From: Chitinophaga arvensicola
Lineage (GTDB): Bacteria > Bacteroidota > Bacteroidia > Chitinophagales > Chitinophagaceae
DNA length: 64,000 nt
Reading direction: 5' to 3'
NCBI RefSeq assembly: GCF_900110835.1
Contig: NZ_FOJG01000001.1
Span: 3,441,499 to 3,505,498 of the forward strand
This document shows, piece by piece, positions 1-64,000 of this stretch; position 1 is the first letter of the stretch; each line of letters starts with the position of its first letter. Position numbers and translations under genes: made by a program. A model generated the notes under the pieces. It was not told the origin of the DNA. It made no database searches and saw only the letters and a program-made list of their open reading frames with translations.

Positions 1-2958
1 TGTTAAACCGGAATAGTTGGTAAGGATAAACAGGTTTTGTCCGGCTACATACACATGGATATCGGAAATACCGCTGCGGCCCCATACTTTCGACGGGATC
101 GTATAGCCGAGGGAAGCATTTCTCAGGGAGAAGTAATCGCCGTTTTCTACAAAACGATCGGAGGCACGGTTGTTCTGGTTCGCATTGCCCAGGGTCATTC
201 TTGGTACAGAATTACTGGTACCGGCGCCATGCCAGCGGTTCAACGCATCGGCATACATGTTATAGGGATAGTTGGGATCCATGCCCTGCATTTTGTCGGC
301 GTTGTAGAGTTTTACGCCGCTTACACCTGCAAACGAAAGACTCAGGTCAAAGCCTTTGTAGCTGGCGCTGGCCTGGATACCATATACCACTTTAGGATTC
401 GGGCTGCCGAGGTTTACACGGTCTTTGTCATTCACAATATTATCGCCGTTGGTATCCAGGAAGCGCACATCACCGGGTTTGATGTTTTCTTTGTTCGGAT
501 CTTTGCTGATGTTCGGATCATTGTTGATTTCTTCCTGCGTCTGGTAGATACCACCGGTTTTCCAGCCATAGTAAGATGCCAGCGGCTGGCCTACATAGGT
601 GCGGGAAATTTCCTGTCCCTGTCTGCCGTAAGGCGTAGAGCCGATATAGGAAGAGGGGTCGTATAATTTTGTTACTTCATTTTTAATAAATGAAGCATTT
701 GCACTGACATTATAACGGAATTTGTCTTTACCGCCCTGGTAGCCTACTTCTATTTCCCAGCCTTTATTATTCAGCTGCCCGATGTTACGGTCGGGAATGG
801 CGGAGGTGCCATGGAGGTCCATTTCAGGTGCTGGCACCAGCATGTCGCGGGTATTTTTGTTAAACCAGGTAATGGTGGTATTCAGTCTGTTTTCGAAGAA
901 ACCTGCTTCCAGGCTGATGTTTGTCATTTCTGCTTTCTCCCAGGTAATATCTGGATTCGACAGTCTTGAATTCCATACGCCGGTGTAGCCTGTTTCGCCG
1001 AAGTTATAACGGCGGTCTTTATCGATCTGTGCGAGGTATTGGAATTCAGTTACGTTCTGATTACCGAGTTGTCCCCAGCCACCGGTGATTTTCAGGTTAC
1101 TGATGGCTTTTACGTTGTCTTTAAAGAACGTTTCGTCAGACACGCGCCAGCCTGCGGAGAAGGCTGGGAAATAGCCCCAGCGCTGATCAGGAGCAAAGCG
1201 GGAGGAACCATCTGCGCGGAAGGTAACCGTGAGCAGGTATTTGTCTTTAAAGCCGTAGAAACCTCTTACAAAGCCGGAAGCGATAGCATTGGCATTGTAG
1301 TAATTACCTTTTGCATCGTGGATATCGTTACCATTACTCAACACCAGCTGGTCTTTCGACTCATCGTTAAAGCCCCAGCGTTCGGCCTGATTCCAGGAAC
1401 CATTGAAGGTTTGCTGGGAATAACCACCGGTAACAGTGATGTGATGTATCTGGGAGAGCACCTTGTTATAGGTCAGGAAAATTTCACCGAGCTGGTTGTT
1501 ATAGTTTTCGTTACGGTTTACCAGTTCTGCGTGGTCGCGGGCCCTGGTCTGGTCCAGTACTTTTGGATTGAAAGTAAAGCCATTTACCAGGCTGCCATCG
1601 AAACCGTAGTTACCGCGTAGGGTAAGTCCGTCGAGAATTTCCACTTCCGCATAGGCGCTGGCCAGCATGCGGTAAGTTTTAGTCCAGGCATCTGTTGTTT
1701 CTGCGGTATACACCGGGTTATTGATATCTCCCAGTTCATTACTGGCTTTGGAGCTGCCATAGCTGCCGTCCGGGTTATGCACGGGAATGGCCGGGTTAAA
1801 GCGCAGGGCGCTGAAAATAAGACCGGTCTGGGAGGAGTAGGTATCTGGTCCGGCGTTTTGTTTGTAGGTCAGCTGCAGATTTTCTCCCACTTTCACGCGT
1901 TTGCCGAGTTTATGTTCTGAGTTGATACGTACGGAATATCTTTTGAAGTAAGAGTTGGTGATGATGCCGTTTTCATTGTAGTAGCCGGCGCTGAGCATGT
2001 AGTTGGAGCTGTTGTTACCACCACGCAGACTCACATCGGCGTTGGTGACGTCGCCGGAGCGCAGGAGAGCGCGCTGCCAGTCGGTACGCTGGGTGGCATA
2101 GTACGGGTCCTGCCAGATAGGCTCTATGGCTACTCCATCGTTGGTATAACGTTCCTGTTTCAGTTTCACGAGATCGGGGGCGGTGAGCAGTGGAATATAA
2201 CGGATGGTATTGGACATACCCCGGTAAATATTCACAGATGTTTTCAGCTTTTCGCCATAGTTTCCTTTTTTGGTGGTGATGATGACCACGCCATTGGCTG
2301 CACGCGTACCATAGATGGCCGAAGAGGAGGCGTCTTTGAGTATTTCCATGGAGGCAATGTCATTCGGACTCACGTCTGCCAGGCCACCGGCGGGAACGCC
2401 ATCAATAATAACCAGTGGTTCTGCATTATTGATGGTACCGGTACCACGGATGCGGATGGATGGCGTGCTGCCGGGGGATGCGTCTGAGCGTACGATGTCC
2501 ACACCTGTTACGCGGCCCTGGATGGCTTGCGCGGCATCGGATACGGGGAGGTTTTTAATATCGGACCCTTTTACGGAAGCGATGGTGCCTGTCACATCGC
2601 GGCGGCTCTGTACACCGTAACCTACCACAACTACTTCGCCCAACCCTTTGCTGGTGGCCGACAAGGATACGTTGATCACTGTTTTGTCGCCTATGGTAAT
2701 CGATTGCGGTTCATAGCCGATAAAAGAGAACAAAACCGATTTAGCACCTGCGGGTAAAGAAAGGGTGTAGTTTCCTTTGATATCGGTGCTGGCGCCGCTG
2801 TTGGTGCCTGGTATGGTAACGTTTACGCCAGGCAGACCAGTGCCGTCTGCCGCTCCGGTAACTTTTCCGGTGAGGGTCTTTTGAGCTAGCGCCGCACTGG
2901 TGGCTGCGCATAGAAAGACCATCAGAAAGCATAATTTTCCAGTGAATGAGTACCTCAT
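1..2958 (-). CDS. SusC/RagA-type TonB-dependent receptor, C-terminus cut by window edge
   Basis: Outer-membrane receptor of the SusC/RagA class, which imports large glycan or peptide fragments with TonB energy and a SusD lipoprotein lid. I translated it directly from the minus strand: 986 codons from ATG at 2958 to the window edge without a stop. It opens with a signal peptide (MRYSFTGKLCFLMVF... ending ALAQ), then a carboxypeptidase-regulatory-like domain (GKVTGAADGTGLPGVNVTI, about residues 30-105), then the plug with the SusC signatures VVVGYGVQSRRDVTG and LKDASSSAIYGTRAANGVV, then the barrel. The last visible residues (LFILTNYSGLT) are the motif found about 30 residues before the end of SusC proteins, so only a short tail is missing. 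There is no N-terminal STN domain, so it is not the FecR-signalling kind. A susD gene is expected beyond the left edge but cannot be seen. Substrate unknown. Confidence 0.93.
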   Translation of the reverse strand, partial: MRYSFTGKLCFLMVFLCAATSAALAQKTLTGKVTGAADGTGLPGVNVTIPGTNSGASTDIKGNYTLSLPAGAKSVLFSFIGYEPQSITIGDKTVINVSLSATSKGLGEVVVVGYGVQSRRDVTGTIASVKGSDIKNLPVSDAAQAIQGRVTGVDIVRSDASPGSTPSIRIRGTGTINNAEPLVIIDGVPAGGLADVSPNDIASMEILKDASSSAIYGTRAANGVVIITTKKGNYGEKLKTSVNIYRGMSNTIRYIPLLTAPDLVKLKQERYTNDGVAIEPIWQDPYYATQRTDWQRALLRSGDVTNADVSLRGGNNSSNYMLSAGYYNENGIITNSYFKRYSVRINSEHKLGKRVKVGENLQLTYKQNAGPDTYSSQTGLIFSALRFNPAIPVHNPDGSYGSSKASNELGDINNPVYTAETTDAWTKTYRMLASAYAEVEILDGLTLRGNYGFDGSLVNGFTFNPKVLDQTRARDHAELVNRNENYNNQLGEIFLTYNKVLSQIHHITVTGGYSQQTFNGSWNQAERWGFNDESKDQLVLSNGNDIHDAKGNYYNANAIASGFVRGFYGFKDKYLLTVTFRADGSSRFAPDQRWGYFPAFSAGWRVSDETFFKDNVKAISNLKITGGWGQLGNQNVTEFQYLAQIDKDRRYNFGETGYTGVWNSRLSNPDITWEKAEMTNISLEAGFFENRLNTTITWFNKNTRDMLVPAPEMDLHGTSAIPDRNIGQLNNKGWEIEVGYQGGKDKFRYNVSANASFIKNEVTKLYDPSSYIGSTPYGRQGQEISRTYVGQPLASYYGWKTGGIYQTQEEINNDPNISKDPNKENIKPGDVRFLDTNGDNIVNDKDRVNLGSPNPKVVYGIQASASYKGFDLSLSFAGVSGVKLYNADKMQGMDPNYPYNMYADALNRWHGAGTSNSVPRMTLGNANQNNRASDRFVENGDYFSLRNASLGYTIPSKVWGRSGISDIHVYVAGQNLFILTNYSGLT

Positions 2959-3487
2959 AATTAATGAATAAGACGTGAATGTGATAGAAACCTGAATGGA
3001 ACAGATATACGGCCAATATATCTTTTGTTGTTGCTGTTCGTTTTTGGTTGTGATGAAATAATGTTTGCTAAATCGTTATTGCATATTTAACTGTTGTAGG
3101 TAAAATTTTCATTTTAATTCACCGGGTTCCAAAAAAGAGATGAAAAAACGTTGGTCTTTCACATGATCTGATATGGCATGTTCTAAATAATTGTCTGGAA
3201 TATCGATCTGGTATTTCTACATAACATCGGTTACACGGATGGCCCGCAATGCTTACCTCGACTACATTACACCGTTCAATTGGAGGCACTCATTTCGTTT
3301 TCATAACACTTGACCAGAAAGATAATGAATTTTGCAAATGTACAAGTATAGTTTTTTCGCATGGCAGGATGATAGATTAATTGTTGGTTAACAATGAGCA
3401 GTGTACACCTTACGAAATCGGTTTCGGAAAAAGTTGGCAAATCCTCCGGGAGGATCGTATTTTTAAACGAATATCTGTTGCCTGCTT
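2959..3487. other. Intergenic region between divergent susC-like and S9 peptidase genes
   Basis: 529 bases between divergent genes, presumably holding both promoters. I see no convincing ORF or RNA gene. The only consensus-like element is CAAATGTA at 3335-3342, which reads TACATTTG on the minus strand and fits the Bacteroidota -7 box TAnnTTTG, but it has no TTG 19 bases upstream and would give the receptor mRNA a leader of about 370 bases. It is AT-rich compared with the flanking genes. Confidence 0.4.
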
Positions 3488-5632
3488 ATGAATTACGGGA
3501 AATATCTGCTGACTATTATACTCTGGAACATCCTTTCCACAGGGTTGTTTGCCCAACAAAGACCTTATCTGCCCAACCATGCTGAAATAGTACACCGATA
3601 TAAAAAAGTACAGTTACTGGATAGCCTTACGCGAAAAACCATTTCCCGTCATAATGTAGATGCCAGCTGGTTACCCGGAGATGCTTCTTTCTGGTACACG
3701 ATTACCGGGAAAGACAGCAGTCATACGGTGTACCATGTAAATGCAGCAACGGGGAAAAAGACCGTGGTGACGGATACAGGTCAGTTGTCTATGCTTGCCC
3801 GGGAAAGTGTAGCGCCCAATCCCGTCCGTCAGCGGGAACCCGGTCGTTGGGAAGGATTTTCTTCCGACAGCATATCTCCGGATAAGAAATGGGTGGCGAC
3901 CACCATCCACGGGAATGTATATCTGCGCTCCCTCATCGATGGTACGCTGCTGCCGTTTACCACAGATGGGAATGAAAAGGGGGATTATTACAGCGCACTG
4001 GCCTGGTCGCCGGATAGTAAATACGTAGTGGGATACCGCATCCATCCCGTGGAAGATCCGGCGGTATATTACATCCAGACCGATGTTGCCGGTACTACAC
4101 GCGGGCAGCTGCACTCACAACCCTATAAACAGCCGGGAGATCCTTTTACCTCGTATGAAATGTATCTCTTTACACTGGCAGGTAAAACTACCACCAAAGT
4201 AAATACGCCTGTCATCGATTACTTTGATGCCCCGGTGTTGCACTGGCGTCATAAAAACCCGCGTTACTTCTGCTATGAAAAAGCCGACCGTGGTAACCAG
4301 CGCTTCCGCATCATCGAAGTAGATGCGATGAACGGTAATACCCGCACCTTACTTGATGAACAAGCCGCCACCTTTCTCTACGAATCCAGGATATATACCC
4401 ACTATCTACCGGAAACCAATGAACTAGTTTGGACCTCGGAAAGAGACGGCTGGCGGCATATCTATCTCCTCAATACCCTCACCGGGCAGATCAAAAACCA
4501 GGTAACAAAAGGGGAGTGGGTGGTGAGAAATATCGACAGTATAGATGTTCAAAAAAGAGAGATCTGGTTCCGGGCCAGTGGCAGGAACCCCGGAGAAGAT
4601 CCCTACTTTATTCATTACTACCGGGCAGATTTCAGCGGAAAGAAGCTGCTGGACCTCACTCCGGCCGCCGGTAACCACCAGGTATTTTTCTCTCCCGAAA
4701 AAAAATACTATATAGATAAATATTCACAGGTAAACGTGCCCCCGGTAAATGAACTGCGGCGCACCGCAGATGGAAGGCGGATAGCCCTGCTGGAGAAAGC
4801 AGACATCAGCGGATGGCAGGCCACCGGTGTTCCATTTCCTATACCGTTCCACGCCAAAGGCCGCGATGGTACAACCGATATCTGGGGGATCATGTGCCGT
4901 CCCGGCGATTACGATTCTACCCAAAGCTATCCCGTAGTGGAAAATATCTATGCCGGACCGCATGATGCTTTTGTCCCAAAAAGTTTCATGAGCTACTACA
5001 ATGATATGCAGCGCCTGGCCGACCTGGGTTTTATAGTGGTACAGATCGACGGCATGGGTACGGCCAACCGTTCAAAGTCTTTTCATGATGTGTGCTGGAA
5101 AAACCTTGCTGATGCAGGTTTCCCCGACCGCATTCTGTGGATCAAAGCACTGGCCGGTAAATATCCGTTTGTGGATACTACACGGGTGGGGATATATGGT
5201 ACTTCCGCCGGCGGACAAAATGCACTCGGCGGACTCCTCTTTCACCCGGAATTCTATAAGGCCGCCGTGGCCTCCTGCGGTTGTCATGATAACCGTATGG
5301 ATAAACAATGGTGGAATGAACAATGGATGGGCTACCCTGTGGGTAAGCATTATGAGGAACAGTCCAATGTAACGAACGCCGGGAAGCTACAGGGGCAACT
5401 GCTGCTGATAGTAGGAGAGGCCGATACAAATGTGCCACCGGAATCGACCTACCGTGTCATCAACGCATTGATTAAAAATAACAAGACTTTCGAGTTCCTC
5501 CCGCTGCCCGGTGTAGGACACAGCGATGGAGGTGCCTACGGCCGCCTCAGACGCGCCGATTTCTTCGTTAAAAACTTATTGCATACCGATGCCCCGGATA
5601 GAAATACAAATGAAGAACAAGGCTCCTGGTGA
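3488..5632 (+). CDS. Secreted S9 family peptidase (dipeptidyl-peptidase IV-like)
   Basis: Serine exopeptidase of clan SC family S9, expected to release dipeptides from peptide N-termini in the periplasm. The 714-residue protein has a signal peptide (residues about 1-22, ending LFAQQ), an eight-bladed-propeller region of the DPP IV N-terminal type (about 100-450, with repeats such as SDSISPDKKWVA and LAWSPDSKYVVGY), and a C-terminal alpha/beta hydrolase domain. The probable triad is Ser573 in GTSAGG, Asp646 in GEADTNVPP and His678 in GVGHSDGG. The nucleophile elbow GTSAGG differs from the GWSYGG typical of true DPP IV, so exact specificity is open. The stop lies 3 bases from that of the convergent S41 peptidase gene, leaving no room for a separate terminator. 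Confidence 0.9.
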   Translation: MNYGKYLLTIILWNILSTGLFAQQRPYLPNHAEIVHRYKKVQLLDSLTRKTISRHNVDASWLPGDASFWYTITGKDSSHTVYHVNAATGKKTVVTDTGQLSMLARESVAPNPVRQREPGRWEGFSSDSISPDKKWVATTIHGNVYLRSLIDGTLLPFTTDGNEKGDYYSALAWSPDSKYVVGYRIHPVEDPAVYYIQTDVAGTTRGQLHSQPYKQPGDPFTSYEMYLFTLAGKTTTKVNTPVIDYFDAPVLHWRHKNPRYFCYEKADRGNQRFRIIEVDAMNGNTRTLLDEQAATFLYESRIYTHYLPETNELVWTSERDGWRHIYLLNTLTGQIKNQVTKGEWVVRNIDSIDVQKREIWFRASGRNPGEDPYFIHYYRADFSGKKLLDLTPAAGNHQVFFSPEKKYYIDKYSQVNVPPVNELRRTADGRRIALLEKADISGWQATGVPFPIPFHAKGRDGTTDIWGIMCRPGDYDSTQSYPVVENIYAGPHDAFVPKSFMSYYNDMQRLADLGFIVVQIDGMGTANRSKSFHDVCWKNLADAGFPDRILWIKALAGKYPFVDTTRVGIYGTSAGGQNALGGLLFHPEFYKAAVASCGCHDNRMDKQWWNEQWMGYPVGKHYEEQSNVTNAGKLQGQLLLIVGEADTNVPPESTYRVINALIKNNKTFEFLPLPGVGHSDGGAYGRLRRADFFVKNLLHTDAPDRNTNEEQGSW

Positions 5633-5635
5633 TCG

Positions 5636-7915
5636 TCAGGTACGCGGACGTTTTACCGGCGCATTATGCAGGAACTCAATGGCCTTTTCCAACTGTTCAT
5701 CCTTCCCGGCTTTGATGCCCTCTATGGTGGGCGCTATATAAATATCCGGGACAATACCGGTCTGTTGTACGGTCCGGGCGCCATCGGGTAAATAATAGAT
5801 ACCGCTGAATTCCATGAATACCTGCATATTGCCCGGTAGGCTGACAGGTGGCAGCGAACAACCATCTGCCCCGGCAGTAGTGCTGCCGATAACCGTAACA
5901 TCCGGCGCCTGCTGCAGGGAAATGGCATACGACTCCGTTTTACTCTGCGTCCGCTCATTAACGAGTACCACTAGTTTCCCTTTGTAGTAATCCGGGTTTT
6001 CTTTGCCACAACTATCACCTGCGTTCATACGGAACAAACCCGGCATGGTCAGATCGGGATGGCTTTGCCGCCAGTAAGGCACGCGATGCGGATAAAAATA
6101 AGTATCGTCATAAAGTGCATCATCAAAAGAATAACCTCTCAGATCTATGATCACACCTTTGGCGCCCAATATGTTTTTTGCATATTTTTTAAAAATGTCG
6201 CGTTGTGAACTCATGTTCGCTACGTTGATATACACTATATTATTTTTCAGGGAGACATAATCTCCCGGCAGGCCTTCCTGCCTGGACAGATGATTCATGT
6301 ACTCTTCCAGGCCCGCTTCTCCCTCAAAAAAATCAGTGATTGCTACCGTGAAAATATGCCCGTTCCTGTTTACCCGGTAGTTGATATGGTTATCATTGGT
6401 GCCGGTGAGCATCTCTGCAATGCCCCGGTTGGTGGCCGCAGTATTGGACGCCGGTATATAGGAACGGAAGTAGCTATAGTAGTCCGCAAAAGGCATGTCA
6501 TTGATCTGCTCAATAATATCACCGGGCTGTAAATCAGGCAGCTGCTTATTCAATGTAAAAACCTTTTCTACCACTGCCTGCTGATCAATGATCCTGACCC
6601 GGAACGGCGCATGTTTACTGCCAAATATGGCAAAATAAACCTGCAACAGGTAAGGGTTGTCCATGACGTTCAGCGTGGCATGACTTGTTTTCAAGGATGC
6701 ATAGGATTGCAGATGCGCAGCGTACAAATTGGACAGATCTTCCGCTTCCACGAATCTTTTAATCAATGTTTTCAGCTCCTCCCCCCAGTATCCCGGTATT
6801 AAAGTGCGATAGGCATGAAAGTATTGTACCTGGTTCCAGAACCGGAGCGCAGTAAGATAACGGAATCCTGCGTCAGGTACATTGGGGTACGTCATCTGGG
6901 GATAGGAACGCTCATGCGCGTACAGTAACAAGGTGGTATCGGGTAATGCGGCATTGTATGTAATGTAATAATTGGAGCGGGGACGCTTTATATACACGAT
7001 ATGCCGGAGTGCAAGGGCAAGACTGTCGCCCAGCAACTCCGGCCGGATCCAGTCCAGATCCGGGAACTGCTTTACATCTGTACTGTCAATGAGAAAAGGT
7101 GTCGTCCGGGGAACAGGTCCATACGATTGTACCCAGTTTAAAAACACCTGGTTGGCGGCGACCGTATTTTTGGCGGATATAACGGATGGGAGTATACGAA
7201 AAAGTTCATAGTCCCATTGGTAGTTACCGGTGTTGACTACCGGGTAATAGAACTTCAGAAATCCCCATATTTTCCCTAAAGTGGTTAAATGGTCTAATAC
7301 CAGGCTATCGGCAATGGGCAAACTACTGAAGCCGGAACCATGATCAAAAGCATGATCCTTATCGGCCGGATAAACCGGCAGCGTATCCGTAAAATTGGCC
7401 GGCTTTCCATCTACGAGTAAAGTAATGTCTTTTAAGAATACGGAGCCGGTGCCCTGAAAGGCAATGTTGTAGGTAACGCTTTTACAACCCATCAGCAGAT
7501 AGGACCGGTAATTAAAAGTTGCATCAGACGCAAAGGTGATGGTACGGGTTTCCCATACTTCGTTTTTTGTGGGAAGCGATTGTCCCGCATAGCGGAGCAT
7601 CCCCAGGTATATGGTGGAGCTATCTGCATCTTTGGGATAACTTTCTGCCGAAAACCTGCCCTTGAAACCCGATAGTTTTATTTTGAAGGTCACTGCCAGC
7701 GAATGCTGCCCCTTCAGTGCAGGGAAGGTATTCGATAATATCACTACAGCCGGCGCATCACTTTTCTGTAATTGTAATTGCAGCGTACCATCAGCTATTG
7801 TAGTAACTGAACTGTTCTGGGTAAGTGGTTGCCATTTATACTGGGCGCTGAGTGTACCCGTTAAGGTTAGAAACAGTACAACACACAGGCCGTGGATATA
7901 AGACATAGAAAGCAT
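5636..7915 (-). CDS. S41 family (C-terminal processing-like) peptidase, secreted
   Basis: Large periplasmic or surface serine protease of the S41 type. The open frame extends back to 8083, but ATG at 7915 (MLSMSYIHG) or 7906 directly precedes a signal peptide ending LSAQ, so I use 7915; the upstream 56 residues do not look like a leader. About 760 residues: an N-terminal beta-rich region, a middle region, a PDZ-like segment (LQPGDIIEQINDMPF), then the S41 core (GVIIDLRGYSFDD, LVVLVNERTQSKTESYAISL, VIGSTTAGADGC). The Ser in TQSKTE is the expected nucleophile. The C-terminus ends with the usual GIVPDI segment of S41 proteins. It converges on the S9 peptidase gene, which suggests a shared peptide-degradation role, though they are separately transcribed. 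Substrate unknown. Confidence 0.85.
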   Translation of the reverse strand: MLSMSYIHGLCVVLFLTLTGTLSAQYKWQPLTQNSSVTTIADGTLQLQLQKSDAPAVVILSNTFPALKGQHSLAVTFKIKLSGFKGRFSAESYPKDADSSTIYLGMLRYAGQSLPTKNEVWETRTITFASDATFNYRSYLLMGCKSVTYNIAFQGTGSVFLKDITLLVDGKPANFTDTLPVYPADKDHAFDHGSGFSSLPIADSLVLDHLTTLGKIWGFLKFYYPVVNTGNYQWDYELFRILPSVISAKNTVAANQVFLNWVQSYGPVPRTTPFLIDSTDVKQFPDLDWIRPELLGDSLALALRHIVYIKRPRSNYYITYNAALPDTTLLLYAHERSYPQMTYPNVPDAGFRYLTALRFWNQVQYFHAYRTLIPGYWGEELKTLIKRFVEAEDLSNLYAAHLQSYASLKTSHATLNVMDNPYLLQVYFAIFGSKHAPFRVRIIDQQAVVEKVFTLNKQLPDLQPGDIIEQINDMPFADYYSYFRSYIPASNTAATNRGIAEMLTGTNDNHINYRVNRNGHIFTVAITDFFEGEAGLEEYMNHLSRQEGLPGDYVSLKNNIVYINVANMSSQRDIFKKYAKNILGAKGVIIDLRGYSFDDALYDDTYFYPHRVPYWRQSHPDLTMPGLFRMNAGDSCGKENPDYYKGKLVVLVNERTQSKTESYAISLQQAPDVTVIGSTTAGADGCSLPPVSLPGNMQVFMEFSGIYYLPDGARTVQQTGIVPDIYIAPTIEGIKAGKDEQLEKAIEFLHNAPVKRPRT

Positions 7916-8223
7916 CAGTTTATCATGTGGTAATAAAGACAACAGGAAGATAGGTAACGTATATGCCTGGACGTAAGTCAGCGCTATCCTGTTTTGATCA
8001 ATTTCCGGAAATTTTATGTCTTTTACAACAAATGAAAAAATAACAGGTATCACGGCTGGATAATTATAACTGATACCGGACATCGTCGAAACCAGCTATG
8101 GTAAAGGGCTTTAAACGGCTGATTCTTCCGCAGGCGAAATAAAAAACGGAAATATTTATTTATACTTTGTAATACAAAGTGCTTTTTGTTTTATATCTTT
8201 GGTGGGTATTCAATTCATTTTGT
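7916..8223. other. Divergent intergenic region with two inverted repeats
   Basis: 308 bases between the S41 peptidase (minus) and the exosortase N target gene (plus). It holds a perfect 14-base palindrome AATTTCCGGAAATT at 8000-8013, a perfect 7-base inverted repeat ACTTTGT-AAT-ACAAAGT at 8164-8180, and a -7 box at 8194-8201. No ORF beyond frame extensions of the neighbours is credible. Confidence 0.6.
8194..8201 (+). promoter_or_regulatory. -7 box of the exosortase N operon promoter
   Basis: TATCTTTG is an exact match to the Bacteroidota TAnnTTTG box. A TTG lies at 8167-8169, 24 bases upstream, a little further than the usual spacing. Transcription would start near 8208, after the GTG at 8179, so ATG 8224 must be the start of the first gene. 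Confidence 0.6.
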
Positions 8224-10728
8224 ATGGAAGATAGAATCTTCAAACCCTTTCCGGCATCCTTTGTGCTCGGCCTGATACTGGTATGCGTATCCCTGATCAT
8301 GTTTGTTGTTTCCTGCATAACAAGCAGCGATTTTAGCAGCGAATTTCCTTTTCTTGTTACACACCTTTTGTTACTCGGTTATTTCTTTGGGTGCTGGTTT
8401 GAAGGAAGTCTCCGGCCATGGTATGGCAGGCGAAAAATCATGGCGGCATTTGTGGTATTACTCCTCATCGACGCCTACACCGTGAATAATTCTTTCACCG
8501 TATTTCAATCCGCCTCCGTATGGTCAGCTATCATGCTGGTATGCATCTGTGCTAACATGCTCACCTTCGGATTTTTTGAAGTCCTGCCGGAATGGGCGCG
8601 CCGCCTGCAATGCGTGGTCCTGGGATTCACTTTCCTGTTGCCCTTCTACCTCGCTATCTACCTCTTGCCGTTATATCTGATCGGAGTAATCGGGTTAATT
8701 GCCATCGGCTTATCTATTGTTACTTTTTCACCGGTTTTTATCATCTGGTTTAATCTGCGGATGGTGAGAAAACTGGTATGGCCGGTGCGGGCTTACCGTC
8801 TCACTTATTTATGGTCAGGCGCTCTTTCTGTCAGCATAGTTGTGTTTTATTGCGTGATCTACGCGTTAGATAAAAGTGCCCTGGAAGAAGCTTATAATAC
8901 CGCTAATGAAGAAGAGCTGCCCGCGTGGATCACAGCCTCTCAGCACACGCCCAATGACTTTGTCACGGAACAACTGCTAAAAACTGGTGTGGTATATACC
9001 AGTGCCGGCATCCGTTCGGAGTTCACGCTCTGGAACATGCCCCAGAAAGAATACGATCAGAAAATTACGCATGATCCGCTGTTCATGACCGCCAGTGCCT
9101 TGCTGGGACCTATCGATATTCCTGTAGAAGACCGGTTCAATATTCTCAGTGTGATGTACGACAAAAGACATTACGCAGCGGATCGTTTATGGACCGGTAA
9201 AGACCTCGTTACCACCAGTGTTACCACCAGGGCCGATATCTGGCCACAATACCATCTTTCTTACACCGAAAATACCTATACGGTGAGAAATGATACCCGG
9301 CGGCGATGGGCCACTGATGAGGAAGCCATCTATACTTTCCATCTGCCGGAAGGCGCCGTAGTCACCTCGCTCTCCCTATGGATCAACAACGCAGAGGAAA
9401 AAGCCGTACTCACCACCCAGGCTAAAGCCGATAGCGCCTACACCACCATTGTAGGTAAACAACGCCGCGACCCGTCTGTGGTGCACTGGCAGGAAGGCAA
9501 CCGCGTTATTGTGCGCGTATTCCCTGTACCACAGGGCGGTGAACGGAAGTTTAAAATCGGTGTTACTGCACCATTGAAAGCAGCAAAAGGCGCCGTTCTT
9601 TACGAGCCCGTATGGTTTGAAGGTCCCCCGCATGAACAGGCCGTTTATAACGCGAAACTCAACATGCAAAATGGTGCCCGTGTAACAAAGTATCCGGCTG
9701 GTTTTTTTGCAGACAAAGGAAACACCATAGAGAAGAACGGAAAGTATAACGCAGACTGGCAACTGGAAATACCCGATGACGCCATAGACAATGCCGCATT
9801 CAGTTTTAATGGACAACGCTATACGTTGTTGCCCTATAAAGCAGACTACGAATTTTTTACACCGGAGAACTTCTATCTCGACATCAATGCCAGCTGGAGC
9901 CATGATGAATACCAGTCTATGCTGACCAGGTTGAAAGGCAACATCTGGGCTTATCATCCGTTGCGTGGCATGATCGCTGTCACCGACGAAAATAAGGAAA
10001 CCCTCTTTGATGAATTGCATGCACAACGCTTTTCCCTGTTCCCTTTTCACCGGATTACCAATCCCGCCACCGCACTGGTCATCACATCAGCAGATAGCAT
10101 TTCGCCTCAGCTGAAAGACCTGGATGATTTCAATTTCAGGAAACACCTGCGTCCTTTCTTTACCAGCAATAAAGTCAGGGTATTCAATTTCAGTGATCAC
10201 CTGTCGCCTTACCTGGCAACCTTGAGGGAGTCACGGTCACTGATATACGAACAGGAATCGCTGCGTTTACTATACGCACATCTGGCTGAAAACCGTTTCC
10301 TGAAACGGGAGGAAGACAGCAGCCAGGTAGTCATTGCCGGCGCTGATATGCGTATTGCACGCAGCACAGACAGCACCGCAGCCAAAGGCCCCGATCACCT
10401 GGCCCGTCTCTTTGCCTACAACGCCATACTGCAGGAACTGGGACCCAAAGTAACCGGTACTGATCTTACCAATGAAACAGACCTGATCGGCATGGCCAAA
10501 GCCGCTTATGTGGTAACGCCGCTTTCCAGCCTGATTGTACTGGAAACACAGGAAGATTACGACCGTTTTAAAATAAAGGAGGATGCCAACAGCCTTCAGA
10601 ATGCTTCCCTGAAGGGGCATGGCTCCGTGCCGGAACCACATGAGTGGGCCTTGTTTATCCTGGCCATCGCGGTGCTGACTTACGTACGGTTTGAGAAATT
10701 ATTTAAAAGAAAAAAGCACCTATGCTAA
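8224..10728 (+). CDS. XrtN system VIT domain protein (exosortase N target)
   Basis: Membrane protein carrying a vault/inter-alpha-trypsin (VIT) domain, the type known as the dedicated target of exosortase N. The 834-residue protein begins with six to seven predicted membrane helices (about residues 10-230), then a long extracytoplasmic part with the VIT domain (SYTENTYTVRNDTRR to FKIGVTAPL, about residues 345-450). Its end is a sorting-type tail: PEPHEW, a hydrophobic helix (ALFILAIAVLTYV) and a basic cluster (RFEKLFKRKK). That three-part tail is what exosortases recognise and process. I chose ATG 8224 rather than the in-frame GTG at 8179 because the -7 box at 8194-8201 falls between them. 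The stop overlaps the start of xrtN by 7 bases, indicating translational coupling. The biological role of the system is not known to me. Confidence 0.88.
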   Translation: MEDRIFKPFPASFVLGLILVCVSLIMFVVSCITSSDFSSEFPFLVTHLLLLGYFFGCWFEGSLRPWYGRRKIMAAFVVLLLIDAYTVNNSFTVFQSASVWSAIMLVCICANMLTFGFFEVLPEWARRLQCVVLGFTFLLPFYLAIYLLPLYLIGVIGLIAIGLSIVTFSPVFIIWFNLRMVRKLVWPVRAYRLTYLWSGALSVSIVVFYCVIYALDKSALEEAYNTANEEELPAWITASQHTPNDFVTEQLLKTGVVYTSAGIRSEFTLWNMPQKEYDQKITHDPLFMTASALLGPIDIPVEDRFNILSVMYDKRHYAADRLWTGKDLVTTSVTTRADIWPQYHLSYTENTYTVRNDTRRRWATDEEAIYTFHLPEGAVVTSLSLWINNAEEKAVLTTQAKADSAYTTIVGKQRRDPSVVHWQEGNRVIVRVFPVPQGGERKFKIGVTAPLKAAKGAVLYEPVWFEGPPHEQAVYNAKLNMQNGARVTKYPAGFFADKGNTIEKNGKYNADWQLEIPDDAIDNAAFSFNGQRYTLLPYKADYEFFTPENFYLDINASWSHDEYQSMLTRLKGNIWAYHPLRGMIAVTDENKETLFDELHAQRFSLFPFHRITNPATALVITSADSISPQLKDLDDFNFRKHLRPFFTSNKVRVFNFSDHLSPYLATLRESRSLIYEQESLRLLYAHLAENRFLKREEDSSQVVIAGADMRIARSTDSTAAKGPDHLARLFAYNAILQELGPKVTGTDLTNETDLIGMAKAAYVVTPLSSLIVLETQEDYDRFKIKEDANSLQNASLKGHGSVPEPHEWALFILAIAVLTYVRFEKLFKRKKHLC

Positions 10729-12065
10729 CGTTCGTGTATACACGGTTTATAGAAAGAGGGGCAAAACTGCCGGCAACTTTGTTGCTGGCGGTTTATTTTA
10801 TCGTCGCTATACTACAGCTCCAACATTATTTTTCCTGGCAGAGCGCTTTTTTTGGACTCTCCATTATCACGATGGGCGTGGTGTCTGAAGTGGATCACAC
10901 ACGGCCGGGAAGTATGCGCTGTGGCTGGATAGCCTTGTTGTTCCTGTTGCTGTCCTGGAAAACGCAGGTGTTTACACTCCGGTATGCCACGCTGATCACT
11001 GCCGTGTTTTTCGTAATAGAATATTTTTACGGGAGATTATCCCGCCTGAGTTTTATCACTGCTGTACTCATAGCGCCTGCCATTGATTTTGCGGTGAATG
11101 TTTTTAGTTTCCCGATCCGCCTGTGGCTTACCGGCATGGCCGGCAAAATGCTGGCCGGTATTAATCCGGCTGTAACCACCACCGGAAATATGATCTTATT
11201 GGGTAATCATGAATTCACCGTAGATATTGCTTGTATGGGCTTACAGATGCTACTTACCTCCCTGCTTTGCGGCATCATGATGATAGCGTTGTACCAGCGG
11301 CGTTACCATAAGGAATTGCCGGCGCTGGCTACCTTCTTCATATTAGGAGTGATTACAGTATTGAATATCATCGCCAACCTGTTCCGTATTTTGCTGCTGG
11401 TGCAGTTTTCGTTACCTCCCGGCACGCTTGCCCACGATGCGGTAGGCATTATTACCCTGTTGGTGTATGTGCTCCTGCCTTTGCTGCTGGGTATTCCATG
11501 GATGCTGCACCGCTATGGAAAAGCGCCGGCCGGTAATGCTGTTATGAATCTTGCTCCTGTATATGGCCTTGGACTGCAGCTGCTGCTGGCAGCGGGTATT
11601 ATTGCCGGCCATTTTATGCTTACGAAAAATATGACCACTACCACGGCCACGACAAAACAGGTGAAGCAGCTGCCCGGATACAGCTATACATCTCTCGATG
11701 ATAATATTATTAAACAAACAACGGCAGATGCACTGCTGTATGTGAAAGGTATTCCCGGTTTTTATTTTACCGATCATCAGCCAATGATCTGCTGGAAGGG
11801 GAGTGGGTTTGAATTTTACAAAGTGCAGGAGGAAAATATCCAGGGAACAAAAGTATACACGGCGGAGCTAAAAAAAGACAGCAGCACCCTGTACACTGCC
11901 TGGTGGTATGAAAGCCGTTCCCACCGCAGTACCAGTCAGCTGGAATGGAGATGGAATGCGCTTTGCAGCGGGAACAGCTATTTTCTTGTAAATATTACGG
12001 TAGATAAAAAAGCATTGCTGGCGCCTGAAATAAAGCACCTGCTCAGCGCCCACCTTATTCAGTGA
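10722..12065 (+). CDS. xrtN: Exosortase N, integral membrane sorting enzyme
   Basis: Multi-pass membrane transpeptidase-like enzyme of the exosortase/archaeosortase superfamily; family members process PEP-CTERM-type tails at the membrane. 447 residues: about eight membrane helices in the first 275, then a roughly 170-residue extracytoplasmic domain. The three catalytic residues of the superfamily are visible in order: Cys171 in DIACMGLQ, Arg222 in NLFRILL and His238 in LAHDAVGI. The ATG overlaps the last codons of the VIT gene (ATGCTAA), and the VIT protein ends in the matching sorting tail, so enzyme and substrate are co-translated. The soluble C-terminal domain ends close to the stop and overlaps the convergent small membrane protein gene by 11 bases. 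The assignment to subtype N rests on the VIT partner. Confidence 0.88.
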   Translation: MLTFVYTRFIERGAKLPATLLLAVYFIVAILQLQHYFSWQSAFFGLSIITMGVVSEVDHTRPGSMRCGWIALLFLLLSWKTQVFTLRYATLITAVFFVIEYFYGRLSRLSFITAVLIAPAIDFAVNVFSFPIRLWLTGMAGKMLAGINPAVTTTGNMILLGNHEFTVDIACMGLQMLLTSLLCGIMMIALYQRRYHKELPALATFFILGVITVLNIIANLFRILLLVQFSLPPGTLAHDAVGIITLLVYVLLPLLLGIPWMLHRYGKAPAGNAVMNLAPVYGLGLQLLLAAGIIAGHFMLTKNMTTTTATTKQVKQLPGYSYTSLDDNIIKQTTADALLYVKGIPGFYFTDHQPMICWKGSGFEFYKVQEENIQGTKVYTAELKKDSSTLYTAWWYESRSHRSTSQLEWRWNALCSGNSYFLVNITVDKKALLAPEIKHLLSAHLIQ

Positions 12066-12471
12066 TCACTTCCGTTTCTTCTTTATGCCTTGGCTGGTAG
12101 TAAATGTAGTAATAAGCCAGGATCAGCAGGCCCGTAAAGAAAGGGATCAATGCCAGGTGCTTGTAGGTAACGGCGCCCACAATCACCATCGCATCAAAAT
12201 GGAAAAATTCACTGATCATCCAGTAGGAGTTGGCCGCAATCCATACAGAAATCGCTACGTTATGGCATAACTCCGACATAAATTGCCGGGTGCGCCACGC
12301 AATAACAATGGAGATAATCAGCGTAGGAAAGATCATCGCCACACCCAGCGGCTTCCAGATCATACACCAGCTGATATCTTTCAACAGCCAGAAAACAATA
12401 TGCAGATTTTCCATCTTACGGTAACTCAAAGGAATACTGTATACCGGAGAGGAGGAGGCTTGTTTGCTCAT
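12055..12471 (-). CDS. Small multi-pass membrane protein of unknown function
   Basis: 138 residues with about four hydrophobic helices (VFWLLKDISWCMIW, VAMIFPTLIISIVIAW, NVAISVWIAANSYWMI, ALIPFFTGLLILAYYYIYY) and a short charged tail. I do not recognise a named family. The start at 12471 is supported by a TATCTTTG box on the same strand at 12512-12519, which gives a leader of roughly 35 bases. The last 11 bases overlap the 3' end of xrtN on the other strand, so mRNAs from the two would be complementary at their tails. Nothing links it to exosortase function except position. Confidence 0.7.
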   Translation of the reverse strand: MSKQASSSPVYSIPLSYRKMENLHIVFWLLKDISWCMIWKPLGVAMIFPTLIISIVIAWRTRQFMSELCHNVAISVWIAANSYWMISEFFHFDAMVIVGAVTYKHLALIPFFTGLLILAYYYIYYQPRHKEETEVITE

Positions 12472-12511
12472 TTGTGTTATTCAGTTAATTTTATCTGGTT
12501 GAAATAGCGCA

Positions 12512-12519
12512 CAAAGATA
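12512..12519 (-). promoter_or_regulatory. -7 box for the small membrane protein gene
   Basis: CAAAGATA on the plus strand reads TATCTTTG on the minus strand, an exact TAnnTTTG match 41 bases before the start codon at 12471. No TTG is present at the expected distance. Confidence 0.5.
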
Positions 12520-12524
12520 TTCTT

Positions 12525-12532
12525 TATCTTCG
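12525..12532 (+). promoter_or_regulatory. -7-like box for the monoacylglycerol lipase-like gene
   Basis: TATCTTCG is one base off the TAnnTTTG box and lies 25 bases before ATG 12558. The same variant occurs before the aldose-epimerase-like gene. It sits 5 bases from the divergent minus-strand box, so the two promoters share this short region. Confidence 0.4.
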
Positions 12533-12557
12533 TTTCTGTATCAGCACAACTCCTGCT

Positions 12558-13376
12558 ATGAATGAATTCTACTGGTTTTATCAGCGGACAAAGTTTCACG
12601 GTATCAACTGGATCCCCGAAAATTTCCAGCGGGTCATGATCATCGTCCATGGCATCGGGGAACACATGGGGCGCTACGACCATGTGGCGGCATTTTTCAT
12701 GAAGGAAGGATATGCAGTGATTGGTATTGATCACTACGGACATGGCAAAAGCGATGGCAAAAAAGGTGCTTCCAGGGGCTTCGGCTTCATGTTCGATTAC
12801 CTGCATAGTTTCCACCGCCATGTAAAGGATACCTATGGCAAGCCCGTTGTTATGTACGGTCACAGCATGGGTGGGGGAGTACTCACCGGCTACCTGCTCA
12901 GAAAACAACCTGAGTTGCTGGCCGCCGTTATTTCCGCGCCGGCACTGATTATCGGTACCCGTCCCGGAGGTTTTCTCAAAGGCTTTCTCAAAGTAGCCAG
13001 TTCCCTGGTTCCCAATCTCCGGATCAAACAGGGACTCGATATTAATAAAATTTCACATGATAAAGGGGCAGTAGAAAAATTCAGGGAAGATCCCCTGCGT
13101 CATGATAAGCTCAGCCTGCGCCTGGCCAATGATATGATTCAGAACGGCGCCTGGTGCCTGGAACACGCAGAAAGATTAAGCGTGCCCGCATTACTGATCC
13201 ATGGCAACGCCGACGAATTTACCGCTGTGGAAGGCTCCCGCCTGTTCGCAGAAAGAGCCCCTTCCGCCTTGCTCACCTACCGGGAATGGGATGGCCTCTA
13301 TCACGAAATGCATAATGAGCCCGATGCCCGCGACGTTTTATTGTTTGTGGCCGGTTGGTTGAGTAATGTGAGATAA
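12558..13376 (+). CDS. Alpha/beta hydrolase, monoacylglycerol lipase-like
   Basis: Cytoplasmic serine hydrolase of the serine aminopeptidase S33/monoacylglycerol lipase group, expected to cleave acyl esters such as monoglycerides or lysophospholipids. 272 residues. Visible are the oxyanion-hole motif HGIGEHMGRY (from about residue 31), the nucleophile elbow GHSMGG with Ser103, the acid in HGNADEFT and the base in GLYHEMHNE. There is no signal peptide or membrane helix. It stands alone; the next gene has its own promoter whose TTG box lies inside this gene's 3' end. The family is clear, the natural substrate is not. Confidence 0.85.
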   Translation: MNEFYWFYQRTKFHGINWIPENFQRVMIIVHGIGEHMGRYDHVAAFFMKEGYAVIGIDHYGHGKSDGKKGASRGFGFMFDYLHSFHRHVKDTYGKPVVMYGHSMGGGVLTGYLLRKQPELLAAVISAPALIIGTRPGGFLKGFLKVASSLVPNLRIKQGLDINKISHDKGAVEKFREDPLRHDKLSLRLANDMIQNGAWCLEHAERLSVPALLIHGNADEFTAVEGSRLFAERAPSALLTYREWDGLYHEMHNEPDARDVLLFVAGWLSNVR

Positions 13377-13388
13377 TTAGTAAATTTG
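13359..13388 (+). promoter_or_regulatory. Consensus Bacteroidota promoter for the beta-barrel gene
   Basis: TTG at 13359-13361, 19 bases, then TAAATTTG at 13381-13388: both boxes and the spacing fit. It overlaps the end of the upstream hydrolase gene and decides the start of the next gene, because the longer in-frame TTG start at 13386 lies inside the -7 box. Confidence 0.75.
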
Positions 13389-13406
13389 GTTTACAATTTA
13401 TTAACT

Positions 13407-14180
13407 ATGAAATACCAAAGCTCTTTCAAATGGCTCCTGCCTGCTCTCTTGCTCTTTTGTTGCACGCAGGCAAACGCACAGGTAGATCTCGGTGTCCGTG
13501 GCGGCATCAGTATACCCAATCTTACTGCCGGCGGCAGCGAAAGCAATCCGCTGAATACCGGCTACAGCTCCCGTCAGGGGCCCGACTTCGGCATCTTCGG
13601 CGAGTACCACCTCAGCAAACTCTTCTCTATCGAAGCCATGATCAGCTACTCTTCACAGGGTGGTAAGAAAAACGGCCTCCAGGCATTTCCGCCAGACCCG
13701 ACTAAGTTTCCTCCAGGTGCGCCACTGCCGACCTACCTGTATGCCGACTTCAAAAGCCAGGCAAAACTGAACTACCTCATGGTACCCATCCTCGCTAAAT
13801 TTGGCTGGAATCTCGGTCCCACCTCACCATTGCGCCTCTACGTAGACGCAGGCCCGTTCTTTGGCTTCCTGGTCGGCGCCAAACAGGTAACCAGCGGCAA
13901 CAGCGCTATTTTCCTGGATGAAGCCGGAACGCAACCCGCTGCTCCGCCGGAATCGTTCGACAGAACAACAGATATCAAGAATCAGTTGAATACTTTCAAC
14001 TTTGGTGTGAGTGGAAACGTAGGACTGGCATACCTCTTCGGTCGTAACCAGATCTTTGTGGAAGGAGGTGGCAACTATGGCTTCCTCAATATTCAGAAAG
14101 GCACTGCCAATGGTAAAAATAATACCGGTGCAGGCACGGTATCTCTCGGATATGCTTACCGCATCTGTAACAAGAAATAA
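13407..14180 (+). CDS. Outer-membrane beta-barrel protein (PorT-like porin family)
   Basis: 257-residue exported protein with a signal peptide (MKYQSSFKW... ending CTQANAQ) followed by alternating beta strands typical of small Bacteroidota outer-membrane barrels: VDLGVRGGISIPNL at the N-terminus, LNYLMVPILAKFGWNLG in the middle and VSLGYAYRICNKK at the end. ATG 13407 is used because the promoter at 13359-13388 excludes the upstream TTG. Function within the outer membrane (structural, adhesion or pore) is not readable. It is a single-gene unit ending at a strong bidirectional terminator. Confidence 0.8.
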   Translation: MKYQSSFKWLLPALLLFCCTQANAQVDLGVRGGISIPNLTAGGSESNPLNTGYSSRQGPDFGIFGEYHLSKLFSIEAMISYSSQGGKKNGLQAFPPDPTKFPPGAPLPTYLYADFKSQAKLNYLMVPILAKFGWNLGPTSPLRLYVDAGPFFGFLVGAKQVTSGNSAIFLDEAGTQPAAPPESFDRTTDIKNQLNTFNFGVSGNVGLAYLFGRNQIFVEGGGNYGFLNIQKGTANGKNNTGAGTVSLGYAYRICNKK

Positions 14181-14185
14181 CAAAA

Positions 14186-14216
14186 ACGCCCCTGCTCAGC
14201 AAGAGAACAGGGGCGT
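14186..14216. terminator. Bidirectional intrinsic terminator
   Basis: Perfect 9-base stem ACGCCCCTG/CAGGGGCGT (14186-14194 and 14208-14216), with a T-run to the right for the plus-strand barrel gene and an A-run to the left (T on the minus strand) for the convergent reductase gene. Confidence 0.85.
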
Positions 14217-14223
14217 CACTTTT

Positions 14224-14940
14224 TTATGGATTAGTAGACCATAATCCAGCAGACTTCACCAGCACACGCCTGTTCAGCTTCAATTGCGCTACCACAAATT
14301 CTGCCAGGTCTTCCGGCTGCAACACTTTATCCGGATTACCATCTGTTAAATTCAGGTCTTTTGCCATATCCGTGGCAATGGTGCTCGGTGTTAAAGCACT
14401 TACCCGGATATTATGCTTCCTTACCTCCAGCATCAGCGACTCTGTTAAGCCCAGTAACCCGAACTTAGAGGCGCTGTAGGCGCTCGTTAATGGCGCACCA
14501 CGCTGTCCTGCTGTAGAGGAAATATTGATGATATCGCCGGTTTTACGTTCAATCATACCTGGCAACACCGCACGGGTCACGTAATACACACCCAGCAGGT
14601 TCACGCGGATAATCTGCTCCCATTGTACGGGGTCCAGGTCCATAAACCCGCCAAAAGCAGCAATGCCGGCATTGTTGATCAGGATATCCGGCTGGCCCAG
14701 CTCTTTTGTCACCGTAGCTACCGCTTCATTCACCGCCGCTATATCCGCTACATCCGCAGTAGCATAGGCTACTTTTACACCCAGACTGCTCACTTCCTTC
14801 GCCACCGCTTCCAGTGGACCCGCATTACGTCCCAACAGGGCTATATCTACGCCTTCCTGTGCCAGCGCTATCGCCAGCGCACGGCCTATGCCTTTACCAC
14901 CACCTGTGATCAGGGCCTTTTTTCCTTTTAATGATTCCAT
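14224..14940 (-). CDS. Short-chain dehydrogenase/reductase, FabG-like
   Basis: NAD(P)H-dependent oxidoreductase of the classical SDR family, closest in look to 3-oxoacyl-ACP reductases. 238 residues with the complete motif set: cofactor loop TGGGKGIG (12-19), NNAG (89-92), the catalytic Ser in INISSTAGQ (about 141) and Tyr155/Lys159 in SAYSASK. No fatty-acid gene is nearby, so it may act on another carbonyl substrate. It has its own promoter box (TACCTTTG on the minus strand, 14976-14983) and a terminator directly after it. Confidence 0.88.
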
Positions 14941-14975
14941 AATGCCTTCGGTTTTTAAGGATTAAAAATACCCGG

Positions 14976-14983
14976 CAAAGGTA
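14976..14983 (-). promoter_or_regulatory. -7 box for the FabG-like gene
   Basis: CAAAGGTA on the plus strand is TACCTTTG on the minus strand, an exact TAnnTTTG match about 35 bases before the start codon at 14940. Confidence 0.6.
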
Positions 14984-15005
14984 CATGCTTTGTTCCATTT
15001 CGGAT

Positions 15006-15013
15006 TATCTTCG
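15006..15013 (+). promoter_or_regulatory. -7-like box for the aldose-1-epimerase-like gene
   Basis: TATCTTCG, one base off the consensus, 27 bases before ATG 15041. It is the same variant as at 12525-12532. Confidence 0.4.
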
Positions 15014-15040
15014 CAGGGTCTCATTTAACCGCGTCAGATC

Positions 15041-15910
15041 ATGATACAGATTTCCAACGAAAAACTTACCGTGCAGATTAACCCACAGGGAGCAGAACTG
15101 CAAAGCATTGTCCGTAAAGATAACGGCCTCGAATACCTCTGGAGCGGCGATCCGGCTTTCTGGGGTAAGAAAAGCCCCGTACTGTTTCCCATTGTAGGCG
15201 GACTAACAGACAATACCTATCACTATAACGGCCAGAACTATACGCTGGGCCGCCATGGATTTGCCAGGGAACAATTGTTTACCGTTACGGAGCAGGCAGA
15301 AGAACATGTTATCCTCCGTCTCTCAGATAATGAAACTACCCGGAAAGTATATCCTTTTCATTTCGACTTTACCATTCAGTACCTCCTGCAGGACGATCAG
15401 CTGCAGGTTACCTACCAGGTAAAAAACCAGGACGATAAAACCCTGCTGTTCTCCGTTGGCGCCCATCCGGCTTTTAAAGTGCCGCTCACACCGGATACTA
15501 CCTACGAAGATTATTACCTGTATTTTAATAAGGAAGAAGAAGAGGGAATCTGGCCGTTGACTGCTGGCGGACAAATACAATCAGCGCCCGTGCCGTTCCT
15601 GCATCAGACACATGAACTGCCCCTGAAAAAATCTTTGTTCTATAAAGATGCCCTGGTATTTAAAAACCTGGACTCTACTGCCATCAGCATTAAAAGTCAC
15701 CTTACCCGGCATGGACTCACCCTGGCTTTTGAAGGATTTCCCTACATGGGCATCTGGGCCGCAAAAGATGCGGACTTTGTTTGTATAGAACCCTGGTGTG
15801 GTATTGCGGATAGCGTGGATGCTACCGGTGCACTGGAAGAGAAAGAAGGGATTAACCGGCTGGAGCCGGGAAGATTGTTTGAAAGAACATGGACCGCAAC
15901 GATATTCTAA
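15041..15910 (+). CDS. Aldose 1-epimerase family protein (LacX-like)
   Basis: Galactose mutarotase superfamily protein, expected to interconvert alpha and beta anomers of a sugar or to bind a hexose phosphate. 289 residues without a signal peptide, all-beta throughout. Motifs of the family are visible: GRHGFAR (about residues 71-77), GAHPAF (about 147-152) with its conserved His, and EPWCG (about 250) holding the usual catalytic Glu. The short length and the EPWCG motif fit the LacX branch rather than classical GalM. It is a single-gene unit with a promoter-like box 27 bases before the start and a hairpin terminator directly after it. Confidence 0.87.
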   Translation: MIQISNEKLTVQINPQGAELQSIVRKDNGLEYLWSGDPAFWGKKSPVLFPIVGGLTDNTYHYNGQNYTLGRHGFAREQLFTVTEQAEEHVILRLSDNETTRKVYPFHFDFTIQYLLQDDQLQVTYQVKNQDDKTLLFSVGAHPAFKVPLTPDTTYEDYYLYFNKEEEEGIWPLTAGGQIQSAPVPFLHQTHELPLKKSLFYKDALVFKNLDSTAISIKSHLTRHGLTLAFEGFPYMGIWAAKDADFVCIEPWCGIADSVDATGALEEKEGINRLEPGRLFERTWTATIF

Positions 15911-15915
15911 AAACA

Positions 15916-15948
15916 AAAAAGCTGGTAGCGATCAACTACCAGCTTTTT
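15916..15948. terminator. Bidirectional intrinsic terminator
   Basis: Perfect 13-base stem AAAAAGCTGGTAG/CTACCAGCTTTTT with a 7-base loop between the convergent epimerase and beta-barrel genes. It carries T-runs on both strands. Confidence 0.9.
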
Positions 15949-15952
15949 ATTT

Positions 15953-16471
15953 TTAGAAATTATATCCGGCTTTCAGGCCAAAGAAACCACGTGTGCCATC
16001 CTTGAACCACGCTTCATACTTTCCTTCTACATCCAGACCCAGTATACGTATTCCGATACCCGGAGCTACGAGTCCGCCGATACCGTTATAGTTTTTACCG
16101 GTGTACTGTACCGTACCACCTTCTACCTTCACATACAGGATAGAGATCAGGTTGTACCGTAATCCCAGGCGGATAGGAATTACATTGTAATCCGGATACT
16201 TCAGGTTGTTGGTCACTGCAGTGCTGTAGTCTTTACCTCCAAAATGGAAATAGCTGACAGAACCTACCGCTGTTAAACCCGCTACCAGTTTTACATCAGC
16301 TCCCAAACCAATACCATAACCGGTGTTATGTGTATCACTGAAGTCGCCCACCGGGAAACCCGCTTCTACAAATGGTCCGATACTGAATCGTTTCAATTGC
16401 GCCTGTGATGATTGCGTGCTCATACAGATGACAAAGATCATGGTTGCAAATGCCAGGAAGATTTTTTTCAT
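15953..16471 (-). CDS. Small outer-membrane beta-barrel protein
   Basis: 172 residues: a signal peptide (MKKIFLAFATMIFVICMS... ending SQAQ) followed by an eight-strand-like barrel with Gly/aromatic alternation (FSIGPFVEAGFPVGDF, YGIGLGADVKLV, GFFGLKAGYNF with a terminal Phe, the usual barrel-assembly signal). The family is the generic Bacteroidota porin-like barrel; no specific function is visible. It follows the RND permease gene on the same strand after 55 bases and may be co-transcribed with the pump, but a near-consensus box (TAATTTG, one base short) in the gap could serve it alone. Confidence 0.75.
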   Translation of the reverse strand: MKKIFLAFATMIFVICMSTQSSQAQLKRFSIGPFVEAGFPVGDFSDTHNTGYGIGLGADVKLVAGLTAVGSVSYFHFGGKDYSTAVTNNLKYPDYNVIPIRLGLRYNLISILYVKVEGGTVQYTGKNYNGIGGLVAPGIGIRILGLDVEGKYEAWFKDGTRGFFGLKAGYNF

Positions 16472-16526
16472 AAGAACTAATTTTCAGAGGATTGGTGACT
16501 AGCAAATTAGCCATAAAAGTAACGAA

Positions 16527-19500
16527 TCAATTGCTAATTACCTCATGATGTGCCAATGACACTTCTGCCTCTTTCTGGTCCTTACTGTGATGTGATCCCT
16601 GCCCGTTGCTGTTGATGGTGTCTATCCTCGGCGGAATCAGTTTATACACCACCGGTGTTACAATACGCGACAACAGCGTAGAACTGATCAATCCCCCGAT
16701 CAGTACAATTGCCAGCGGTGCTATCAACGGATTGGTTGATATAGCTACCGGTATCAGTCCTCCGATCGCTGTCAGGGAAGTGAGTACAATTGGGAGGAAG
16801 CGTACTTCTCCGGCCTCCCGGATGGCCTCTTCCAGCGGTTTGCCCTGCATCCGCAACTGGTTGGTAAAATCTACCAGCAGGATCGTATTTTTTACTTCAA
16901 TACCCGCCAGCGCAATCAAACCAATGATGGCGACAAAGGAGAGGGAGTTACCTGTAAGCCACAACGCTACCGCTGCCCCTACAATACCCAATGGTATTAC
17001 AGATAATACGATCAGCATACTCTTGAACGTTTTAAATTGTAAGATCAGTACTGCTACAAAGAGGAAGATCGTTACAATGATCACACTCATAAAGCCGCCG
17101 AAGGAATTTTTCCGGCTTTCTACTTCTCCCCCCATCTCGTAAGTATAGCCTGCAGGCAGTTTCAGGGCATCCATCTGTTTCACCACATCTTCAATCACCT
17201 GGTCGGTAAGAAATCCTTTTTTGATAAAGGCGCCTACTGCTACTACGCGGTTTTTCTCCTGGTGATTAATGGTTAAGGGAGATGTTTCCAGCGCCAGTTC
17301 TGCCACCTGTGAAAGCGGAATCGCGGTTCCCTGACTGTTGTTTACATACAGGTCTTTGAATACGTCGAGGTCCGGTTTGGCCGTTTTCTGCTTGGTCAGC
17401 AGAATATCGTAGTCGTTATCGTTCTGGTCATTATACTGTCCCAGGTTGATACCGGATACGGCTAAACGCACCACCCGGTCGATATTGGCTGTTGGAATGC
17501 CCAGCTGCTGCGCCTTTTCCCGGTCTATCCGCACCCGGATATCGGATTTCAGGTTGCTCACCGGATTATTGATGTAGATAGTGCCCTGCGTTTTCTCCAG
17601 CATCTTTTCCACATTGCCGGCGAGAGATCGTAAGGTATCCAGATTATCGCCAAATAAGCGTACTTCTACCGGCGCTACCATTGGCGGCCCCTGTTCAAAG
17701 TTCTTTACTTCTACTTTTGCACCAGGATAAGGTGTCCATTTTTTACGCAGCGCTTCAATCAGTTTATTCTTGTCTGCCGGGTTGGTATGCGGATCCAGCT
17801 GCACAAACAACTGTGCATAATCGCTTCTTTCATTCTCCTGCATCTCGTTGTAATAGATGCGGGGATTGCCTTTACCGATGTTGCTGGCATAGGAACTTAC
17901 CATCTTTTCCTGTTTCAGTTCTTTCTCTATCTGCTCTACCACGCCGTTGGTATAAGCCAGGTTCGATTGTGGCGGGGTAAAGATATTGATCAGGAACTGC
18001 GGCTTTTCTGAAGCCGGAAACAGGCTGAAACCAATCACTTTAAACAAACCGATGGAGGCGCCAAATACTACCAGTGATACCAGTATGGTCAGCACCGGGC
18101 GATGTAATGCCTTATCCAGCAATTTCGCGTAGCTGCCGTGGATCATTCTTTTCAGCAAACGCATAAACAGGTTGCCCTCCGGATTACCGGTATGCTCTTT
18201 CAGTAAACGGCTGGCCAGGAATGGAATAATGGTCAGCGATACCGCCATAGAAGCCAGTACGCTGAAAATAACCGCCAGCGGGAGGCTACGGATAAAGTCG
18301 CCGCTACCTTCCGGCATAAATACCAGCGGCATAAACGAAATGACCAATGCGGCCGTACAACCCACTACTGCCAGCCCAATCTGTGAGGTGGCTTTGAGTG
18401 TGGCTTCCATGCGGCTATGTCCTTCCAGCATCCACCGCTCAATATTCTCTACTACCACAATGCTGTCATCTACCAACAGCCCCAATGCCACTACCAGTCC
18501 AACAATACTCAGCTGGTTGAGGTTGAAGCCAAACAGCTGCAACAGCACAATTCCGATCGACAACGACAATGGAATGGAGATCATCACAATCAGCGCCGGG
18601 CGCTGTCCCAGCGGAAGCAGGGTAAAGGCTACCAGCAGGATGGCAATAATGAAATCTTTTCCCAGTCCACTGAGGCGGTTATTCACGGCATCAGCCTGGT
18701 CGAAATACTGCACCAGATCAATGTTGGGAGGCAGGGTCTTTTTGAATTTCTCAATCACCGGTTTATAGGCAATCTGTGTTTTGGTGATATTCTCACCGGA
18801 TTTCTGCGCGGCAGATACTACTACGCAACGGTGACTGTTTAATCTTACAAAGTATTTTTCATCTTCAAAGCCATAGTATACACGGGCAATATCTTTCAGG
18901 AAAACATTTTTACCGTTACCCGCAGATACAATCGTATTGCTGATTTCATCAATGTTCTGGTAGTTGCCGCTGGTTTTGATGTTAAAGCTTTTTTCACCCG
19001 CATCGATACTACCACCGGGGATATTGGCCATTTCACTCTGAATGGCGGCCATCACGGTATTTACCGGTAAATGCAACTGGGCCATTTTATCCAGCTGTAA
19101 TTCTACGCGTACCTGTTGTTCCGGTAAGCCATGCAGTTTTACATTTTTAAGGGAGGGTACTTTCTCCAGTTCATCCTGCAGTTTGTCGGCATAGTAACGG
19201 AGTTTGTCGCGGGAAGCATTTTCGGAGATCAGCGCTATCTGCATGATGTTTACATCCGAAGGTTCCTGCTTACGCACTTCTATGCTGTAAATGTCGGCCG
19301 GCAGGTCTTTCCGCTTGTTGTTCACTTCGCGTACCAGCTCCTGGTATTTCTGGTCTACGTTGGAGCTGTATTTATATTCCACCCGCATCACGGCTACGCC
19401 GTCGCTGATGGAGGTCCGTACCCGCTTGATATCATCGAGGCCATAGATTTCTTTCTCCATGGGGTCCACTACCAGGTCTTCCATGTCTTTCGGGCTGGTG

Positions 19501-19658
19501 CCGGGATATACCACGATAACGGTGTATTGCGGCGCCCTCATTTCGGGATCTTCCGAGCGGGGCATATTGAGGATGGTAGTGATGCCCAGCACAATGATCA
19601 TTATAAATATCACCAGTGTGAACTGGTAATTTTTGACGGCATAATTAGCTATTTTCAT
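16527..19658 (-). CDS. RND efflux pump inner-membrane permease
   Basis: Proton-driven transporter of the resistance-nodulation-division superfamily, the inner-membrane part of a tripartite drug or toxic-compound exporter. The 1043 residues match the family length, with twelve expected membrane helices in two repeats and two large periplasmic loops. The fourth-helix motif GLLVDDSIVVVENIER contains the paired Asp residues of the proton relay, placing it with hydrophobe/amphiphile pumps rather than the metal exporters. The N-terminal motif MPRSEDPEMRAPQYTVIVVYPG is also typical. The gene is third in a TolC-adaptor-permease operon, 11 bases after the adaptor gene. The exported substrate is unknown; control is presumably by the adjacent TetR protein. 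Confidence 0.93.
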   Translation of the reverse strand: MKIANYAVKNYQFTLVIFIMIIVLGITTILNMPRSEDPEMRAPQYTVIVVYPGTSPKDMEDLVVDPMEKEIYGLDDIKRVRTSISDGVAVMRVEYKYSSNVDQKYQELVREVNNKRKDLPADIYSIEVRKQEPSDVNIMQIALISENASRDKLRYYADKLQDELEKVPSLKNVKLHGLPEQQVRVELQLDKMAQLHLPVNTVMAAIQSEMANIPGGSIDAGEKSFNIKTSGNYQNIDEISNTIVSAGNGKNVFLKDIARVYYGFEDEKYFVRLNSHRCVVVSAAQKSGENITKTQIAYKPVIEKFKKTLPPNIDLVQYFDQADAVNNRLSGLGKDFIIAILLVAFTLLPLGQRPALIVMISIPLSLSIGIVLLQLFGFNLNQLSIVGLVVALGLLVDDSIVVVENIERWMLEGHSRMEATLKATSQIGLAVVGCTAALVISFMPLVFMPEGSGDFIRSLPLAVIFSVLASMAVSLTIIPFLASRLLKEHTGNPEGNLFMRLLKRMIHGSYAKLLDKALHRPVLTILVSLVVFGASIGLFKVIGFSLFPASEKPQFLINIFTPPQSNLAYTNGVVEQIEKELKQEKMVSSYASNIGKGNPRIYYNEMQENERSDYAQLFVQLDPHTNPADKNKLIEALRKKWTPYPGAKVEVKNFEQGPPMVAPVEVRLFGDNLDTLRSLAGNVEKMLEKTQGTIYINNPVSNLKSDIRVRIDREKAQQLGIPTANIDRVVRLAVSGINLGQYNDQNDNDYDILLTKQKTAKPDLDVFKDLYVNNSQGTAIPLSQVAELALETSPLTINHQEKNRVVAVGAFIKKGFLTDQVIEDVVKQMDALKLPAGYTYEMGGEVESRKNSFGGFMSVIIVTIFLFVAVLILQFKTFKSMLIVLSVIPLGIVGAAVALWLTGNSLSFVAIIGLIALAGIEVKNTILLVDFTNQLRMQGKPLEEAIREAGEVRFLPIVLTSLTAIGGLIPVAISTNPLIAPLAIVLIGGLISSTLLSRIVTPVVYKLIPPRIDTINSNGQGSHHSKDQKEAEVSLAHHEVISN

Positions 19659-19669
19659 GATCGTAGTGG

Positions 19670-20713
19670 TTATTGGATAATACGGATAGGTGATTGATCC
19701 TTCAGGTAGGCGCTACCGGAAATAATGAGTGCCTTTGCCTGTTCCATGCCGGTGCTGATCAGCACATTTTCTTTTTCCATGCCTGCAATAGTGACGGGGA
19801 TTTTCCTGGCGGTTTTGTTATCGTTGGTGACGAATACAAACCCACTGCTGCCGTTGCCGTCCAGCAGCGAGGCGTAGGGAATACTCCAGGCCGTGCTGCC
19901 GCTGATGGCGCCGGCTTCTATATGACAACGGCCAAACATGCCGGCCGCGATAGCGGCGGGCTTGTTGCCGGTAATTTGTACGTCGATGAGGAAGGTGCCG
20001 CTCTGTGCATCTATGCCTTCAGATTTACGTGTAACCATTCCGGTGAGCGGATCGCCTGTTACACCGGATACTTCGATGCTGGCTTTATCTCCGTTCTTTA
20101 CCTGTGCCCATTCCCGGTCGCTTACGCCTACACGCAGCAGCCAGTGCGCACTGTTGGCGCCATTGGTTTGCAGTACGGGGGTACCTGCATTGACCATTTG
20201 TCCGCTGCTCACCAGTTTGTGTAATACATATCCGTCCTGTGTGGCATGAATGGCAGAATAGCTGCGGTTAAACTGGGTGGTGCTGAGTTGCTGCCGTGCC
20301 TGGTCCATGGTGGTTTTGCTGTTTTCCAGCTGTTCCTGCGTGGCTACACTGTCGTTGTGCAGGCGTACAATACGCTGGTAATCGCGTTGTGCTTTTTCAA
20401 AGGCCAGCTGGTCTTTCTGTACCTGTGCATCTATTTCAGTGAGATTGAGCGTGGCGAGCAGTTGTCCTTTGCTAACTCTATCGCCTTCTTTTACCAGGAT
20501 GCTATTTACAATGCCGTTGGTTTTGAAGGAAAGATATACTTCATCGTCGGTGGTAAACTGGCCGGAGGCGTTGATGGTGACTGCCGTGCCTTGTTTTGCC
20601 AGTGGCATTATTTTCACCGGGATCGTATCTGAAACAGTAGCAGTAGCTGCCGGTTTGCTGCCGCAGGAAAACAGGAGCAGGGAGAGTGGCAGCAGGAGCA
20701 ATGTATTTTTCAT
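19670..20713 (-). CDS. RND efflux periplasmic adaptor (membrane fusion) lipoprotein
   Basis: Links the RND permease to the outer-membrane channel. 347 residues: a lipobox LLFSC (Cys about residue 17) for membrane anchoring, a split biotinyl-lipoyl hairpin domain (IVNSILVKEGDRVSKGQLLATL and YVLHKLVSSGQMVNAGTPVLQ), an alpha-helical hairpin between them (about 90-150), and beta-barrel and membrane-proximal domains. The order of parts fits the HlyD/AcrA family. It sits between tolC (20 bases upstream) and the permease gene (11 bases downstream), so the three are one operon. Confidence 0.92.
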   Translation of the reverse strand: MKNTLLLLPLSLLLFSCGSKPAATATVSDTIPVKIMPLAKQGTAVTINASGQFTTDDEVYLSFKTNGIVNSILVKEGDRVSKGQLLATLNLTEIDAQVQKDQLAFEKAQRDYQRIVRLHNDSVATQEQLENSKTTMDQARQQLSTTQFNRSYSAIHATQDGYVLHKLVSSGQMVNAGTPVLQTNGANSAHWLLRVGVSDREWAQVKNGDKASIEVSGVTGDPLTGMVTRKSEGIDAQSGTFLIDVQITGNKPAAIAAGMFGRCHIEAGAISGSTAWSIPYASLLDGNGSSGFVFVTNDNKTARKIPVTIAGMEKENVLISTGMEQAKALIISGSAYLKDQSPIRIIQ

Positions 20714-20733
20714 ATGAGTAAGTTTAAGGAGTT

Positions 20734-22095
20734 TTATTGTTTGTTGGTGATATCGTAAGATGCCTGTGCACGTTCTACTCCGGCGTAGGCCGTTTGTACC
20801 GCCGCCTGTGCTACAGCGGTTTGCAGCCGTGCCTGGGTGAGTTGGTTCTGTGCATCCAGCAGTTCTATATAGAGTAGCTGACCTTCTTTGTATACTTTCA
20901 TCTGGTCGCGGTAATATCTTTCGGCAAATGACAGCTGGCTTTGTGCGGTCTTGAAATTGAGCACGGCAGTCTGGTAGTTGTTCATCGTTTGGTAGAGCTG
21001 CAAGCGTAACTGTTCGGCTGTTTGATCGGCTGCATTGGAGATGGTGGCTACGTCGTTCGCCGCCTGTTTGATCTTGTATTTGTATTTATGGGAAGCAAAC
21101 AGATTCCATTCCAGGTTCACGCCGAACAGGTAGTAGCGGGTATCCTTATCGAACTTTGCGCCCATACCCTGTGAGCCAAGATCCAGGAAGGTGCTGAGTT
21201 TAGGAACGAGATAGGAGCGTTGCAGTTGTTCGTTTAACCGGTATACGTTGGTGGCACTTTTATACTGGGCCAGTTCTTCCCGGTCGTTGATATCTTTTCC
21301 CGGTAGTTGCTGTGGCATGTTCAGCAGGGTGCTGTCCAGTGTAATGTCTTCATCCAGGGAGCGGTTCAGCAGGAAGTTGAAATAGGCTTTTGAATTCTGC
21401 CGCGAGTTGATCGCTTTGTTGATATCGGCATCCGTTTTTTCTTTCTCCGTTTGTGCGCGGTATAAGGCGGTGTTGTTGCGCATGCCGTTACGCACCATGC
21501 TTTCGTTGATACGGATATTTTCATTGATCAGCGACAGCGCATTGTTGTAGATGGCCACGGACTGTGCTGCCTGGTAATACTGGTAATAGGCGGTTTTTAT
21601 ATCGCGCACCAGTTCCCGTTTGTACACATTCATAGCCGCCTGTTGCTGTGTGATCTGTTCTCGTTTGATCTTCTGGTTATAGTAGATTTCTGCATTGATC
21701 AGCGGCAGACTGGCACGTACTTTTGCATCATAAAAATTATCGGGATTCAGTTGCACCGATACGTTGTCGAGGTTTTTAAAATTGTGACTGTTGGTCAGCT
21801 GATTCAGACTGGCATACACCGGGTTCATAATATCTCCGATAGGGAAGTCGATGGTACGGCCACCGGACGATTTCGTATAACTCCCCAGCACAGATACATT
21901 CGGACCAAACAGCGTTTTGGCTTCCTGTAACGCCAGCATGGATTTACTCAGCTGGAAGCTCTGGTCTTTCAATCCTTTGTTGTTATTGAAAGCGGATTGT
22001 ATGTATTGATCCAGCACAGTACTTTGTGAGAAGGCGCTCAAACCTGCGCTGAGCAGGCCTATTAACAATGCTCCTTTTGTGATTAATGTGTACAT
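20734..22095 (-). CDS. TolC family outer-membrane efflux channel
   Basis: Outer-membrane and periplasmic tunnel protein of a tripartite exporter. 453 residues with a signal peptide ending LSAFSQ and two internally related halves of long coiled helices, for example KSMLALQEAKTLFGPNVSVLGSYT and the C-terminal repeat LYIELLDAQNQLTQARLQTAVAQAAVQ. There is no lipobox. It is the first gene of the pump operon; its start codon overlaps a degenerate operator copy (22092-22110), and a perfect copy lies 65 bases upstream. Confidence 0.92.
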   Translation of the reverse strand: MYTLITKGALLIGLLSAGLSAFSQSTVLDQYIQSAFNNNKGLKDQSFQLSKSMLALQEAKTLFGPNVSVLGSYTKSSGGRTIDFPIGDIMNPVYASLNQLTNSHNFKNLDNVSVQLNPDNFYDAKVRASLPLINAEIYYNQKIKREQITQQQAAMNVYKRELVRDIKTAYYQYYQAAQSVAIYNNALSLINENIRINESMVRNGMRNNTALYRAQTEKEKTDADINKAINSRQNSKAYFNFLLNRSLDEDITLDSTLLNMPQQLPGKDINDREELAQYKSATNVYRLNEQLQRSYLVPKLSTFLDLGSQGMGAKFDKDTRYYLFGVNLEWNLFASHKYKYKIKQAANDVATISNAADQTAEQLRLQLYQTMNNYQTAVLNFKTAQSQLSFAERYYRDQMKVYKEGQLLYIELLDAQNQLTQARLQTAVAQAAVQTAYAGVERAQASYDITNKQ

Positions 22096-22110
22096 AATGA
22101 ACGGTGTTTA
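22092..22110. promoter_or_regulatory. Degenerate TetR operator copy over the tolC start codon
   Basis: Matches 16 of 19 bases of the element ATATACTGAACAGTGTTTA that occurs exactly at 22160-22178 and 22895-22913. Repressor bound here would cover the tolC initiation region. Confidence 0.5.
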
Positions 22111-22159
22111 TTAATACCGAAAAAAATAAAGCCAGGCAAGGCTTTTATTATCGTCGTTG

Positions 22160-22178
22160 ATATACTGAACAGTGTTTA
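22160..22178. promoter_or_regulatory. Putative TetR operator upstream of the efflux operon
   Basis: ATATACTGAACAGTGTTTA, identical over all 19 bases to the copy in the tetR promoter. The core is the inverted repeat ACTG-AA-CAGT. It lies between the tetR terminator and tolC, where the pump promoter must be. TATATCAA follows on the minus strand, a poor -7 box compared with TATATTTG at tetR, so the pump promoter may be weaker. Confidence 0.7.
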
Positions 22179-22189
22179 ATGATGCTGTT

Positions 22190-22212
22190 TAAAAAAAGCC
22201 GTATAGGCTTTT
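22190..22212 (-). terminator. Intrinsic terminator after the tetR gene
   Basis: On the minus strand AAAAGCC-TATAC-GGCTTTT followed by further T residues. It separates tetR from the downstream tolC operon, so the pump has its own promoter. Confidence 0.75.
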
Positions 22213-22255
22213 AGTATAGATGCCGATGGCACATTTCACTTTCACAGATTACGTT

Positions 22256-22873
22256 CTACGCTTTGATCATCCGCAGGTATTCTTTTATCGCTTCATTCAT
22301 GATCGCCGGCATTTCTTCATCTGATACCCCTGATACTTTGGAACATCTGCCCCGCAGATGGAGGCTTACAAAGCCATGCGCAAAGGCCCATACAGACAAT
22401 GTTCCGATAGTGGCATCCTTGAACTTTACCACTTTCTTGTCAATACACTCCTGCATCAGGTGATACAATCCATCATAAGCCGGATCTCCGTTCTCCCATT
22501 TCTCTTTCTCTACCAGCGCATTCATCGGGGCTTTGATGATAAACATCAGATCATACAGCTCCGGATGATTCCGGGAAAAATCTAAATACGCATGCGCCAG
22601 TTGCTCCAGTCGTTTAAACGGATCGGTATGTGTTACCTTCTGCAGAAAGTCCTTGGCCAGTGTGGCAAAAGCTTCCGTTTGCACGTCATACAGCAACTGG
22701 TCCTTATCTTTATAATAAAGATAGATAGTTGCAGGACTGTACTCAATTTTATCAGCGATATTGCGGATAGATACCTTTTCATATCCTTCTTCCACAATCA
22801 TTTTAACGGCTACATCTACAATACGTCTGCGCATTTCAGCCTTTTCACGCTCTTTTCTTTCTATAATGCCCAC
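22256..22873 (-). CDS. TetR/AcrR family regulator of the adjacent RND pump
   Basis: DNA-binding repressor, probably controlling itself and the downstream efflux operon. About 205 residues: an N-terminal helix-turn-helix domain (VSIRNIADKIEYSPATIYLY followed by YKDKDQLLYDV) and a helical ligand-binding domain. The longest frame starts at ATG 22921, but that codon lies inside the promoter: the -33 CAA and -7 CAAATATA boxes at 22892-22922 would be within the coding sequence. I therefore use GTG 22873, which precedes IIERKEREKAEMRRRIVDVA, the usual TetR N-terminal helix; ATG at the later MRRR is an alternative. The ligand is unknown. Confidence 0.85.
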   Translation of the reverse strand: MGIIERKEREKAEMRRRIVDVAVKMIVEEGYEKVSIRNIADKIEYSPATIYLYYKDKDQLLYDVQTEAFATLAKDFLQKVTHTDPFKRLEQLAHAYLDFSRNHPELYDLMFIIKAPMNALVEKEKWENGDPAYDGLYHLMQECIDKKVVKFKDATIGTLSVWAFAHGFVSLHLRGRCSKVSGVSDEEMPAIMNEAIKEYLRMIKA

Positions 22874-22891
22874 ATTGTATAGTTTACAGTG

Positions 22892-22922
22892 CAAATATAC
22901 TGAACAGTGTTTATTTTCCAAA
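22892..22922 (-). promoter_or_regulatory. tetR promoter with operator between the boxes
   Basis: On the minus strand TTTG (22919-22922), 19 bases of spacing, then TATATTTG (22892-22899): a full consensus promoter. The 19-base operator element (22895-22913), with core ACTGAACAGT at 22899-22908, fills the spacer and overlaps the -7 box, the classic position for autorepression. Confidence 0.8.
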
Positions 22923-22959
22923 TTTATTTCCAGGAAACCTTAAATAAGCGGGTGGAAAT

Positions 22960-25197
22960 CTACTCTACGGTTATCTCATCGCAGCACAGCGATGGCTTCT
23001 TACCCGCCACCAGCCGCCAGTCAGGAAGTGTAGCCGGGCATTTGGCCGTTACCCGGATATACCGGGCCGCTGTGCCAGGCACCGCAAAGGAGTAAGGGTT
23101 GATATGCACGGCGTAATCCTCCTCCGGCACCGGGATATCTTTCGTCCCGGCCACCGTGAAGTGGGTACCATCTACAGATGTTTCCACGACCACCTGCGTA
23201 GGATTGAAAATATAATGCCTTGCATCCTGCAGGAAATTCATCTGTACCTGGCGGATGGTTTTACTGCTGCCCATATCAATAGTGGCAATCATGTCTTTAC
23301 CATAGGTAAAGAGCCAGTTGTAGCTGAAATCATTACCGCCGGTAAGTCCGTCGGTGAGCGTACGTTCCTTTTTAGGTGTATACTCCGGTGTATAAGGATT
23401 CACCAGTGTCACCGAAGCACCCTGCGCCAGGCTTTTTATCCATTTGCGGGAGAAGATCGCCTGCCATTCCTGCGCATACGCATCAGGTGATAAGCCCCCC
23501 TCAGAGAGTTCCTGCACGCCCGCCGTTTTACATGCGGCTACAAATTTTTGCACCCGCTGCGGCCACCGTGGATTTACAGTGCCATCGGGTTGCAGGTAAC
23601 CATATTTATCAAATCCGTAAAACCGGGATTGCTGTAATACCACATACTCCAGGAACAAACGTGTACGATAAATCCTTTGCAGGAATACTGTATTATTCGC
23701 GGCAGCCACTTCTGCTTTATCCAGCAACCCGGAATACTGATCAATCAGCACCGGCGACAGGTAATCTTTGGTATTATAGATCGGGTTACCATAAATATCC
23801 AGCACGCTATGGGTGCTTTTTACCGCGTCGCTGAGTGCATCCAGGTATTGCCCCATTACATTGGCGGCAGGCCCGTAATAGCCCGTTAAAAAGTCGTTGT
23901 TGATCTTTTTCAGATCGGCATCCGGCTGCCATAACAAACACGCCTGTACGTAGCTGTTGTATTCGGCCATATCGCCATACGTTTCTCCACTGCCCTGCGA
24001 GAATACGCCTTTCACATGATGTGCGGCAAAATATTGCAGGTTGGGTTGGAGGTTGGTATAATCCGGAAATGGATTCAGGTAATTGGTAAACTGCGTGGTA
24101 TAATCCCAGATGAACAGGTTACCGGTGGTTGCTTCCCAGCCCTGGAGATTTTTCCGGAAACCGGCTGCTGATGCCGTTTGCGCCAGCGGCTCCTGCCGGA
24201 ATGCATCGATGGTACTCAGCATAATGAATACATTGGCGGCCGGTTTCGTTTTCAACGGCGCTTTGGCAGTATAGCCATAGGCCAGCGTGGTAAAATGCTG
24301 TTGGGGGAACTGCCCCGCTACCCGGTTCACAAAACGGATCAGGGATCCCTGTGGTCCCCCTTCTTCTGCATCCGTTTTTTTGCAAAGGTCGCAGGTACAG
24401 GCGCCGCCACCGTCCTGTGGCGCAATAGACCAGTACATCGCATCCGGGTTGGCCGCTATGGCTTTTTTAAACCACGCTACCGTAAGTGCATATACGTTTT
24501 CATTACTCAGACATAATTGGAGAGGCTGCCTTTTGCCATTTACCAGTGAATAGTATTCGGGATGATCTTTGAAATAGGTATCCGGTGGCACCAGTTTGAA
24601 AAACGAATGTCCCCATAACCCCCATAGATCTTCAAACCGGTGAAGTCCATGCCAGGCCAGGTATTCCGCATCCATGGAAGGAGGGTAGTAGGTTTCGCGG
24701 TACTGAAACGCCGGTTCACGTAAATCGGAAATGGGCCCTTTTAAGCGTATATCCTTTGCCGTTGGTACCTGTGCGGGGCCTGCATCGTCCTTACGGCAAC
24801 CCATATACGTCTGCAACGTGTAATACACACCATACACCACGCCCTGCCCGCTGCCGCCACGGATAAACAATTGCTTGTCTTTGACCCCCGCAAAATAACC
24901 TTCACTTTTTATACTCGGAGGTCCTGCGGTATGCGAGGTATTACCGATAAATACCGCCGGTTGTGCTTTATATTGTGATTCGGGTATAACGGGTAGCTTA
25001 GCCCCGGATATCCGCTGAACATAATCCTGGAAAATACCGGCGGCCCTGCTTTCTGCTTTGGTGGCCTGCTCCGGCAACACGATCACATATCCGCTGCGCC
25101 CTTGCTGTACCAGCGTAAGATCCTCCGCCTGTGGTGTACAGGCACTGTATAGTAACGTCGTGATCATTAACAAAAGGCTGCTCATAATTCTGCACAT
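22960..25197 (-). CDS. DUF4838 glycosidase-like lipoprotein with C-terminal discoidin-like domain
   Basis: Predicted surface or periplasmic lipoprotein acting on a polysaccharide. I place the start at ATG 25197, 10 bases after the stop of the TPR gene, because it leads straight into a lipobox (LLYSAC). 745 residues: an N-terminal alpha/beta domain like that preceding many hexosaminidase-type enzymes (about 30-140), a central DUF4838-type barrel (about 150-520, with EAEYLAWHGL-like segment DAEYLAWHGL, a CTCDLC cysteine cluster and YWSIAPQDGGG), and a C-terminal F5/8 type C (discoidin-like) sugar-binding domain (about 620-745). DUF4838 has no firm activity that I know of; by position it may trim or modify the polymer made by this operon. 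It is the last gene of the six-gene unit. Confidence 0.78.
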   Translation of the reverse strand: MCRIMSSLLLMITTLLYSACTPQAEDLTLVQQGRSGYVIVLPEQATKAESRAAGIFQDYVQRISGAKLPVIPESQYKAQPAVFIGNTSHTAGPPSIKSEGYFAGVKDKQLFIRGGSGQGVVYGVYYTLQTYMGCRKDDAGPAQVPTAKDIRLKGPISDLREPAFQYRETYYPPSMDAEYLAWHGLHRFEDLWGLWGHSFFKLVPPDTYFKDHPEYYSLVNGKRQPLQLCLSNENVYALTVAWFKKAIAANPDAMYWSIAPQDGGGACTCDLCKKTDAEEGGPQGSLIRFVNRVAGQFPQQHFTTLAYGYTAKAPLKTKPAANVFIMLSTIDAFRQEPLAQTASAAGFRKNLQGWEATTGNLFIWDYTTQFTNYLNPFPDYTNLQPNLQYFAAHHVKGVFSQGSGETYGDMAEYNSYVQACLLWQPDADLKKINNDFLTGYYGPAANVMGQYLDALSDAVKSTHSVLDIYGNPIYNTKDYLSPVLIDQYSGLLDKAEVAAANNTVFLQRIYRTRLFLEYVVLQQSRFYGFDKYGYLQPDGTVNPRWPQRVQKFVAACKTAGVQELSEGGLSPDAYAQEWQAIFSRKWIKSLAQGASVTLVNPYTPEYTPKKERTLTDGLTGGNDFSYNWLFTYGKDMIATIDMGSSKTIRQVQMNFLQDARHYIFNPTQVVVETSVDGTHFTVAGTKDIPVPEEDYAVHINPYSFAVPGTAARYIRVTAKCPATLPDWRLVAGKKPSLCCDEITVE

Positions 25198-25207
25198 TGT
25201 AATTCCA

Positions 25208-28069
25208 TTAAAATTTCCGCTGAAGCGACAGGTAAATATCGTACTGATTCTGGAACCCGGTATCGCTGATCTTCTGATTGATCCAGGTACCATACAATCC
25301 CAGGGTGGTGCGGTAATGTACCACTTTCTGATAACCCGCGCTGATGCTGCGTGTCAGCAAACCAGAGAGGTTGGGGAAATTCACCAGCCTGCTCTTGTCA
25401 TCCGGAGAAGTACCCAGTCCTGCTACCAGTTGCAGATAGTCCTGCTGTTTGTTCATATAATAACGGGTGGTCAGGTTAAACGATGTATAAAAGCTGGATG
25501 TTTCACTGATGGCAAACCCACGCAGGTTAATCCAGAAATCCCCGAATGGTTTGGCGATGGAAAGTACGCCGGAAATACTGGTGGTACTGTCCACGTTCAG
25601 GTAACGGCCACCCAGTTCCACTTCTATATCTTTCTTAAAGGTCTTGAAAATAGAGTAGGCCGCACGCACCTGGGGGAATACTGATTTGTTGGAAAACGCC
25701 ATCATACCATAGGAGTACAGCTTCGGGTTATGCTTGTAATACATCTCCGCCAGTCCTTGTAACCCGTTGCCATTCTTTCTGCCGGCGTAGTTCAATTGTA
25801 CGGCATAAGAACCGCGCTTAATAAAACGCCGGTATTCTACCGTTGCAATGTTGAACTTGTCGGAAGTATAATCGTAGCTGGAATTATTGAAGTATAGCCC
25901 AAACTGATTCTTCAGTGTTTTGCTCAGCAGGTAATCCCGGTAATCGGTATTGGCGGCTGTTGGCTGCAGCTTCACAATAGAATCTGCTACAAGTGCTGCA
26001 GCGGTAAAGTCCTGCTTGTTCTCCAGGGTAATAGCCCGTTTCATCAGAAAAGCTTCGTTGCCGGGATAGTATTTCATTCCCTGTGCGGTATATACCAGGG
26101 CACTGTCGTACCGTTGTTGTCCGTTCAGGATATTGATGCTGTATAACAACGCCATGGAATCTTTCGGTTGCAGTGCGAGTACCTGGTTAAACATCGCCAG
26201 TGCGCTGTCGGGTTGCTGATTCCGTTGATAGTCGGTGCCTGCCGACATGAGGCTGCTTACATACGCTTGTTTGTATTTGATCGTATAAGGATACCGCGTC
26301 ATCAGGTCGGATGTAATAGCGGCCGACTCGTTATACGCGTGCATTTCCTGTAATACAGACGCTTTTTTCAGTAAAAAATCGCGGTTATCCGGATAATACC
26401 CCAGGGCTGTATTGGCGTAATACAATGCGCTGTCGGGCTTACCGGTAGCGGTTTGCATATTGATCATATAATCCAGCGCTTCGCTGTTGGAAGGCGCGGC
26501 TGCCAATACCAGTGCCAGCTGTTGTTTTGCCAGGTCATATTCATCGGCTTTCATCAGTGCACGGGCAGACGTTAAGCGCATATCTGCGAGGTTGCTGCTG
26601 AACCGTTCATCGGTAGGATACCGCGCTGCCAGTTGTGCCGTGATCACCGCAGCTTCTTCATACCTGCCGGCATCTGCCAGTACGCTGGATTTTTTCAGCA
26701 GAAAAGTGGCATTATCCGGGTAATAGGTCAGTGCCTGATCCAGTGTTTTTAAAGCAGCGGGTGTATTTTTTTGAGAGATGTAGGTATTGGTCAGCAGGTT
26801 TAATACGGAAGAATCACCCGGACTGATCCTGCCGGCAGTTTCAAACGCTGCCAGGGCCAGATCGTATTGCTGTTGTGCCAGGTACTCGCGGCCGGTAGCG
26901 GTTTGCAGCTGTACCAGTCTTTCTTTTAATTCGGGATTGGGCGCGCGCTGGTACAGCGTCATCGCCAGTGCTGCCGCACTGCCGTATTTACGGTCGCCTT
27001 CCAGTACATCCATTTTCAGACCGAGTAAGCGGGTATCGTTAGGAGTGGCTTTCAGGCCACGGTTAATCCATGCCAGTGCTTCTGCATAAGCGCCCCTGGC
27101 CATGCTGTAGCCAATCAGTTTGTCCAGCGCTTCGCGGTTGCCGGGATTTTTTTCCAGCACACCCTGATACAACGTATAGGGGTCCATGTTAGCATAGTAG
27201 GTAGCGGCTTCCATGCGCAGCGATGTTTCCAGGGTACGTGCCTTTGCATCACCCGGGAACCGGCGCAACACTTCCTGTAAAGTACTCAGCGCTTCTACAT
27301 AGGCGTGCATTTCCTGCAGGATGCCGAGCTTGCGCATCAACAGATCGTAGCTGCCAGGGTGAGCGAGCAACTCATCATTTACCTGTTCCAGGGCGGATTG
27401 ATAGTTGCCTCCTTTCAGGGCCACACCCAGACTTGCTTCCCGGGCCTCCTGGTTGCGTGGTTCTACCAGTAAAACACGGTCGTAGCTCTGACGCGCCATG
27501 CCACTGTTGCCCAGCTGCTGATAATATTTGCCGCTCAATAAGTAGTGCTCTACATAGGCATTACGTACGGTGGTGTCTTCCGGGTATTTATTCAATACCG
27601 TTTCGGCCAGTTCGTTTCCGCGATATACTTTATGTTGCATATCCAGGATGCCAAGCTTCTTCAGCATAAATTCCCGGCTACCCGGAAATTGGCTCAGGGC
27701 TTCATCTGCATAGCATTCTGCTTCCGCATATTTGCCGGTAGTCAGTTCCACGTTGATCGCATAATAATACGCATCCCGGTATTGCGGATTTTTCGCAAGT
27801 ACTTCCTTTACATATTTTCTGGAGAGATCATATTGTTTGGTGAGCATATAAAGACGTGCCAGTAACAGCTGCTGATCGATGAAATCAGGCTGTGCTTTCA
27901 GCGCCTGTTGCGACAGGGCAATGGCTTTGTCGTAATGCTGTTGTTTCGTTTCCTGAAGGGCCTGTTCATACAGGGCTTCTGCATTATTCTTCTGTTTAAA
28001 GATCTGTGCCTGCGTTTGCATCGCCAAACACACCAATATACCCGTTAACAGATGTTTTAATACAGCCAT
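25208..28069 (-). CDS. TPR-repeat protein with C-terminal YaiO-type outer-membrane beta-barrel
   Basis: Probable outer-membrane export channel for a polysaccharide. The frame is open to 28186, but ATG 28069 (MAVLKHLLTG) starts a signal peptide ending TQAQ and lies 19 bases after the upstream synthase gene. 953 residues: about 20 tandem tetratricopeptide-like helical repeats (residues about 25-700; recurring pattern ALxxxPxDxxxLxxLxxLYxxxxxY), then a beta-barrel of about 240 residues (FGLYFNNSSYDYTSD to IYLSLQRKF, with terminal Phe) of the YaiO family. A TPR region joined to a barrel is the architecture of PgaA, the exporter of poly-N-acetylglucosamine. It lies between the two synthase genes and the glycosidase-like gene. 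Confidence 0.82.
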   Translation of the reverse strand: MAVLKHLLTGILVCLAMQTQAQIFKQKNNAEALYEQALQETKQQHYDKAIALSQQALKAQPDFIDQQLLLARLYMLTKQYDLSRKYVKEVLAKNPQYRDAYYYAINVELTTGKYAEAECYADEALSQFPGSREFMLKKLGILDMQHKVYRGNELAETVLNKYPEDTTVRNAYVEHYLLSGKYYQQLGNSGMARQSYDRVLLVEPRNQEAREASLGVALKGGNYQSALEQVNDELLAHPGSYDLLMRKLGILQEMHAYVEALSTLQEVLRRFPGDAKARTLETSLRMEAATYYANMDPYTLYQGVLEKNPGNREALDKLIGYSMARGAYAEALAWINRGLKATPNDTRLLGLKMDVLEGDRKYGSAAALAMTLYQRAPNPELKERLVQLQTATGREYLAQQQYDLALAAFETAGRISPGDSSVLNLLTNTYISQKNTPAALKTLDQALTYYPDNATFLLKKSSVLADAGRYEEAAVITAQLAARYPTDERFSSNLADMRLTSARALMKADEYDLAKQQLALVLAAAPSNSEALDYMINMQTATGKPDSALYYANTALGYYPDNRDFLLKKASVLQEMHAYNESAAITSDLMTRYPYTIKYKQAYVSSLMSAGTDYQRNQQPDSALAMFNQVLALQPKDSMALLYSINILNGQQRYDSALVYTAQGMKYYPGNEAFLMKRAITLENKQDFTAAALVADSIVKLQPTAANTDYRDYLLSKTLKNQFGLYFNNSSYDYTSDKFNIATVEYRRFIKRGSYAVQLNYAGRKNGNGLQGLAEMYYKHNPKLYSYGMMAFSNKSVFPQVRAAYSIFKTFKKDIEVELGGRYLNVDSTTSISGVLSIAKPFGDFWINLRGFAISETSSFYTSFNLTTRYYMNKQQDYLQLVAGLGTSPDDKSRLVNFPNLSGLLTRSISAGYQKVVHYRTTLGLYGTWINQKISDTGFQNQYDIYLSLQRKF

Positions 28070-28088
28070 TTGCTTTTCTTTTATAAGT

Positions 28089-29567
28089 TTATTTCTTTTT
28101 ACCAAAACCTTGTCGTTGCATATTTCCCCAGGATGTTTTCTTTCCGGTGAGGAAGAACCAGTAACCCCGCAACGCAAAAAATACAATCAGTGGATGGTAG
28201 ATCAGTGGTTCAAAAAATGCCATGAGCGATAAGGCAATCACCTCCCGCCAGGTTTTGTAATAACCGTAGGTAAGCTGGTCCCAGCAGATCGCCAGTGTGG
28301 TGATCATCACGGAAAACAGGTATACAAACAGCAGTAATATCAGGGCGTAAGGCCAGTTTACCTGGTCGGTCACCGCCAGGTAGATGTAATAGATGATACC
28401 CGCGAATTCAATGATAGGCGCCAGGAACTCAAAAAAGAGGTTATAAGGCAACACCACCAGTCCCAGTTTTTTATACCGGGGATTGAAAATGATTTTCTTG
28501 TGCAACGTCATGATCTCTGCCAGCCCGCGCCCCCAGCGGGTACGCTGACGGCTGAATACTTTCATATTCGGTGGGCCTTCCGTCCAGCACTGTGTGGTAG
28601 GAATATAACGTACCGCATATTTCAGTTTGTTATCGATCATAAAAGCGCACATACGCGTTACAATATCCATGTCTTCCGCAAAGGAGCTATGGTCATATCC
28701 ACCCGCCTTGATGGCTACTTCTTTATCGAATAAACCTAATCCGCCGGATACATTGGGTACGCTGTTCATCACGCTCCAACCCATTTTACCAAGTACATAT
28801 GCCCGGATATATTCCATTTCCTGGAAGCGGGGCAGTATTTTTTCGGGGGGGCGTACCCGTATGATCACTCCTTCATCGATTTCGGTGGAGTTGGCGATAC
28901 GCAGTGTAGCACCGGTGGCAATTACCTGCCGGCTATCTTCCACTACATGAACATATCCGCACTGGGGGCAGGGTTCACCGATCTCTTTTGTTTTTTTATG
29001 CTCTTCATCCATGAAGGGCTTGATCATGCGGAGCAAGGTATCTTTTTCAATGATACAATCCACATCCGTATTCAGGAAATAATCAAAAGAAGCGGCATTG
29101 ATACCGGCATTGGCGGCATCAGCCTTACTTTTACCATTCACTTTATCTACCACCAGCAGTTTATCATAAGCGGTGTTGGTAGATTTATATAATTGTCTGA
29201 CTGGTTGCGTCACAATACGCTCATTGTAGGCAAAATCTACCGGTACCAGTTCAAATTCACGGATCAGCTTTTCCAGCGTATCGTCTGTACTCCCATCATT
29301 CACAATGATCACCTCAAAACGTGTATAGTTCAGCGTTAGTAGGGAACGCACGTTCATAATAATGGTCACGCTTTCATTATAGGCAGGCGCTATCACGGAA
29401 ATGCCCGGTGTAAGCGGGGAATCCAGGAGATGGTCGTAGTTGGTGAAGCTGTTTTTTTTACGGAACATAATGATACCACGGAAAGACATGTAAGCCAGCA
29501 AAGCATACATGAACAGCAGCACAATACCGTAAATAAATACGCCCCCTTCAAAAATTGTTCTGATCAT
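28089..29567 (-). CDS. Processive GT2 polysaccharide synthase with CPxCG insert
   Basis: Inner-membrane glycosyltransferase family 2 enzyme of the synthase type (as in PgaC, chitin and hyaluronan synthases), expected to polymerise a nucleotide sugar and push the chain out. 492 residues: one N-terminal helix (about 10-33), catalytic domain with NDGSTDD (90-96), TDVD (167-170), Glu-Asp (298-299) and QRTRW (341-345), the last being the QxxRW hallmark of processive enzymes, then about four helices. Residues about 189-214 form an extra segment containing CPQCG (Cys200, Cys203), absent from the paralogue encoded just upstream. It is 15 bases from that paralogue gene and 19 from the TPR/barrel gene. 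Sugar specificity is not readable. Confidence 0.86.
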   Translation of the reverse strand: MIRTIFEGGVFIYGIVLLFMYALLAYMSFRGIIMFRKKNSFTNYDHLLDSPLTPGISVIAPAYNESVTIIMNVRSLLTLNYTRFEVIIVNDGSTDDTLEKLIREFELVPVDFAYNERIVTQPVRQLYKSTNTAYDKLLVVDKVNGKSKADAANAGINAASFDYFLNTDVDCIIEKDTLLRMIKPFMDEEHKKTKEIGEPCPQCGYVHVVEDSRQVIATGATLRIANSTEIDEGVIIRVRPPEKILPRFQEMEYIRAYVLGKMGWSVMNSVPNVSGGLGLFDKEVAIKAGGYDHSSFAEDMDIVTRMCAFMIDNKLKYAVRYIPTTQCWTEGPPNMKVFSRQRTRWGRGLAEIMTLHKKIIFNPRYKKLGLVVLPYNLFFEFLAPIIEFAGIIYYIYLAVTDQVNWPYALILLLFVYLFSVMITTLAICWDQLTYGYYKTWREVIALSLMAFFEPLIYHPLIVFFALRGYWFFLTGKKTSWGNMQRQGFGKKK

Positions 29568-29582
29568 AGCACGCTGTTTTCT

Positions 29583-31016
29583 TTATTTTTTCTTCTTTCC
29601 AAAACCTTGTCGTTGCATATTTCCCCAGGTACTCTTCTTGCCGGTCAGGAAATAGTAGTATCCCCGCAGCGAGAAAAACACGATGAGGGGGTGATACAAC
29701 AGAAATTCCATAAAAGGAGTGAGACACAGATACGCCACTTCCCACCACTTTTTATAATACCGGAACGATAGCTGATCCCATAATATCGCAATGGTGGTGA
29801 TCATCACCGCATACGTATATACGAAAAGCAACAGCATCGATGCGTAGGGCCAGTTCACCTGACCGGTAACCGCGAGGTATATATAAATAAGGATACCGCT
29901 GAACTCCACCAATGGCGCCAGCAGTTCAAAAAAGAAGTTAAACGGAAATACGATCATACCCATCTTCCCGTAACGGGGATTGAGGAACATGCTGAAATGC
30001 GCATACATCAGCTGGGCAAGCCCTCTGGCCCAGCGGGTACGTTGGCGGCTGAAGATTTTCACTGTGGAAGGACCTTCTGTCCAGCACAAGGTTCTTGGTA
30101 TATAACGCACCGCGTAGGAAATTTCGTTGTCATGCGCGTACCGGCACATCCTGGTCAGCAGTTCCATATCTTCCCCGAAGGAGCTGTGGTCATATCCGCC
30201 GCAACGCGTGGCTACTTCTGTGTCGAAGAGGCCCAGGCCGCCGGATACATTGGGTACACAGTTGATGTAGCTCCAGCCCATTTTGCCCAATACAAAGGAG
30301 CGGATGTACTCCACTTCCTGGAAGCGGGGGAGGAGCTGTCGGGGCGGCCGCATACGGATCAATACGCCTTCGTCGAAGTCGGAGGAATTGGCGATACGCA
30401 ACGTGGCGCCAACAGCGATCACGCGCTTCTTCTCTTCCTGCATCACCGGTAAAATCAGCTCCAGCAAAGTATTTTTATGAAGGATACAATCCACATCGGT
30501 ACACACGAAATAGTCGAACGTAGCTACGTTCATGCCTGCATTCACCGCATCTGCCTTACTTTTTCCATTCACTTTATCAATCACCATCAGGGCAGAGTAA
30601 GCAGGGTCGGTGGATTTATAGATCTTTCTGACTGGCTGCGTGAGGATCCTGGCGTTATAGGCAAAGTCCACCGCCACCATTTTAAATTCTTCCACCAGCT
30701 GTTCCATGGTATTATCCGTACTTCCATCATTGATAATGATGATTTCATAGCGCGGATAGTTCAGGGTGAGCAGCGATCTTACGTTGGAAATAATGGTCAG
30801 GCCTTCATTAAAGGCAGGCGCCAGGATAGTGATGCCGGGCGCCATCGGTGAACTGGCCAGCGTTTCCAGCTGATGTTGGGTATTCTTGCGGGTATAATAC
30901 CGGATCGCGAGCATCGACAATAAAGCGAGCAGGGCATACACCAGTAGTAAAATCAACCCATATACGAAAAGCGTATTTTCATAGGCCTTGCCCAGCACTG
31001 AAATAATGCCCTCCAT
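29583..31016 (-). CDS. Processive GT2 polysaccharide synthase (paralogue)
   Basis: Second membrane synthase of the same family. The frame is open from 31043, but the junction with the HEAT-repeat gene reads TAATG, so I use ATG 31016 with a one-base overlap, giving 477 residues. Motifs: NDGST (96-100), TDVD (173-176), Glu-Asp (282-283) and QRTRW (325-329), with one N-terminal helix and about four C-terminal ones. It is clearly the sister of the next protein over nearly the whole length, including the C-terminus TWGNMQRQGFGKKKK, but lacks the cysteine insert. Two full synthases in tandem suggest a heterodimer, a two-sugar polymer, or two products. No active-site loss is visible in either. Confidence 0.86.
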   Translation of the reverse strand: MEGIISVLGKAYENTLFVYGLILLLVYALLALLSMLAIRYYTRKNTQHQLETLASSPMAPGITILAPAFNEGLTIISNVRSLLTLNYPRYEIIIINDGSTDNTMEQLVEEFKMVAVDFAYNARILTQPVRKIYKSTDPAYSALMVIDKVNGKSKADAVNAGMNVATFDYFVCTDVDCILHKNTLLELILPVMQEEKKRVIAVGATLRIANSSDFDEGVLIRMRPPRQLLPRFQEVEYIRSFVLGKMGWSYINCVPNVSGGLGLFDTEVATRCGGYDHSSFGEDMELLTRMCRYAHDNEISYAVRYIPRTLCWTEGPSTVKIFSRQRTRWARGLAQLMYAHFSMFLNPRYGKMGMIVFPFNFFFELLAPLVEFSGILIYIYLAVTGQVNWPYASMLLLFVYTYAVMITTIAILWDQLSFRYYKKWWEVAYLCLTPFMEFLLYHPLIVFFSLRGYYYFLTGKKSTWGNMQRQGFGKKKK

Positions 31017-32170
31017 TAGTACTTGATTAAAGGGTTCATACAATGCTTCAGGATCAGCAGACTTTCCCGGTCGGCTGTATCCAGCAGTTCCTGTAATACC
31101 TGGCTGGCTACCCAGTCGTTTTTAACGAGCGATTTGGCTGCCGCCTTACGCAGGTCGAAATTGGTGGAGTGCAGGAATTCCTGTTTCAGGAAATCTACCT
31201 GGCGTCCGCTGCTGATGCGGCCGATGGCCTTCAGGATCTCAATCTGGCATTGCAGCGGCTGACTGGTGAACATGGATACCAGTCTGTCTTCCACATCCGG
31301 TACCCGGAGTTTGCCCAGGCAGTTGATGGCATCTGCACGCAGATAGTGATCTTTCGTATCCAGCAGTTTGATCACTGCCGGTACGGCCGGTAACTGGTTG
31401 TAATGCACAATCAGTTTCAGGCAGAAGGATACCACGCTCTTGTTGGAAGAGTAGGTGATCCAGCGGGCGAAATTGGGTATCGAAATATCTTCTGTAGTGG
31501 TAATGATCCGGAATAATTCCACCTGGTCCCACATCAGCAGTGGATCGGTTACTACATCGAAAAATTTGAAGGGTTCGTTTTTACTGAGTTTGATGTAGGC
31601 ATGCCTGGCAGCAGCCCTCAACTCACGGTTACGGCTATTCGTTAATGGCAGGATGGTTACATCGGCCACCGGGATGTCCATGTCGATGAACTCAGTCAGG
31701 GCCCGCACTTTCCGCGCCCATTTCGACGATTTCATCTGTTTCATGGTGTCCTTGCTCAGTTCCAGTTGTATATAAAGACTACGGAGCAACTGACCCGCAT
31801 TCCCCCGCACGTTCCGGCGGAAGTGAATGATACGGTTGGTGGTAGCCTGCCTGGCCCATTTCTTATGTAAGGGTAATTCCTGGAATCCGTCGAGGTTCAG
31901 TTGTATCCTGTCGGCCGGCGTACCAGCAGCTACTTCCGGATTAGCCAGGATTTCATCAATGATCAGGTTATCTATTTTAGGGAGCAGGTAATCCAGTCGT
32001 TTTTTACGCTGGTGTCCACGGAAACGGCTTCTCAAAATAGAAAAATACGCCAGGAGCGTAATGGAAATGGCTATTATGATAAAAATCATCGCCAGCCTTA
32101 TGGCCAGCGGCGCCTCCCGGAAGGTGCTGAAAACAGGATCCAGGAAGGCAGGAGTTGGAATATCGAACAT
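31016..32170 (-). CDS. Membrane-anchored HEAT-repeat protein
   Basis: 384 residues. One N-terminal membrane helix (LAIRLAMIFIIIAISITLLAYF, about 22-44) is followed by a basic segment and an all-helical body with HEAT-like repeats in the C-terminal half (for example VPAVIKLLDTKDHYLRADAINCLGKL, then DVEDRLVSMF... and FLKQEFLHSTNFDLRKAAAKSLVKN). HEAT arrays are protein-binding scaffolds, so it may hold the synthases or receive the receiver protein encoded just upstream. I know no enzymatic role. The start is 3 bases after the receiver gene and the stop overlaps the synthase start by one base, so translation of all three should be coupled. Confidence 0.78.
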   Translation of the reverse strand: MFDIPTPAFLDPVFSTFREAPLAIRLAMIFIIIAISITLLAYFSILRSRFRGHQRKKRLDYLLPKIDNLIIDEILANPEVAAGTPADRIQLNLDGFQELPLHKKWARQATTNRIIHFRRNVRGNAGQLLRSLYIQLELSKDTMKQMKSSKWARKVRALTEFIDMDIPVADVTILPLTNSRNRELRAAARHAYIKLSKNEPFKFFDVVTDPLLMWDQVELFRIITTTEDISIPNFARWITYSSNKSVVSFCLKLIVHYNQLPAVPAVIKLLDTKDHYLRADAINCLGKLRVPDVEDRLVSMFTSQPLQCQIEILKAIGRISSGRQVDFLKQEFLHSTNFDLRKAAAKSLVKNDWVASQVLQELLDTADRESLLILKHCMNPLIKY

Positions 32171-32173
32171 CAG

Positions 32174-32545
32174 CTATTTATTCTTCATTAACAATCTTTT
32201 TACCCTGATCAGTAATTCGGCAGGTATGATCGGTTTTTTCAGAAAATCGTCCGCACCCAGCTTGAAGCCTTCCATGATCATATCTTCATTGCCTGCATTG
32301 GAAACAATAATCACCGGAATCGGCCTTGGCTGACTTTTTACCCTGCTCAGAATTTCAAATCCATTGGCATAAGGCATCATGATGTCCGTAATGATCAGAT
32401 CATAGCCATAGTTGGTACTCTCCAGTTTTTCAAATGCTTCCTTTCCGTTTGATACATGGTCCAGCTCATACTCGGAGGTGGGGAGAATTCTTGCCACTAT
32501 TTTAGGCATGATCTCATCATCTTCTACTAACAAAATTTTACTCAT
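32174..32545 (-). CDS. Single-domain response regulator (receiver only)
   Basis: CheY-like phosphoreceiver without an output domain. The frame is open to 32572, but ATG 32545 (MSKILLVEDDE) gives the standard receiver start; 123 residues. Visible are the acidic pair in VEDDE, the phosphoacceptor Asp in LIITDIMMP (about 54), the switch Ser in IIVSNAG and the Lys in FLKKP. As first gene of the polysaccharide operon, 3 bases before the HEAT-repeat gene, it probably acts by protein contact on the synthesis machinery. The likely phosphodonors are the kinases of the divergent operon. Confidence 0.88.
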   Translation of the reverse strand: MSKILLVEDDEIMPKIVARILPTSEYELDHVSNGKEAFEKLESTNYGYDLIITDIMMPYANGFEILSRVKSQPRPIPVIIVSNAGNEDMIMEGFKLGADDFLKKPIIPAELLIRVKRLLMKNK

Positions 32546-32813
32546 CGTGGCTGAATTTAGTCTGCTAAACAAATCGCAATATTTAATTGTTTAGCAGGAT
32601 GTTATTTTATTGTGAATCTTAATAGGTACGCTTCATAATGCGCAGGATTTGCGCATTATACAGGTATATACTTGAAAAATAAATGAATAGTTTTCCATGG
32701 ATAAAAAAAACGGATAAGGCATTGCTACAAAAATAGATCTGTTATTGTGCACAAAGATATTGAATATGAAGGCATTTAGGTACTTTTATACCTGATTAAG
32801 GAATTAATATTAT
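32546..32813. other. Divergent control region of the polysaccharide and signalling operons
   Basis: 268 bases. CAAAGATA at 32752-32759 reads TATCTTTG on the minus strand and could be the -7 box of the polysaccharide operon, giving a leader of about 200 bases. Inside that leader is the perfect inverted repeat at 32635-32659. A shorter repeat AGGTA-N6-TACCT lies at about 32778-32793. No clear plus-strand promoter for the hybrid kinase was found. Confidence 0.5.
32635..32659. repeat. Perfect 9-base inverted repeat in the polysaccharide operon leader
   Basis: ATAATGCGC, 7-base loop, GCGCATTAT. There is no T-run after it, so it is more likely an operator or an mRNA leader hairpin than a terminator. 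It is 90 bases from the receiver start codon. Confidence 0.6.
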
Positions 32814-35800
32814 ATGAGAATTTCATTAATTAACAGACTGTACCTCGGCTTTTCCGTTGTAGTATTACTTGTCATCCTCGGCGCTTTTCTAACCTGGCAA
32901 ACTTTTTCTTCGCAAACAGAAGAAGCCGGATGGGTACAGCACACTTACCGCGTATTAAACAATTCTGAAAGGATCCAACGCTTACTTTTCGATATGGAGG
33001 CCTCCCGCAGAGGCTATCGCAGCACGTTAAACGAAAGTTTCCTGCATCCCTATGAACTCGCGCTGCCTAAAGTGTCGCCCGCTGTCAATGACCTGCGCAC
33101 CATGGTGATCGATAATCCTACACAGGTAAAAAATGTGGATTCCCTGGAAGATAGCATCAATTCCCTGCTCAGCTTCTGGAATGAACTGGATCATATTATC
33201 GGGCAGCAACGTTTTGAGCAGAACGGCGCTATTACAGAAAAGGAAACCGCGCTGATGGATAAGGTCCGTGCTAAAATAGGACTGGTAAATACAGAAGAAC
33301 GCCGCCTGCTGGGCATACGGGAAGAATTTAAAAGTAATTCCTTTACGAAGGCGGTGAGAACGCTTCTGATCAATAACGCCTTCATTTTATTGGTAGGATT
33401 CATACTGATGAGGATCACCTACGCCGAATTCAGACGCCGCCTCAGAGCACAACATGCCCTGAACGCCAAACTGGCGGAAGTGGTGGAACTCAATACCACC
33501 GCCAATGAAAAAAACTGGTTGCTCACAGGAGTAAACGATATGAACGACAGCCTGCAGGGCGTGAATAACCGCGATGAACTGATGCGTAAATGCCTGCATA
33601 CCCTTACTAACTTCGCAGATTTTGCCGCCGGCGCATTTTATTGCTACGACGAAACCCACGATGATCTTCGTTTGTACGCGGCCGTTAGCATGCCTGCCGG
33701 GATTCCCAACGCCATTTCCCTCCATGAAGGCTTTACAGGCACCGCAGTGGCCGGAAAAGAAATCCTGGTTATCCGGGACGTGCCTGCCACCTACTGGCAA
33801 TTGCACTCCGCCAGCGGTAGTATGCAGCCGGGCTCCCTGGTACTGATCCCGCTGTGGATTGAAACGGAACTACTGGGCGTCATTGAACTGGCCTCCTTCC
33901 GCGATGTGACGGATACCCAGCTCCGGTTGCTGGAAGTACTGTCGAAAGATATATCCGTTGCCGTTAATGCCGCCAACGCCCGTGAAAAAATACTGCGACT
34001 GCTGCAACAGGTGCAGGAACAAAAGGAAATTCTTATCAGTCAGCAGGAAGAACTGCGGCAGTCAAACGAAGAACTGAGCCGGCAATCGGAAATACTCCAG
34101 GCTTCTGAGGAAGAACTGAAAGTACAGGAAGAAGAACTCCGCCAGGTAAATGCGGAAATCACTGAAAAGAATAAAGACCTGGAAACCGCCAGGGGCGCAC
34201 TTTCTATAAAAGCCACCGAACTGGAGGCCAGCAGCCGCTACAAATCTGAATTCCTCGCCAATATGTCGCACGAACTGAGAACACCACTCAACAGTGTACT
34301 CATCCTGGCAAAAATGCTGCAGGAAAATAAAGATAAAAACCTCACGGATAAACAGATGGAATACGCCGGTATCATCTATAAATCCGGCTCCGATCTGCTC
34401 CACCTGATCAATGATGTACTGGATCTCTCTAAAATAGAAGCCGGTAAAGTGGAAATGAATTTTGAAGAGGTATCCGTACGGGGCATTATCGATGATATTT
34501 CCGATCTTTTTGGCGTAGTATCACAGGAAAAAAATATTCAGTTTATTAAAAACGTGGCGCCCGAAGTACCGGCAGAAATCCATACCGATAAACTACGGCT
34601 GGAACAGGTGATCCGTAACCTGCTCTCCAACTCCTTTAAATTTACGCCTCCCGGTGGCGTGATCAGTCTTTCCTGGTATATGAACGCACCAGATGTACTC
34701 AGCATCAGCGTTACAGACACCGGACCCGGAATTCCGGAAGATAAGCAAAGCCTTATCTTCAATGCTTTTCACCAGGGCGACGGCGCCACCAACCGTAAAT
34801 ATGGCGGTACCGGCCTCGGACTGAGCATCAGCCGGGAACTGATGTTGCTGCTGAATGGAGAAATCCGCCTCGATAGCAGCACCGCCTCCGGTAGTACTTT
34901 TACAATCCAGCTGCCGGTGAGCGCGAATGCCACGCCACTGAGCATTCCGGTAACACCGGCTGCTGCACCCATGAACATGCCGTTGATCCAGCCCGCAATG
35001 GTGGTGAACGACGACCGCGATAATCTTTCGAAGCAGGACAAACTGATCCTGATTATTGAAGACGATATTTATTTTGCCGATATCCTGCGCGACTTCGCCC
35101 GTAACAAAGGATTTAAAACCATCGTGGCACACAACGGGCAGGAAGGACTGGCCTACGCCCGCAAATTCCTGCCGGTAGCCATTATCCTGGATATGAACCT
35201 CCCGGTAATCGACGGCAGCAGCATCCTCAAAATCCTGAAAAGCAGCGAGGAACTGAGCAAAATCCTGGTACATGTGGTTACCGCCGCCGATATACAGGGC
35301 ATCCGGGAAGATAACATCCATGGCTATACGAGAAAGCCGCTGGAATTACAGGATCTGGAAGAAGTGTTCACCAGTATCAGCACCCAGATCCAGGCCGGAC
35401 TGAAAAAAGTATTGCTTGTGTCTGTAGGACCATTGAGCGCCAATGCCACACTGGAAGCCATGAGCGAAGAGCGCAACCTCGGCACCCATTATGATATTGC
35501 CGCTGGTGTTCCGGAAGCACGGCAACTACTGGGTGGCAAAAAGTATGATGCCGTGATCGTGGAAATAGGAGAAGAACTGGAAGCCGGCATCACCCAGCTG
35601 GCAGCACTCACCACCATCCCCGAAGCCGGCAGCACACCCCTGATCGTATACCTCGACCAGGATATTACGGTGCAGGAAGAACAACAGCTGAAGAAATATG
35701 CTTCTGCTATTGTACGTAATTCCTCCCATGCTTCCGACCGGCTTATGGATGAACTGGAACTGTTCCTTTATAAACTACAGAAGAAAGTAGAAGTACCCGA

Positions 35801-36200
35801 TATGACTGCTTCCTGGACGGAAGAGCAGTTGTCCGGTAAAACGGTATTGCTGGCAGATGATGACATGCGGAATGTATTTTCGATCAGCGCACTGCTGGAA
35901 GAACAGGGTATTTCCGTACTCACTGCCGCCGACGGGAAGGAGGCGCTGGCGGTACTGGATCAGCAGCCGTCGATAGACCTGGTGCTGATGGACATCATGA
36001 TGCCCGAAATGGACGGCTACGAAGCTATGAAAAGAATACGTGCCGATGGCCGCTTCCAGCAACTGCCGGTAATTGCCCTCACCGCAAAGGCGATGGCAGG
36101 CGACCGGCAAAAATGTATGGAAGCCGGTGCATCCGATTATATTGCAAAACCCGTAGATAATATTAAATTGTTATCATTGTTAAGGGTATGGTTGTCTTAA
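32814..36200 (+). CDS. Hybrid sensor histidine kinase: CHASE3-GAF-HisKA-HATPase with three receiver domains
   Basis: Membrane sensor kinase of 1128 residues. Order of parts: helix (about 7-28), CHASE3-type extracytoplasmic sensor (about 30-180), helix (about 185-202), GAF domain (about 245-390), coiled coil rich in Glu (about 395-475), HisKA with phosphoacceptor His486 in NMSHELRTPLN, ATPase domain with NLLSNSFKF, DTGPGIP and GGTGLGLS, receiver 1 with Asp793 in IILDMNLP, receiver 2 (about 865-985) in which the usual Asp is replaced (VIVEIGEE), and receiver 3 with Asp1060 in VLMDIMMP. It should sense a signal across the membrane and inside the cell and pass phosphate through several receivers. 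It begins the plus-strand operon that continues with CheR, CheB and a second kinase. Confidence 0.9.
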   Translation: MRISLINRLYLGFSVVVLLVILGAFLTWQTFSSQTEEAGWVQHTYRVLNNSERIQRLLFDMEASRRGYRSTLNESFLHPYELALPKVSPAVNDLRTMVIDNPTQVKNVDSLEDSINSLLSFWNELDHIIGQQRFEQNGAITEKETALMDKVRAKIGLVNTEERRLLGIREEFKSNSFTKAVRTLLINNAFILLVGFILMRITYAEFRRRLRAQHALNAKLAEVVELNTTANEKNWLLTGVNDMNDSLQGVNNRDELMRKCLHTLTNFADFAAGAFYCYDETHDDLRLYAAVSMPAGIPNAISLHEGFTGTAVAGKEILVIRDVPATYWQLHSASGSMQPGSLVLIPLWIETELLGVIELASFRDVTDTQLRLLEVLSKDISVAVNAANAREKILRLLQQVQEQKEILISQQEELRQSNEELSRQSEILQASEEELKVQEEELRQVNAEITEKNKDLETARGALSIKATELEASSRYKSEFLANMSHELRTPLNSVLILAKMLQENKDKNLTDKQMEYAGIIYKSGSDLLHLINDVLDLSKIEAGKVEMNFEEVSVRGIIDDISDLFGVVSQEKNIQFIKNVAPEVPAEIHTDKLRLEQVIRNLLSNSFKFTPPGGVISLSWYMNAPDVLSISVTDTGPGIPEDKQSLIFNAFHQGDGATNRKYGGTGLGLSISRELMLLLNGEIRLDSSTASGSTFTIQLPVSANATPLSIPVTPAAAPMNMPLIQPAMVVNDDRDNLSKQDKLILIIEDDIYFADILRDFARNKGFKTIVAHNGQEGLAYARKFLPVAIILDMNLPVIDGSSILKILKSSEELSKILVHVVTAADIQGIREDNIHGYTRKPLELQDLEEVFTSISTQIQAGLKKVLLVSVGPLSANATLEAMSEERNLGTHYDIAAGVPEARQLLGGKKYDAVIVEIGEELEAGITQLAALTTIPEAGSTPLIVYLDQDITVQEEQQLKKYASAIVRNSSHASDRLMDELELFLYKLQKKVEVPDMTASWTEEQLSGKTVLLADDDMRNVFSISALLEEQGISVLTAADGKEALAVLDQQPSIDLVLMDIMMPEMDGYEAMKRIRADGRFQQLPVIALTAKAMAGDRQKCMEAGASDYIAKPVDNIKLLSLLRVWLS

Positions 36201-36207
36201 TAGAATT

Positions 36208-37029
36208 ATGGTAGAAGAAATCAGCAACGCGGATTTTACAGACCTGGTGAAAATCATTCAGCAGCGATATGGCTATGACTTTACAGACTACGCTTCCGCC
36301 TCGCTGAAACGTCGCTTCAGCAGGTTTACCGGCTACACTGGCATCGATAATATCTTTGACCTGAAACACCGGTTGCTGAATGAAACAGATTTTTTCCGGG
36401 AGATGATCCGGTACATTACGGTGAATGTTACCGAAATGTTCCGGGATCCTTCGTTCTATAAAGTGCTGCGGGAGCAGGTAATACCACGGCTGGCATCTTA
36501 CCCCAGTATTAAGATATGGCATGCCGGCTGTGCTACCGGGGAAGAAGTATATTCTATGGCTATTTTACTGCAGGAAGCCGGTCTGCTGGACCGTTGCCGT
36601 ATCTATGCCACCGATCTCAATGAAGCCAACCTGGAGAAAGCAGAAAGCGGTATCATTGCGTTGAAGGATATGAAAGACTATACGCAAAACTATATGCAGT
36701 CCGGGGGGATTCATGATTTTTCCAATTATTACACCGCCCGTTACGACAACGCCATTATTCACCCGTCTTTATTAAGGAACGTTATTTTCTTTCAGCACAA
36801 CCTGGTCACCGACCAGGTATTCAATGAATTTCAACTCATCTGTTGCCGGAATGTTTTTATATATTTTAACAGAACACTCCAGGAACGGGTGGTGAAGTTG
36901 TTTTATGAAAGCTTAACTTCGTTAGGGTACCTGGCATTGGGTATTAAAGAGTCACTGTTATATAATGAAGAAAGAATAAAATTTGAACCTGTGAATCTGG
37001 CGAATAAAATATTCAGACGTAAAGTATAA
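36208..37029 (+). CDS. CheR-type protein-glutamate methyltransferase
   Basis: SAM-dependent methyltransferase that in chemotaxis systems methylates Glu residues of receptors. 273 residues: helical N-terminal domain (1-75, with RYGYDFTDYASASLKRR), then the methyltransferase fold with the SAM motif HAGCATGEEVYS (about 112-123) and the typical FQLICCRNVFIYF segment. There is no TPR extension. It lies 7 bases after the hybrid kinase gene and directly before CheB; no chemoreceptor, CheA or CheW is present in the window, so the methylated target may be the coiled-coil region of the hybrid kinase (inference). Confidence 0.9.
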   Translation: MVEEISNADFTDLVKIIQQRYGYDFTDYASASLKRRFSRFTGYTGIDNIFDLKHRLLNETDFFREMIRYITVNVTEMFRDPSFYKVLREQVIPRLASYPSIKIWHAGCATGEEVYSMAILLQEAGLLDRCRIYATDLNEANLEKAESGIIALKDMKDYTQNYMQSGGIHDFSNYYTARYDNAIIHPSLLRNVIFFQHNLVTDQVFNEFQLICCRNVFIYFNRTLQERVVKLFYESLTSLGYLALGIKESLLYNEERIKFEPVNLANKIFRRKV

Positions 37030-37031
37030 AT

Positions 37032-37613
37032 TTGACAGTCCCCCATTCATACCGTATCCTCGTTATTGGTGGCTCCGCCGGCAGTATGCCGGTATTATCC
37101 GCATTGATGGAAGCCTGGCCGGTTCCTTTCCACATACCGGTGGTACTGGTAATCCATCGTTTAAAAAACGTGAAGAGCGAACTGGGTGTGCTGTTATCAG
37201 ACCATATACAGATCACAGAACCGGAAGATAAAGAGCAACTGCTGCCAGGACATATCTACCTGGCACCGCAAAATTATCACCTGTTGATCGAAGCCGATGG
37301 CACCATTTCCCTGGACTATTCAGAACTGATCAACTTCAGCCGGCCATCGATAGACCTGAGCTTTGAAAGCGCTGCTACCGCTTTTGGATCCGCTGTCATC
37401 GGTATTTTACTGAGCGGCGCCAACAAAGACGGCGCAGAAGGATTATGCCGCATAGCCGCTGCCGGTGGCACAGCAATTGTACAGGATCCGGCTACGGCAG
37501 CTTTTAACACCATGCCGCAAGCCGCCTTAGATCAATGCGCAGACATACAATCCATGACGCCGGATCAGATGATCCGTTACTTAAGAAATATAAGCACCGC
37601 AAATAAACGTTGA
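37032..37613 (+). CDS. CheB-type protein-glutamate methylesterase, no receiver domain
   Basis: Removes the methyl groups that CheR adds. 193 residues consisting only of the catalytic domain, with triad Ser15 (GGSAGS), His42 (VIHR) and Asp133 (NKDGAE) in place. The receiver normally fused to chemotaxis CheB is absent, so control must come from outside. The start is TTG at 37032, two bases after the CheR stop; no ATG or GTG lies before the essential GGSAGS motif in this frame, and the first residues are needed for the first strand. Three bases separate its stop from the next kinase gene. Confidence 0.88.
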   Translation: MTVPHSYRILVIGGSAGSMPVLSALMEAWPVPFHIPVVLVIHRLKNVKSELGVLLSDHIQITEPEDKEQLLPGHIYLAPQNYHLLIEADGTISLDYSELINFSRPSIDLSFESAATAFGSAVIGILLSGANKDGAEGLCRIAAAGGTAIVQDPATAAFNTMPQAALDQCADIQSMTPDQMIRYLRNISTANKR

Positions 37614-37616
37614 GAA

Positions 37617-38723
37617 ATGAAGCAACACAAACCGAAAACATTTACTATACTGTTGGTGGATGACAAAGCGGAAAACCTCGTATCGCTGGAACATATGCTG
37701 GAAGGCGATCACCGCGTTATCCTGAAAGCCACTTCCGGTAATGAAGCATTGAAAACCGTATTACGTCACGATGATATTGGGCTCATCATGCTGGATGTGC
37801 AGATGCCTGAAATGGATGGCTATGAAGTAGCCAGGCTCTTACAGACAAATCCTAAAACAAAAGATATCTCCATCATCTTTGTAACTGCCATCAACAAAGA
37901 GGAACAATATGTAATGCGCGGTTTTGAACAGGGCGCCGTAGATTACCTGTCCAAGCCACTGGATGTAAATGTGACCCGGGCCAAGGTGACCGTGTTTGAA
38001 AAGTTGTACCGCTATCAACATCAGCTGAAAGAGGCGATGATCGAGAAAGAGAAAGTAAACAAACAGCTGGAAAGGTTTATGTACGTGGTGGCACATGACC
38101 TGAAATCCCCGCTGTCCGGCGCTATTGGCCTCCTGGCACTGATCAATGAAGACGAACGGATTCAGAGCGCTCCCGATCTGAAAGAATATATGAAAATTGT
38201 ATTGGGCGCCACCAATCACCTCACAGAAATGATTACCTCCATGCTGGATTATACCCGCCAGAGCGACATGGAACAAACGATAGAAGAAGTTAATGTACAT
38301 GAACTGGTAACACAGTTATCGAAGCTGCTGTTTCCTCCTGCCAATATTCATATCGAAACAGGGGGGACCCTGCCGGTACTGGAAACCAACAAGCTGAAAC
38401 TGCAACAGGTGTTTCAGAACCTCATCTCCAATGCCATCAAATACAATGATAAGAAGGATGGTCTTATCACCATCGGGGGCACCGACAAGGGCGAATTCTA
38501 TGAATTCTATGTAAAAGATAATGGCCCCGGTGTAGCCAAACGCGATACCGACCGCATTTTCAAGCTGTTTGAACGGCTCGATAATGAAGGGAAAGGAGAA
38601 GGCTCCGGTATAGGCCTGAATATCTTTAAGCTACTGGTAGAAGAACAGGGAGGTAAGGTATGGGTAGAATCTTTACCCGGAGAAGGAAGTACATTTTATT
38701 TCCTCTGGCGGCAACGCTATTGA
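37617..38723 (+). CDS. Receiver-histidine kinase (REC-HisKA-HATPase), soluble
   Basis: Cytoplasmic kinase whose activity is set by its own N-terminal receiver. 368 residues: receiver (about 8-125, Asp60 in IMLDVQMP, Lys in LSKPL), short coiled coil (about 128-150), HisKA with His160 in VVAHDLKSP, and ATPase domain with NLISNAIKY, DNGPGVA and GSGIGLN. It is the last gene of the signalling operon and a likely step between the hybrid kinase and the single-domain receiver of the divergent polysaccharide operon. The last 7 bases overlap the convergent GAF/PAS gene. Confidence 0.9.
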   Translation: MKQHKPKTFTILLVDDKAENLVSLEHMLEGDHRVILKATSGNEALKTVLRHDDIGLIMLDVQMPEMDGYEVARLLQTNPKTKDISIIFVTAINKEEQYVMRGFEQGAVDYLSKPLDVNVTRAKVTVFEKLYRYQHQLKEAMIEKEKVNKQLERFMYVVAHDLKSPLSGAIGLLALINEDERIQSAPDLKEYMKIVLGATNHLTEMITSMLDYTRQSDMEQTIEEVNVHELVTQLSKLLFPPANIHIETGGTLPVLETNKLKLQQVFQNLISNAIKYNDKKDGLITIGGTDKGEFYEFYVKDNGPGVAKRDTDRIFKLFERLDNEGKGEGSGIGLNIFKLLVEEQGGKVWVESLPGEGSTFYFLWRQRY

Positions 38724-39562
38724 TCCAGGGTTTCAAAGATCCATAGCCGGCCGCTGATCTGTTGGGTGGTAACAGGAAGACATGATACCGAGAGGGTGCT
38801 GTTTTCCAGTTGCCAGGTCCAGTTGGTCAGCGCATTTTCAGGAGAGGAAAACAGGTGTACGGCCTTTTTATAGATCTCTTCTGTATTCAATGCTTTATTC
38901 CGCAATTGCATCATCGCATCTGAAAGTACCGCCGGGAGCTGTTCTCCCGGTCCGGATAATCCCAGTAGTGTAGCGCCTTCCTGGTTCACCCATCCGGAAA
39001 AACCATCGTTGTTGATAAATACCAATGCATGCGGAATGGTGTGCAGGATGGCCGCAAAACGGATAGCTACCCGCTGAAAGTACAGCTGTTGCTGGGATTG
39101 CAGCAGAATTTCTTTCAAACGTAAACGGATCGTTTCTATACATTCTACAAAATCCGGTTCAAAGGAAGGCGGCTCACTCCAGCCCAACACCAGCAGGCTG
39201 TTGTTGGGCGTGGTATTTACCGGTATAATAATAGCAGACGACAACGCCTGCAATACCTCTTTAAATACATTTTCCTTTGGTACGGGCAGCTCCCGCCAGT
39301 AAATGGTTTTAAAGCCATGGGCGTACAGCAGCTTTTTAATGGGCTCCGGGTTCAGCACAATGTCGTTGAGATGAACGGGAGACGCGCATTTCACTTTGGC
39401 GGTATCTTCATCCTCAAACTCCAGTTGCAGGGCTATGTCGGCCCCGGTCAGATTTTTGACGAGCGAAATACTGAATGCAAGAAAGGAAGAGATGTGCTTG
39501 TCCTTATCCCACCGACTCGTTTGATTGATAAAATTTAAAGCTTTACGCTCCCAGATACTCAC
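38717..39562 (-). CDS. GAF/PAS-like sensor protein without output domain
   Basis: 281 residues, no membrane helix. The N-terminal two thirds (about 10-160) resemble a GAF domain (ISSFLAFSISLVKNLTGADIALQLEF, ALSSAIIIPVNTTPNNSLLVLGWSE), joined by a helix (about 145-175) to a PAS-like domain (AAILHTIPHALVFINNDGFSGWVNQEGATLLGLSG to LWIFETLDQ). No kinase, phosphatase or cyclase follows. It lies 22 bases after the RsbQ-like hydrolase gene on the same strand, so the two are probably co-expressed and may act as a pair, as RsbQ and the PAS phosphatase RsbP do in Bacillus. The domain calls are by eye and moderately sure. Confidence 0.68.
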   Translation of the reverse strand: MSIWERKALNFINQTSRWDKDKHISSFLAFSISLVKNLTGADIALQLEFEDEDTAKVKCASPVHLNDIVLNPEPIKKLLYAHGFKTIYWRELPVPKENVFKEVLQALSSAIIIPVNTTPNNSLLVLGWSEPPSFEPDFVECIETIRLRLKEILLQSQQQLYFQRVAIRFAAILHTIPHALVFINNDGFSGWVNQEGATLLGLSGPGEQLPAVLSDAMMQLRNKALNTEEIYKKAVHLFSSPENALTNWTWQLENSTLSVSCLPVTTQQISGRLWIFETLDQ

Positions 39563-39584
39563 AGTATGTAATTGAAAAAATGAA

Positions 39585-40385
39585 TTAAAGAAACGATTGA
39601 ATGGCAGCTATTACTTCTGTTGGTGCGCTTACCTGCGGAAAATGCCCTTCTGTCTGTACCTGGGTACGGCGGCTGTTGGGGATATGTGTTTCCAGGTACT
39701 CACTCACCACTGCCGGTACGGCAATGTCGTTAGTGGTTTGCACTACCAGTGTCGGCAATGTTACTTTGGGCAGTTCTTCCCGGTAGTCGAGGTAAAAAAT
39801 CGCTTTGGCCACCTGGATCGCAATATCCGGACGGATGGCCGACAGGGTGTCTGCAAAGGCATTAGCTAACTCGGGCCGGTCTTCATTCCGCATGGCCAGT
39901 TTCGAAAAGCCTGCTGCCCATGCATGATAATTTCCTTCCATGGCTTCAAAGAGGCCGTTCAGCGCAAGATGGTCGAAACCCCCGATGTAGCCGTCTTTCG
40001 GATCATTGAGGTAGCGCGGACTGGAACCCAGCAGGATCAGCTTTTCGATCATGCCCGGGTAGTGGATGCTGTTGAGCAACCCCGTCATCCCGCTTACAGA
40101 GTGACCTACAAAGGTGACGTGTTTTAATTCCAGTGCCTGTATAATATCCGCCAGATCCGTTGCATAGCCATGAATGGACTCATAACGCTTGGGGCTGTAC
40201 GCTTTCATTTCTGCTTTACCACCGCCCACATTGTCGAACAGCACAATTTTATAATCGCTTTCAAATGAAGGCGTCACCTTGGAAAAAGTAGTCTGATCTA
40301 AACCGAAGCCGTGGGCAAACATGAGGGTCTGTGGTGCATCCAGGTTACCAATGACATGGATGTGATTTCTTGCGATGATGTCCAT
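39585..40385 (-). CDS. RsbQ-like alpha/beta hydrolase
   Basis: Small hydrolase of the RsbQ/DAD2/KAI2 group, whose members hydrolyse or bind a small hydrophobic signal and then contact a partner protein. 266 residues with Ser96 in GHSVSGM, Asp220 in TTNDIAVP and His248 in EGHFPQ; from memory the B. subtilis RsbQ triad is Ser96, Asp219 and His247, nearly the same numbering. The oxyanion loop FAHGFGLDQTTF is also of this group. There is no signal peptide. It is followed after 22 bases by a GAF/PAS protein gene, supporting a sensing rather than metabolic role. Confidence 0.82.
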   Translation of the reverse strand: MDIIARNHIHVIGNLDAPQTLMFAHGFGLDQTTFSKVTPSFESDYKIVLFDNVGGGKAEMKAYSPKRYESIHGYATDLADIIQALELKHVTFVGHSVSGMTGLLNSIHYPGMIEKLILLGSSPRYLNDPKDGYIGGFDHLALNGLFEAMEGNYHAWAAGFSKLAMRNEDRPELANAFADTLSAIRPDIAIQVAKAIFYLDYREELPKVTLPTLVVQTTNDIAVPAVVSEYLETHIPNSRRTQVQTEGHFPQVSAPTEVIAAIQSFL

Positions 40386-40684
40386 AGAACAATAAATATT
40401 TGAAAAATGATGACTATAGCAGGCCTGAAAAACAGGTTAATTTTGAGATGACGTACTAATCCCTAGTGGCAGCTAAGGAGGGTTAGTTCGCATTAAATAT
40501 GCCTTTGCACTGGCCGTTAGGTCACATTTTTCAAATATAAGTAATTAGTTTGAACCAACTACCTACTAATAGGTATGGGGATGCTTTATTCCTTCCGCCG
40601 TTGTCCGGAAAGAAGATTAAGAAATAGCCCTTGCTTTTTTGAACCGCTTTTACATATATTTACGCTTAAACCTTTTGGTGATTG
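40386..40684. other. Divergent intergenic region, RsbQ-like gene and ECF sigma gene
   Basis: 299 bases. On the minus strand TATATTTG at 40532-40539 with a TTG 16 bases upstream could be the promoter of the hydrolase gene, giving a leader near 140 bases. On the plus strand TATATTTA, about 20 bases before the sigma gene, is a weak -7 match. A small repeat ACCTA-CTAA-TAGGT lies at 40561-40574. No ORF is supported. Confidence 0.45.
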
Positions 40685-41230
40685 ATGGACTTGCAGGATA
40701 ACGCGCTGCTGGAGAGGATGCAGTTACTGGACGATAAAACTGCCTTTGATGAGTTGTATCACCGTTACTGGCAACCATTATACATGGCTGCCTACGCCAG
40801 GCTGCAGAACGAAGCAGACGCAAAAGATTGTCTTCAGGAAGTGTTTGTAGCCCTTTGGCAAAAAAGAAAAGAGATCGTCATCCGCGAAAAGCTGGATGCT
40901 TACCTTTTTATTTCGCTCAAATACCGCGTGCTCAATCATATCCGCCATCATCATAATTACCAGAAACACCTGGATATTTTCGCAGATTTTCCCCTTCCTT
41001 TTTTGCCTTCGGCAGATGCCCGCCTTTCCTTGTCAGAAATGCAGGAACTGATCGCAGATACCATTGCCGGTATGCCCGGAAAAATGAAGGAAGTATACCT
41101 GCTGAGCAGGCGGGACGGCCTTTCGGTGCAGGAAACAGCTACCCGATTGGGCATCTCCCAGCAAACGGTAAAAAATCAGTTGACCACCGCCTTAAAAAGA
41201 CTGAAAGACCGGCTCCGGTCCTATAAATAA
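40685..41230 (+). CDS. ECF RNA polymerase sigma factor (Bacteroidota SusCD type)
   Basis: Sigma-70 family extracytoplasmic-function factor that should direct polymerase to the susC/susD genes downstream when released by its anti-sigma factor. 181 residues: region 2 (about 20-90, FDELYHRYWQPLYMAAYARL and DCLQEVFVALWQKR) and region 4 (about 120-175, with helix-turn-helix LSVQETATRLGISQQTVKNQL). ATG 40685 is chosen over the TTG codon directly before it. FecR, SusC with an STN domain and SusD follow in order, the standard layout of a trans-envelope signalling locus. Confidence 0.93.
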   Translation: MDLQDNALLERMQLLDDKTAFDELYHRYWQPLYMAAYARLQNEADAKDCLQEVFVALWQKRKEIVIREKLDAYLFISLKYRVLNHIRHHHNYQKHLDIFADFPLPFLPSADARLSLSEMQELIADTIAGMPGKMKEVYLLSRRDGLSVQETATRLGISQQTVKNQLTTALKRLKDRLRSYK

Positions 41231-41286
41231 TTTTTTTTCTACTCATCTGGTACTACCACTTAGCACGGGTGTCTTTAATAATACAA

Positions 41287-42252
41287 ATGGTTAAAAGCGT
41301 GGATGTTCAACAGAAAATAGCTCAGATCCTCCAAAGGCTTGAAACCGGAACCTGTACTCCACAAGAACTGCAATGGCTGCAAGACTGGTATGAATCCCAG
41401 GACGCGCAACCTATGCATACATTCCGGGATGAAGCCCATCAGCAACAGCTGCAGGCAGATATGCTACAACATATCCATGCCCGGCTGGAGCCGGTTAGCA
41501 CACCCGTGGTACGGATGCGCTACCGTTGGCAGATCGCAGCAGCAGTGATGGCAGGGGTAATCGGTATGGCCGGCTGGTGGTTCTTTAAGAACTGGCAGCC
41601 AAAGCACGACATGATTATTGTGCAGGTGGCCGCAGGGCAGCAAATGGATTTTGCATTGCCAGACAGCTCCCACGTGTGGCTCAACGCCGGTGCCCGGATG
41701 GAATATCCCCGGCAATTCGGAGAAGTTCGTGCCGTAAAGCTCGACGGAGAAGCTTTCTTTGACATACAACCGGATGCCCGTCACCCTTTTGAGGTACACA
41801 CACAGGAGATTAATGTGCAGGTGCTCGGTACTTCCTTCGACGTGAAAGCATACAGCACCCTCGATGAAACACAGGTGACCGTGAAAACCGGTATGGTAAA
41901 GGTGTTACACGACCAGAAAGGACTGGATGTACTCAGCGCCAATGATCAGCTGACTTTCAGCAGATCGGCACAACAGTACATGAAATCAAAAGCAGACAAC
42001 CAACAGATCAACGAATGGGCCAGCGGTATGATCAGCCTCTCGCAGGTAGGATTCGCCGAACTGGCTCTCACACTGGAAAATCAATACGGTGTGCATATCC
42101 GGTACAACCCGGCAGAAATGAAACACGATGAATACACGCTCCGGTGCAGCAAACAACTCAGCATCACCCAGGTCCTGGACCTGGTCAGCAGTATACATCC
42201 CTTACAATATGATATGAAAGAGAAAGAAATTACCATACATCGTAAAAACTAA
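41287..42252 (+). CDS. FecR family anti-sigma factor
   Basis: Inner-membrane anti-sigma protein that reads the state of the outer-membrane receptor and frees the sigma factor. 321 residues from ATG 41287 (the frame also has a GTG at 41269): cytoplasmic N-terminal part (1-80), one membrane helix (about 86-106, WQIAAAVMAGVIGMAGWWFF), FecR domain (about 115-210, DSSHVWLNAGARMEYP and VQVLGTSFDVKAY) and a C-terminal DUF4974-type domain resembling an STN fold (about 245-320). It follows the sigma gene after 56 bases and precedes the matching STN-type receptor. Confidence 0.93.
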   Translation: MVKSVDVQQKIAQILQRLETGTCTPQELQWLQDWYESQDAQPMHTFRDEAHQQQLQADMLQHIHARLEPVSTPVVRMRYRWQIAAAVMAGVIGMAGWWFFKNWQPKHDMIIVQVAAGQQMDFALPDSSHVWLNAGARMEYPRQFGEVRAVKLDGEAFFDIQPDARHPFEVHTQEINVQVLGTSFDVKAYSTLDETQVTVKTGMVKVLHDQKGLDVLSANDQLTFSRSAQQYMKSKADNQQINEWASGMISLSQVGFAELALTLENQYGVHIRYNPAEMKHDEYTLRCSKQLSITQVLDLVSSIHPLQYDMKEKEITIHRKN

Positions 42253-42342
42253 ATAGCGCATACAAGGAGGATGCAACCAAAATTAGTAAGGATGGACACG
42301 CTTTAAGCCATCCCTGCGATAGCTATGTCCCACCGGGAAATA

Positions 42343-42376
42343 AAAAACCGCATCTGTTGGAGCAGACACGGTTTTT
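42343..42376 (+). terminator. Hairpin between fecR and susC
   Basis: AAAAACCG/CGGTTTTT (42343-42350 and 42369-42376) with an inner TCTG/CAGA pair and T residues within the right arm. It probably ends the sigma/fecR transcript or attenuates read-through, so the receptor gene would have its own, sigma-dependent promoter in the following 90 bases. Confidence 0.6.
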
Positions 42377-42465
42377 AGAAAGTTATACAACAGTCAGGCA
42401 GTGATTTGCAGACACGCTTGATGACTGTTATATGCATTTAGTTAACACTAAAATCAACCAAATAT

Positions 42466-45400
42466 ATGCAAAAAACGCTTACGCTAACTTTTATACAACG
42501 TCTTATGAGATGGAGCGTAATGGTCACTGTTCTTATACTCGGAGGATTCACACTCCTCTTCGCCAATAACGGGTATAGCCAGCTATTACAACAAGTAAGA
42601 GTGACCGAAAAATTTGAGAACGAATCCCTCGCTTCCTGCGTGAAAAAACTGGAGTCCGGGTACCACCTTTCTTTTGGTTACGATAACCAGGAACTGGCCC
42701 GCTACCAGGTAAAAAAACTGACCTTCGTCAATGAACGGCTGGAGAAAGTCATGCACTCCCTGCTGGCGAATACACCATTGCAGTTCGTAGAGAAAAACGG
42801 CGTGCTGCTCATCGTGAAAGAGGTAATACCCGCCGCGCCTTTGCAGGAACAGCAACCAGCTCCGGGCAAAGTAAAAGGTGTTGTTACCGACAACGACGGA
42901 CAACCGGTACCAGGCGTCACCGTGAAAGTAGCAGGTACCAAATATTATGCAGTGAGCAATCCGGAAGGCGTATTTGAAATTACCCTGCCCGCCGGAAACT
43001 ATACGCTGCAACTGTCTTTCATCGGGTATAAACCCGTACAGCAAATGGTGAAGATCGTGCCAGGCACAGTAGCACAGCAAAAGCTCGCTATGGTAGTGGA
43101 AGCATCCCGCTTAACAGAAGCCGTGGTGATCGGTTATGGGGTGCAGGAAAGACGCAGCCTCCTCGGTTCCGTATCTACCTACCAGGCTTCTAAAGAGCCC
43201 GGACAAACGCCGCTGACCATCGACCAGGCCATGGTAGGTAAACTGCCCGGTGTATTCATCGCCCCTTCCAGCGGTGTGCCGGGAGCCGCCTCCAACATCA
43301 CCATCCGGGGTATCAGCACCCTCAATGCCAACGGTAATTCACCATTGATCGTCATTGATGGCGTACCGATTTATGGCATCGATCCCAATGTAAATACAGT
43401 GAACTATAATGAAGGTAATTCCGCAGGATTTTCCTTTGGTGGTAACCAGGTGGTAAACGAATACCGCCAGCCTACCACTTTTGAAAAGAATCCGCTGGCC
43501 ACCATCAATCCGGATGATATTGAATCCATCGAAGTCCTGAAAGATGCCTATTCTACCGCTATCTATGGCTCCCGTGGTTCTGCAGGGGTGATCCTCATTA
43601 CCACCAAAAAAGGAAGCCGGGGTAAAATGCGGGTAGATGTTCAACTCAGCACGGCTTTCAGCAAACCGAGAGAACTCCCGAAACTCATGAACGGCGACCA
43701 GTATGCTGATTTCTATACGGAGCTCTTCCGCCAGAAGGATTCTGTCGGAAAAGCACAATCAAGCTGGTACTGGCCCTTAAACTATAAATTCCCGAAAGGC
43801 GTAAATACCAACTGGCTGGATGAAGTAGTACGTACTGCCAACAGCAATAACGCAGTGGTATCCATGAGTGGCGGCACAGAAAAATCCAATTACTACGTAA
43901 GCCTTGGTTATAATAAAGACCAATCCTACATCATTAACAACGACTTTACCCGCTACCAGGGCCGCGTAAATTTCGATAACCAGATGTCGAAATCCCTGAA
44001 AGTAGGCGTGAGTATGTCGCTGAACCAGGCTACCAACAATTCCCTCAGCGCGCAATGGGCCTACCGTGGCGCTATTCAGAAAGCACCCAATATCCCGGTG
44101 TACGACAGCACCGGTAAATACAGCTGGCTATTCGGTAAAAATCCTACCGGTCCGGAAGAGGTATCCAATCCCGTGGCGCAGGCGCTGTCCGGTAAAAACT
44201 ACACCACCGATAACCGGGTGCTGGGGAATGTTTTTGCCGACCTGAAACTGCTGCCCTGGTTAAGCGCTCATACGGATGTAGGGGTAGACTGGATCAATTC
44301 CCGCTCCTATAACCGTATCATCGACCGGCCCAAGCTGGTAGGTGGCTCTGCTACGGAAACACAACAGCAGCTGCGGAAATGGGTAATCAACAACCGTCTT
44401 GATATCAATAAAATAGTGGGAGATGGGCATGCGATTAGTGCTATGCTGGGTCAGAGCTTTGAAACATCTACCGAAAATGTCAACGGTGTTTATGGCACCC
44501 GGTTCCTGACCGATGAAATGCTGAGCATTACTACCGCACAGGATAAAAGAGTACTGAATTCCCTGCAACAGCAATGGGCGCAGGTATCCTATCTGAGCCG
44601 CCTCAACTACGAATACAAACATAAATACCTCGCAGGCGTAACCTATCGCCTGGATGGTTCTTCCCGCTTTTCTGCCAACCACCGCTATGTGGGCTTCCCG
44701 TCTTTTGCACTCGGATGGGTACCCAGTGAAGAAGGTTTCCTGAAAGGCGTGAAAGCGATTGAACAGCTGAAGATCCGCGGTAGCGTAGGCTTTACCGGCA
44801 ACGATGGCGGTACCGGCTATTATGGCAACCAGGGCCAGTATGTAGTGGATGTATATGGCGCTACTTATGGAAATACCACTACCATCGGCAATAAACAGCC
44901 GGCCAATCCAAACCTGGAATGGGAGCGGACCACCACCTGGAACGTAGGCGCCGACATCAGTTTATGGCAGGGCCGCATCACTGCTACCCTCGATTACTAT
45001 CGCCGTCAGACCGCCAATGCTATCCTGCAATCTGCCCTGCCTTATTTTATGGGCTTCACCCTGCAACAGCAGAACCGGGCAGATCTGAATAACAAAGGAA
45101 TTGAATTCAGTATCACCAGCGAAAACATCTCCCGGAGAGATCTCCGCTGGACCACTACCTTCAATATCTCCGGTAACCGTAATATCGTTACCCGCCTGCA
45201 TCAGATCAGTGAAGAACAGCTGGCGGCACAGAATGAAACCTCCGGCGGTCGCTTCTGGCGAGTAGGTCACTCTGCTACGGCCTTTTACCTCTACGACTGG
45301 GCTGGCGTGAACCCGGTTAACGGACAACCGCAATGGTCAGATAATACCGGTAAAGTATCGGAAGTGCCTATCCAGAAACAGTATCCCAATGCACCTTATG

Positions 45401-45987
45401 AACACCGCAAATATATGGGCGATGCCATGCCGGTGGTATTCGGTGGTTTTGGTAATACCCTGAACTGGAAGAACTTTGAACTCAACTGTTTCTTCTCTTT
45501 CTCCGCCGGTAATAAGATCTATAACGGCGCCAAAGCGGCTATGTACAGCTACCTCGGTAGTTCCTATTCCGCCAATAACGTGTACAATCTTTCCACCGAT
45601 CTGCTGAATTACTGGAAATCACCCGGACAAAAAACTGATATCCCGGCGCTGATCAATAATTCCAACTATGCACAGGCCGGATTTGGCAGTTCGTTCGACT
45701 ATACGCTGGACCGCAAAAACGACCGTTTCCTGGAAGATGCTTCTTTTGTAAAACTGCGTAGCCTCCTGCTGGGATATAACTTCAATAGCAGACAGCTGAA
45801 AAATACCCGCGTGTTTTCTGCCCTGAAAATTTATGCAGAAGCAAATAATGTGTTTATTCTCACAAAGTATTCAGGCCTGGATCCTGAGGTGAGCGCATAT
45901 GGCTCTTCTGCCCTGAACATGGGTTATGATGAACTTACGATGCCCTCGCCCCGCACATGGCGGATAGGAGTGAAAGCATCTTTCTAA
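42466..45987 (+). CDS. SusC/RagA-type TonB-dependent receptor with STN signalling domain
   Basis: Outer-membrane importer that also signals through FecR. 1173 residues: signal peptide (ending NNGYSQ, about 1-39), STN/secretin domain (about 45-115, VTEKFENESLASCVKKLE...), carboxypeptidase-regulatory-like domain (about 132-212, GVVTDNDGQPVPGVTVKVAG), plug with VVIGYGVQERRSLLGS and LKDAYSTAIYGSRGSAGVILITT, then a 22-strand-type barrel ending FGVKASF-like (RIGVKASF). The STN domain is the part that touches the FecR C-terminus and is missing from the other two SusC proteins in this window. The SusD gene follows after 22 bases. Substrate is unknown; the downstream TlpA-like protein gives no clear hint. 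Confidence 0.93.
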   Translation: MQKTLTLTFIQRLMRWSVMVTVLILGGFTLLFANNGYSQLLQQVRVTEKFENESLASCVKKLESGYHLSFGYDNQELARYQVKKLTFVNERLEKVMHSLLANTPLQFVEKNGVLLIVKEVIPAAPLQEQQPAPGKVKGVVTDNDGQPVPGVTVKVAGTKYYAVSNPEGVFEITLPAGNYTLQLSFIGYKPVQQMVKIVPGTVAQQKLAMVVEASRLTEAVVIGYGVQERRSLLGSVSTYQASKEPGQTPLTIDQAMVGKLPGVFIAPSSGVPGAASNITIRGISTLNANGNSPLIVIDGVPIYGIDPNVNTVNYNEGNSAGFSFGGNQVVNEYRQPTTFEKNPLATINPDDIESIEVLKDAYSTAIYGSRGSAGVILITTKKGSRGKMRVDVQLSTAFSKPRELPKLMNGDQYADFYTELFRQKDSVGKAQSSWYWPLNYKFPKGVNTNWLDEVVRTANSNNAVVSMSGGTEKSNYYVSLGYNKDQSYIINNDFTRYQGRVNFDNQMSKSLKVGVSMSLNQATNNSLSAQWAYRGAIQKAPNIPVYDSTGKYSWLFGKNPTGPEEVSNPVAQALSGKNYTTDNRVLGNVFADLKLLPWLSAHTDVGVDWINSRSYNRIIDRPKLVGGSATETQQQLRKWVINNRLDINKIVGDGHAISAMLGQSFETSTENVNGVYGTRFLTDEMLSITTAQDKRVLNSLQQQWAQVSYLSRLNYEYKHKYLAGVTYRLDGSSRFSANHRYVGFPSFALGWVPSEEGFLKGVKAIEQLKIRGSVGFTGNDGGTGYYGNQGQYVVDVYGATYGNTTTIGNKQPANPNLEWERTTTWNVGADISLWQGRITATLDYYRRQTANAILQSALPYFMGFTLQQQNRADLNNKGIEFSITSENISRRDLRWTTTFNISGNRNIVTRLHQISEEQLAAQNETSGGRFWRVGHSATAFYLYDWAGVNPVNGQPQWSDNTGKVSEVPIQKQYPNAPYEHRKYMGDAMPVVFGGFGNTLNWKNFELNCFFSFSAGNKIYNGAKAAMYSYLGSSYSANNVYNLSTDLLNYWKSPGQKTDIPALINNSNYAQAGFGSSFDYTLDRKNDRFLEDASFVKLRSLLLGYNFNSRQLKNTRVFSALKIYAEANNVFILTKYSGLDPEVSAYGSSALNMGYDELTMPSPRTWRIGVKASF

Positions 45988-46009
45988 AATTATTTAAACT
46001 GAGCCGGAT

Positions 46010-47392
46010 ATGAAAAAATACAGATACCATATAAGCCTGTTTACACTGTTGCTGGTGCTGGGCGCCTGCAACCGGCAACTGGACCTGAAGCCGGAAGGTA
46101 CCATGGTAGAATCGGAACTGTTGAAGTACGAACAAACTACACAAAACTATCTCGCAGACACCTATCTGCGCATGATGGATGCCTGTGCCAGCGATAACTA
46201 TCAGATAGGAGATCTCACCGGTGGTATTGCCGGTACCAATGATCCAAATCTTGCAAAAGGAACCATTGATCCACGTGATGAAAACTATACGGCCTTATGG
46301 TCCAAACCTTACCTGACCATTAACCAGGCAAACGTGATCATTAATCAGCTACCAAAGTATGCGCAGTTTGATAAAAGCAAACAGGCGCCCCTTATTGCAG
46401 AAGCGCTTTTTATACGCGCCTATTGCTACATGGTACTGTTACGGCTATACGGAGATGGGGCACTGCAGGGTAAAAAAGACAACATGGGCGTGCCGCTGAG
46501 AATTGCTTCCTTCGACGGGTACAATGGTTCGCAGGATATACCAAGGGCTACTAACGGAGCGGTATACACGCAGATACTGAAAGACCTCGACGCCGCTATT
46601 GCCGACTTACCGGCCGTTCGTCCGGATGCACTCAGCCAGGGCAGCAGGGCTACCAAAGGCGCTGCCAATGCACTCGCCGCAAGAGTATGCCTCTACAGCC
46701 AGCAATACGAAAAGGCCGCTACTTACGCACAGGCAGCCCTGACCGGTAATAATTACAGCCTCCAGCCCAACTTCTGGACCATGTGGCCGGATCATTACGC
46801 CAGTCTTGGTAGCTACCCCCTCAGCAAAGAAGTACTCTTCGCCTTCCCGGAAAGCTTTAACAAAACATCGAAGTCGAACGACAACAACGGCATCTATTAC
46901 GCATACGGATACTATAAAACACTACCTGGTTTTCTTGCCTCCTACGGAGATCATGACGAAAGAAAAGATAGTATCAACCTTTCTTATCAGCCGGTGATGC
47001 GCAAATTCACCGACATGAACATGCGCGACAACGTAGTGATGATCCGTTTGCCGGAAGTAATGCTCACACTGGCAGAAGCACTCGCACAAACAAAAGGCGT
47101 GAACAGTACCTCTATCGATTTACTTAACCAGGTATACGCCCGCGCCTATACGGTAAGTCCCGTGCCGCATGTATACGTGGCGGCCGACTTTGCCACACCG
47201 GCCGCGCTGATAGACCGTATCCTGCAGGAACGCCGCTGGGAGCTGGCTTTTGAAGGATTCGCCCGTTTCGACGCCATCCGTTATGGCAAAGCACCTAACC
47301 CGGAACTGCCGGCTACCCGCTACGCATTCCCGATACCACAACACGAAATAGATATCACGCAGGGCCTGATCAAACAGAATCCCGGCTATTAA
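46010..47392 (+). CDS. SusD/RagB family nutrient-binding lipoprotein
   Basis: Surface lipoprotein that caps the SusC barrel and binds the substrate. 460 residues with a lipobox (LVLGAC, Cys about 20), the SusD N-terminal helical region (EQTTQNYLADTYLRMMDA, LTINQANVIINQLP) and TPR-like helices (AEALFIRAYCYMVLLRLYGD, which is the SusD hallmark FLRAYxYFxLVxxFGx), and the C-terminal RagB domain with LQERRWELAFEGFARFDAIRYG. It belongs to the sigma/FecR-controlled unit. A perfect hairpin follows the stop. Confidence 0.93.
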   Translation: MKKYRYHISLFTLLLVLGACNRQLDLKPEGTMVESELLKYEQTTQNYLADTYLRMMDACASDNYQIGDLTGGIAGTNDPNLAKGTIDPRDENYTALWSKPYLTINQANVIINQLPKYAQFDKSKQAPLIAEALFIRAYCYMVLLRLYGDGALQGKKDNMGVPLRIASFDGYNGSQDIPRATNGAVYTQILKDLDAAIADLPAVRPDALSQGSRATKGAANALAARVCLYSQQYEKAATYAQAALTGNNYSLQPNFWTMWPDHYASLGSYPLSKEVLFAFPESFNKTSKSNDNNGIYYAYGYYKTLPGFLASYGDHDERKDSINLSYQPVMRKFTDMNMRDNVVMIRLPEVMLTLAEALAQTKGVNSTSIDLLNQVYARAYTVSPVPHVYVAADFATPAALIDRILQERRWELAFEGFARFDAIRYGKAPNPELPATRYAFPIPQHEIDITQGLIKQNPGY

Positions 47393-47400
47393 TGGAAACC

Positions 47401-47428
47401 ACCTCCCGGATCACATGATCCGGGAGGT
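47401..47428 (+). terminator. Strong hairpin after susD
   Basis: Perfect inverted repeat ACCTCCCGGATCA/TGATCCGGGAGGT around CA. There is no T-run, so it is more likely an mRNA 3'-end stabiliser or partial terminator that lowers expression of the downstream thioredoxin gene. Confidence 0.6.
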
Positions 47429-47446
47429 ATTAATCAATCATCACAA

Positions 47447-48646
47447 ATGAAAAAAATCATCACCCTTCTTTCTGGTGTTGCGATCAGCCTGGGCAGCTAC
47501 GCCCAGCAACAACCACAGATTACCTTACAGGGCACACTGGCCGGAGATCTGAAAGGATATAACAAAATGTATATCTACTCCCGCACATACCACGATTCCG
47601 CTGTCATTACCAACGGACACTATTCCATCAACATTCCCTTTAAAGAACCGGTGTTCCTGATGCTGTATCCCGAATACATCAAAGAACAACGCATGATGTA
47701 CCAACCCTTTGGTATCCTCATGGATAAACCGGTTACCTACACCGTTACCAGCGATATTGCCAAAGGCATGAACGCCTCTGTGGTAAAAGGTTCGGAAGCA
47801 GTGGAAGTATTGCAGACCTATAAAAAACAGAAAGAAGCTGCCTGGAAACAGATGACTGAAACCCTGAAGAAAGAATATGGTCAGCCCTGGATGGATGAAA
47901 AAGATGCGCGTCATGCAGAATTTGAAGCCAGGCAGAAAGCCCTGCAACAACAGTACCTGGTGCCTTTGCTGCAAAAGCTGGTGAAGGATCATCCCAATTC
48001 CTTTGCGTCCGTTTTCAGTTTGGGAGAAGCGCGCGAAATGATGAGCACCGACCAACAGGATCGCCTCTACGCCGGATTGTCGTCCGAGATGAAGAAAACC
48101 AAAGAAGCGAAAGAGTTCCATCAGTTTACGGACGGAATTAAGAATTCCGCTGTAGGTAAAAAGGTGAAAGACTTTACCCTGCCCGATGAAAAAGACCAGC
48201 CACTGGCATTGCAGCAGTTTAAAGGCAAATACCTGCTGATCGACTTCTGGGCCAGCTGGTGCAGTCCCTGCCGCCAGTCGTTTCCTCACATGAGAGAAGT
48301 GTACCAGCAATACAAAGATCAGAACTTCGAGATCTACAGTATCTCCATCGACAAAAGTAAAAGTGACTGGCTGAAAGCAGTAGCACAGGAGAACAATCCC
48401 TGGAAACAGGCGCTGGATAACATCAATATTGCAGGCAGTGGTTTTGCAATCACCGGTGTACCTACTACTTACCTGATCAGTCCTGATGGTGAAATCCTGA
48501 TGAAAGAAGTCGGTTTTGAACCCGATGGCAGCGGTGCTATTGAAAAGAAACTGAACGAACTGTTTGGCGCTAGCGTAAAGTCGGCCGCAAAAGCAACAGA
48601 AGCACCGAAAACAATGAAAGCCATGCCGATGGTGCCTATGCAGTAA
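47447..48646 (+). CDS. TlpA-like thioredoxin-fold protein with N-terminal DUF4369-type domain
   Basis: Periplasmic thiol-disulfide oxidoreductase. 399 residues: signal peptide ending SYAQ, a beta-rich DUF4369-like domain (about 22-110), a charged helical linker (about 115-235), and a TlpA/ResA thioredoxin domain (about 238-375) with active-site WCSPC (Cys272, Cys275) and the cis-Pro segment ITGVPTTYLI. The last 25 residues (VKSAAKATEAPKTMKAMPMVPMQ) are a low-complexity tail. Such proteins commonly accompany SusCD pairs in this phylum, for reasons not settled. It lies 54 bases after susD beyond a hairpin. Confidence 0.88.
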   Translation: MKKIITLLSGVAISLGSYAQQQPQITLQGTLAGDLKGYNKMYIYSRTYHDSAVITNGHYSINIPFKEPVFLMLYPEYIKEQRMMYQPFGILMDKPVTYTVTSDIAKGMNASVVKGSEAVEVLQTYKKQKEAAWKQMTETLKKEYGQPWMDEKDARHAEFEARQKALQQQYLVPLLQKLVKDHPNSFASVFSLGEAREMMSTDQQDRLYAGLSSEMKKTKEAKEFHQFTDGIKNSAVGKKVKDFTLPDEKDQPLALQQFKGKYLLIDFWASWCSPCRQSFPHMREVYQQYKDQNFEIYSISIDKSKSDWLKAVAQENNPWKQALDNINIAGSGFAITGVPTTYLISPDGEILMKEVGFEPDGSGAIEKKLNELFGASVKSAAKATEAPKTMKAMPMVPMQ

Positions 48647-48679
48647 AAGACCGGCTCACCTGTAATTTTAAATCATGTT

Positions 48680-49189
48680 ATGAAAAGAATACTCACACTG
48701 TTGTTAATCTGTTGCAGCACCGCTGCAATGGCTCAGATGGAAGCCGCTAAAAAAATCATCCCGGATTATACACACGAAACCATGCTGAAAAGTTCGCCTT
48801 CAAAAATATGGCGGGTGATCAGCAACCTGCCACAGGTAAAGGATTATGCTAACGGTACTATTAAAGACGTACAGATCGTAACGGATAGAGATACCCGCTA
48901 CCGCGATATCACGTTCACGGATAATCGCAAACGCCGCGATATCATTGACCAGGTGCATGATTCGTATAAGTTTTTTGTTTTCAGCATCGTATCTCCCTTA
49001 CCCAATGGCGTTACACATGCTACCGTTACCGCACTGGTGGAGTCCATGCCCGATAAGGATGATATGTCGGTAGTAAGATGGAGCATTATCCTGGAAGGTG
49101 ATAAAGGTGGCCGCAAACCACTGGTAGATACGCTCTCCGCAGAGATTGGCAATTATGAAGCCGGACTGAAGAAATTGCTGGAACAATAA
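48680..49189 (+). CDS. Secreted SRPBCC-fold protein
   Basis: 169 residues with a signal peptide (MKRILTLLLICCSTAAMAQ) and a Bet v1/START-like domain: SSPSKIWRVISNLPQVKDYANGT at the start, HATVTALVESMP in the middle, and a long C-terminal helix (LSAEIGNYEAGLKKLLEQ). SRPBCC proteins bind hydrophobic ligands in a closed cavity; most in this branch are cytoplasmic, so export is unusual. It is 33 bases after the thioredoxin gene and may be its operon partner. The ligand is unknown. Confidence 0.72.
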   Translation: MKRILTLLLICCSTAAMAQMEAAKKIIPDYTHETMLKSSPSKIWRVISNLPQVKDYANGTIKDVQIVTDRDTRYRDITFTDNRKRRDIIDQVHDSYKFFVFSIVSPLPNGVTHATVTALVESMPDKDDMSVVRWSIILEGDKGGRKPLVDTLSAEIGNYEAGLKKLLEQ

Positions 49190-49202
49190 ACAACGATAGA
49201 TA

Positions 49203-49244
49203 TTGTCTTTCTCAGGATCCGCTTGCTAATCCTGAGAAAGACAA
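49203..49244. repeat. Perfect 16-base inverted repeat
   Basis: TTGTCTTTCTCAGGAT and ATCCTGAGAAAGACAA flank a 10-base loop. There is no T-run on the plus strand. It lies 14 bases after the SRPBCC gene and 7 bases before the next -7 box, so it could be a terminator-like 3' end or an operator of the HAD gene. Confidence 0.7.
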
Positions 49245-49251
49245 AATTCGT

Positions 49252-49259
49252 TATCTTTG
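49252..49259 (+). promoter_or_regulatory. -7 box of the HAD phosphatase gene
   Basis: TATCTTTG in the context TTCGTTATCTTTGCGCC, a very typical Bacteroidota promoter form. It shows that the in-frame TTG at 49257 cannot be the start of the next gene. Confidence 0.65.
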
Positions 49260-49280
49260 CGCCTTACAAAAAAAGGCATT

Positions 49281-49943
49281 ATGACCCGGCAGCAAAAAGC
49301 ATTTCTGTTCGATCTGAACGGTACCATGATCAATGATATGGAATATCACCTCGAAGGCTGGTATAACATGTTAAACAAGCTGGGAGCCAACCTCCCCAGG
49401 GAAATTGTCAGAAGCCATATGTATGGCAAGAACGAGGAGCTGCTGGTGCGTGTATTTGGTAAAGATCATTTCACGCCGGAGCAGATGGAAGAAATTGCCC
49501 ACGAAAAAGAAGTATTATACCAGGAAGCATTCCGCCCGCACCTGGAGCTGATTGCCGGATTACCAGCCTTCCTGGAAAAAGCCGCTGCTGCCAACATTCC
49601 CATGGCCATTGGTTCTGCCGCCAATACCTTCAACATCAACTATGTGTTGGACAACCTGCATATCCGTCCTTACCTGAAAGCAATCGTCAGTGCGGATGAC
49701 GTTACTACCAGTAAACCCGATCCGGAAGTATTTCTTAAATGCGCACAGCAACTGGGTGTGAGTCCTGCCAATTGTATCGTTTTTGAGGATGCACCAAAAG
49801 GCGTGGAAGCAGCCTTGAACGCAGGTATGGAAGCGGTGGTATTAACCACAATGCATACACGAGATGAGTTTGCTGCCTATGGCAATATCCGCGCATTTGT
49901 AGCGGACTATACCGATCCCGTGTTACAACAGCTGTTTTTATAA
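49281..49943 (+). CDS. HAD family hydrolase, beta-phosphoglucomutase-like
   Basis: Cytoplasmic phosphatase or phosphomutase acting on small phosphorylated sugars. 220 residues from ATG 49281: motif I FDLNGTMIND (the first Asp is the nucleophile; the usual second Asp is Asn here), a helical cap of the PGMB type, motif II IGSAAN, motif III Lys in TSKPDPEVF and motif IV IVFEDAPKGVEAALNAGM. The DLN sequence in place of DxD is a departure from most HAD phosphatases, in which the second Asp acts as acid/base, and may mean altered or weaker activity. The start is decided by the promoter box at 49252-49259. Confidence 0.85.
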   Translation: MTRQQKAFLFDLNGTMINDMEYHLEGWYNMLNKLGANLPREIVRSHMYGKNEELLVRVFGKDHFTPEQMEEIAHEKEVLYQEAFRPHLELIAGLPAFLEKAAAANIPMAIGSAANTFNINYVLDNLHIRPYLKAIVSADDVTTSKPDPEVFLKCAQQLGVSPANCIVFEDAPKGVEAALNAGMEAVVLTTMHTRDEFAAYGNIRAFVADYTDPVLQQLFL

Positions 49944-49977
49944 ATCAGGAATATTGTAATATAATTTCCTAATGTCA

Positions 49978-50002
49978 ACCGGGTAGTATAAATTGCCGGG
50001 TT
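49978..50002. promoter_or_regulatory. Imperfect inverted repeat before the Nudix-type regulator gene
   Basis: AACCGGG, 11 bases, CCGGGTT: six of seven positions pair. It lies 17 bases before the start codon, a position fitting autoregulation. A second loose repeat (AGGAA...TTCCT) lies just upstream. Confidence 0.3.
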
Positions 50003-50018
50003 ATAAATTATTGCTGGT

Positions 50019-50723
50019 ATGACACGCTATACAGGGCAATCAAGAATGCTGGTAGCAGTTGATTGCATCATTTTCGGTTTTGACGGGGAAGCATTGAAGT
50101 TACTGCTGATCAAGCGCGGGTTCGAACCGCAGAAGAATAAGTGGAGCCTCATGGGTGGATTTGTACAGCCCAGTGAAAGCTTCGAATCAGCCGCCGCCAG
50201 GGTGCTGAACAAGTTAACCGGCCTGGAAGGCGTATACATGGAACAGCTGTTTGCCTTTGGTGAACCAGACCGTGATCCGGTGGAACGTACCATCTCTATT
50301 ACTTATTTTGCCCTCATTGATATCAATCAGTATAAACTGCAGCTAAACGACGAGTACCATGCAGAATGGATCTCGCTGGATAAGCTGCCATCGCTGATCT
50401 TCGACCATACCGATATGGTGAGGATGGCGCAGGAAAAGCTCCGCTACAAAGCAGCCATTCATCCTATCCTGTTTGAATTGCTGCCGCTGAAGTTCACCAT
50501 TCCGCAGCTACAATTGCTGTATGAAGCAGTATACGATGTTACTTTCGATAAACGCAATTTCAGCCGTAAGGTATTGTCTACCGGCCTGCTGATCAAACAG
50601 AAAGATAAAGACCGGCTCAGCTCCAAGCGTGGCGCCTTTTACTTCAAACTGGATAAGCGTAAATACAACGCTAAATTTAATGCCTTCCTGAACTTCGTTA
50701 CTGATCCCGGCAACTTACGGTAA
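50019..50723 (+). CDS. Nudix-derived transcriptional regulator (NrtR/AraR-like)
   Basis: 234 residues: an N-terminal Nudix fold (about 8-145) and a C-terminal winged helix-turn-helix (about 150-225, FTIPQLQLLYEAVYDVTFDKRNFSRKVLSTGLL). In the Nudix box (from Gly47) the expected metal-binding sequence REUxEExG reads RVLNKLTG (61-68), so three catalytic acids are lost and hydrolysis is unlikely. That pattern is known for NrtR-type regulators, which use the domain to sense a nucleotide or sugar derivative; in Bacteroides a relative controls arabinose use. Its neighbour, the GH2 gene, is convergent with 9 bases overlap and is a candidate target. DNA binding here is inferred. Confidence 0.85.
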   Translation: MTRYTGQSRMLVAVDCIIFGFDGEALKLLLIKRGFEPQKNKWSLMGGFVQPSESFESAAARVLNKLTGLEGVYMEQLFAFGEPDRDPVERTISITYFALIDINQYKLQLNDEYHAEWISLDKLPSLIFDHTDMVRMAQEKLRYKAAIHPILFELLPLKFTIPQLQLLYEAVYDVTFDKRNFSRKVLSTGLLIKQKDKDRLSSKRGAFYFKLDKRKYNAKFNAFLNFVTDPGNLR

Positions 50724-53468
50724 ACCGATCCAGATAGTTCCTTTTACAGGTGGATTCAGCATCACATTCAGCTGACTTTCCGGTCCCATCTGTGCAGCAT
50801 CCTGGAACTTTGTGCCGATGGGCGCAATGGCGCTCATAAAGCCGATATCACCGTCCGGAAAGGCTGGCGTGGTGTTGTTATTGGAAGCCCCTTTGGGCGC
50901 CTCCGGACGGAACACCTGTAAAAACGTACCCCCGTTACCGGTATAGAAGGTAAAAGGTGGTTCCTGTGTATAGAAAGTGGCCTGGTAAACATTGGCATGA
51001 TAGCCCTTGAATTCCGGATAGATCCAGCTTTCTCCTGTTACCGTATTGTTGTAATCTTTATACCAGTTGCCAAAGAGCTGTCCCTGTCGCCTGTTTTTCC
51101 ATACGCGGTAAGGCCCTTCGCCGATCCAGGCAAGCCCTGTTACTTTTTCTTCCGGATACCGGAAGGTAATACCGGTAAAAGGCGTTTCCCCTTTTACGTT
51201 ATAGCTGTAATCCAGTTGAGCCGGTACTCCTGGCTTGAAATGCCATTTCAGCTGCAGGAAACCACTACCTTCATATCTCACGCTGATAAAATAACCAGTG
51301 GAATCATCACCGGAGCTGAATGAGGTTAACTGCTGTGAAACACCTGCCAGCACCGGGCCTCCGCCCAGTGAGATTTTTCCTTTGGGCGTGCGGATATGTA
51401 AGAGCTGCCCGGTAGCGCGACTGAAAGCATACACGCCGCTGCCATTATCCACATAAAGGGTATCGTGATTGTTGGTGATATTCAAACGCCCGTTCGCTGC
51501 GGGAAACTGCTTCACGTGCTTCATAGGAGAAGACAATGGCCAGCTGCGGTGGAGGATGTTGCGGCCGTAAATATCCTGTACGCTGAGGTATAAGGCATCC
51601 GCATCCTGCCATCCATCGGGGAGGGGAAGCTGGAGATAACCTTTGGTATGCGGCGCGAGGTCAGGTGCAGCAAGCGTACCGGTGGTGATGGTATCTGTGC
51701 GGGTATTTTTTCCGGGAGATGTGAACCGCAGCAGTTGCCATGTGAAGCGGCATCCGCCCAATTGCGTATAGTCGTAACGGTTTTCCACGGGTATCCGGCC
51801 GTCAAATACCGTAGGTATAACGGTCATGGGTATATGTACCGGCGACCATAATTCCCGGATGCTGTAAAAGCTGCCTTCCTTTTCGCGGTGTGGGCCTACA
51901 ATGCCGTCTGGTGCATGGTTGCCATCGGTGTCGATGATGCCGTTTTTGTCGGTGCGTACCAGGCCTTCATCAGCAAAGGCCCAGAGGAAGCCGCCCGCGC
52001 CATGCGGATGTTGCAGGATACGGTCCCAGAAATCGGCCAGGCCGGCGCCCATACCGCCATCATACAGGCCATGCATAAACTCTGTGGGCAGGTAAATATC
52101 CGCATCGTATAAACTGGCATTTACGAGGTAGTTGAAGTTGGGATAATGTTTGGTATCCACACTGCTGAATCTTTCCCAGGGATGCAATACCGGGCGTTCC
52201 TGCGGATCATACAGCGCATAATCTCCATCCAGCGCACGGTTAAAGCCTCCTTCATTGCCATTGTCCCATGCAATGATGCTGGGATGGTTCACATCCCGTT
52301 CTACCAGTTCCCGCACCAGCCGGTGCCCGGTAATGGTATCATAAGCCGCCTGCCAGCCGGTGAGTTCATCCAGCACAAACATGCCCAGGGAATCACACAC
52401 ATCGAGAAAATGGGTGTCCGGCGGGTAGTGCGACATCCGCACCGCATTCATGTTCATGTCTTTCATCAGGTTTACATCAAGCAGACTGATGGCTTTACTG
52501 AGGGTACGTCCCGTTTCCGGCCACGCGCTGTGACGGTTTACGCCTTTCAGGATCACTTTGGTATCATTTACGTATATGCCATCCCGTGGTCTTACTTCAA
52601 TAGTGCGGAAGCCAAATGGCTGTGTAACGCGGTGCAGCACCTGGTCGCCTTTCCTGATTTCCACTACCGCCTGGTACCGGTTAGGGTATTCTGCGCTCCA
52701 GGTAGCGGGGTGATCAAATTGCTGCTGCAGCGTATGTACTTCCCCGTGAGTGGCCGGTGTAGTCACTGCTTCCTGCAGCGGCTTACCGTCCATGGTAAGT
52801 ACCTGTGCGCTCAGCGTGGCGCCATCCGGCAACGCCGTTGTAAACGCCTGCACGCTGAAATGGCCTTTTGCAGTCGCATTAATGGCGATACGGTCTATGT
52901 TTACCAATGGCTTCACTTCCAGGAAAACGGGGCGATAAATGCCGCCTAAGATCCAGAAATCTCCGTTGCGTTCTGCCCTGTTCACACTGGCGTTGGCCGA
53001 TTGTTTACTCACTTTTACTTCCAACAGGTTGCTGCCGTTGCGTAACAGGGAGCCGATATCATACCGGAAGCGGTAAAAGCCGCCCTGGTGCACAGGGCCT
53101 GCCAGCTTACCGTTGATCTTTACTTCCGCATCGGTCATCACGCCATCAAACACAATATTCACCTGCTTGTTACGCCACTGATCCGGTGCATTGAACCGGT
53201 AACGGTATAAGCCCTGTTCATCGGCTTTCACCTTATCATGGCCATAATTGTAGCTGCCGAATCCCTGCTGTTCCCAGTTGGAAGGAACAGGGATCGTGGT
53301 CCATTTGCCGCTGCGCTGACCGCCGGAACAGTGGAAGTCCCAGGCAACGGTATGGTCTTTATCTGTACCGGAAAGATAGATGTATCGGGTGTCCTGTGCC
53401 ATAGTCACCTGCATGTAAAACATGCCGGCGAGCAACAGTAGTTTTTTTGCTGACATAACGGAATTCAT
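50715..53468 (-). CDS. Glycoside hydrolase family 2 (beta-galactosidase-like), exported
   Basis: Exo-acting glycosidase, most like beta-galactosidases. The frame is open to 53510; ATG 53468 or 53456 precedes a signal peptide (AKKLLLLAGMFYMQVTMAQ), and I use 53468 (917 residues). Parts: sugar-binding jelly-roll domain (about 40-205), immunoglobulin-like domain (about 205-310), TIM barrel (about 310-620) with the acid/base Glu in AWDNGNEGGF (about residue 406) and a nucleophile candidate Glu in WAFADEGLV, then Ig-like and large C-terminal beta domains. The C-terminal half matches the beta-galactosidase small-chain type. An 11-base tandem repeat lies about 90 bases upstream of the start. Confidence 0.88.
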   Translation of the reverse strand: MNSVMSAKKLLLLAGMFYMQVTMAQDTRYIYLSGTDKDHTVAWDFHCSGGQRSGKWTTIPVPSNWEQQGFGSYNYGHDKVKADEQGLYRYRFNAPDQWRNKQVNIVFDGVMTDAEVKINGKLAGPVHQGGFYRFRYDIGSLLRNGSNLLEVKVSKQSANASVNRAERNGDFWILGGIYRPVFLEVKPLVNIDRIAINATAKGHFSVQAFTTALPDGATLSAQVLTMDGKPLQEAVTTPATHGEVHTLQQQFDHPATWSAEYPNRYQAVVEIRKGDQVLHRVTQPFGFRTIEVRPRDGIYVNDTKVILKGVNRHSAWPETGRTLSKAISLLDVNLMKDMNMNAVRMSHYPPDTHFLDVCDSLGMFVLDELTGWQAAYDTITGHRLVRELVERDVNHPSIIAWDNGNEGGFNRALDGDYALYDPQERPVLHPWERFSSVDTKHYPNFNYLVNASLYDADIYLPTEFMHGLYDGGMGAGLADFWDRILQHPHGAGGFLWAFADEGLVRTDKNGIIDTDGNHAPDGIVGPHREKEGSFYSIRELWSPVHIPMTVIPTVFDGRIPVENRYDYTQLGGCRFTWQLLRFTSPGKNTRTDTITTGTLAAPDLAPHTKGYLQLPLPDGWQDADALYLSVQDIYGRNILHRSWPLSSPMKHVKQFPAANGRLNITNNHDTLYVDNGSGVYAFSRATGQLLHIRTPKGKISLGGGPVLAGVSQQLTSFSSGDDSTGYFISVRYEGSGFLQLKWHFKPGVPAQLDYSYNVKGETPFTGITFRYPEEKVTGLAWIGEGPYRVWKNRRQGQLFGNWYKDYNNTVTGESWIYPEFKGYHANVYQATFYTQEPPFTFYTGNGGTFLQVFRPEAPKGASNNNTTPAFPDGDIGFMSAIAPIGTKFQDAAQMGPESQLNVMLNPPVKGTIWIGLP

Positions 53469-53560
53469 TGGATCATTGGATAATAAAGTTTTCGCTAAGG
53501 ATATGCGCACATCGGGGGTAATTATCCGCTCTTCATTGTCAGTGAAGTGTCAGGTAAGCC

Positions 53561-53600
53561 CTATCTCCCCCCTATCTCCCCCCTATCTCCCCCCTATCCC
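53561..53600. repeat. 11-base tandem repeat, 3.5 copies
   Basis: The unit CTATCTCCCCC starts at 53561, 53572, 53583 and, partly, 53594, with identical copies. On the coding (minus) strand it is G-rich (GGGGGAGATAG). It is in the upstream region of the GH2 gene, so copy-number change could alter its expression. Confidence 0.85.
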
Positions 53601-53753
53601 AGTGCCCTGTAAGCCGCACCTATAAGATAGGAGTTATCTAAGGCTTAACGATGTCTTGTTCATGGGATATAAATAATACATTTTATCCAGAGATTAAGAA
53701 ATATCTGGGGGATCGGTTGTAAAAATGCGTGAGCGGGTGGAAGGGGAGAGAAA

Positions 53754-53793
53754 TGCAGTTGCCTTTGCCTGTTTAAGACAAAAGGCAACTGCA
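53754..53793 (-). terminator. Intrinsic terminator after the alkaline phosphatase fusion gene
   Basis: A 13-base perfect stem TGCAGTTGCCTTT/AAAGGCAACTGCA with a 14-base loop starting 7 bases beyond the stop; on the minus strand it is followed by TTTCTCTCC, a weak T-run. Confidence 0.7.
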
Positions 53794-53800
53794 GGAAATA

Positions 53801-55630
53801 TTATTTACCGAAGCACTTCATCATTTTATGGAAGATCTCGTTGTTTTCATATACACCACGGAACAGTTGGGAATTAGGTCCGTAAGCAAATACCATCACG
53901 GGAATACCGGTATGGTCGTTGGTGGCAAAGTGGCCACGGAGGGTGCCTTTGGCGATATCTCCGTCCATCAGTGCAAGTCCGCCGGTTTCGTGATCTGCAG
54001 TAACGATTACTGTGGTTTGTTTGTCCTGGTCAGCAAAGCGGAGTGCTTCTCCTACGGCTTCGTCAAAGTCGAGCATCTCCCGTACCAGGTAATCCAGGTC
54101 GTTCATATGGCCGCCGTGATCGATGCGGGAACCTTCCACCATCAGGAAAAATCCTTTGCCGGAGGCATTCAGTTGTTGTAATGCCTTTTTCAGGGCTGTT
54201 TTCAGGTAGTTACCACGACCGCCGCGCATGGAGGTAACCACTTTATCAGACAATATCACCAGGGTACGGTTTTTCGTAGTGGCGTTCCAGTTATCGAGGT
54301 TGTCATATACCTGGATGCCGGAAGCGGCCAGCTGCTGACCGAAATCCCTGTCCAGTTCTTCGCGTCCGCCGCCAACGGCCAGCTGCAGTTTGCTGTTCAG
54401 TAGTTGTTTTTCGAGGGTATAGGTGCTGTCCCTGTCGGCAGTATGGCCGTAGAAAGACGCCGGTGTGGCGCCGGTAATTTCTTCCGTTACAATAACCCCG
54501 CTCTGGATGCCTTTAGGCGCCAGTATTTCTGGGATTACAGGAATAGATACATAGGTGTTGTCCAGTCCGATAGCCCGGTTATGGGTTTTGGTACCGGTGC
54601 CCATGGCAGATCCGCCGGCTGCGGAATCGGTATGATAGTTATCTGTAGAGGCGGTCTTGGACAAGCCCAGCTGCTTCATCTGGAAGATATTGAGCGCGCC
54701 TTTATTGGCGGTATAGCCGGAAAACATTTCAGCCAGCCCGGTACCATCGCCTATCATCAGGATCACGTTTTTGGAACGCACCTGTGTGGCGTCGGAAGCA
54801 AACGTGGGCTGGTAAACCGGATGCACCGGCATATTGGCTGCAGTAGTGCGGGTGGTGTTATGCATTACATCATACAGCTCTTCCGGGTGGTCGGTACCGA
54901 TCCAGTCGGCCCCGAGATCCATCAGTTTGTAGTAGGTAGAGCGGGTTGAAGGAGCGCCCCAGAAACGGAATGCATATCCCTGTTCATGGGCTTTATTGAT
55001 TACCTGTGTTACTTTTTCCAGTTCGGTGGGTATGAGCGTGCCTTTTCCGTTCCAGCCGCTATACTCGTGAAAATCGACACTGAGCATCGCCACGCGCGGT
55101 TTTAACGCGGCAGGATATACGCTATCCGGACGTCCGTCGAAAAAGAAGATGGGATCATATTTTGGCCAGTTGGCCATAGGAGGCAGGTTGCCGGATAATA
55201 CCAGTTTTACGGCATTGGGATTTACGCTTCTGTCGAAGTATTGCCGGTAGGGCAGCAGCAGTTCCTGTAGGGCCTGCAAGGTAGGCGTACCTGCTGTTTT
55301 CAGATCTATCAGTAATTGCATGGGGGCGCCATCGGCATAGGCTTTACCGTTATACAGGGCAAACTGTCGCAATACCGGTTGCAGGTACATTTCCCTGAAT
55401 GTGCGGAAAGGAGTGATGGCGCTGGAATCATGTGCCACATAGATAACGCCGTTTTTCAGGTGTATATCCGCTTCTATAGAGCCAAACTGCAGCGAAGCGG
55501 CTGCATAGAAAGGAGTGGCCCGCTCATAGTCGTTATGAGAGTGTGCCTGTGCCATGGTATACTGTCTTATTTGTGCAGATGCACCGGTGGCCAGCATCAC
55601 ACCAGATAAAATGAACAGTGCTTTTTTCAT
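53801..55630 (-). CDS. Fusion of GDPD/PI-PLC-like domain and alkaline phosphatase, exported
   Basis: 609-residue periplasmic or secreted protein with two enzyme-like parts. After a signal peptide (ending GASAQ), residues about 25-260 form a TIM-barrel phosphodiesterase-like domain with AHSHNDYE (His30, His32), EADIH (Glu53, Asp55) and VAHD (His67), the pattern of glycerophosphodiester phosphodiesterases. Residues about 285-605 are an alkaline phosphatase with LMIGDG (Asp295), the nucleophile Ser336 in TDSAAGG, EGSRIDHGGH and TADHETGG, so all metal sites appear intact. Coupling the two would release free phosphate from a phosphodiester such as glycerophosphocholine or a phospholipid head group. 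It stands alone; no pho-type promoter was recognised. Confidence 0.88.
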   Translation of the reverse strand: MKKALFILSGVMLATGASAQIRQYTMAQAHSHNDYERATPFYAAASLQFGSIEADIHLKNGVIYVAHDSSAITPFRTFREMYLQPVLRQFALYNGKAYADGAPMQLLIDLKTAGTPTLQALQELLLPYRQYFDRSVNPNAVKLVLSGNLPPMANWPKYDPIFFFDGRPDSVYPAALKPRVAMLSVDFHEYSGWNGKGTLIPTELEKVTQVINKAHEQGYAFRFWGAPSTRSTYYKLMDLGADWIGTDHPEELYDVMHNTTRTTAANMPVHPVYQPTFASDATQVRSKNVILMIGDGTGLAEMFSGYTANKGALNIFQMKQLGLSKTASTDNYHTDSAAGGSAMGTGTKTHNRAIGLDNTYVSIPVIPEILAPKGIQSGVIVTEEITGATPASFYGHTADRDSTYTLEKQLLNSKLQLAVGGGREELDRDFGQQLAASGIQVYDNLDNWNATTKNRTLVILSDKVVTSMRGGRGNYLKTALKKALQQLNASGKGFFLMVEGSRIDHGGHMNDLDYLVREMLDFDEAVGEALRFADQDKQTTVIVTADHETGGLALMDGDIAKGTLRGHFATNDHTGIPVMVFAYGPNSQLFRGVYENNEIFHKMMKCFGK

Positions 55631-56015
55631 TGTATGCTAAACGATAGTTTTAAAAATTCCGGTCCGGATTCTTCTTCCGGAAACGTATACGTGACCCGCG
55701 ATCTACGGATGCAGCGCATGGTATGCTTCCTGCCGGAATTGGCCCGGCAGGCCTGCTTTTCAGCGGGCAAAGGTGCTACAATCCATCGGGGCTATTGTAA
55801 CGTGGCTGTTTATCTTTATGTTAATTGTCTGTTTGAAAAATCGATTTAGTCAAGGCTGAAGGACTAAGATATATTTTAAAACCGATAAAAAGAAAGCGAT
55901 GTGGATGGAATGAAAAACGTAAAAATTACAGGTTAAACGTGACGGTGTGCAGGAACTGATGGTGGGTGACTGTCTCTTAAAACGCTTCCTGTTTTCAGGG
56001 GATACCGGATTTATC
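55631..56015. other. Intergenic region upstream of the phosphatase fusion
   Basis: 385 bases between two minus-strand genes. A perfect hairpin CCTGCCGG-N7-CCGGCAGG lies at 55729-55751, and CAAAGGTG at 55768-55775 (CACCTTTG on the minus strand) is a near -7 box just upstream of it, so the hairpin may lie in the leader mRNA. The remaining AT-rich 200 bases show nothing further that I can support. Confidence 0.45.
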
Positions 56016-56561
56016 TCAGAGTGTTGGCCAGTTCTGTACCAGTTCTTTCAGCTGGTTTTGTCCTTCCGGCCATTCTCCCAGTCCGGATTCACTGTTGAGA
56101 TGTCCTTTGGCGCCGGCATTTACAAAACGGCTGCCCCAGTGACGGGCAAAAAAGGCGGCTCTTTCCAGGGAGCAATAGGTATCATTGGTGCTGGCTACAA
56201 TAATACTTTCAAAAGGCAGGGCGATTAAAGGGATCGGAGAGAAACCGGTGGCCTCAGGCGGAAAGCCCGGGCGTTCGGCATCTGCCGGTGCTACCAGGAG
56301 CGCGCCACGGATTTTGCGGCGGGTTTGTCCGGCCCAATGCGCCAGTGCAATACAGGCCAGGCTATGGGCGGCTATTACTACCTGCGGGCCTGCATCGGCC
56401 ACCGCCTGTTCTATCTGCGCTACCCAGCTGGCACATACCGGTGCATCCCAATCCTTTTGCTCAATCCGTTTTGTTCCAGGTATGGATTGTTCCCAAAGTG
56501 TTTGCCAGTGTAATTTTCCGGAGCTACCCAGCCCCGGTGCGGTCAGTACTTTTATTTCCAT
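56016..56561 (-). CDS. RBBP9/YdeN-type alpha/beta hydrolase
   Basis: Small cytoplasmic serine hydrolase of the RBBP9/YdeN family. 181 residues from ATG 56561 (MEIKVLTAPG); the frame extends 7 codons further to 56582. Features: the N-terminal PGLGSSGKLHWQ loop, nucleophile Ser in VIAAHSLACIAL, acid in ASTNDTYC and base in GAKGHLNSESG, where GHLN is the family's His motif. Substrate is unknown; some relatives have esterase activity. It is followed by no same-strand gene for several hundred bases, and three hairpins separate it from the upstream SusE-like gene. Confidence 0.85.
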   Translation of the reverse strand: MEIKVLTAPGLGSSGKLHWQTLWEQSIPGTKRIEQKDWDAPVCASWVAQIEQAVADAGPQVVIAAHSLACIALAHWAGQTRRKIRGALLVAPADAERPGFPPEATGFSPIPLIALPFESIIVASTNDTYCSLERAAFFARHWGSRFVNAGAKGHLNSESGLGEWPEGQNQLKELVQNWPTL

Positions 56562-56599
56562 GACATTGAGGCATTGTGTCATGAAAGATAGTAAAAAGA

Positions 56600-56622
56600 A
56601 TCACCAATTACGAATTGGTGAT
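56600..56622 (-). terminator. Perfect 10-base hairpin before the RBBP9-type gene
   Basis: ATCACCAATT-ACG-AATTGGTGAT. On the minus strand it is followed by TCTTTTTAC, so it can act as a terminator for transcripts from the upstream locus; being symmetric and 39 bases from the start at 56561 it could equally be an operator for that gene. Confidence 0.55.
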
Positions 56623-56640
56623 ATGCTGTAAAAGAAAATA

Positions 56641-56662
56641 GCCGGGGCTGAAAAGCACCGGC
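56641..56662 (-). terminator. Second hairpin with T-run
   Basis: GCCGG...CCGGC with an inner GC pair; on the minus strand it is followed by TATTTTCTTTT. Confidence 0.5.
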
Positions 56663-56762
56663 AACAGGTAACAACCAAAACAGCATTGATTAATACTGAG
56701 TATCTTAAATATTTATGATATATAAGCAATCGCACCGGTCATCTCCCGGAAAAAATGAGAGA

Positions 56763-56789
56763 CCCCGGCAGGGAAATAACCCACCGGGG
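56763..56789 (-). terminator. Terminator at the end of the SusC-SusD-SusE-like operon
   Basis: Stem CCCCGG(C)A-GGG / CCC-(A)CCGGGG, 17 bases beyond the stop of the SusE-like gene, with a run of T on the minus strand a few bases further (56750-56755). Confidence 0.7.
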
Positions 56790-56805
56790 AACATCCCCTG
56801 GTTTT

Positions 56806-57564
56806 TTAAAATACAAACCCTTTGCGCTTGAACATCCAGATATTCCGCCAGCCATCGCCCTGCTGTACAAGCGTCATTTCATTGGCATTCAGCTTGAGAA
56901 TGTTATAGGTAATATTACTGCCCCAGCTGATATCTGCCCCATTGATTTTAATCCGTTGGTTCAGGGTATCCAGCGTAAAGGTAGCTTTGGTGGTAACACC
57001 ACCGTGGGTGATGGAAAAATTGGTATTCCTGTTCAGGTCAAACTTCATTTCATCGTCCAGTACCCCCTGCTTTCTCAATTCGGCTGTACCATTTTGCCAC
57101 CATGCCGGGCGGTCGGCATCCCCCGGGCCATTACCAAAGCAATACCCGCCAGGAACGTCTACCGCCCATACCCAGGTTTTACCATCCGCGCCGTTTGTCA
57201 GCAGGTCATATAACTTGCTGGAGAAGAACAACGGATCATTTTCACTGACGGTTACTTTTACAGAATCTGTTTTGGGCCCACCGCTGCCGTAGGCTGCATA
57301 TTTGATGAAGAAGTCGCCCGCAAACGGCATAATTACCACCGCTTTTTCTTCTTTGCTGGTACCGAAACCATAATCCCAGAAGGGGATAACATTTTTTGTT
57401 CTGCTTTCCAGGGTAACCTGGTTATCATAATCCGGGTTCTGTTTAACAGAAAAATCCAGTTGCATGCCGGCCGGATCCGCAGGCGTGATTCGTTTTTCGT
57501 AGGGACTACAGGCATTGAACAAAGCCGCTGTAAGTCCTAATACATAAATATGCAGACGTTTCAT
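56806..57564 (-). CDS. SusE/SusF-like surface lipoprotein
   Basis: 252-residue lipoprotein, probably an outer-surface glycan-binding protein. ATG 57564 is used because it leads directly to a lipobox (ALFNAC), and it lies 26 bases after susD; the longer frame from 57597 overlaps susD. After the anchor there is an Ig/PKD-like beta domain (DFSVKQNPDYDNQVTLESRTKNVIPFWDYGFG, about 35-110) and a second beta domain rich in Trp (WVWAVDVPGGYCFGNGPG, RPAWWQNG, DGWRNIWMFKRKGF). I do not recognise a named family beyond this class; position after SusD supports the call. Confidence 0.7.
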   Translation of the reverse strand: MKRLHIYVLGLTAALFNACSPYEKRITPADPAGMQLDFSVKQNPDYDNQVTLESRTKNVIPFWDYGFGTSKEEKAVVIMPFAGDFFIKYAAYGSGGPKTDSVKVTVSENDPLFFSSKLYDLLTNGADGKTWVWAVDVPGGYCFGNGPGDADRPAWWQNGTAELRKQGVLDDEMKFDLNRNTNFSITHGGVTTKATFTLDTLNQRIKINGADISWGSNITYNILKLNANEMTLVQQGDGWRNIWMFKRKGFVF

Positions 57565-57590
57565 TGTTATAGTTTTTAAAGTGTACAGGA

Positions 57591-59150
57591 TCACCATCCG
57601 GTGTTTTGATGGAGGGTACCGTTTGATAAATTGATCTGTGTTTCCGGGATAGAGAACAGTCCGTTGGTTTCTGCCCGGAAACTGACATTGAATCCTGCCT
57701 GCGCAGAAGGGTTATCAATGGCCTGTTTCGCTGCGGGGATACCCTGCCGCAGCAGATCCCAGTAACGTTGTCCTTCCAGTGCCAGTTCCAGTCTGCGTTC
57801 CTGCATGAGCTGCGCTTTGTTGCTGAGTGTAATCCGGTGCGTCTGATCGCCGAAGGCGCGGTCACGTACCCTGTCGAGGTATCCCTGTGCTTTGCCTGCG
57901 TTGGCGGTCAGGTTTAATTCGGCGCCCATCAGCAGTACATCTGCAAAACGGATCACCATATAATTATCGAAATTATCCCACTGAAAACTGCCTCCCAGGT
58001 CATCCGCATTTTTATCTTTTAACGGTGTATACTTTTTGATAAAGAAGCCGGTATACTGTGCCTGGTCGTCCAGTTTGTAACTGTCGGCATAGCCTTCCCC
58101 GTTAATCGAAATAATGGAAGCTGTTTGCCGGCTATCGCCCGGCGCAAAAGAATGATACAAGGCTTCATTCACGGTAGCTGCGCCCCAGCCTTTGTAGTAA
58201 GGATCGAGGTTTTGCGACCGGATACCGATCATTACCTGCATACGGTTACCGTTCTGCTGATTCTGATCGCCCATGCCCAGGTAAGTATACTGGATCGTAA
58301 ATACGCCTTCTGCGTTATTCTGCCCCGCGTAAGCAGTAGCACTTTCTGCCGATGCACGGAACAGGTTCTGGTATTTGGGGATCAGGCTGTGCCCACTGTT
58401 ATTGATCACATCATCAATAGCGGCAATGGCATCAGCCTGCGAAAATACCCCGGCAATATCCTGTTTGTTATAGTAACCGGTATAGTAGAGAAACACACGC
58501 CCCAGTAAGGCTTCTGCGGCCCATTTGGTGGCCCTGCCGTACTCGCCGGAAGGAATGCTGCTGAATGCGGTAGCAGGGAGGTCATTGGCGGCCAGTTTCA
58601 GGTCGCTGGCAATGAGCATATACACGCTGTCGGGGCTCGCCTGCGGGATGTTGTAATTACCTGGTTCCAATGGTGCTGTCAGCAAAGGTACGTGCCCGAA
58701 CATCCGCACCAGGTCGAAGTAATAGTAGGCCCGCAGGAAATGTGCTTCTGCGGTGTAACGTTTTTTAGTGGCATCATCTCCCTTGAAATCCACGGCGTCA
58801 ATTTTCTGTATCAGTTTATTGGCGCGGTAAATACCGGTATAATATTTCTTCCAGGCATAGCTGTTCAGGTCATTCATCTTAATGCTCTTATCCCACTGGT
58901 TCCAGCCATTGTCGGAAGCACCACCGCCACCAAAACAGTTGTCGGATGCAATTTCTGAACTCAGGGCAATATTGCCGTAGCCATCCCAGTTAAGTACGCT
59001 GTACGCGGAAACCAGTCCCTGGTAAGCATCTGCCGGTGTCTTATAAAAATCTTCTTCTGTGATGGAATTGATGGGTAATGTTTCGAGGAAACTCTTTCCA
59101 CAGGAACTCATTAACCCCGTTATGATGATTGCTGCAAATATTTTCTTCAT
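57591..59150 (-). CDS. SusD/RagB family nutrient-binding lipoprotein
   Basis: 519-residue lipoprotein (lipobox LMSSC, Cys about 17) that pairs with the SusC encoded 12 bases upstream. It has the SusD N-terminal region (FYKTPADAYQGLVSAYSVLN), the hallmark helix AEAHFLRAYYYFDLVRMFGHVPLLT (about 131 onward) and the C-terminal RagB domain with LMQERRLELALEGQRYWDLLRQG. The operon also holds a SusE-like lipoprotein and lies beside a GH31 gene, so an alpha-linked or xylose-containing glycan is the likeliest ligand (inference). Confidence 0.94.
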   Translation of the reverse strand: MKKIFAAIIITGLMSSCGKSFLETLPINSITEEDFYKTPADAYQGLVSAYSVLNWDGYGNIALSSEIASDNCFGGGGASDNGWNQWDKSIKMNDLNSYAWKKYYTGIYRANKLIQKIDAVDFKGDDATKKRYTAEAHFLRAYYYFDLVRMFGHVPLLTAPLEPGNYNIPQASPDSVYMLIASDLKLAANDLPATAFSSIPSGEYGRATKWAAEALLGRVFLYYTGYYNKQDIAGVFSQADAIAAIDDVINNSGHSLIPKYQNLFRASAESATAYAGQNNAEGVFTIQYTYLGMGDQNQQNGNRMQVMIGIRSQNLDPYYKGWGAATVNEALYHSFAPGDSRQTASIISINGEGYADSYKLDDQAQYTGFFIKKYTPLKDKNADDLGGSFQWDNFDNYMVIRFADVLLMGAELNLTANAGKAQGYLDRVRDRAFGDQTHRITLSNKAQLMQERRLELALEGQRYWDLLRQGIPAAKQAIDNPSAQAGFNVSFRAETNGLFSIPETQINLSNGTLHQNTGW

Positions 59151-59162
59151 GATTGCCGGCGT

Positions 59163-62100
59163 TTAAAATTTAACATTAAGACCGAATAAGATGGTTCTGG
59201 GCTGCGGGAAATAACCGAGATCCGTTCCGGACGACCAGCTGTCTATACCATAACCCACTTCCGGATCCAGCCCACGGTAATGGGTAAACGTAAATACATT
59301 CAGCCCGGATATATACAGTCTGAACTGCTGTATAGGTACATGTTTCATCAGTGTTTTCTTCAGGTCATATCCAAAATTGATACTCTTCACACGCAGGAAA
59401 GCGCCGTTGTGTACATAGAGGTCGGAGAAGCGGGTATAGTTCTGATTGGCTTCATTGCCCTGTGTTACACGGGGTATGTAGTTGGAGGTGCCTTCACCAT
59501 GCCAGCGGTCAAACACAGCGGTGGTGTAGTTGTTGTAAAAGCGGTCATAGGCACGGGTACCATCCACGATATCATTACCACCAACGCCGTTCAGCAGTAT
59601 AGCCAGATCAAATCCTCTCCAGCTGGCAGACAGGTTGATACCATAAGTATGCGAGGGGTTCGGATTTCCTACTTTCGTTTTATCGTCACCGTTAATCACA
59701 CCATCTCCGTTCAGGTCTACAAAACGTACATCGCCGGGCTGTGCTCCCGGCTGTATTTTTTGCCCGCTTTTACTGGTATAAGCATCAATTTCTGCCTGGT
59801 TCTGGAAAATACCGGCTGTTTGCAGTCCATAGAAATAACCGATCGGCATACCATTCTGCGCGCGGAAATATTCATCCATATTGGAAGACAATACGCCGTT
59901 GTACGAGGGATGCAATACGCCTTCCTGGTTAGGGATTTCCAGTACGGTGTTTTTATTAAAGGCAATATTGCCACCGATACCAAGGGTTACTTCACCAAAG
60001 CGGTGATTGTAGTTGATGCCCAGTTCAATTCCCTGGTTCTGGATATTACCACCATTGATAAAAGGAGCCCCGGTGCCTACGATGTCGGGTATAGGCGCTA
60101 CTACCAGCCAGTTGCGGGTGTTTTTACGGTACCAGTCGAAAGCAATGGTCACGTCTCTGAACAGGGTGGCATCAAACCCGATATCGATCTGCTCGGAGGC
60201 TTCCCAACGCAGGTTGGGGTTGGGGATCCTGTCAGGAGAAGCACCGATGGCTTTCTGTCCGTTGAAATAATAATCGCGGTAAGTAGAGTTGATAGTAGCC
60301 AGGTAAGCAAAATTATCAATCCGGTCGTTGCCGTTTTGCCCCCAGCCACCACGGAGTTTCAGGAAGTCGATCCAGGAATTGTTTTTCAGGAAAGATTCAT
60401 TGGTTACAATCCATCCTGCAGAGAAAGAGGGGAAATTTCCCCAGCGGTTGTTGGCGCCAAAGCGGGTAGATCCGTCATGACGGATAATCGCCGTCAGCAG
60501 GTACTTCTCATCGTAGTTGTAGGTAACCCTGGCAAAATAGGAGTTCAGCGCATTGGTAGACCGTGTGCCGAACACTTTCCGGGTAGAGTCATTGCGGCCG
60601 TTGTCGATGATCGCATGATCAAAGTCGGCAATGATCAGGTCTGTTTTGCTGCCGTTCACGCTGTATCCTTCAAACTTATTGGCGGTAGTACCTACTACTG
60701 CATTTATGCTGTGTTTACCGGTGTTTAACTGGTAAGTAAGGTAGTTGTCCCAGTTCCAGGTGAGGTTGCGATAAATTCCCTGGCTGGCAGAAGGATGAAA
60801 GTTGCTGTTATTGGTACCCAGGTCGTAACCGGCTACGAAGGCATTGTTGTAATTATAGGAAATGTCGGCGCCAAAATCGGTACGCAGAGTGAGGCCTTTC
60901 AGCAGGGTGGCTTCTGCATAGATATTACCCAGGATCCTGTCGGTGATTGTCTGGTTGTTTTGTGTGTAATCGATCATGCCAACGGGATTGGGCTCGTCTG
61001 CATACGGCGATTTACCATAGCTGCCATCTGGCTTGTACACAGGGTATACTGGTGTTGCATTGAGCAATCCGCGCACTGAGTTATTGTAGATATTTCCTGT
61101 GCCGATACCCCGCTGGCGTGTATGCGCGAACGTGAGGTTCTCACCGGTTTTGATCAGGTCTTTATAAAGCTTATGTTCTGAATTGATACGGAAAGAGGTT
61201 CTTTCAAAATTGGATCTGCCTGGAAGTCCCATCACCCCTTGCTGTCCCTGGTAGGAGAGGGAGGTGGAGAAAATGGAGTGTTCATTACCCCCGGACAGAT
61301 TCAGGCTGTAATTCTGGATAGGTGCATTTTTATTGGTCGCCGCTTTTTGCCAGTCGGGGTCTTTACCCAACCTGGTGATGGAGTCTGCACTATAAATCGG
61401 AACGGAGCCGGAGTTGATCGCCGCTTCGTTCATCATGTTGGCGTACTGTTGTGGATTCAGCAGGTCCAGTTTGCGGGCAGGGTTCTGTAAGCCATAGGAG
61501 GCATCAAAGCTGACGCTCATTTTGCCGGCGCGGCCTTTCTTCGTGGTGATAATAACGATCCCGTTGGCGCCGCGTGTACCATAGATCGCGGAGGAAGCGG
61601 CATCTTTCAGTACATCGATGGCGGCAATATCGCTTGGATTGATGTAGCTGATATCTTCTGCCGGAAATCCGTCTACAATAAAGAGCGGGCGGGAATTGCC
61701 ATTGGTACCGATGCCCCGGATGGTAAACTTCATGGCATCGCCAGGCTGACCGGAATTGGAGGTCACCTGTACGCCGGGTGTTTGCCCCTGCAAGGATTGT
61801 TCAACGCTGATGCTGTGATTTTTTACCAGGTCTTCGGTATTCAGGTGTACCGTGGCGCCGGTCACTACTTTTTTCTTCTGGCTGCCATATCCCACTACGA
61901 TGAGTTCATCGAGGCCGGTGGCGGTGCTTTCCAGGCGTATGTTCATGGCAGCGCCAGGCTTTGCCGGGAGTTCCTGTTTCGTATAGCCGATGAGCGACAG
62001 TACGAGGATGTCGCCCGGATTTGCCTGCAATGTGAAAGTGCCTTCACCATTGGTGACGGTGCCACGGGTAGTTCCTTTGATGATGATATTTACACCAGGC

Positions 62101-62291
62101 AAAGGAACGCCGGTTCTGGCATCGGTTACTTTGCCGGTAACGTCTTGCCTGACAGGATGCGTGTATGCCTTTCCGTTATTGGCGGCTGCATGTAGTGCCG
62201 GCGGCGCCGCAGTAGCCAGGCTGCATACAGCAAGCGCCTTCAGGACGGTTTGCCGTGGAAAGTAGTGGCTGATTGTGTACCAGTTTTTCAT
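59163..62291 (-). CDS. SusC/RagA-type TonB-dependent receptor
   Basis: 1042-residue outer-membrane glycan importer. Signal peptide (VLKALAVCSLATAAPPALHAA, about 16-36), carboxypeptidase-regulatory-like domain (about 50-125, GKVTDARTGVPLPGVNIIIKG), plug with LIVVGYGSQKKKVVTGA and LKDAASSAIYGTRGANGIV, then a barrel ending GLNVKF. There is no STN domain, so regulation is not through FecR. It is first in a susC-susD-susE-like operon; a terminator overlapping the stop of the upstream GH31 gene lies 60 bases away, so it probably has its own promoter. Confidence 0.94.
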   Translation of the reverse strand: MKNWYTISHYFPRQTVLKALAVCSLATAAPPALHAAANNGKAYTHPVRQDVTGKVTDARTGVPLPGVNIIIKGTTRGTVTNGEGTFTLQANPGDILVLSLIGYTKQELPAKPGAAMNIRLESTATGLDELIVVGYGSQKKKVVTGATVHLNTEDLVKNHSISVEQSLQGQTPGVQVTSNSGQPGDAMKFTIRGIGTNGNSRPLFIVDGFPAEDISYINPSDIAAIDVLKDAASSAIYGTRGANGIVIITTKKGRAGKMSVSFDASYGLQNPARKLDLLNPQQYANMMNEAAINSGSVPIYSADSITRLGKDPDWQKAATNKNAPIQNYSLNLSGGNEHSIFSTSLSYQGQQGVMGLPGRSNFERTSFRINSEHKLYKDLIKTGENLTFAHTRQRGIGTGNIYNNSVRGLLNATPVYPVYKPDGSYGKSPYADEPNPVGMIDYTQNNQTITDRILGNIYAEATLLKGLTLRTDFGADISYNYNNAFVAGYDLGTNNSNFHPSASQGIYRNLTWNWDNYLTYQLNTGKHSINAVVGTTANKFEGYSVNGSKTDLIIADFDHAIIDNGRNDSTRKVFGTRSTNALNSYFARVTYNYDEKYLLTAIIRHDGSTRFGANNRWGNFPSFSAGWIVTNESFLKNNSWIDFLKLRGGWGQNGNDRIDNFAYLATINSTYRDYYFNGQKAIGASPDRIPNPNLRWEASEQIDIGFDATLFRDVTIAFDWYRKNTRNWLVVAPIPDIVGTGAPFINGGNIQNQGIELGINYNHRFGEVTLGIGGNIAFNKNTVLEIPNQEGVLHPSYNGVLSSNMDEYFRAQNGMPIGYFYGLQTAGIFQNQAEIDAYTSKSGQKIQPGAQPGDVRFVDLNGDGVINGDDKTKVGNPNPSHTYGINLSASWRGFDLAILLNGVGGNDIVDGTRAYDRFYNNYTTAVFDRWHGEGTSNYIPRVTQGNEANQNYTRFSDLYVHNGAFLRVKSINFGYDLKKTLMKHVPIQQFRLYISGLNVFTFTHYRGLDPEVGYGIDSWSSGTDLGYFPQPRTILFGLNVKF

Positions 62292-62351
62292 GTTTAACGT
62301 GTTTTATTTAGGCAAAGGAGTTGTATCGTTACTGAATGTGAAACCTGTTGG

Positions 62352-62380
62352 AAAAAGGCCCGGGTCAGATGGCCCGGACC
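62352..62380 (-). terminator. Terminator overlapping the GH31 stop codon
   Basis: Stem GGTCCGGGCC/GACCCGGGCC read on the minus strand (62371-62380 and 62357-62366, one mismatch and one wobble) with loop ATCT, followed by TTTTT at 62352-62356. The TGA stop at 62365-62367 lies within the loop and right arm. Confidence 0.75.
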
Positions 62381-64000
62381 GTTGTTGCTATTCCATTATA
62401 TGTTATCATTTTACCTGTCTTGTCACTGATATCCGGACCCGCTTCTTTTCGTTTACCCACAAACGTTACCAGGAAATGCCGTTGCTGCAGCATACCGGGG
62501 AAACTACCTTCCCGTTGCCCTATCTGTAATGTTTGCGTAGCCTCATTCCAGCGGAACGGGATGTTGCTGAAAGCGCCTTTTTCATACTGGTAGTTTGTGT
62601 TTTCATCTTCATAAAGGGTAAATTCCCCGTCTTTTCCCGTATACACATATAAGTGGATGGTATCTGCCGGGCGTTCACTGGTGTATTGCAGCGCCGGTCC
62701 TACCGGGAGGATAGCGCCTTCCTTTACATACAGTGGCATCCTGGACAATGGCGCCGGGGCGGTAATATGGCGGCCACCAGCTTCATATTTTCCGGTATAG
62801 AAATCATACCAGCCGTTACCAGCCGGCAGGTATAATTCGCGGCTGCGTGCATGGTAGTCCGTTACAGGATTCACCAGCAGGGAAGGGCCGAACATGTACT
62901 GGTCGCGGATATTTAATACGGCGGTATCTGCGCCATAATCCATGACCAGGCCCCGCATCAGCGTATAGTCGTGGTGGTAAGTGCTGCCGGCTACTGCATA
63001 GAGATAAGGCAGCAGGCGATAACGCAGCTGGTCGTAGTATAACATTGACTGGTAAGCTTCGCTGCTGTCAGGAGCGATGTTAAACATCTCCCGGTAGGGG
63101 TATTGCCCATGTGAGCGGAACAGCGGGCAGAAAGCGCCATACTGGAACCAGCGGGTATTCAGTTCCCGCCATTCTTCCAGTGCAGGTCCCTCCGGGTTCG
63201 GATGGTCGTATTTATCTTCCACGAAGAAACCGCCGATATCGGTGGTCCAGTAAGGCAAACCAGACATGCTGAAATTGAGGCCGCCGGGAATCTGTCTTTT
63301 GAACTCTTCAAAAGTGGCGGCGATGTCACCACTCCAGGTGGCGGCTGCATAGCGTTGCAGGCCTGCATAGGCAGAGCGGGTCAGGATAAATACCCGTTGA
63401 CCGGGTTTTGCTGCCCGCTGCCCTTCATAAATGCCCTGAGCATTTACCAATGCATACGTGTTAAAGTATTGTGTGGAAGATCCCAATGCTGTTGGGTTCA
63501 TCAATGATTTACGGTCTGCTATGGAGGCATTGGATAGGATATCCGGCTCGGTTGCGTCCAGCCACCAGGCATCTACTCCCTTGCTGAGCAGGTTCTTTTG
63601 CAACAGGCTCCAGAACAGTTTGCGTGCTTCGGGATTAAAAGCATCATAAAACGTAGATACGTAGCCGTTACCTATCCAGTCGCGCTGCCTGTTTTTGATA
63701 TTCTGTTTGTAGAGCCAGTTTTTACGGTCGAATAATTTGTAATTGCCGATACCTTCATAGAATTTCGGCCATACAGAGATCATGAAATTAGTATGGTATT
63801 GCTGATGCAGGCGGTTGATCATGCCCTCCGGATCGGGAAAACGGGCAGCGTCAAATTGCTGGCTGCCCCATTCGTCCTGTTTCCAGTAGCTCCAGTCCAA
63901 TACGATATTGTCCAGCGGAATTTTCCTTTTGCGGAACTCCGCTACGGTGTTTTCAATTTCGTCCTGCGTTTTATACCTTTCCCTGCTTTGCCAGAAGCCC
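62365..64000 (-). CDS. Glycoside hydrolase family 31 (alpha-xylosidase/alpha-glucosidase-like), N-terminus beyond window
   Basis: Exo-acting alpha-glycosidase of family GH31. The frame is open from the right edge to the stop at 62365; the ATG at 63900 is internal, because the frame continues upstream with recognisable GH31 sequence (FWQSRERYKTQDEIENTVAEF and IPLDNIVLDWSYWK). Visible are the barrel strand DWSYWKQDEWG, the nucleophile Asp in WWLDATEPD, the region around WTTDIGGFFVEDKYDHPNPEGP with the acid/base Asp, and the C-terminal beta domains. The WSYWK and DATEPD context is common in alpha-xylosidases, but alpha-glucosidase activity is equally possible. It is adjacent to SusC/SusD on the same strand, forming a glycan utilisation locus. 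Confidence 0.9.
   Translation of the reverse strand, partial: GFWQSRERYKTQDEIENTVAEFRKRKIPLDNIVLDWSYWKQDEWGSQQFDAARFPDPEGMINRLHQQYHTNFMISVWPKFYEGIGNYKLFDRKNWLYKQNIKNRQRDWIGNGYVSTFYDAFNPEARKLFWSLLQKNLLSKGVDAWWLDATEPDILSNASIADRKSLMNPTALGSSTQYFNTYALVNAQGIYEGQRAAKPGQRVFILTRSAYAGLQRYAAATWSGDIAATFEEFKRQIPGGLNFSMSGLPYWTTDIGGFFVEDKYDHPNPEGPALEEWRELNTRWFQYGAFCPLFRSHGQYPYREMFNIAPDSSEAYQSMLYYDQLRYRLLPYLYAVAGSTYHHDYTLMRGLVMDYGADTAVLNIRDQYMFGPSLLVNPVTDYHARSRELYLPAGNGWYDFYTGKYEAGGRHITAPAPLSRMPLYVKEGAILPVGPALQYTSERPADTIHLYVYTGKDGEFTLYEDENTNYQYEKGAFSNIPFRWNEATQTLQIGQREGSFPGMLQQRHFLVTFVGKRKEAGPDISDKTGKMITYNGIATTVRAI

Follow-up and report, generated by a model that had tools for sequence, protein, structure and literature searches.

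A candidate synthase-dependent exopolysaccharide cassette with a phospho-receiver and a membrane HEAT-repeat protein in Chitinophaga arvensicola

A stretch of 64,000 nucleotides of the Chitinophaga arvensicola genome (the window) contains a compact operon in which two glycosyltransferases and a putative outer-membrane exporter are encoded together with a phospho-receiver and a HEAT-repeat protein. This locus raises the questions of whether these genes make and export a polysaccharide, and what the receiver and the HEAT protein do among them. The whole is read here, with a probability of about 0.6, as a Bacteroidota-type synthase-dependent exopolysaccharide system whose activity would be set by the phospho-receiver acting through the HEAT protein.

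Organization and conservation of the locus

A tight six-gene operon occupies positions 22960-32545 of the minus strand and encodes the receiver, the HEAT protein, two GT2 synthases, a TPR+YaiO protein and a DUF4838 lipoprotein. The intergenic spacing in transcription order is 3 bases, a 1-base overlap, 15, 19 and 10 bases, figures that depend on the ATG starts that we picked from homologue lengths and signal-peptide-like starts; with these starts, the gaps of 3 to 19 bases or one-base overlap reported in the preliminary description were reproduced. A divergent operon of the plus strand (32814-38723) encodes a hybrid kinase, CheR, CheB and a receiver-kinase. The coordinates and domains previously given for these ten genes were confirmed by open reading frame coordinates and family searches, and an Rfam search of the window returned no matches. 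The features are the following:

32174..32545, minus strand: stand-alone CheY-like receiver without output domain, 123 aa (PF00072 only)
31016..32170, minus strand: membrane HEAT-repeat protein, 384 aa (PF13646, 43.7 bits, cut-off 27.7)
29583..31016, minus strand: GT2 synthase 1, PgaC-like, 477 aa (PF13641/PF13632; TIGR03937, 123 bits, cut-off 422)
28089..29567, minus strand: GT2 synthase 2, PgaC-like, 492 aa (family matches, intact motifs)
25208..28069, minus strand: exported TPR solenoid with predicted C-terminal YaiO-family barrel, 953 aa (PF19413, TIGR04390, AlphaFold)
22960..25197, minus strand: DUF4838 lipoprotein, 745 aa, with F5/8C (CBM32-like) C-terminus (PF16126, 303 bits; PF00754, 30.8 bits)
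32814..36200, plus strand: hybrid kinase CHASE3-GAF-HisKA-HATPase with receivers, candidate phosphodonor (domain matches)
36208..37029, plus strand: CheR methyltransferase, accessory (PF01739, PF03705)
37032..37613, plus strand: CheB methylesterase domain without receiver, accessory (PF01339 only)
37617..38723, plus strand: receiver-histidine kinase, candidate phosphodonor (domain matches)

HEAT homologues were found in 71 of the 79 genomes of Chitinophaga and in 48 of 395 genomes drawn across the phylum, which excludes that the gene order is peculiar to this strain. In the phylum draw, with the own genome excluded, the HEAT gene is directly followed by a GT2 gene in 53/54 cases and a YaiO protein is encoded nearby in 42/54 by a strict rule. 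Among loci of named genomes with enough flank, the HEAT-GT neighborhood is kept in 65/65, GT-YaiO in 62/65 and YaiO-DUF4838 in 54/65. The association of the cassette genes exceeds chance and their order is conserved across the phylum, and no description of the combination receiver-HEAT-GT2-GT2-TPR/YaiO-DUF4838 was found in the literature searched.

Not all of the locus is equally widespread. Among the loci examined, the tandem GT2 pair is limited to Chitinophagaceae, Olivibacter and a number of bins that are unclassified or have odd titles, and the first GT2 copies form one clade (100/97). The kinase/CheR/CheB set was seen in no more than a subset of the tandem-GT2 loci (of those flagged, 11/23 have CheR and 14/23 a receiver-histidine kinase label), and many carriers have no divergent operon. 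The built-in phospho-signalling proposed earlier thus holds for the receiver inside the operon, which is constant, but not for the divergent kinase/CheRB operon, which is a local addition.

Synthases, exporter and glycan-active partners

Both window GT2s have intact D, DxD, ED and Q(Q/R)xxRW motifs and four hydrophobic segments each, and residues D91, D168/D170, E298/D299 and Q341 R342 R344 W345 are invariant in 16 aligned GT2 rows. The GT2 family profile aligned with E. coli PgaC by hhalign at 99.7 % over 280 columns, which together with the family matches bears out the kinship with PgaC suggested before. When the GT2, HEAT and DUF4838 proteins were compared with solved chains by phmmer, domain-level matches only were obtained.

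The TPR+YaiO protein matches TPR families as well as PF19413 (131.6 bits, cut-off 23.9) and TIGR04390 (90.5 bits, cut-off 32). Its AlphaFold model (pLDDT 88, pTM 0.47) contains 39 helices followed by 14 strands between residues 721 and 952, so the barrel anticipated in the preliminary description is predicted by structure. A Foldseek search with this model gave only helical-repeat proteins among the 50 matches listed, so that support for the barrel comes from the model and the family match and not from Foldseek. The E. coli YaiO single sequence aligned weakly with the window family (hhalign probability 4 %, E 0.0099), and both proteins match the YaiO Pfam family; the alignment of the window family to PgaA (39.6 %) covers the TPR part only.

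The locus has two attributes of the synthase-dependent exopolysaccharide class, a GT2 with its motifs and transmembrane segments, as judged from sequence, and a TPR scaffold with an outer-membrane barrel exporter, as predicted by modelling. The cassette very probably carries out polysaccharide synthesis and export, although export of the polymer is our deduction. One or two inner-membrane GT2s would polymerise a nucleotide-sugar and drive the chain into the periplasm, the TPR solenoid would lead it to the 14-strand outer-membrane YaiO barrel, and the DUF4838 lipoprotein, or an LtaS/MdoB-like phosphotransferase in other lineages, may trim or decorate it.

The DUF4838 protein, with PF02838 at 24.2 bits just below the cut-off of 26.1, was modelled by AlphaFold (pLDDT 94) as a GH20b-like domain, a (beta/alpha)8-type barrel, a helical region and an F5/8C end. 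The best Foldseek match was 6q63 (E 8.1e-25), followed by GH84, GH115, GH138 and GH67, with TM-scores of just 0.29-0.48, hence the likeness is at superfamily level. The GH20b-like N-domain followed by the barrel predicts a glycosidase fold of the GH20/84/67/115-like superfamily. H197, D262 and D365 are kept in 51/51 aligned rows; D262 follows the strand 255-257 and D365 lies at the end of the strand 361-366, and both are putative catalytic residues.

This glycosidase fold and the F5/8C domain would also suit a PUL-like locus for glycan uptake or degradation with DUF4838 as catabolic enzyme, and the window does contain an ECF sigma factor, a FecR protein and a TonB-dependent receptor, presumably SusC-like, at 40682-45987. 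However, two minus-strand genes and the divergent operon separate these genes from the six-gene operon, which itself includes two synthases with intact motifs, and the PUL reading was rejected on these grounds as highly improbable. The exchange of partners in other loci also argues against it, since phosphotransferases replace DUF4838 there while the synthase and the barrel stay.

In those loci, a membrane LtaS/MdoB-like phosphotransferase, nearest to the LtaS/MdoB models with scores under the cut-off, replaces or accompanies DUF4838 and is often fused to the GT2. The GT2-phosphotransferase fusion is the only fusion type among 152 loci (14 rows, 13 distinct), and this family predicts a phosphate-decorated polymer. 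On the HEAT tree, the glycan-active partner changes 16 times, against a shuffled mean of 48.2. The earlier proposal of DUF4838 in place of a deacetylase is correct as to its presence, but DUF4838 is one of two exchangeable partners. The cassette offers a functional setting for DUF4838, whose name marks it as a domain of unknown function.

In characterized systems, LtaS and MdoB work on glycans that are bound to the membrane, and LtaS/MdoB-like partners occur in many loci, which favors a reading in which the GT2s make a cell-bound or lipid-linked glycan and the YaiO protein displays the polymer instead of releasing it. According to PMC8669469, the NfrB-NfrA-YbcH system of the phage N4 receptor glycan has a comparable layout, with a regulated GT2 synthase, a TPR/outer-membrane pore and an accessory protein. 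The window synthases nevertheless resemble PgaC, whose product is secreted, and a bound glycan is considered improbable.

Receiver, HEAT protein and control of the synthase

The operon receiver holds E8/D9/D10, D54 (in ITDIMMP), S82 and K104, positions to which we attribute their usual roles in receivers. A profile built on 32 cassette receivers of other genera placed it at the top of the 85 receiver matches of its own genome (141.6 bits versus 112.4 for the next), and by sequence it is the orthologous partner of the cassette. A receiver is encoded within 9 kb of the HEAT gene, on either strand, in 48/54 cases of the phylum-wide draw. The receiver-HEAT gap has a median of 10 bases and does not exceed 60 bases in 77/84 distinct adjacent pairs, and on the HEAT tree 4 changes account for receiver presence, where shuffling gives a mean of 26.3. 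Receiver, HEAT and GT2 are co-inherited and vary least among the cassette genes, so HEAT is more than the substitute scaffold first proposed. Still, for 29/116 HEAT rows no receiver is encoded on the same strand within 9 kb; these rows are mostly of the DUF4838 type (Bacteroides, Alistipes, Polaribacter and others), and the core can therefore do without a receiver. Among the 152 labelled loci, no fusion of the receiver to HEAT or to GT2 was found.

The one hydrophobic segment of the HEAT protein lies near its N-terminus (17-49) with basic residues after it, and by the positive-inside rule its HEAT domain is probably cytosolic. Since the receiver has no output domain, it is expected to act by protein contact. 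A histidine kinase would phosphorylate it, the receiver would contact, most simply, the membrane-anchored HEAT protein, and HEAT would then switch the adjoining GT2. We give even odds to this post-translational action on the synthase, in which both the receiver-HEAT contact and the gating are inferred.

Single receivers can also be relay steps. With the same secretion system, the receiver could merely hand phosphate on between the kinases and a distant transcription factor, and HEAT could be a constitutive scaffold for synthase assembly, as would fit the missing output domain, the further receivers held by the adjoining hybrid kinase and receiver-kinase, and the HEAT rows that manage without a receiver. 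But a plain relay needs neither the location of the receiver inside a structural operon beside HEAT nor its tracking of HEAT lineages, and this alternative is regarded as unlikely, somewhat less so than the bound glycan.

Pga, cellulose and Nfr synthases are c-di-GMP-activated, as stated in PMC8461298 and PMC8669469. Profile searches of the own genome for GGDEF and for PilZ gave 0 matches each, and GGDEF was found in 0/79 Chitinophaga genomes; c-di-GMP control is thus unlikely, and activity would rather be set by phosphorylation. In the phylum draw, GGDEF was present in 203/395 genomes versus 3/47 other HEAT-positive ones. However, the own order or class accounts for just 2 of these 203 genomes, and 3/5 HEAT-positive genomes outside the own class have GGDEF, one of them with a HEAT match without adjoining GT2. 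The absence of c-di-GMP genes as a cassette-specific trait was rejected: it tracks class, not cassette, and so lends no independent support to phospho-gating.

Tentatively, and with less confidence than for the post-translational action itself, the locus may exemplify direct control of a polysaccharide synthase by a phosphorylated receiver, with the membrane HEAT protein as adaptor. Such a system, with interchangeable glycosidase/phosphotransferase tailoring modules, would be widespread in those Bacteroidota classes that mostly have no c-di-GMP genes, and would be the two-component equivalent of the Pga, Bcs and Nfr synthases, which c-di-GMP activates. Should the receiver-HEAT-GT2 core prove to be the switch, it would show synthase activation without c-di-GMP, by a defined phylum-wide gene set.

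Comparison with known systems

The window operon resembles PgaABCD of E. coli K-12 (PNAG) in its PgaC-like GT2 with QxxRW, its TPR and outer-membrane barrel protein and its periplasmic glycan-active enzyme. It differs in having a YaiO-family barrel (14 strands predicted), HEAT, a receiver and tandem GT2s, with no PgaB deacetylase or PgaD among its six genes and no c-di-GMP genes found. The window GT2s score 114.2 and 123.2 bits with the PgaC equivalog TIGR03937 (cut-off 422.3), and the PgaA equivalog TIGR03939 gives 62.8 bits (cut-off 366.65). PGA membership was rejected on these grounds; of the PGA-like secretion machine proposed at first, the synthesis-export anatomy, the PgaC-related synthases and the predicted barrel were retained.

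The yaiO-yaiX-yaiP-yaiS locus of E. coli K-12 likewise combines a barrel of the YaiO family with a nearby GT2. This GT2, YaiP, is less closely related (30 % over 121 aa; hhalign 98.6 % versus 99.7 % for PgaC), and E. coli YaiO, with 257 aa, is too short for a TPR array. That locus has the YaiS deacetylase and no annotated HEAT or receiver, whereas the window has DUF4838 and no YaiS type among the six genes.

According to PMC8669469, NfrB has an MshEN c-di-GMP domain, in whose place the window has receiver and HEAT as candidate control module. No Pfam match to MshEN was found in either window GT2 at E 0.1.

Bcs with BcsG (pEtN-cellulose; PMC8461298) likewise has a synthase, and BcsG is an alkaline-phosphatase-superfamily phosphotransferase like those in sister cassettes of the window type. 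The TPR-barrel exporter BcsC and the glycosidase BcsZ are further counterparts. Unlike Bcs, the cassettes have a synthase of another subfamily, no PilZ, and phosphotransferases that are nearest to LtaS/MdoB and often fused to the synthase.

Gene organization and distribution of the cassette

All the genes reported in the preliminary description were found in the window by ORF and family searches. The minus-strand operon is organized as follows, with ATG starts chosen by us to fit the lengths of homologues:

32545-32174 (-), receiver
32170-31016 (-), HEAT protein, 3 bases after the receiver
31016-29583 (-), GT2 synthase, first copy, 1-base overlap with HEAT
29567-28089 (-), GT2 synthase, second copy, 15 bases after the first
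28069-25208 (-), TPR-YaiO protein, 19 bases after the second GT2
25197-22960 (-), DUF4838 protein, 10 bases after TPR-YaiO

The HEAT protein was used as query in two genome draws (match threshold E 1e-5), with the window genome (8.3 Mb, closest named relatives Chitinophaga) counted in both, and matches were obtained in 71 of 79 genus genomes and in 48 of 395 genomes drawn across the phylum. The phylum-draw loci (L089-L141) cover all 54 matches outside the window genome in 53 loci, with neighbours labelled by blastp. The gene co-occurrence that the preliminary description proposed to search for was seen for most parts in this draw: GT2 is immediately downstream on the same strand in 53/54 HEAT genes, the sole exception (L141) being also the weakest HEAT match, and a receiver is located within 9 kb on either strand in 48/54, 28 of these 48 lying directly upstream of HEAT on the same strand. 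A YaiO protein was detected by a strict rule in 42/54; the YaiO label is weaker in L124, L135, L136 and L137. A compact order, receiver-YaiO-HEAT-GT2, with the barrel gene between the receiver and a shortened HEAT (273-277 aa), was observed in L124, L129, L132, L135, L136, L137 and L140.

Twenty genus loci were fetched from the 88 matches listed and picked for diversity. The order receiver-HEAT-GT2 was present in 18 of the 20, and in 16 of the 18 it continues with YaiO, again on the same strand; the HEAT frame of L087 was dropped by the overlap filter, while the HEAT gene of L088 has no cassette around it.

A second set, obtained with a GT2 profile against named genomes (best 80 of at least 567 matches, 79 loci), partly overlaps the phylum draw through four common records (L091/L191, L093/L216, L114/L207 and L118/L213). 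Adjacency was counted where the flanks sufficed, in 65 loci, the other 14 being on short contigs; within these best matches HEAT-GT adjacency was found in 65/65, GT-YaiO in 62/65 and YaiO-DUF4838 in 54/65, and a receiver right before HEAT or after YaiO/DUF4838 in 42/65. Carriers among the matches listed include Chitinophaga, Olivibacter, Pedobacter, Sphingobacterium, Flavobacterium, Polaribacter, Chryseobacterium, Dysgonomonas, Alistipes and Bacteroides. Cassette genes also appear in records titled Beijerinckiaceae (L153), Limnohabitans (L192) and Gastranaerophilales (L198), possibly misbinned metagenome contigs; the GT2s of L153 and L192 group with Bacteroidota rows in the GT2 tree.

Receiver and signalling genes

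A profile built from 32 of 47 cassette receivers from other genera put the receiver of the window at the top of the 85 matches that its own genome gave at an E threshold of 1e-10 (141.6 bits versus 112.4 for the runner-up). A quick HEAT tree (116 rows, 113 distinct) was calculated without the window and the genus loci L069-L088, and 17 loci whose flank was short or whose context was poor were dropped. The receiver, present in 87 rows and absent in 29, required 4 changes on this tree (shuffled mean 26.3), and the DUF4838/phosphotransferase/both/neither label 16 changes (shuffled mean 48.2), a clustering that is inflated by related copies, on a tree that has long branches. DUF4838-only loci make up 25 of the 29 receiver-less rows. 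A lipoprotein-like gene of 160-190 aa follows DUF4838 in the receiver-less cassettes L176, L184, L185, L191, L196, L197, L200, L202 and L220; that of L220 is DUF1573 (PF07610).

The signalling cassette of the preliminary description held in part. The operon receiver is the constant signalling part wherever signalling occurs, whereas the divergent operon is a variable accessory, because a receiver-kinase label was found in 14 and CheR in 11 of the 23 tandem-flagged loci (named genomes, from the best 80 of at least 567 matches). The hybrid kinase (32814-36200, plus strand) has, between its GAF and HisKA domains, a region rich in Glu/Gln that resembles a coiled coil, and it adjoins CheR and a receiver-less CheB (36208-37613, plus strand); methylation might therefore be directed at this kinase.

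Control of the cassette by c-di-GMP is unlikely in the window genome, judging from its sequence, since GGDEF and PilZ gave 0 matches there and GGDEF none in the 79 genus genomes. The absence of GGDEF tracks the class and so lends the receiver-gating model no independent support.

Synthases, predicted structures and exchangeable partners

The GT2 motifs are intact in both window copies and invariant across 16 aligned rows, and we take them to be those of processive GT2 enzymes. The tandem-GT2 flag was obtained in 23/65 named-genome loci (from the best 80 of at least 567 matches), 22 of them true, L188 being one gene split. When 62 GT2 rows were placed on a tree, all first copies of tandem pairs fell into a single clade (support 100/97) and the second copies among single-copy enzymes (4 changes), and for this reason the second synthase is read as a duplication retained in this lineage, outside the core. 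A CPQC-bearing insertion (about residues 190-212) was observed in the second window copy (28089-29567, minus strand) and in the second copies of L069 and L077; it is absent from copy 1 and from the single copies shown in the alignment.

The HEAT repeats are probably cytosolic, because the single hydrophobic segment (17-49) precedes basic residues. In our reading of the sequences, the N-terminus of TPR-YaiO is signal-peptide-like and LYSAC in the DUF4838 protein is lipobox-like. The barrel expected in the TPR protein was recovered in its AlphaFold model (pLDDT 88, pTM 0.47) as 14 strands preceded by 39 helices; with so low a pTM, the model leaves the position of the solenoid relative to the barrel uncertain. 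The alignment of this protein (A4) includes the window and 35 of 57 long sequences collected.

The AlphaFold model of DUF4838 (pLDDT 94, pTM 0.90) has as top Foldseek match 6q63 (BT0459, named beta-hexosaminidase in the solved-chain match list; E 8.1e-25), followed by GH84, GH115, GH138 and GH67 enzymes. The TM-scores of these matches (0.29-0.48) place the predicted likeness at the level of superfamily, not family. In alignment A3 (window plus 50 of 59 sequences collected) H197, D262 and D365 are conserved in 51/51 rows. D262 follows strand 255-257 of the model and D365 is at the end of strand 361-366, presumably where related enzymes have their catalytic acids, which suggests a putative catalytic placement for both.

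Within the phylum draw, a DUF4838 protein was found in 12/54 HEAT loci and a PF00884-probe match over more than 250 aa in 26/54. All nine scanned proteins of about 670-810 aa adjoining or fused to GT2 matched PF00884, and GT2 fusions with this partner account for 14 rows (13 distinct). Five hydrophobic segments were counted at the N-terminus of four out of five partners inspected, and four segments in the fifth. In an alignment of such partners (31 rows, 30 distinct), the column presumed, by analogy with LtaS/EptA, to hold the nucleophile contains Thr (26/31) or Ser (3/31), and the columns taken in the same way as metal ligands contain E (28/31), D (27/31) and H (30/31). In NCBIfam the closest models, all scoring below cut-off, were those named for lipoteichoic acid synthase and for phosphoglycerol transferase. 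The partner would thus be a phosphoglycerol or phosphoethanolamine transferase putatively decorating the polymer, resembling BcsG, which decorates cellulose according to PMC8461298. Proteins of 373-391 aa adjoin YaiO or HEAT in phosphotransferase-type loci, and those at L078:4732-5892, L107:13413-14588, L100:7122-8243 and L100:8224-9375 gave no Pfam match at E 0.001.

Probable mechanism, classification and neighbouring loci

The operon is real, conserved and coherent, and its anatomy and family knowledge point to a putative function in polysaccharide synthesis and export. The receiver would act on HEAT and HEAT on GT2, a gating suggested by how the genes are spaced and inherited together, by the receiver's lack of an output domain and by the lack of c-di-GMP genes. 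Judging from genes and models, the cassette would work like the Pga, Nfr and Bcs systems, yet it fails their defining tests, and it is therefore classed as a separate variant within synthase-dependent polysaccharide secretion. A description of it was not found in the literature searched by title and abstract start, which leaves most of the subscription literature uncovered, so that one may exist; DUF4838 is named in one paper there, and the listed papers naming YaiO appear, by title, to deal mostly with E. coli detection or genomics.

That the operon is instead a glycan-uptake/degradation locus is considered very improbable. Near the secretion operon, the genes at 40682-47392 (plus strand: ECF sigma factor, FecR and TonB-dependent receptor, followed by a 460-aa ORF) resemble a glycan-uptake locus of SusC type in its own right. 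On the other side, RND pump, membrane-fusion-like and TolC-like ORFs were recognized by eye within 16527-22921 (minus strand), and a TetR regulator (PF00440; 22256-22921, minus strand), kept in several Chitinophaga loci, is just downstream of DUF4838. In Chitinophaga pinensis YS-16 (L146) the YaiO and DUF4838 genes are each in two pieces, perhaps by sequencing error or decay.
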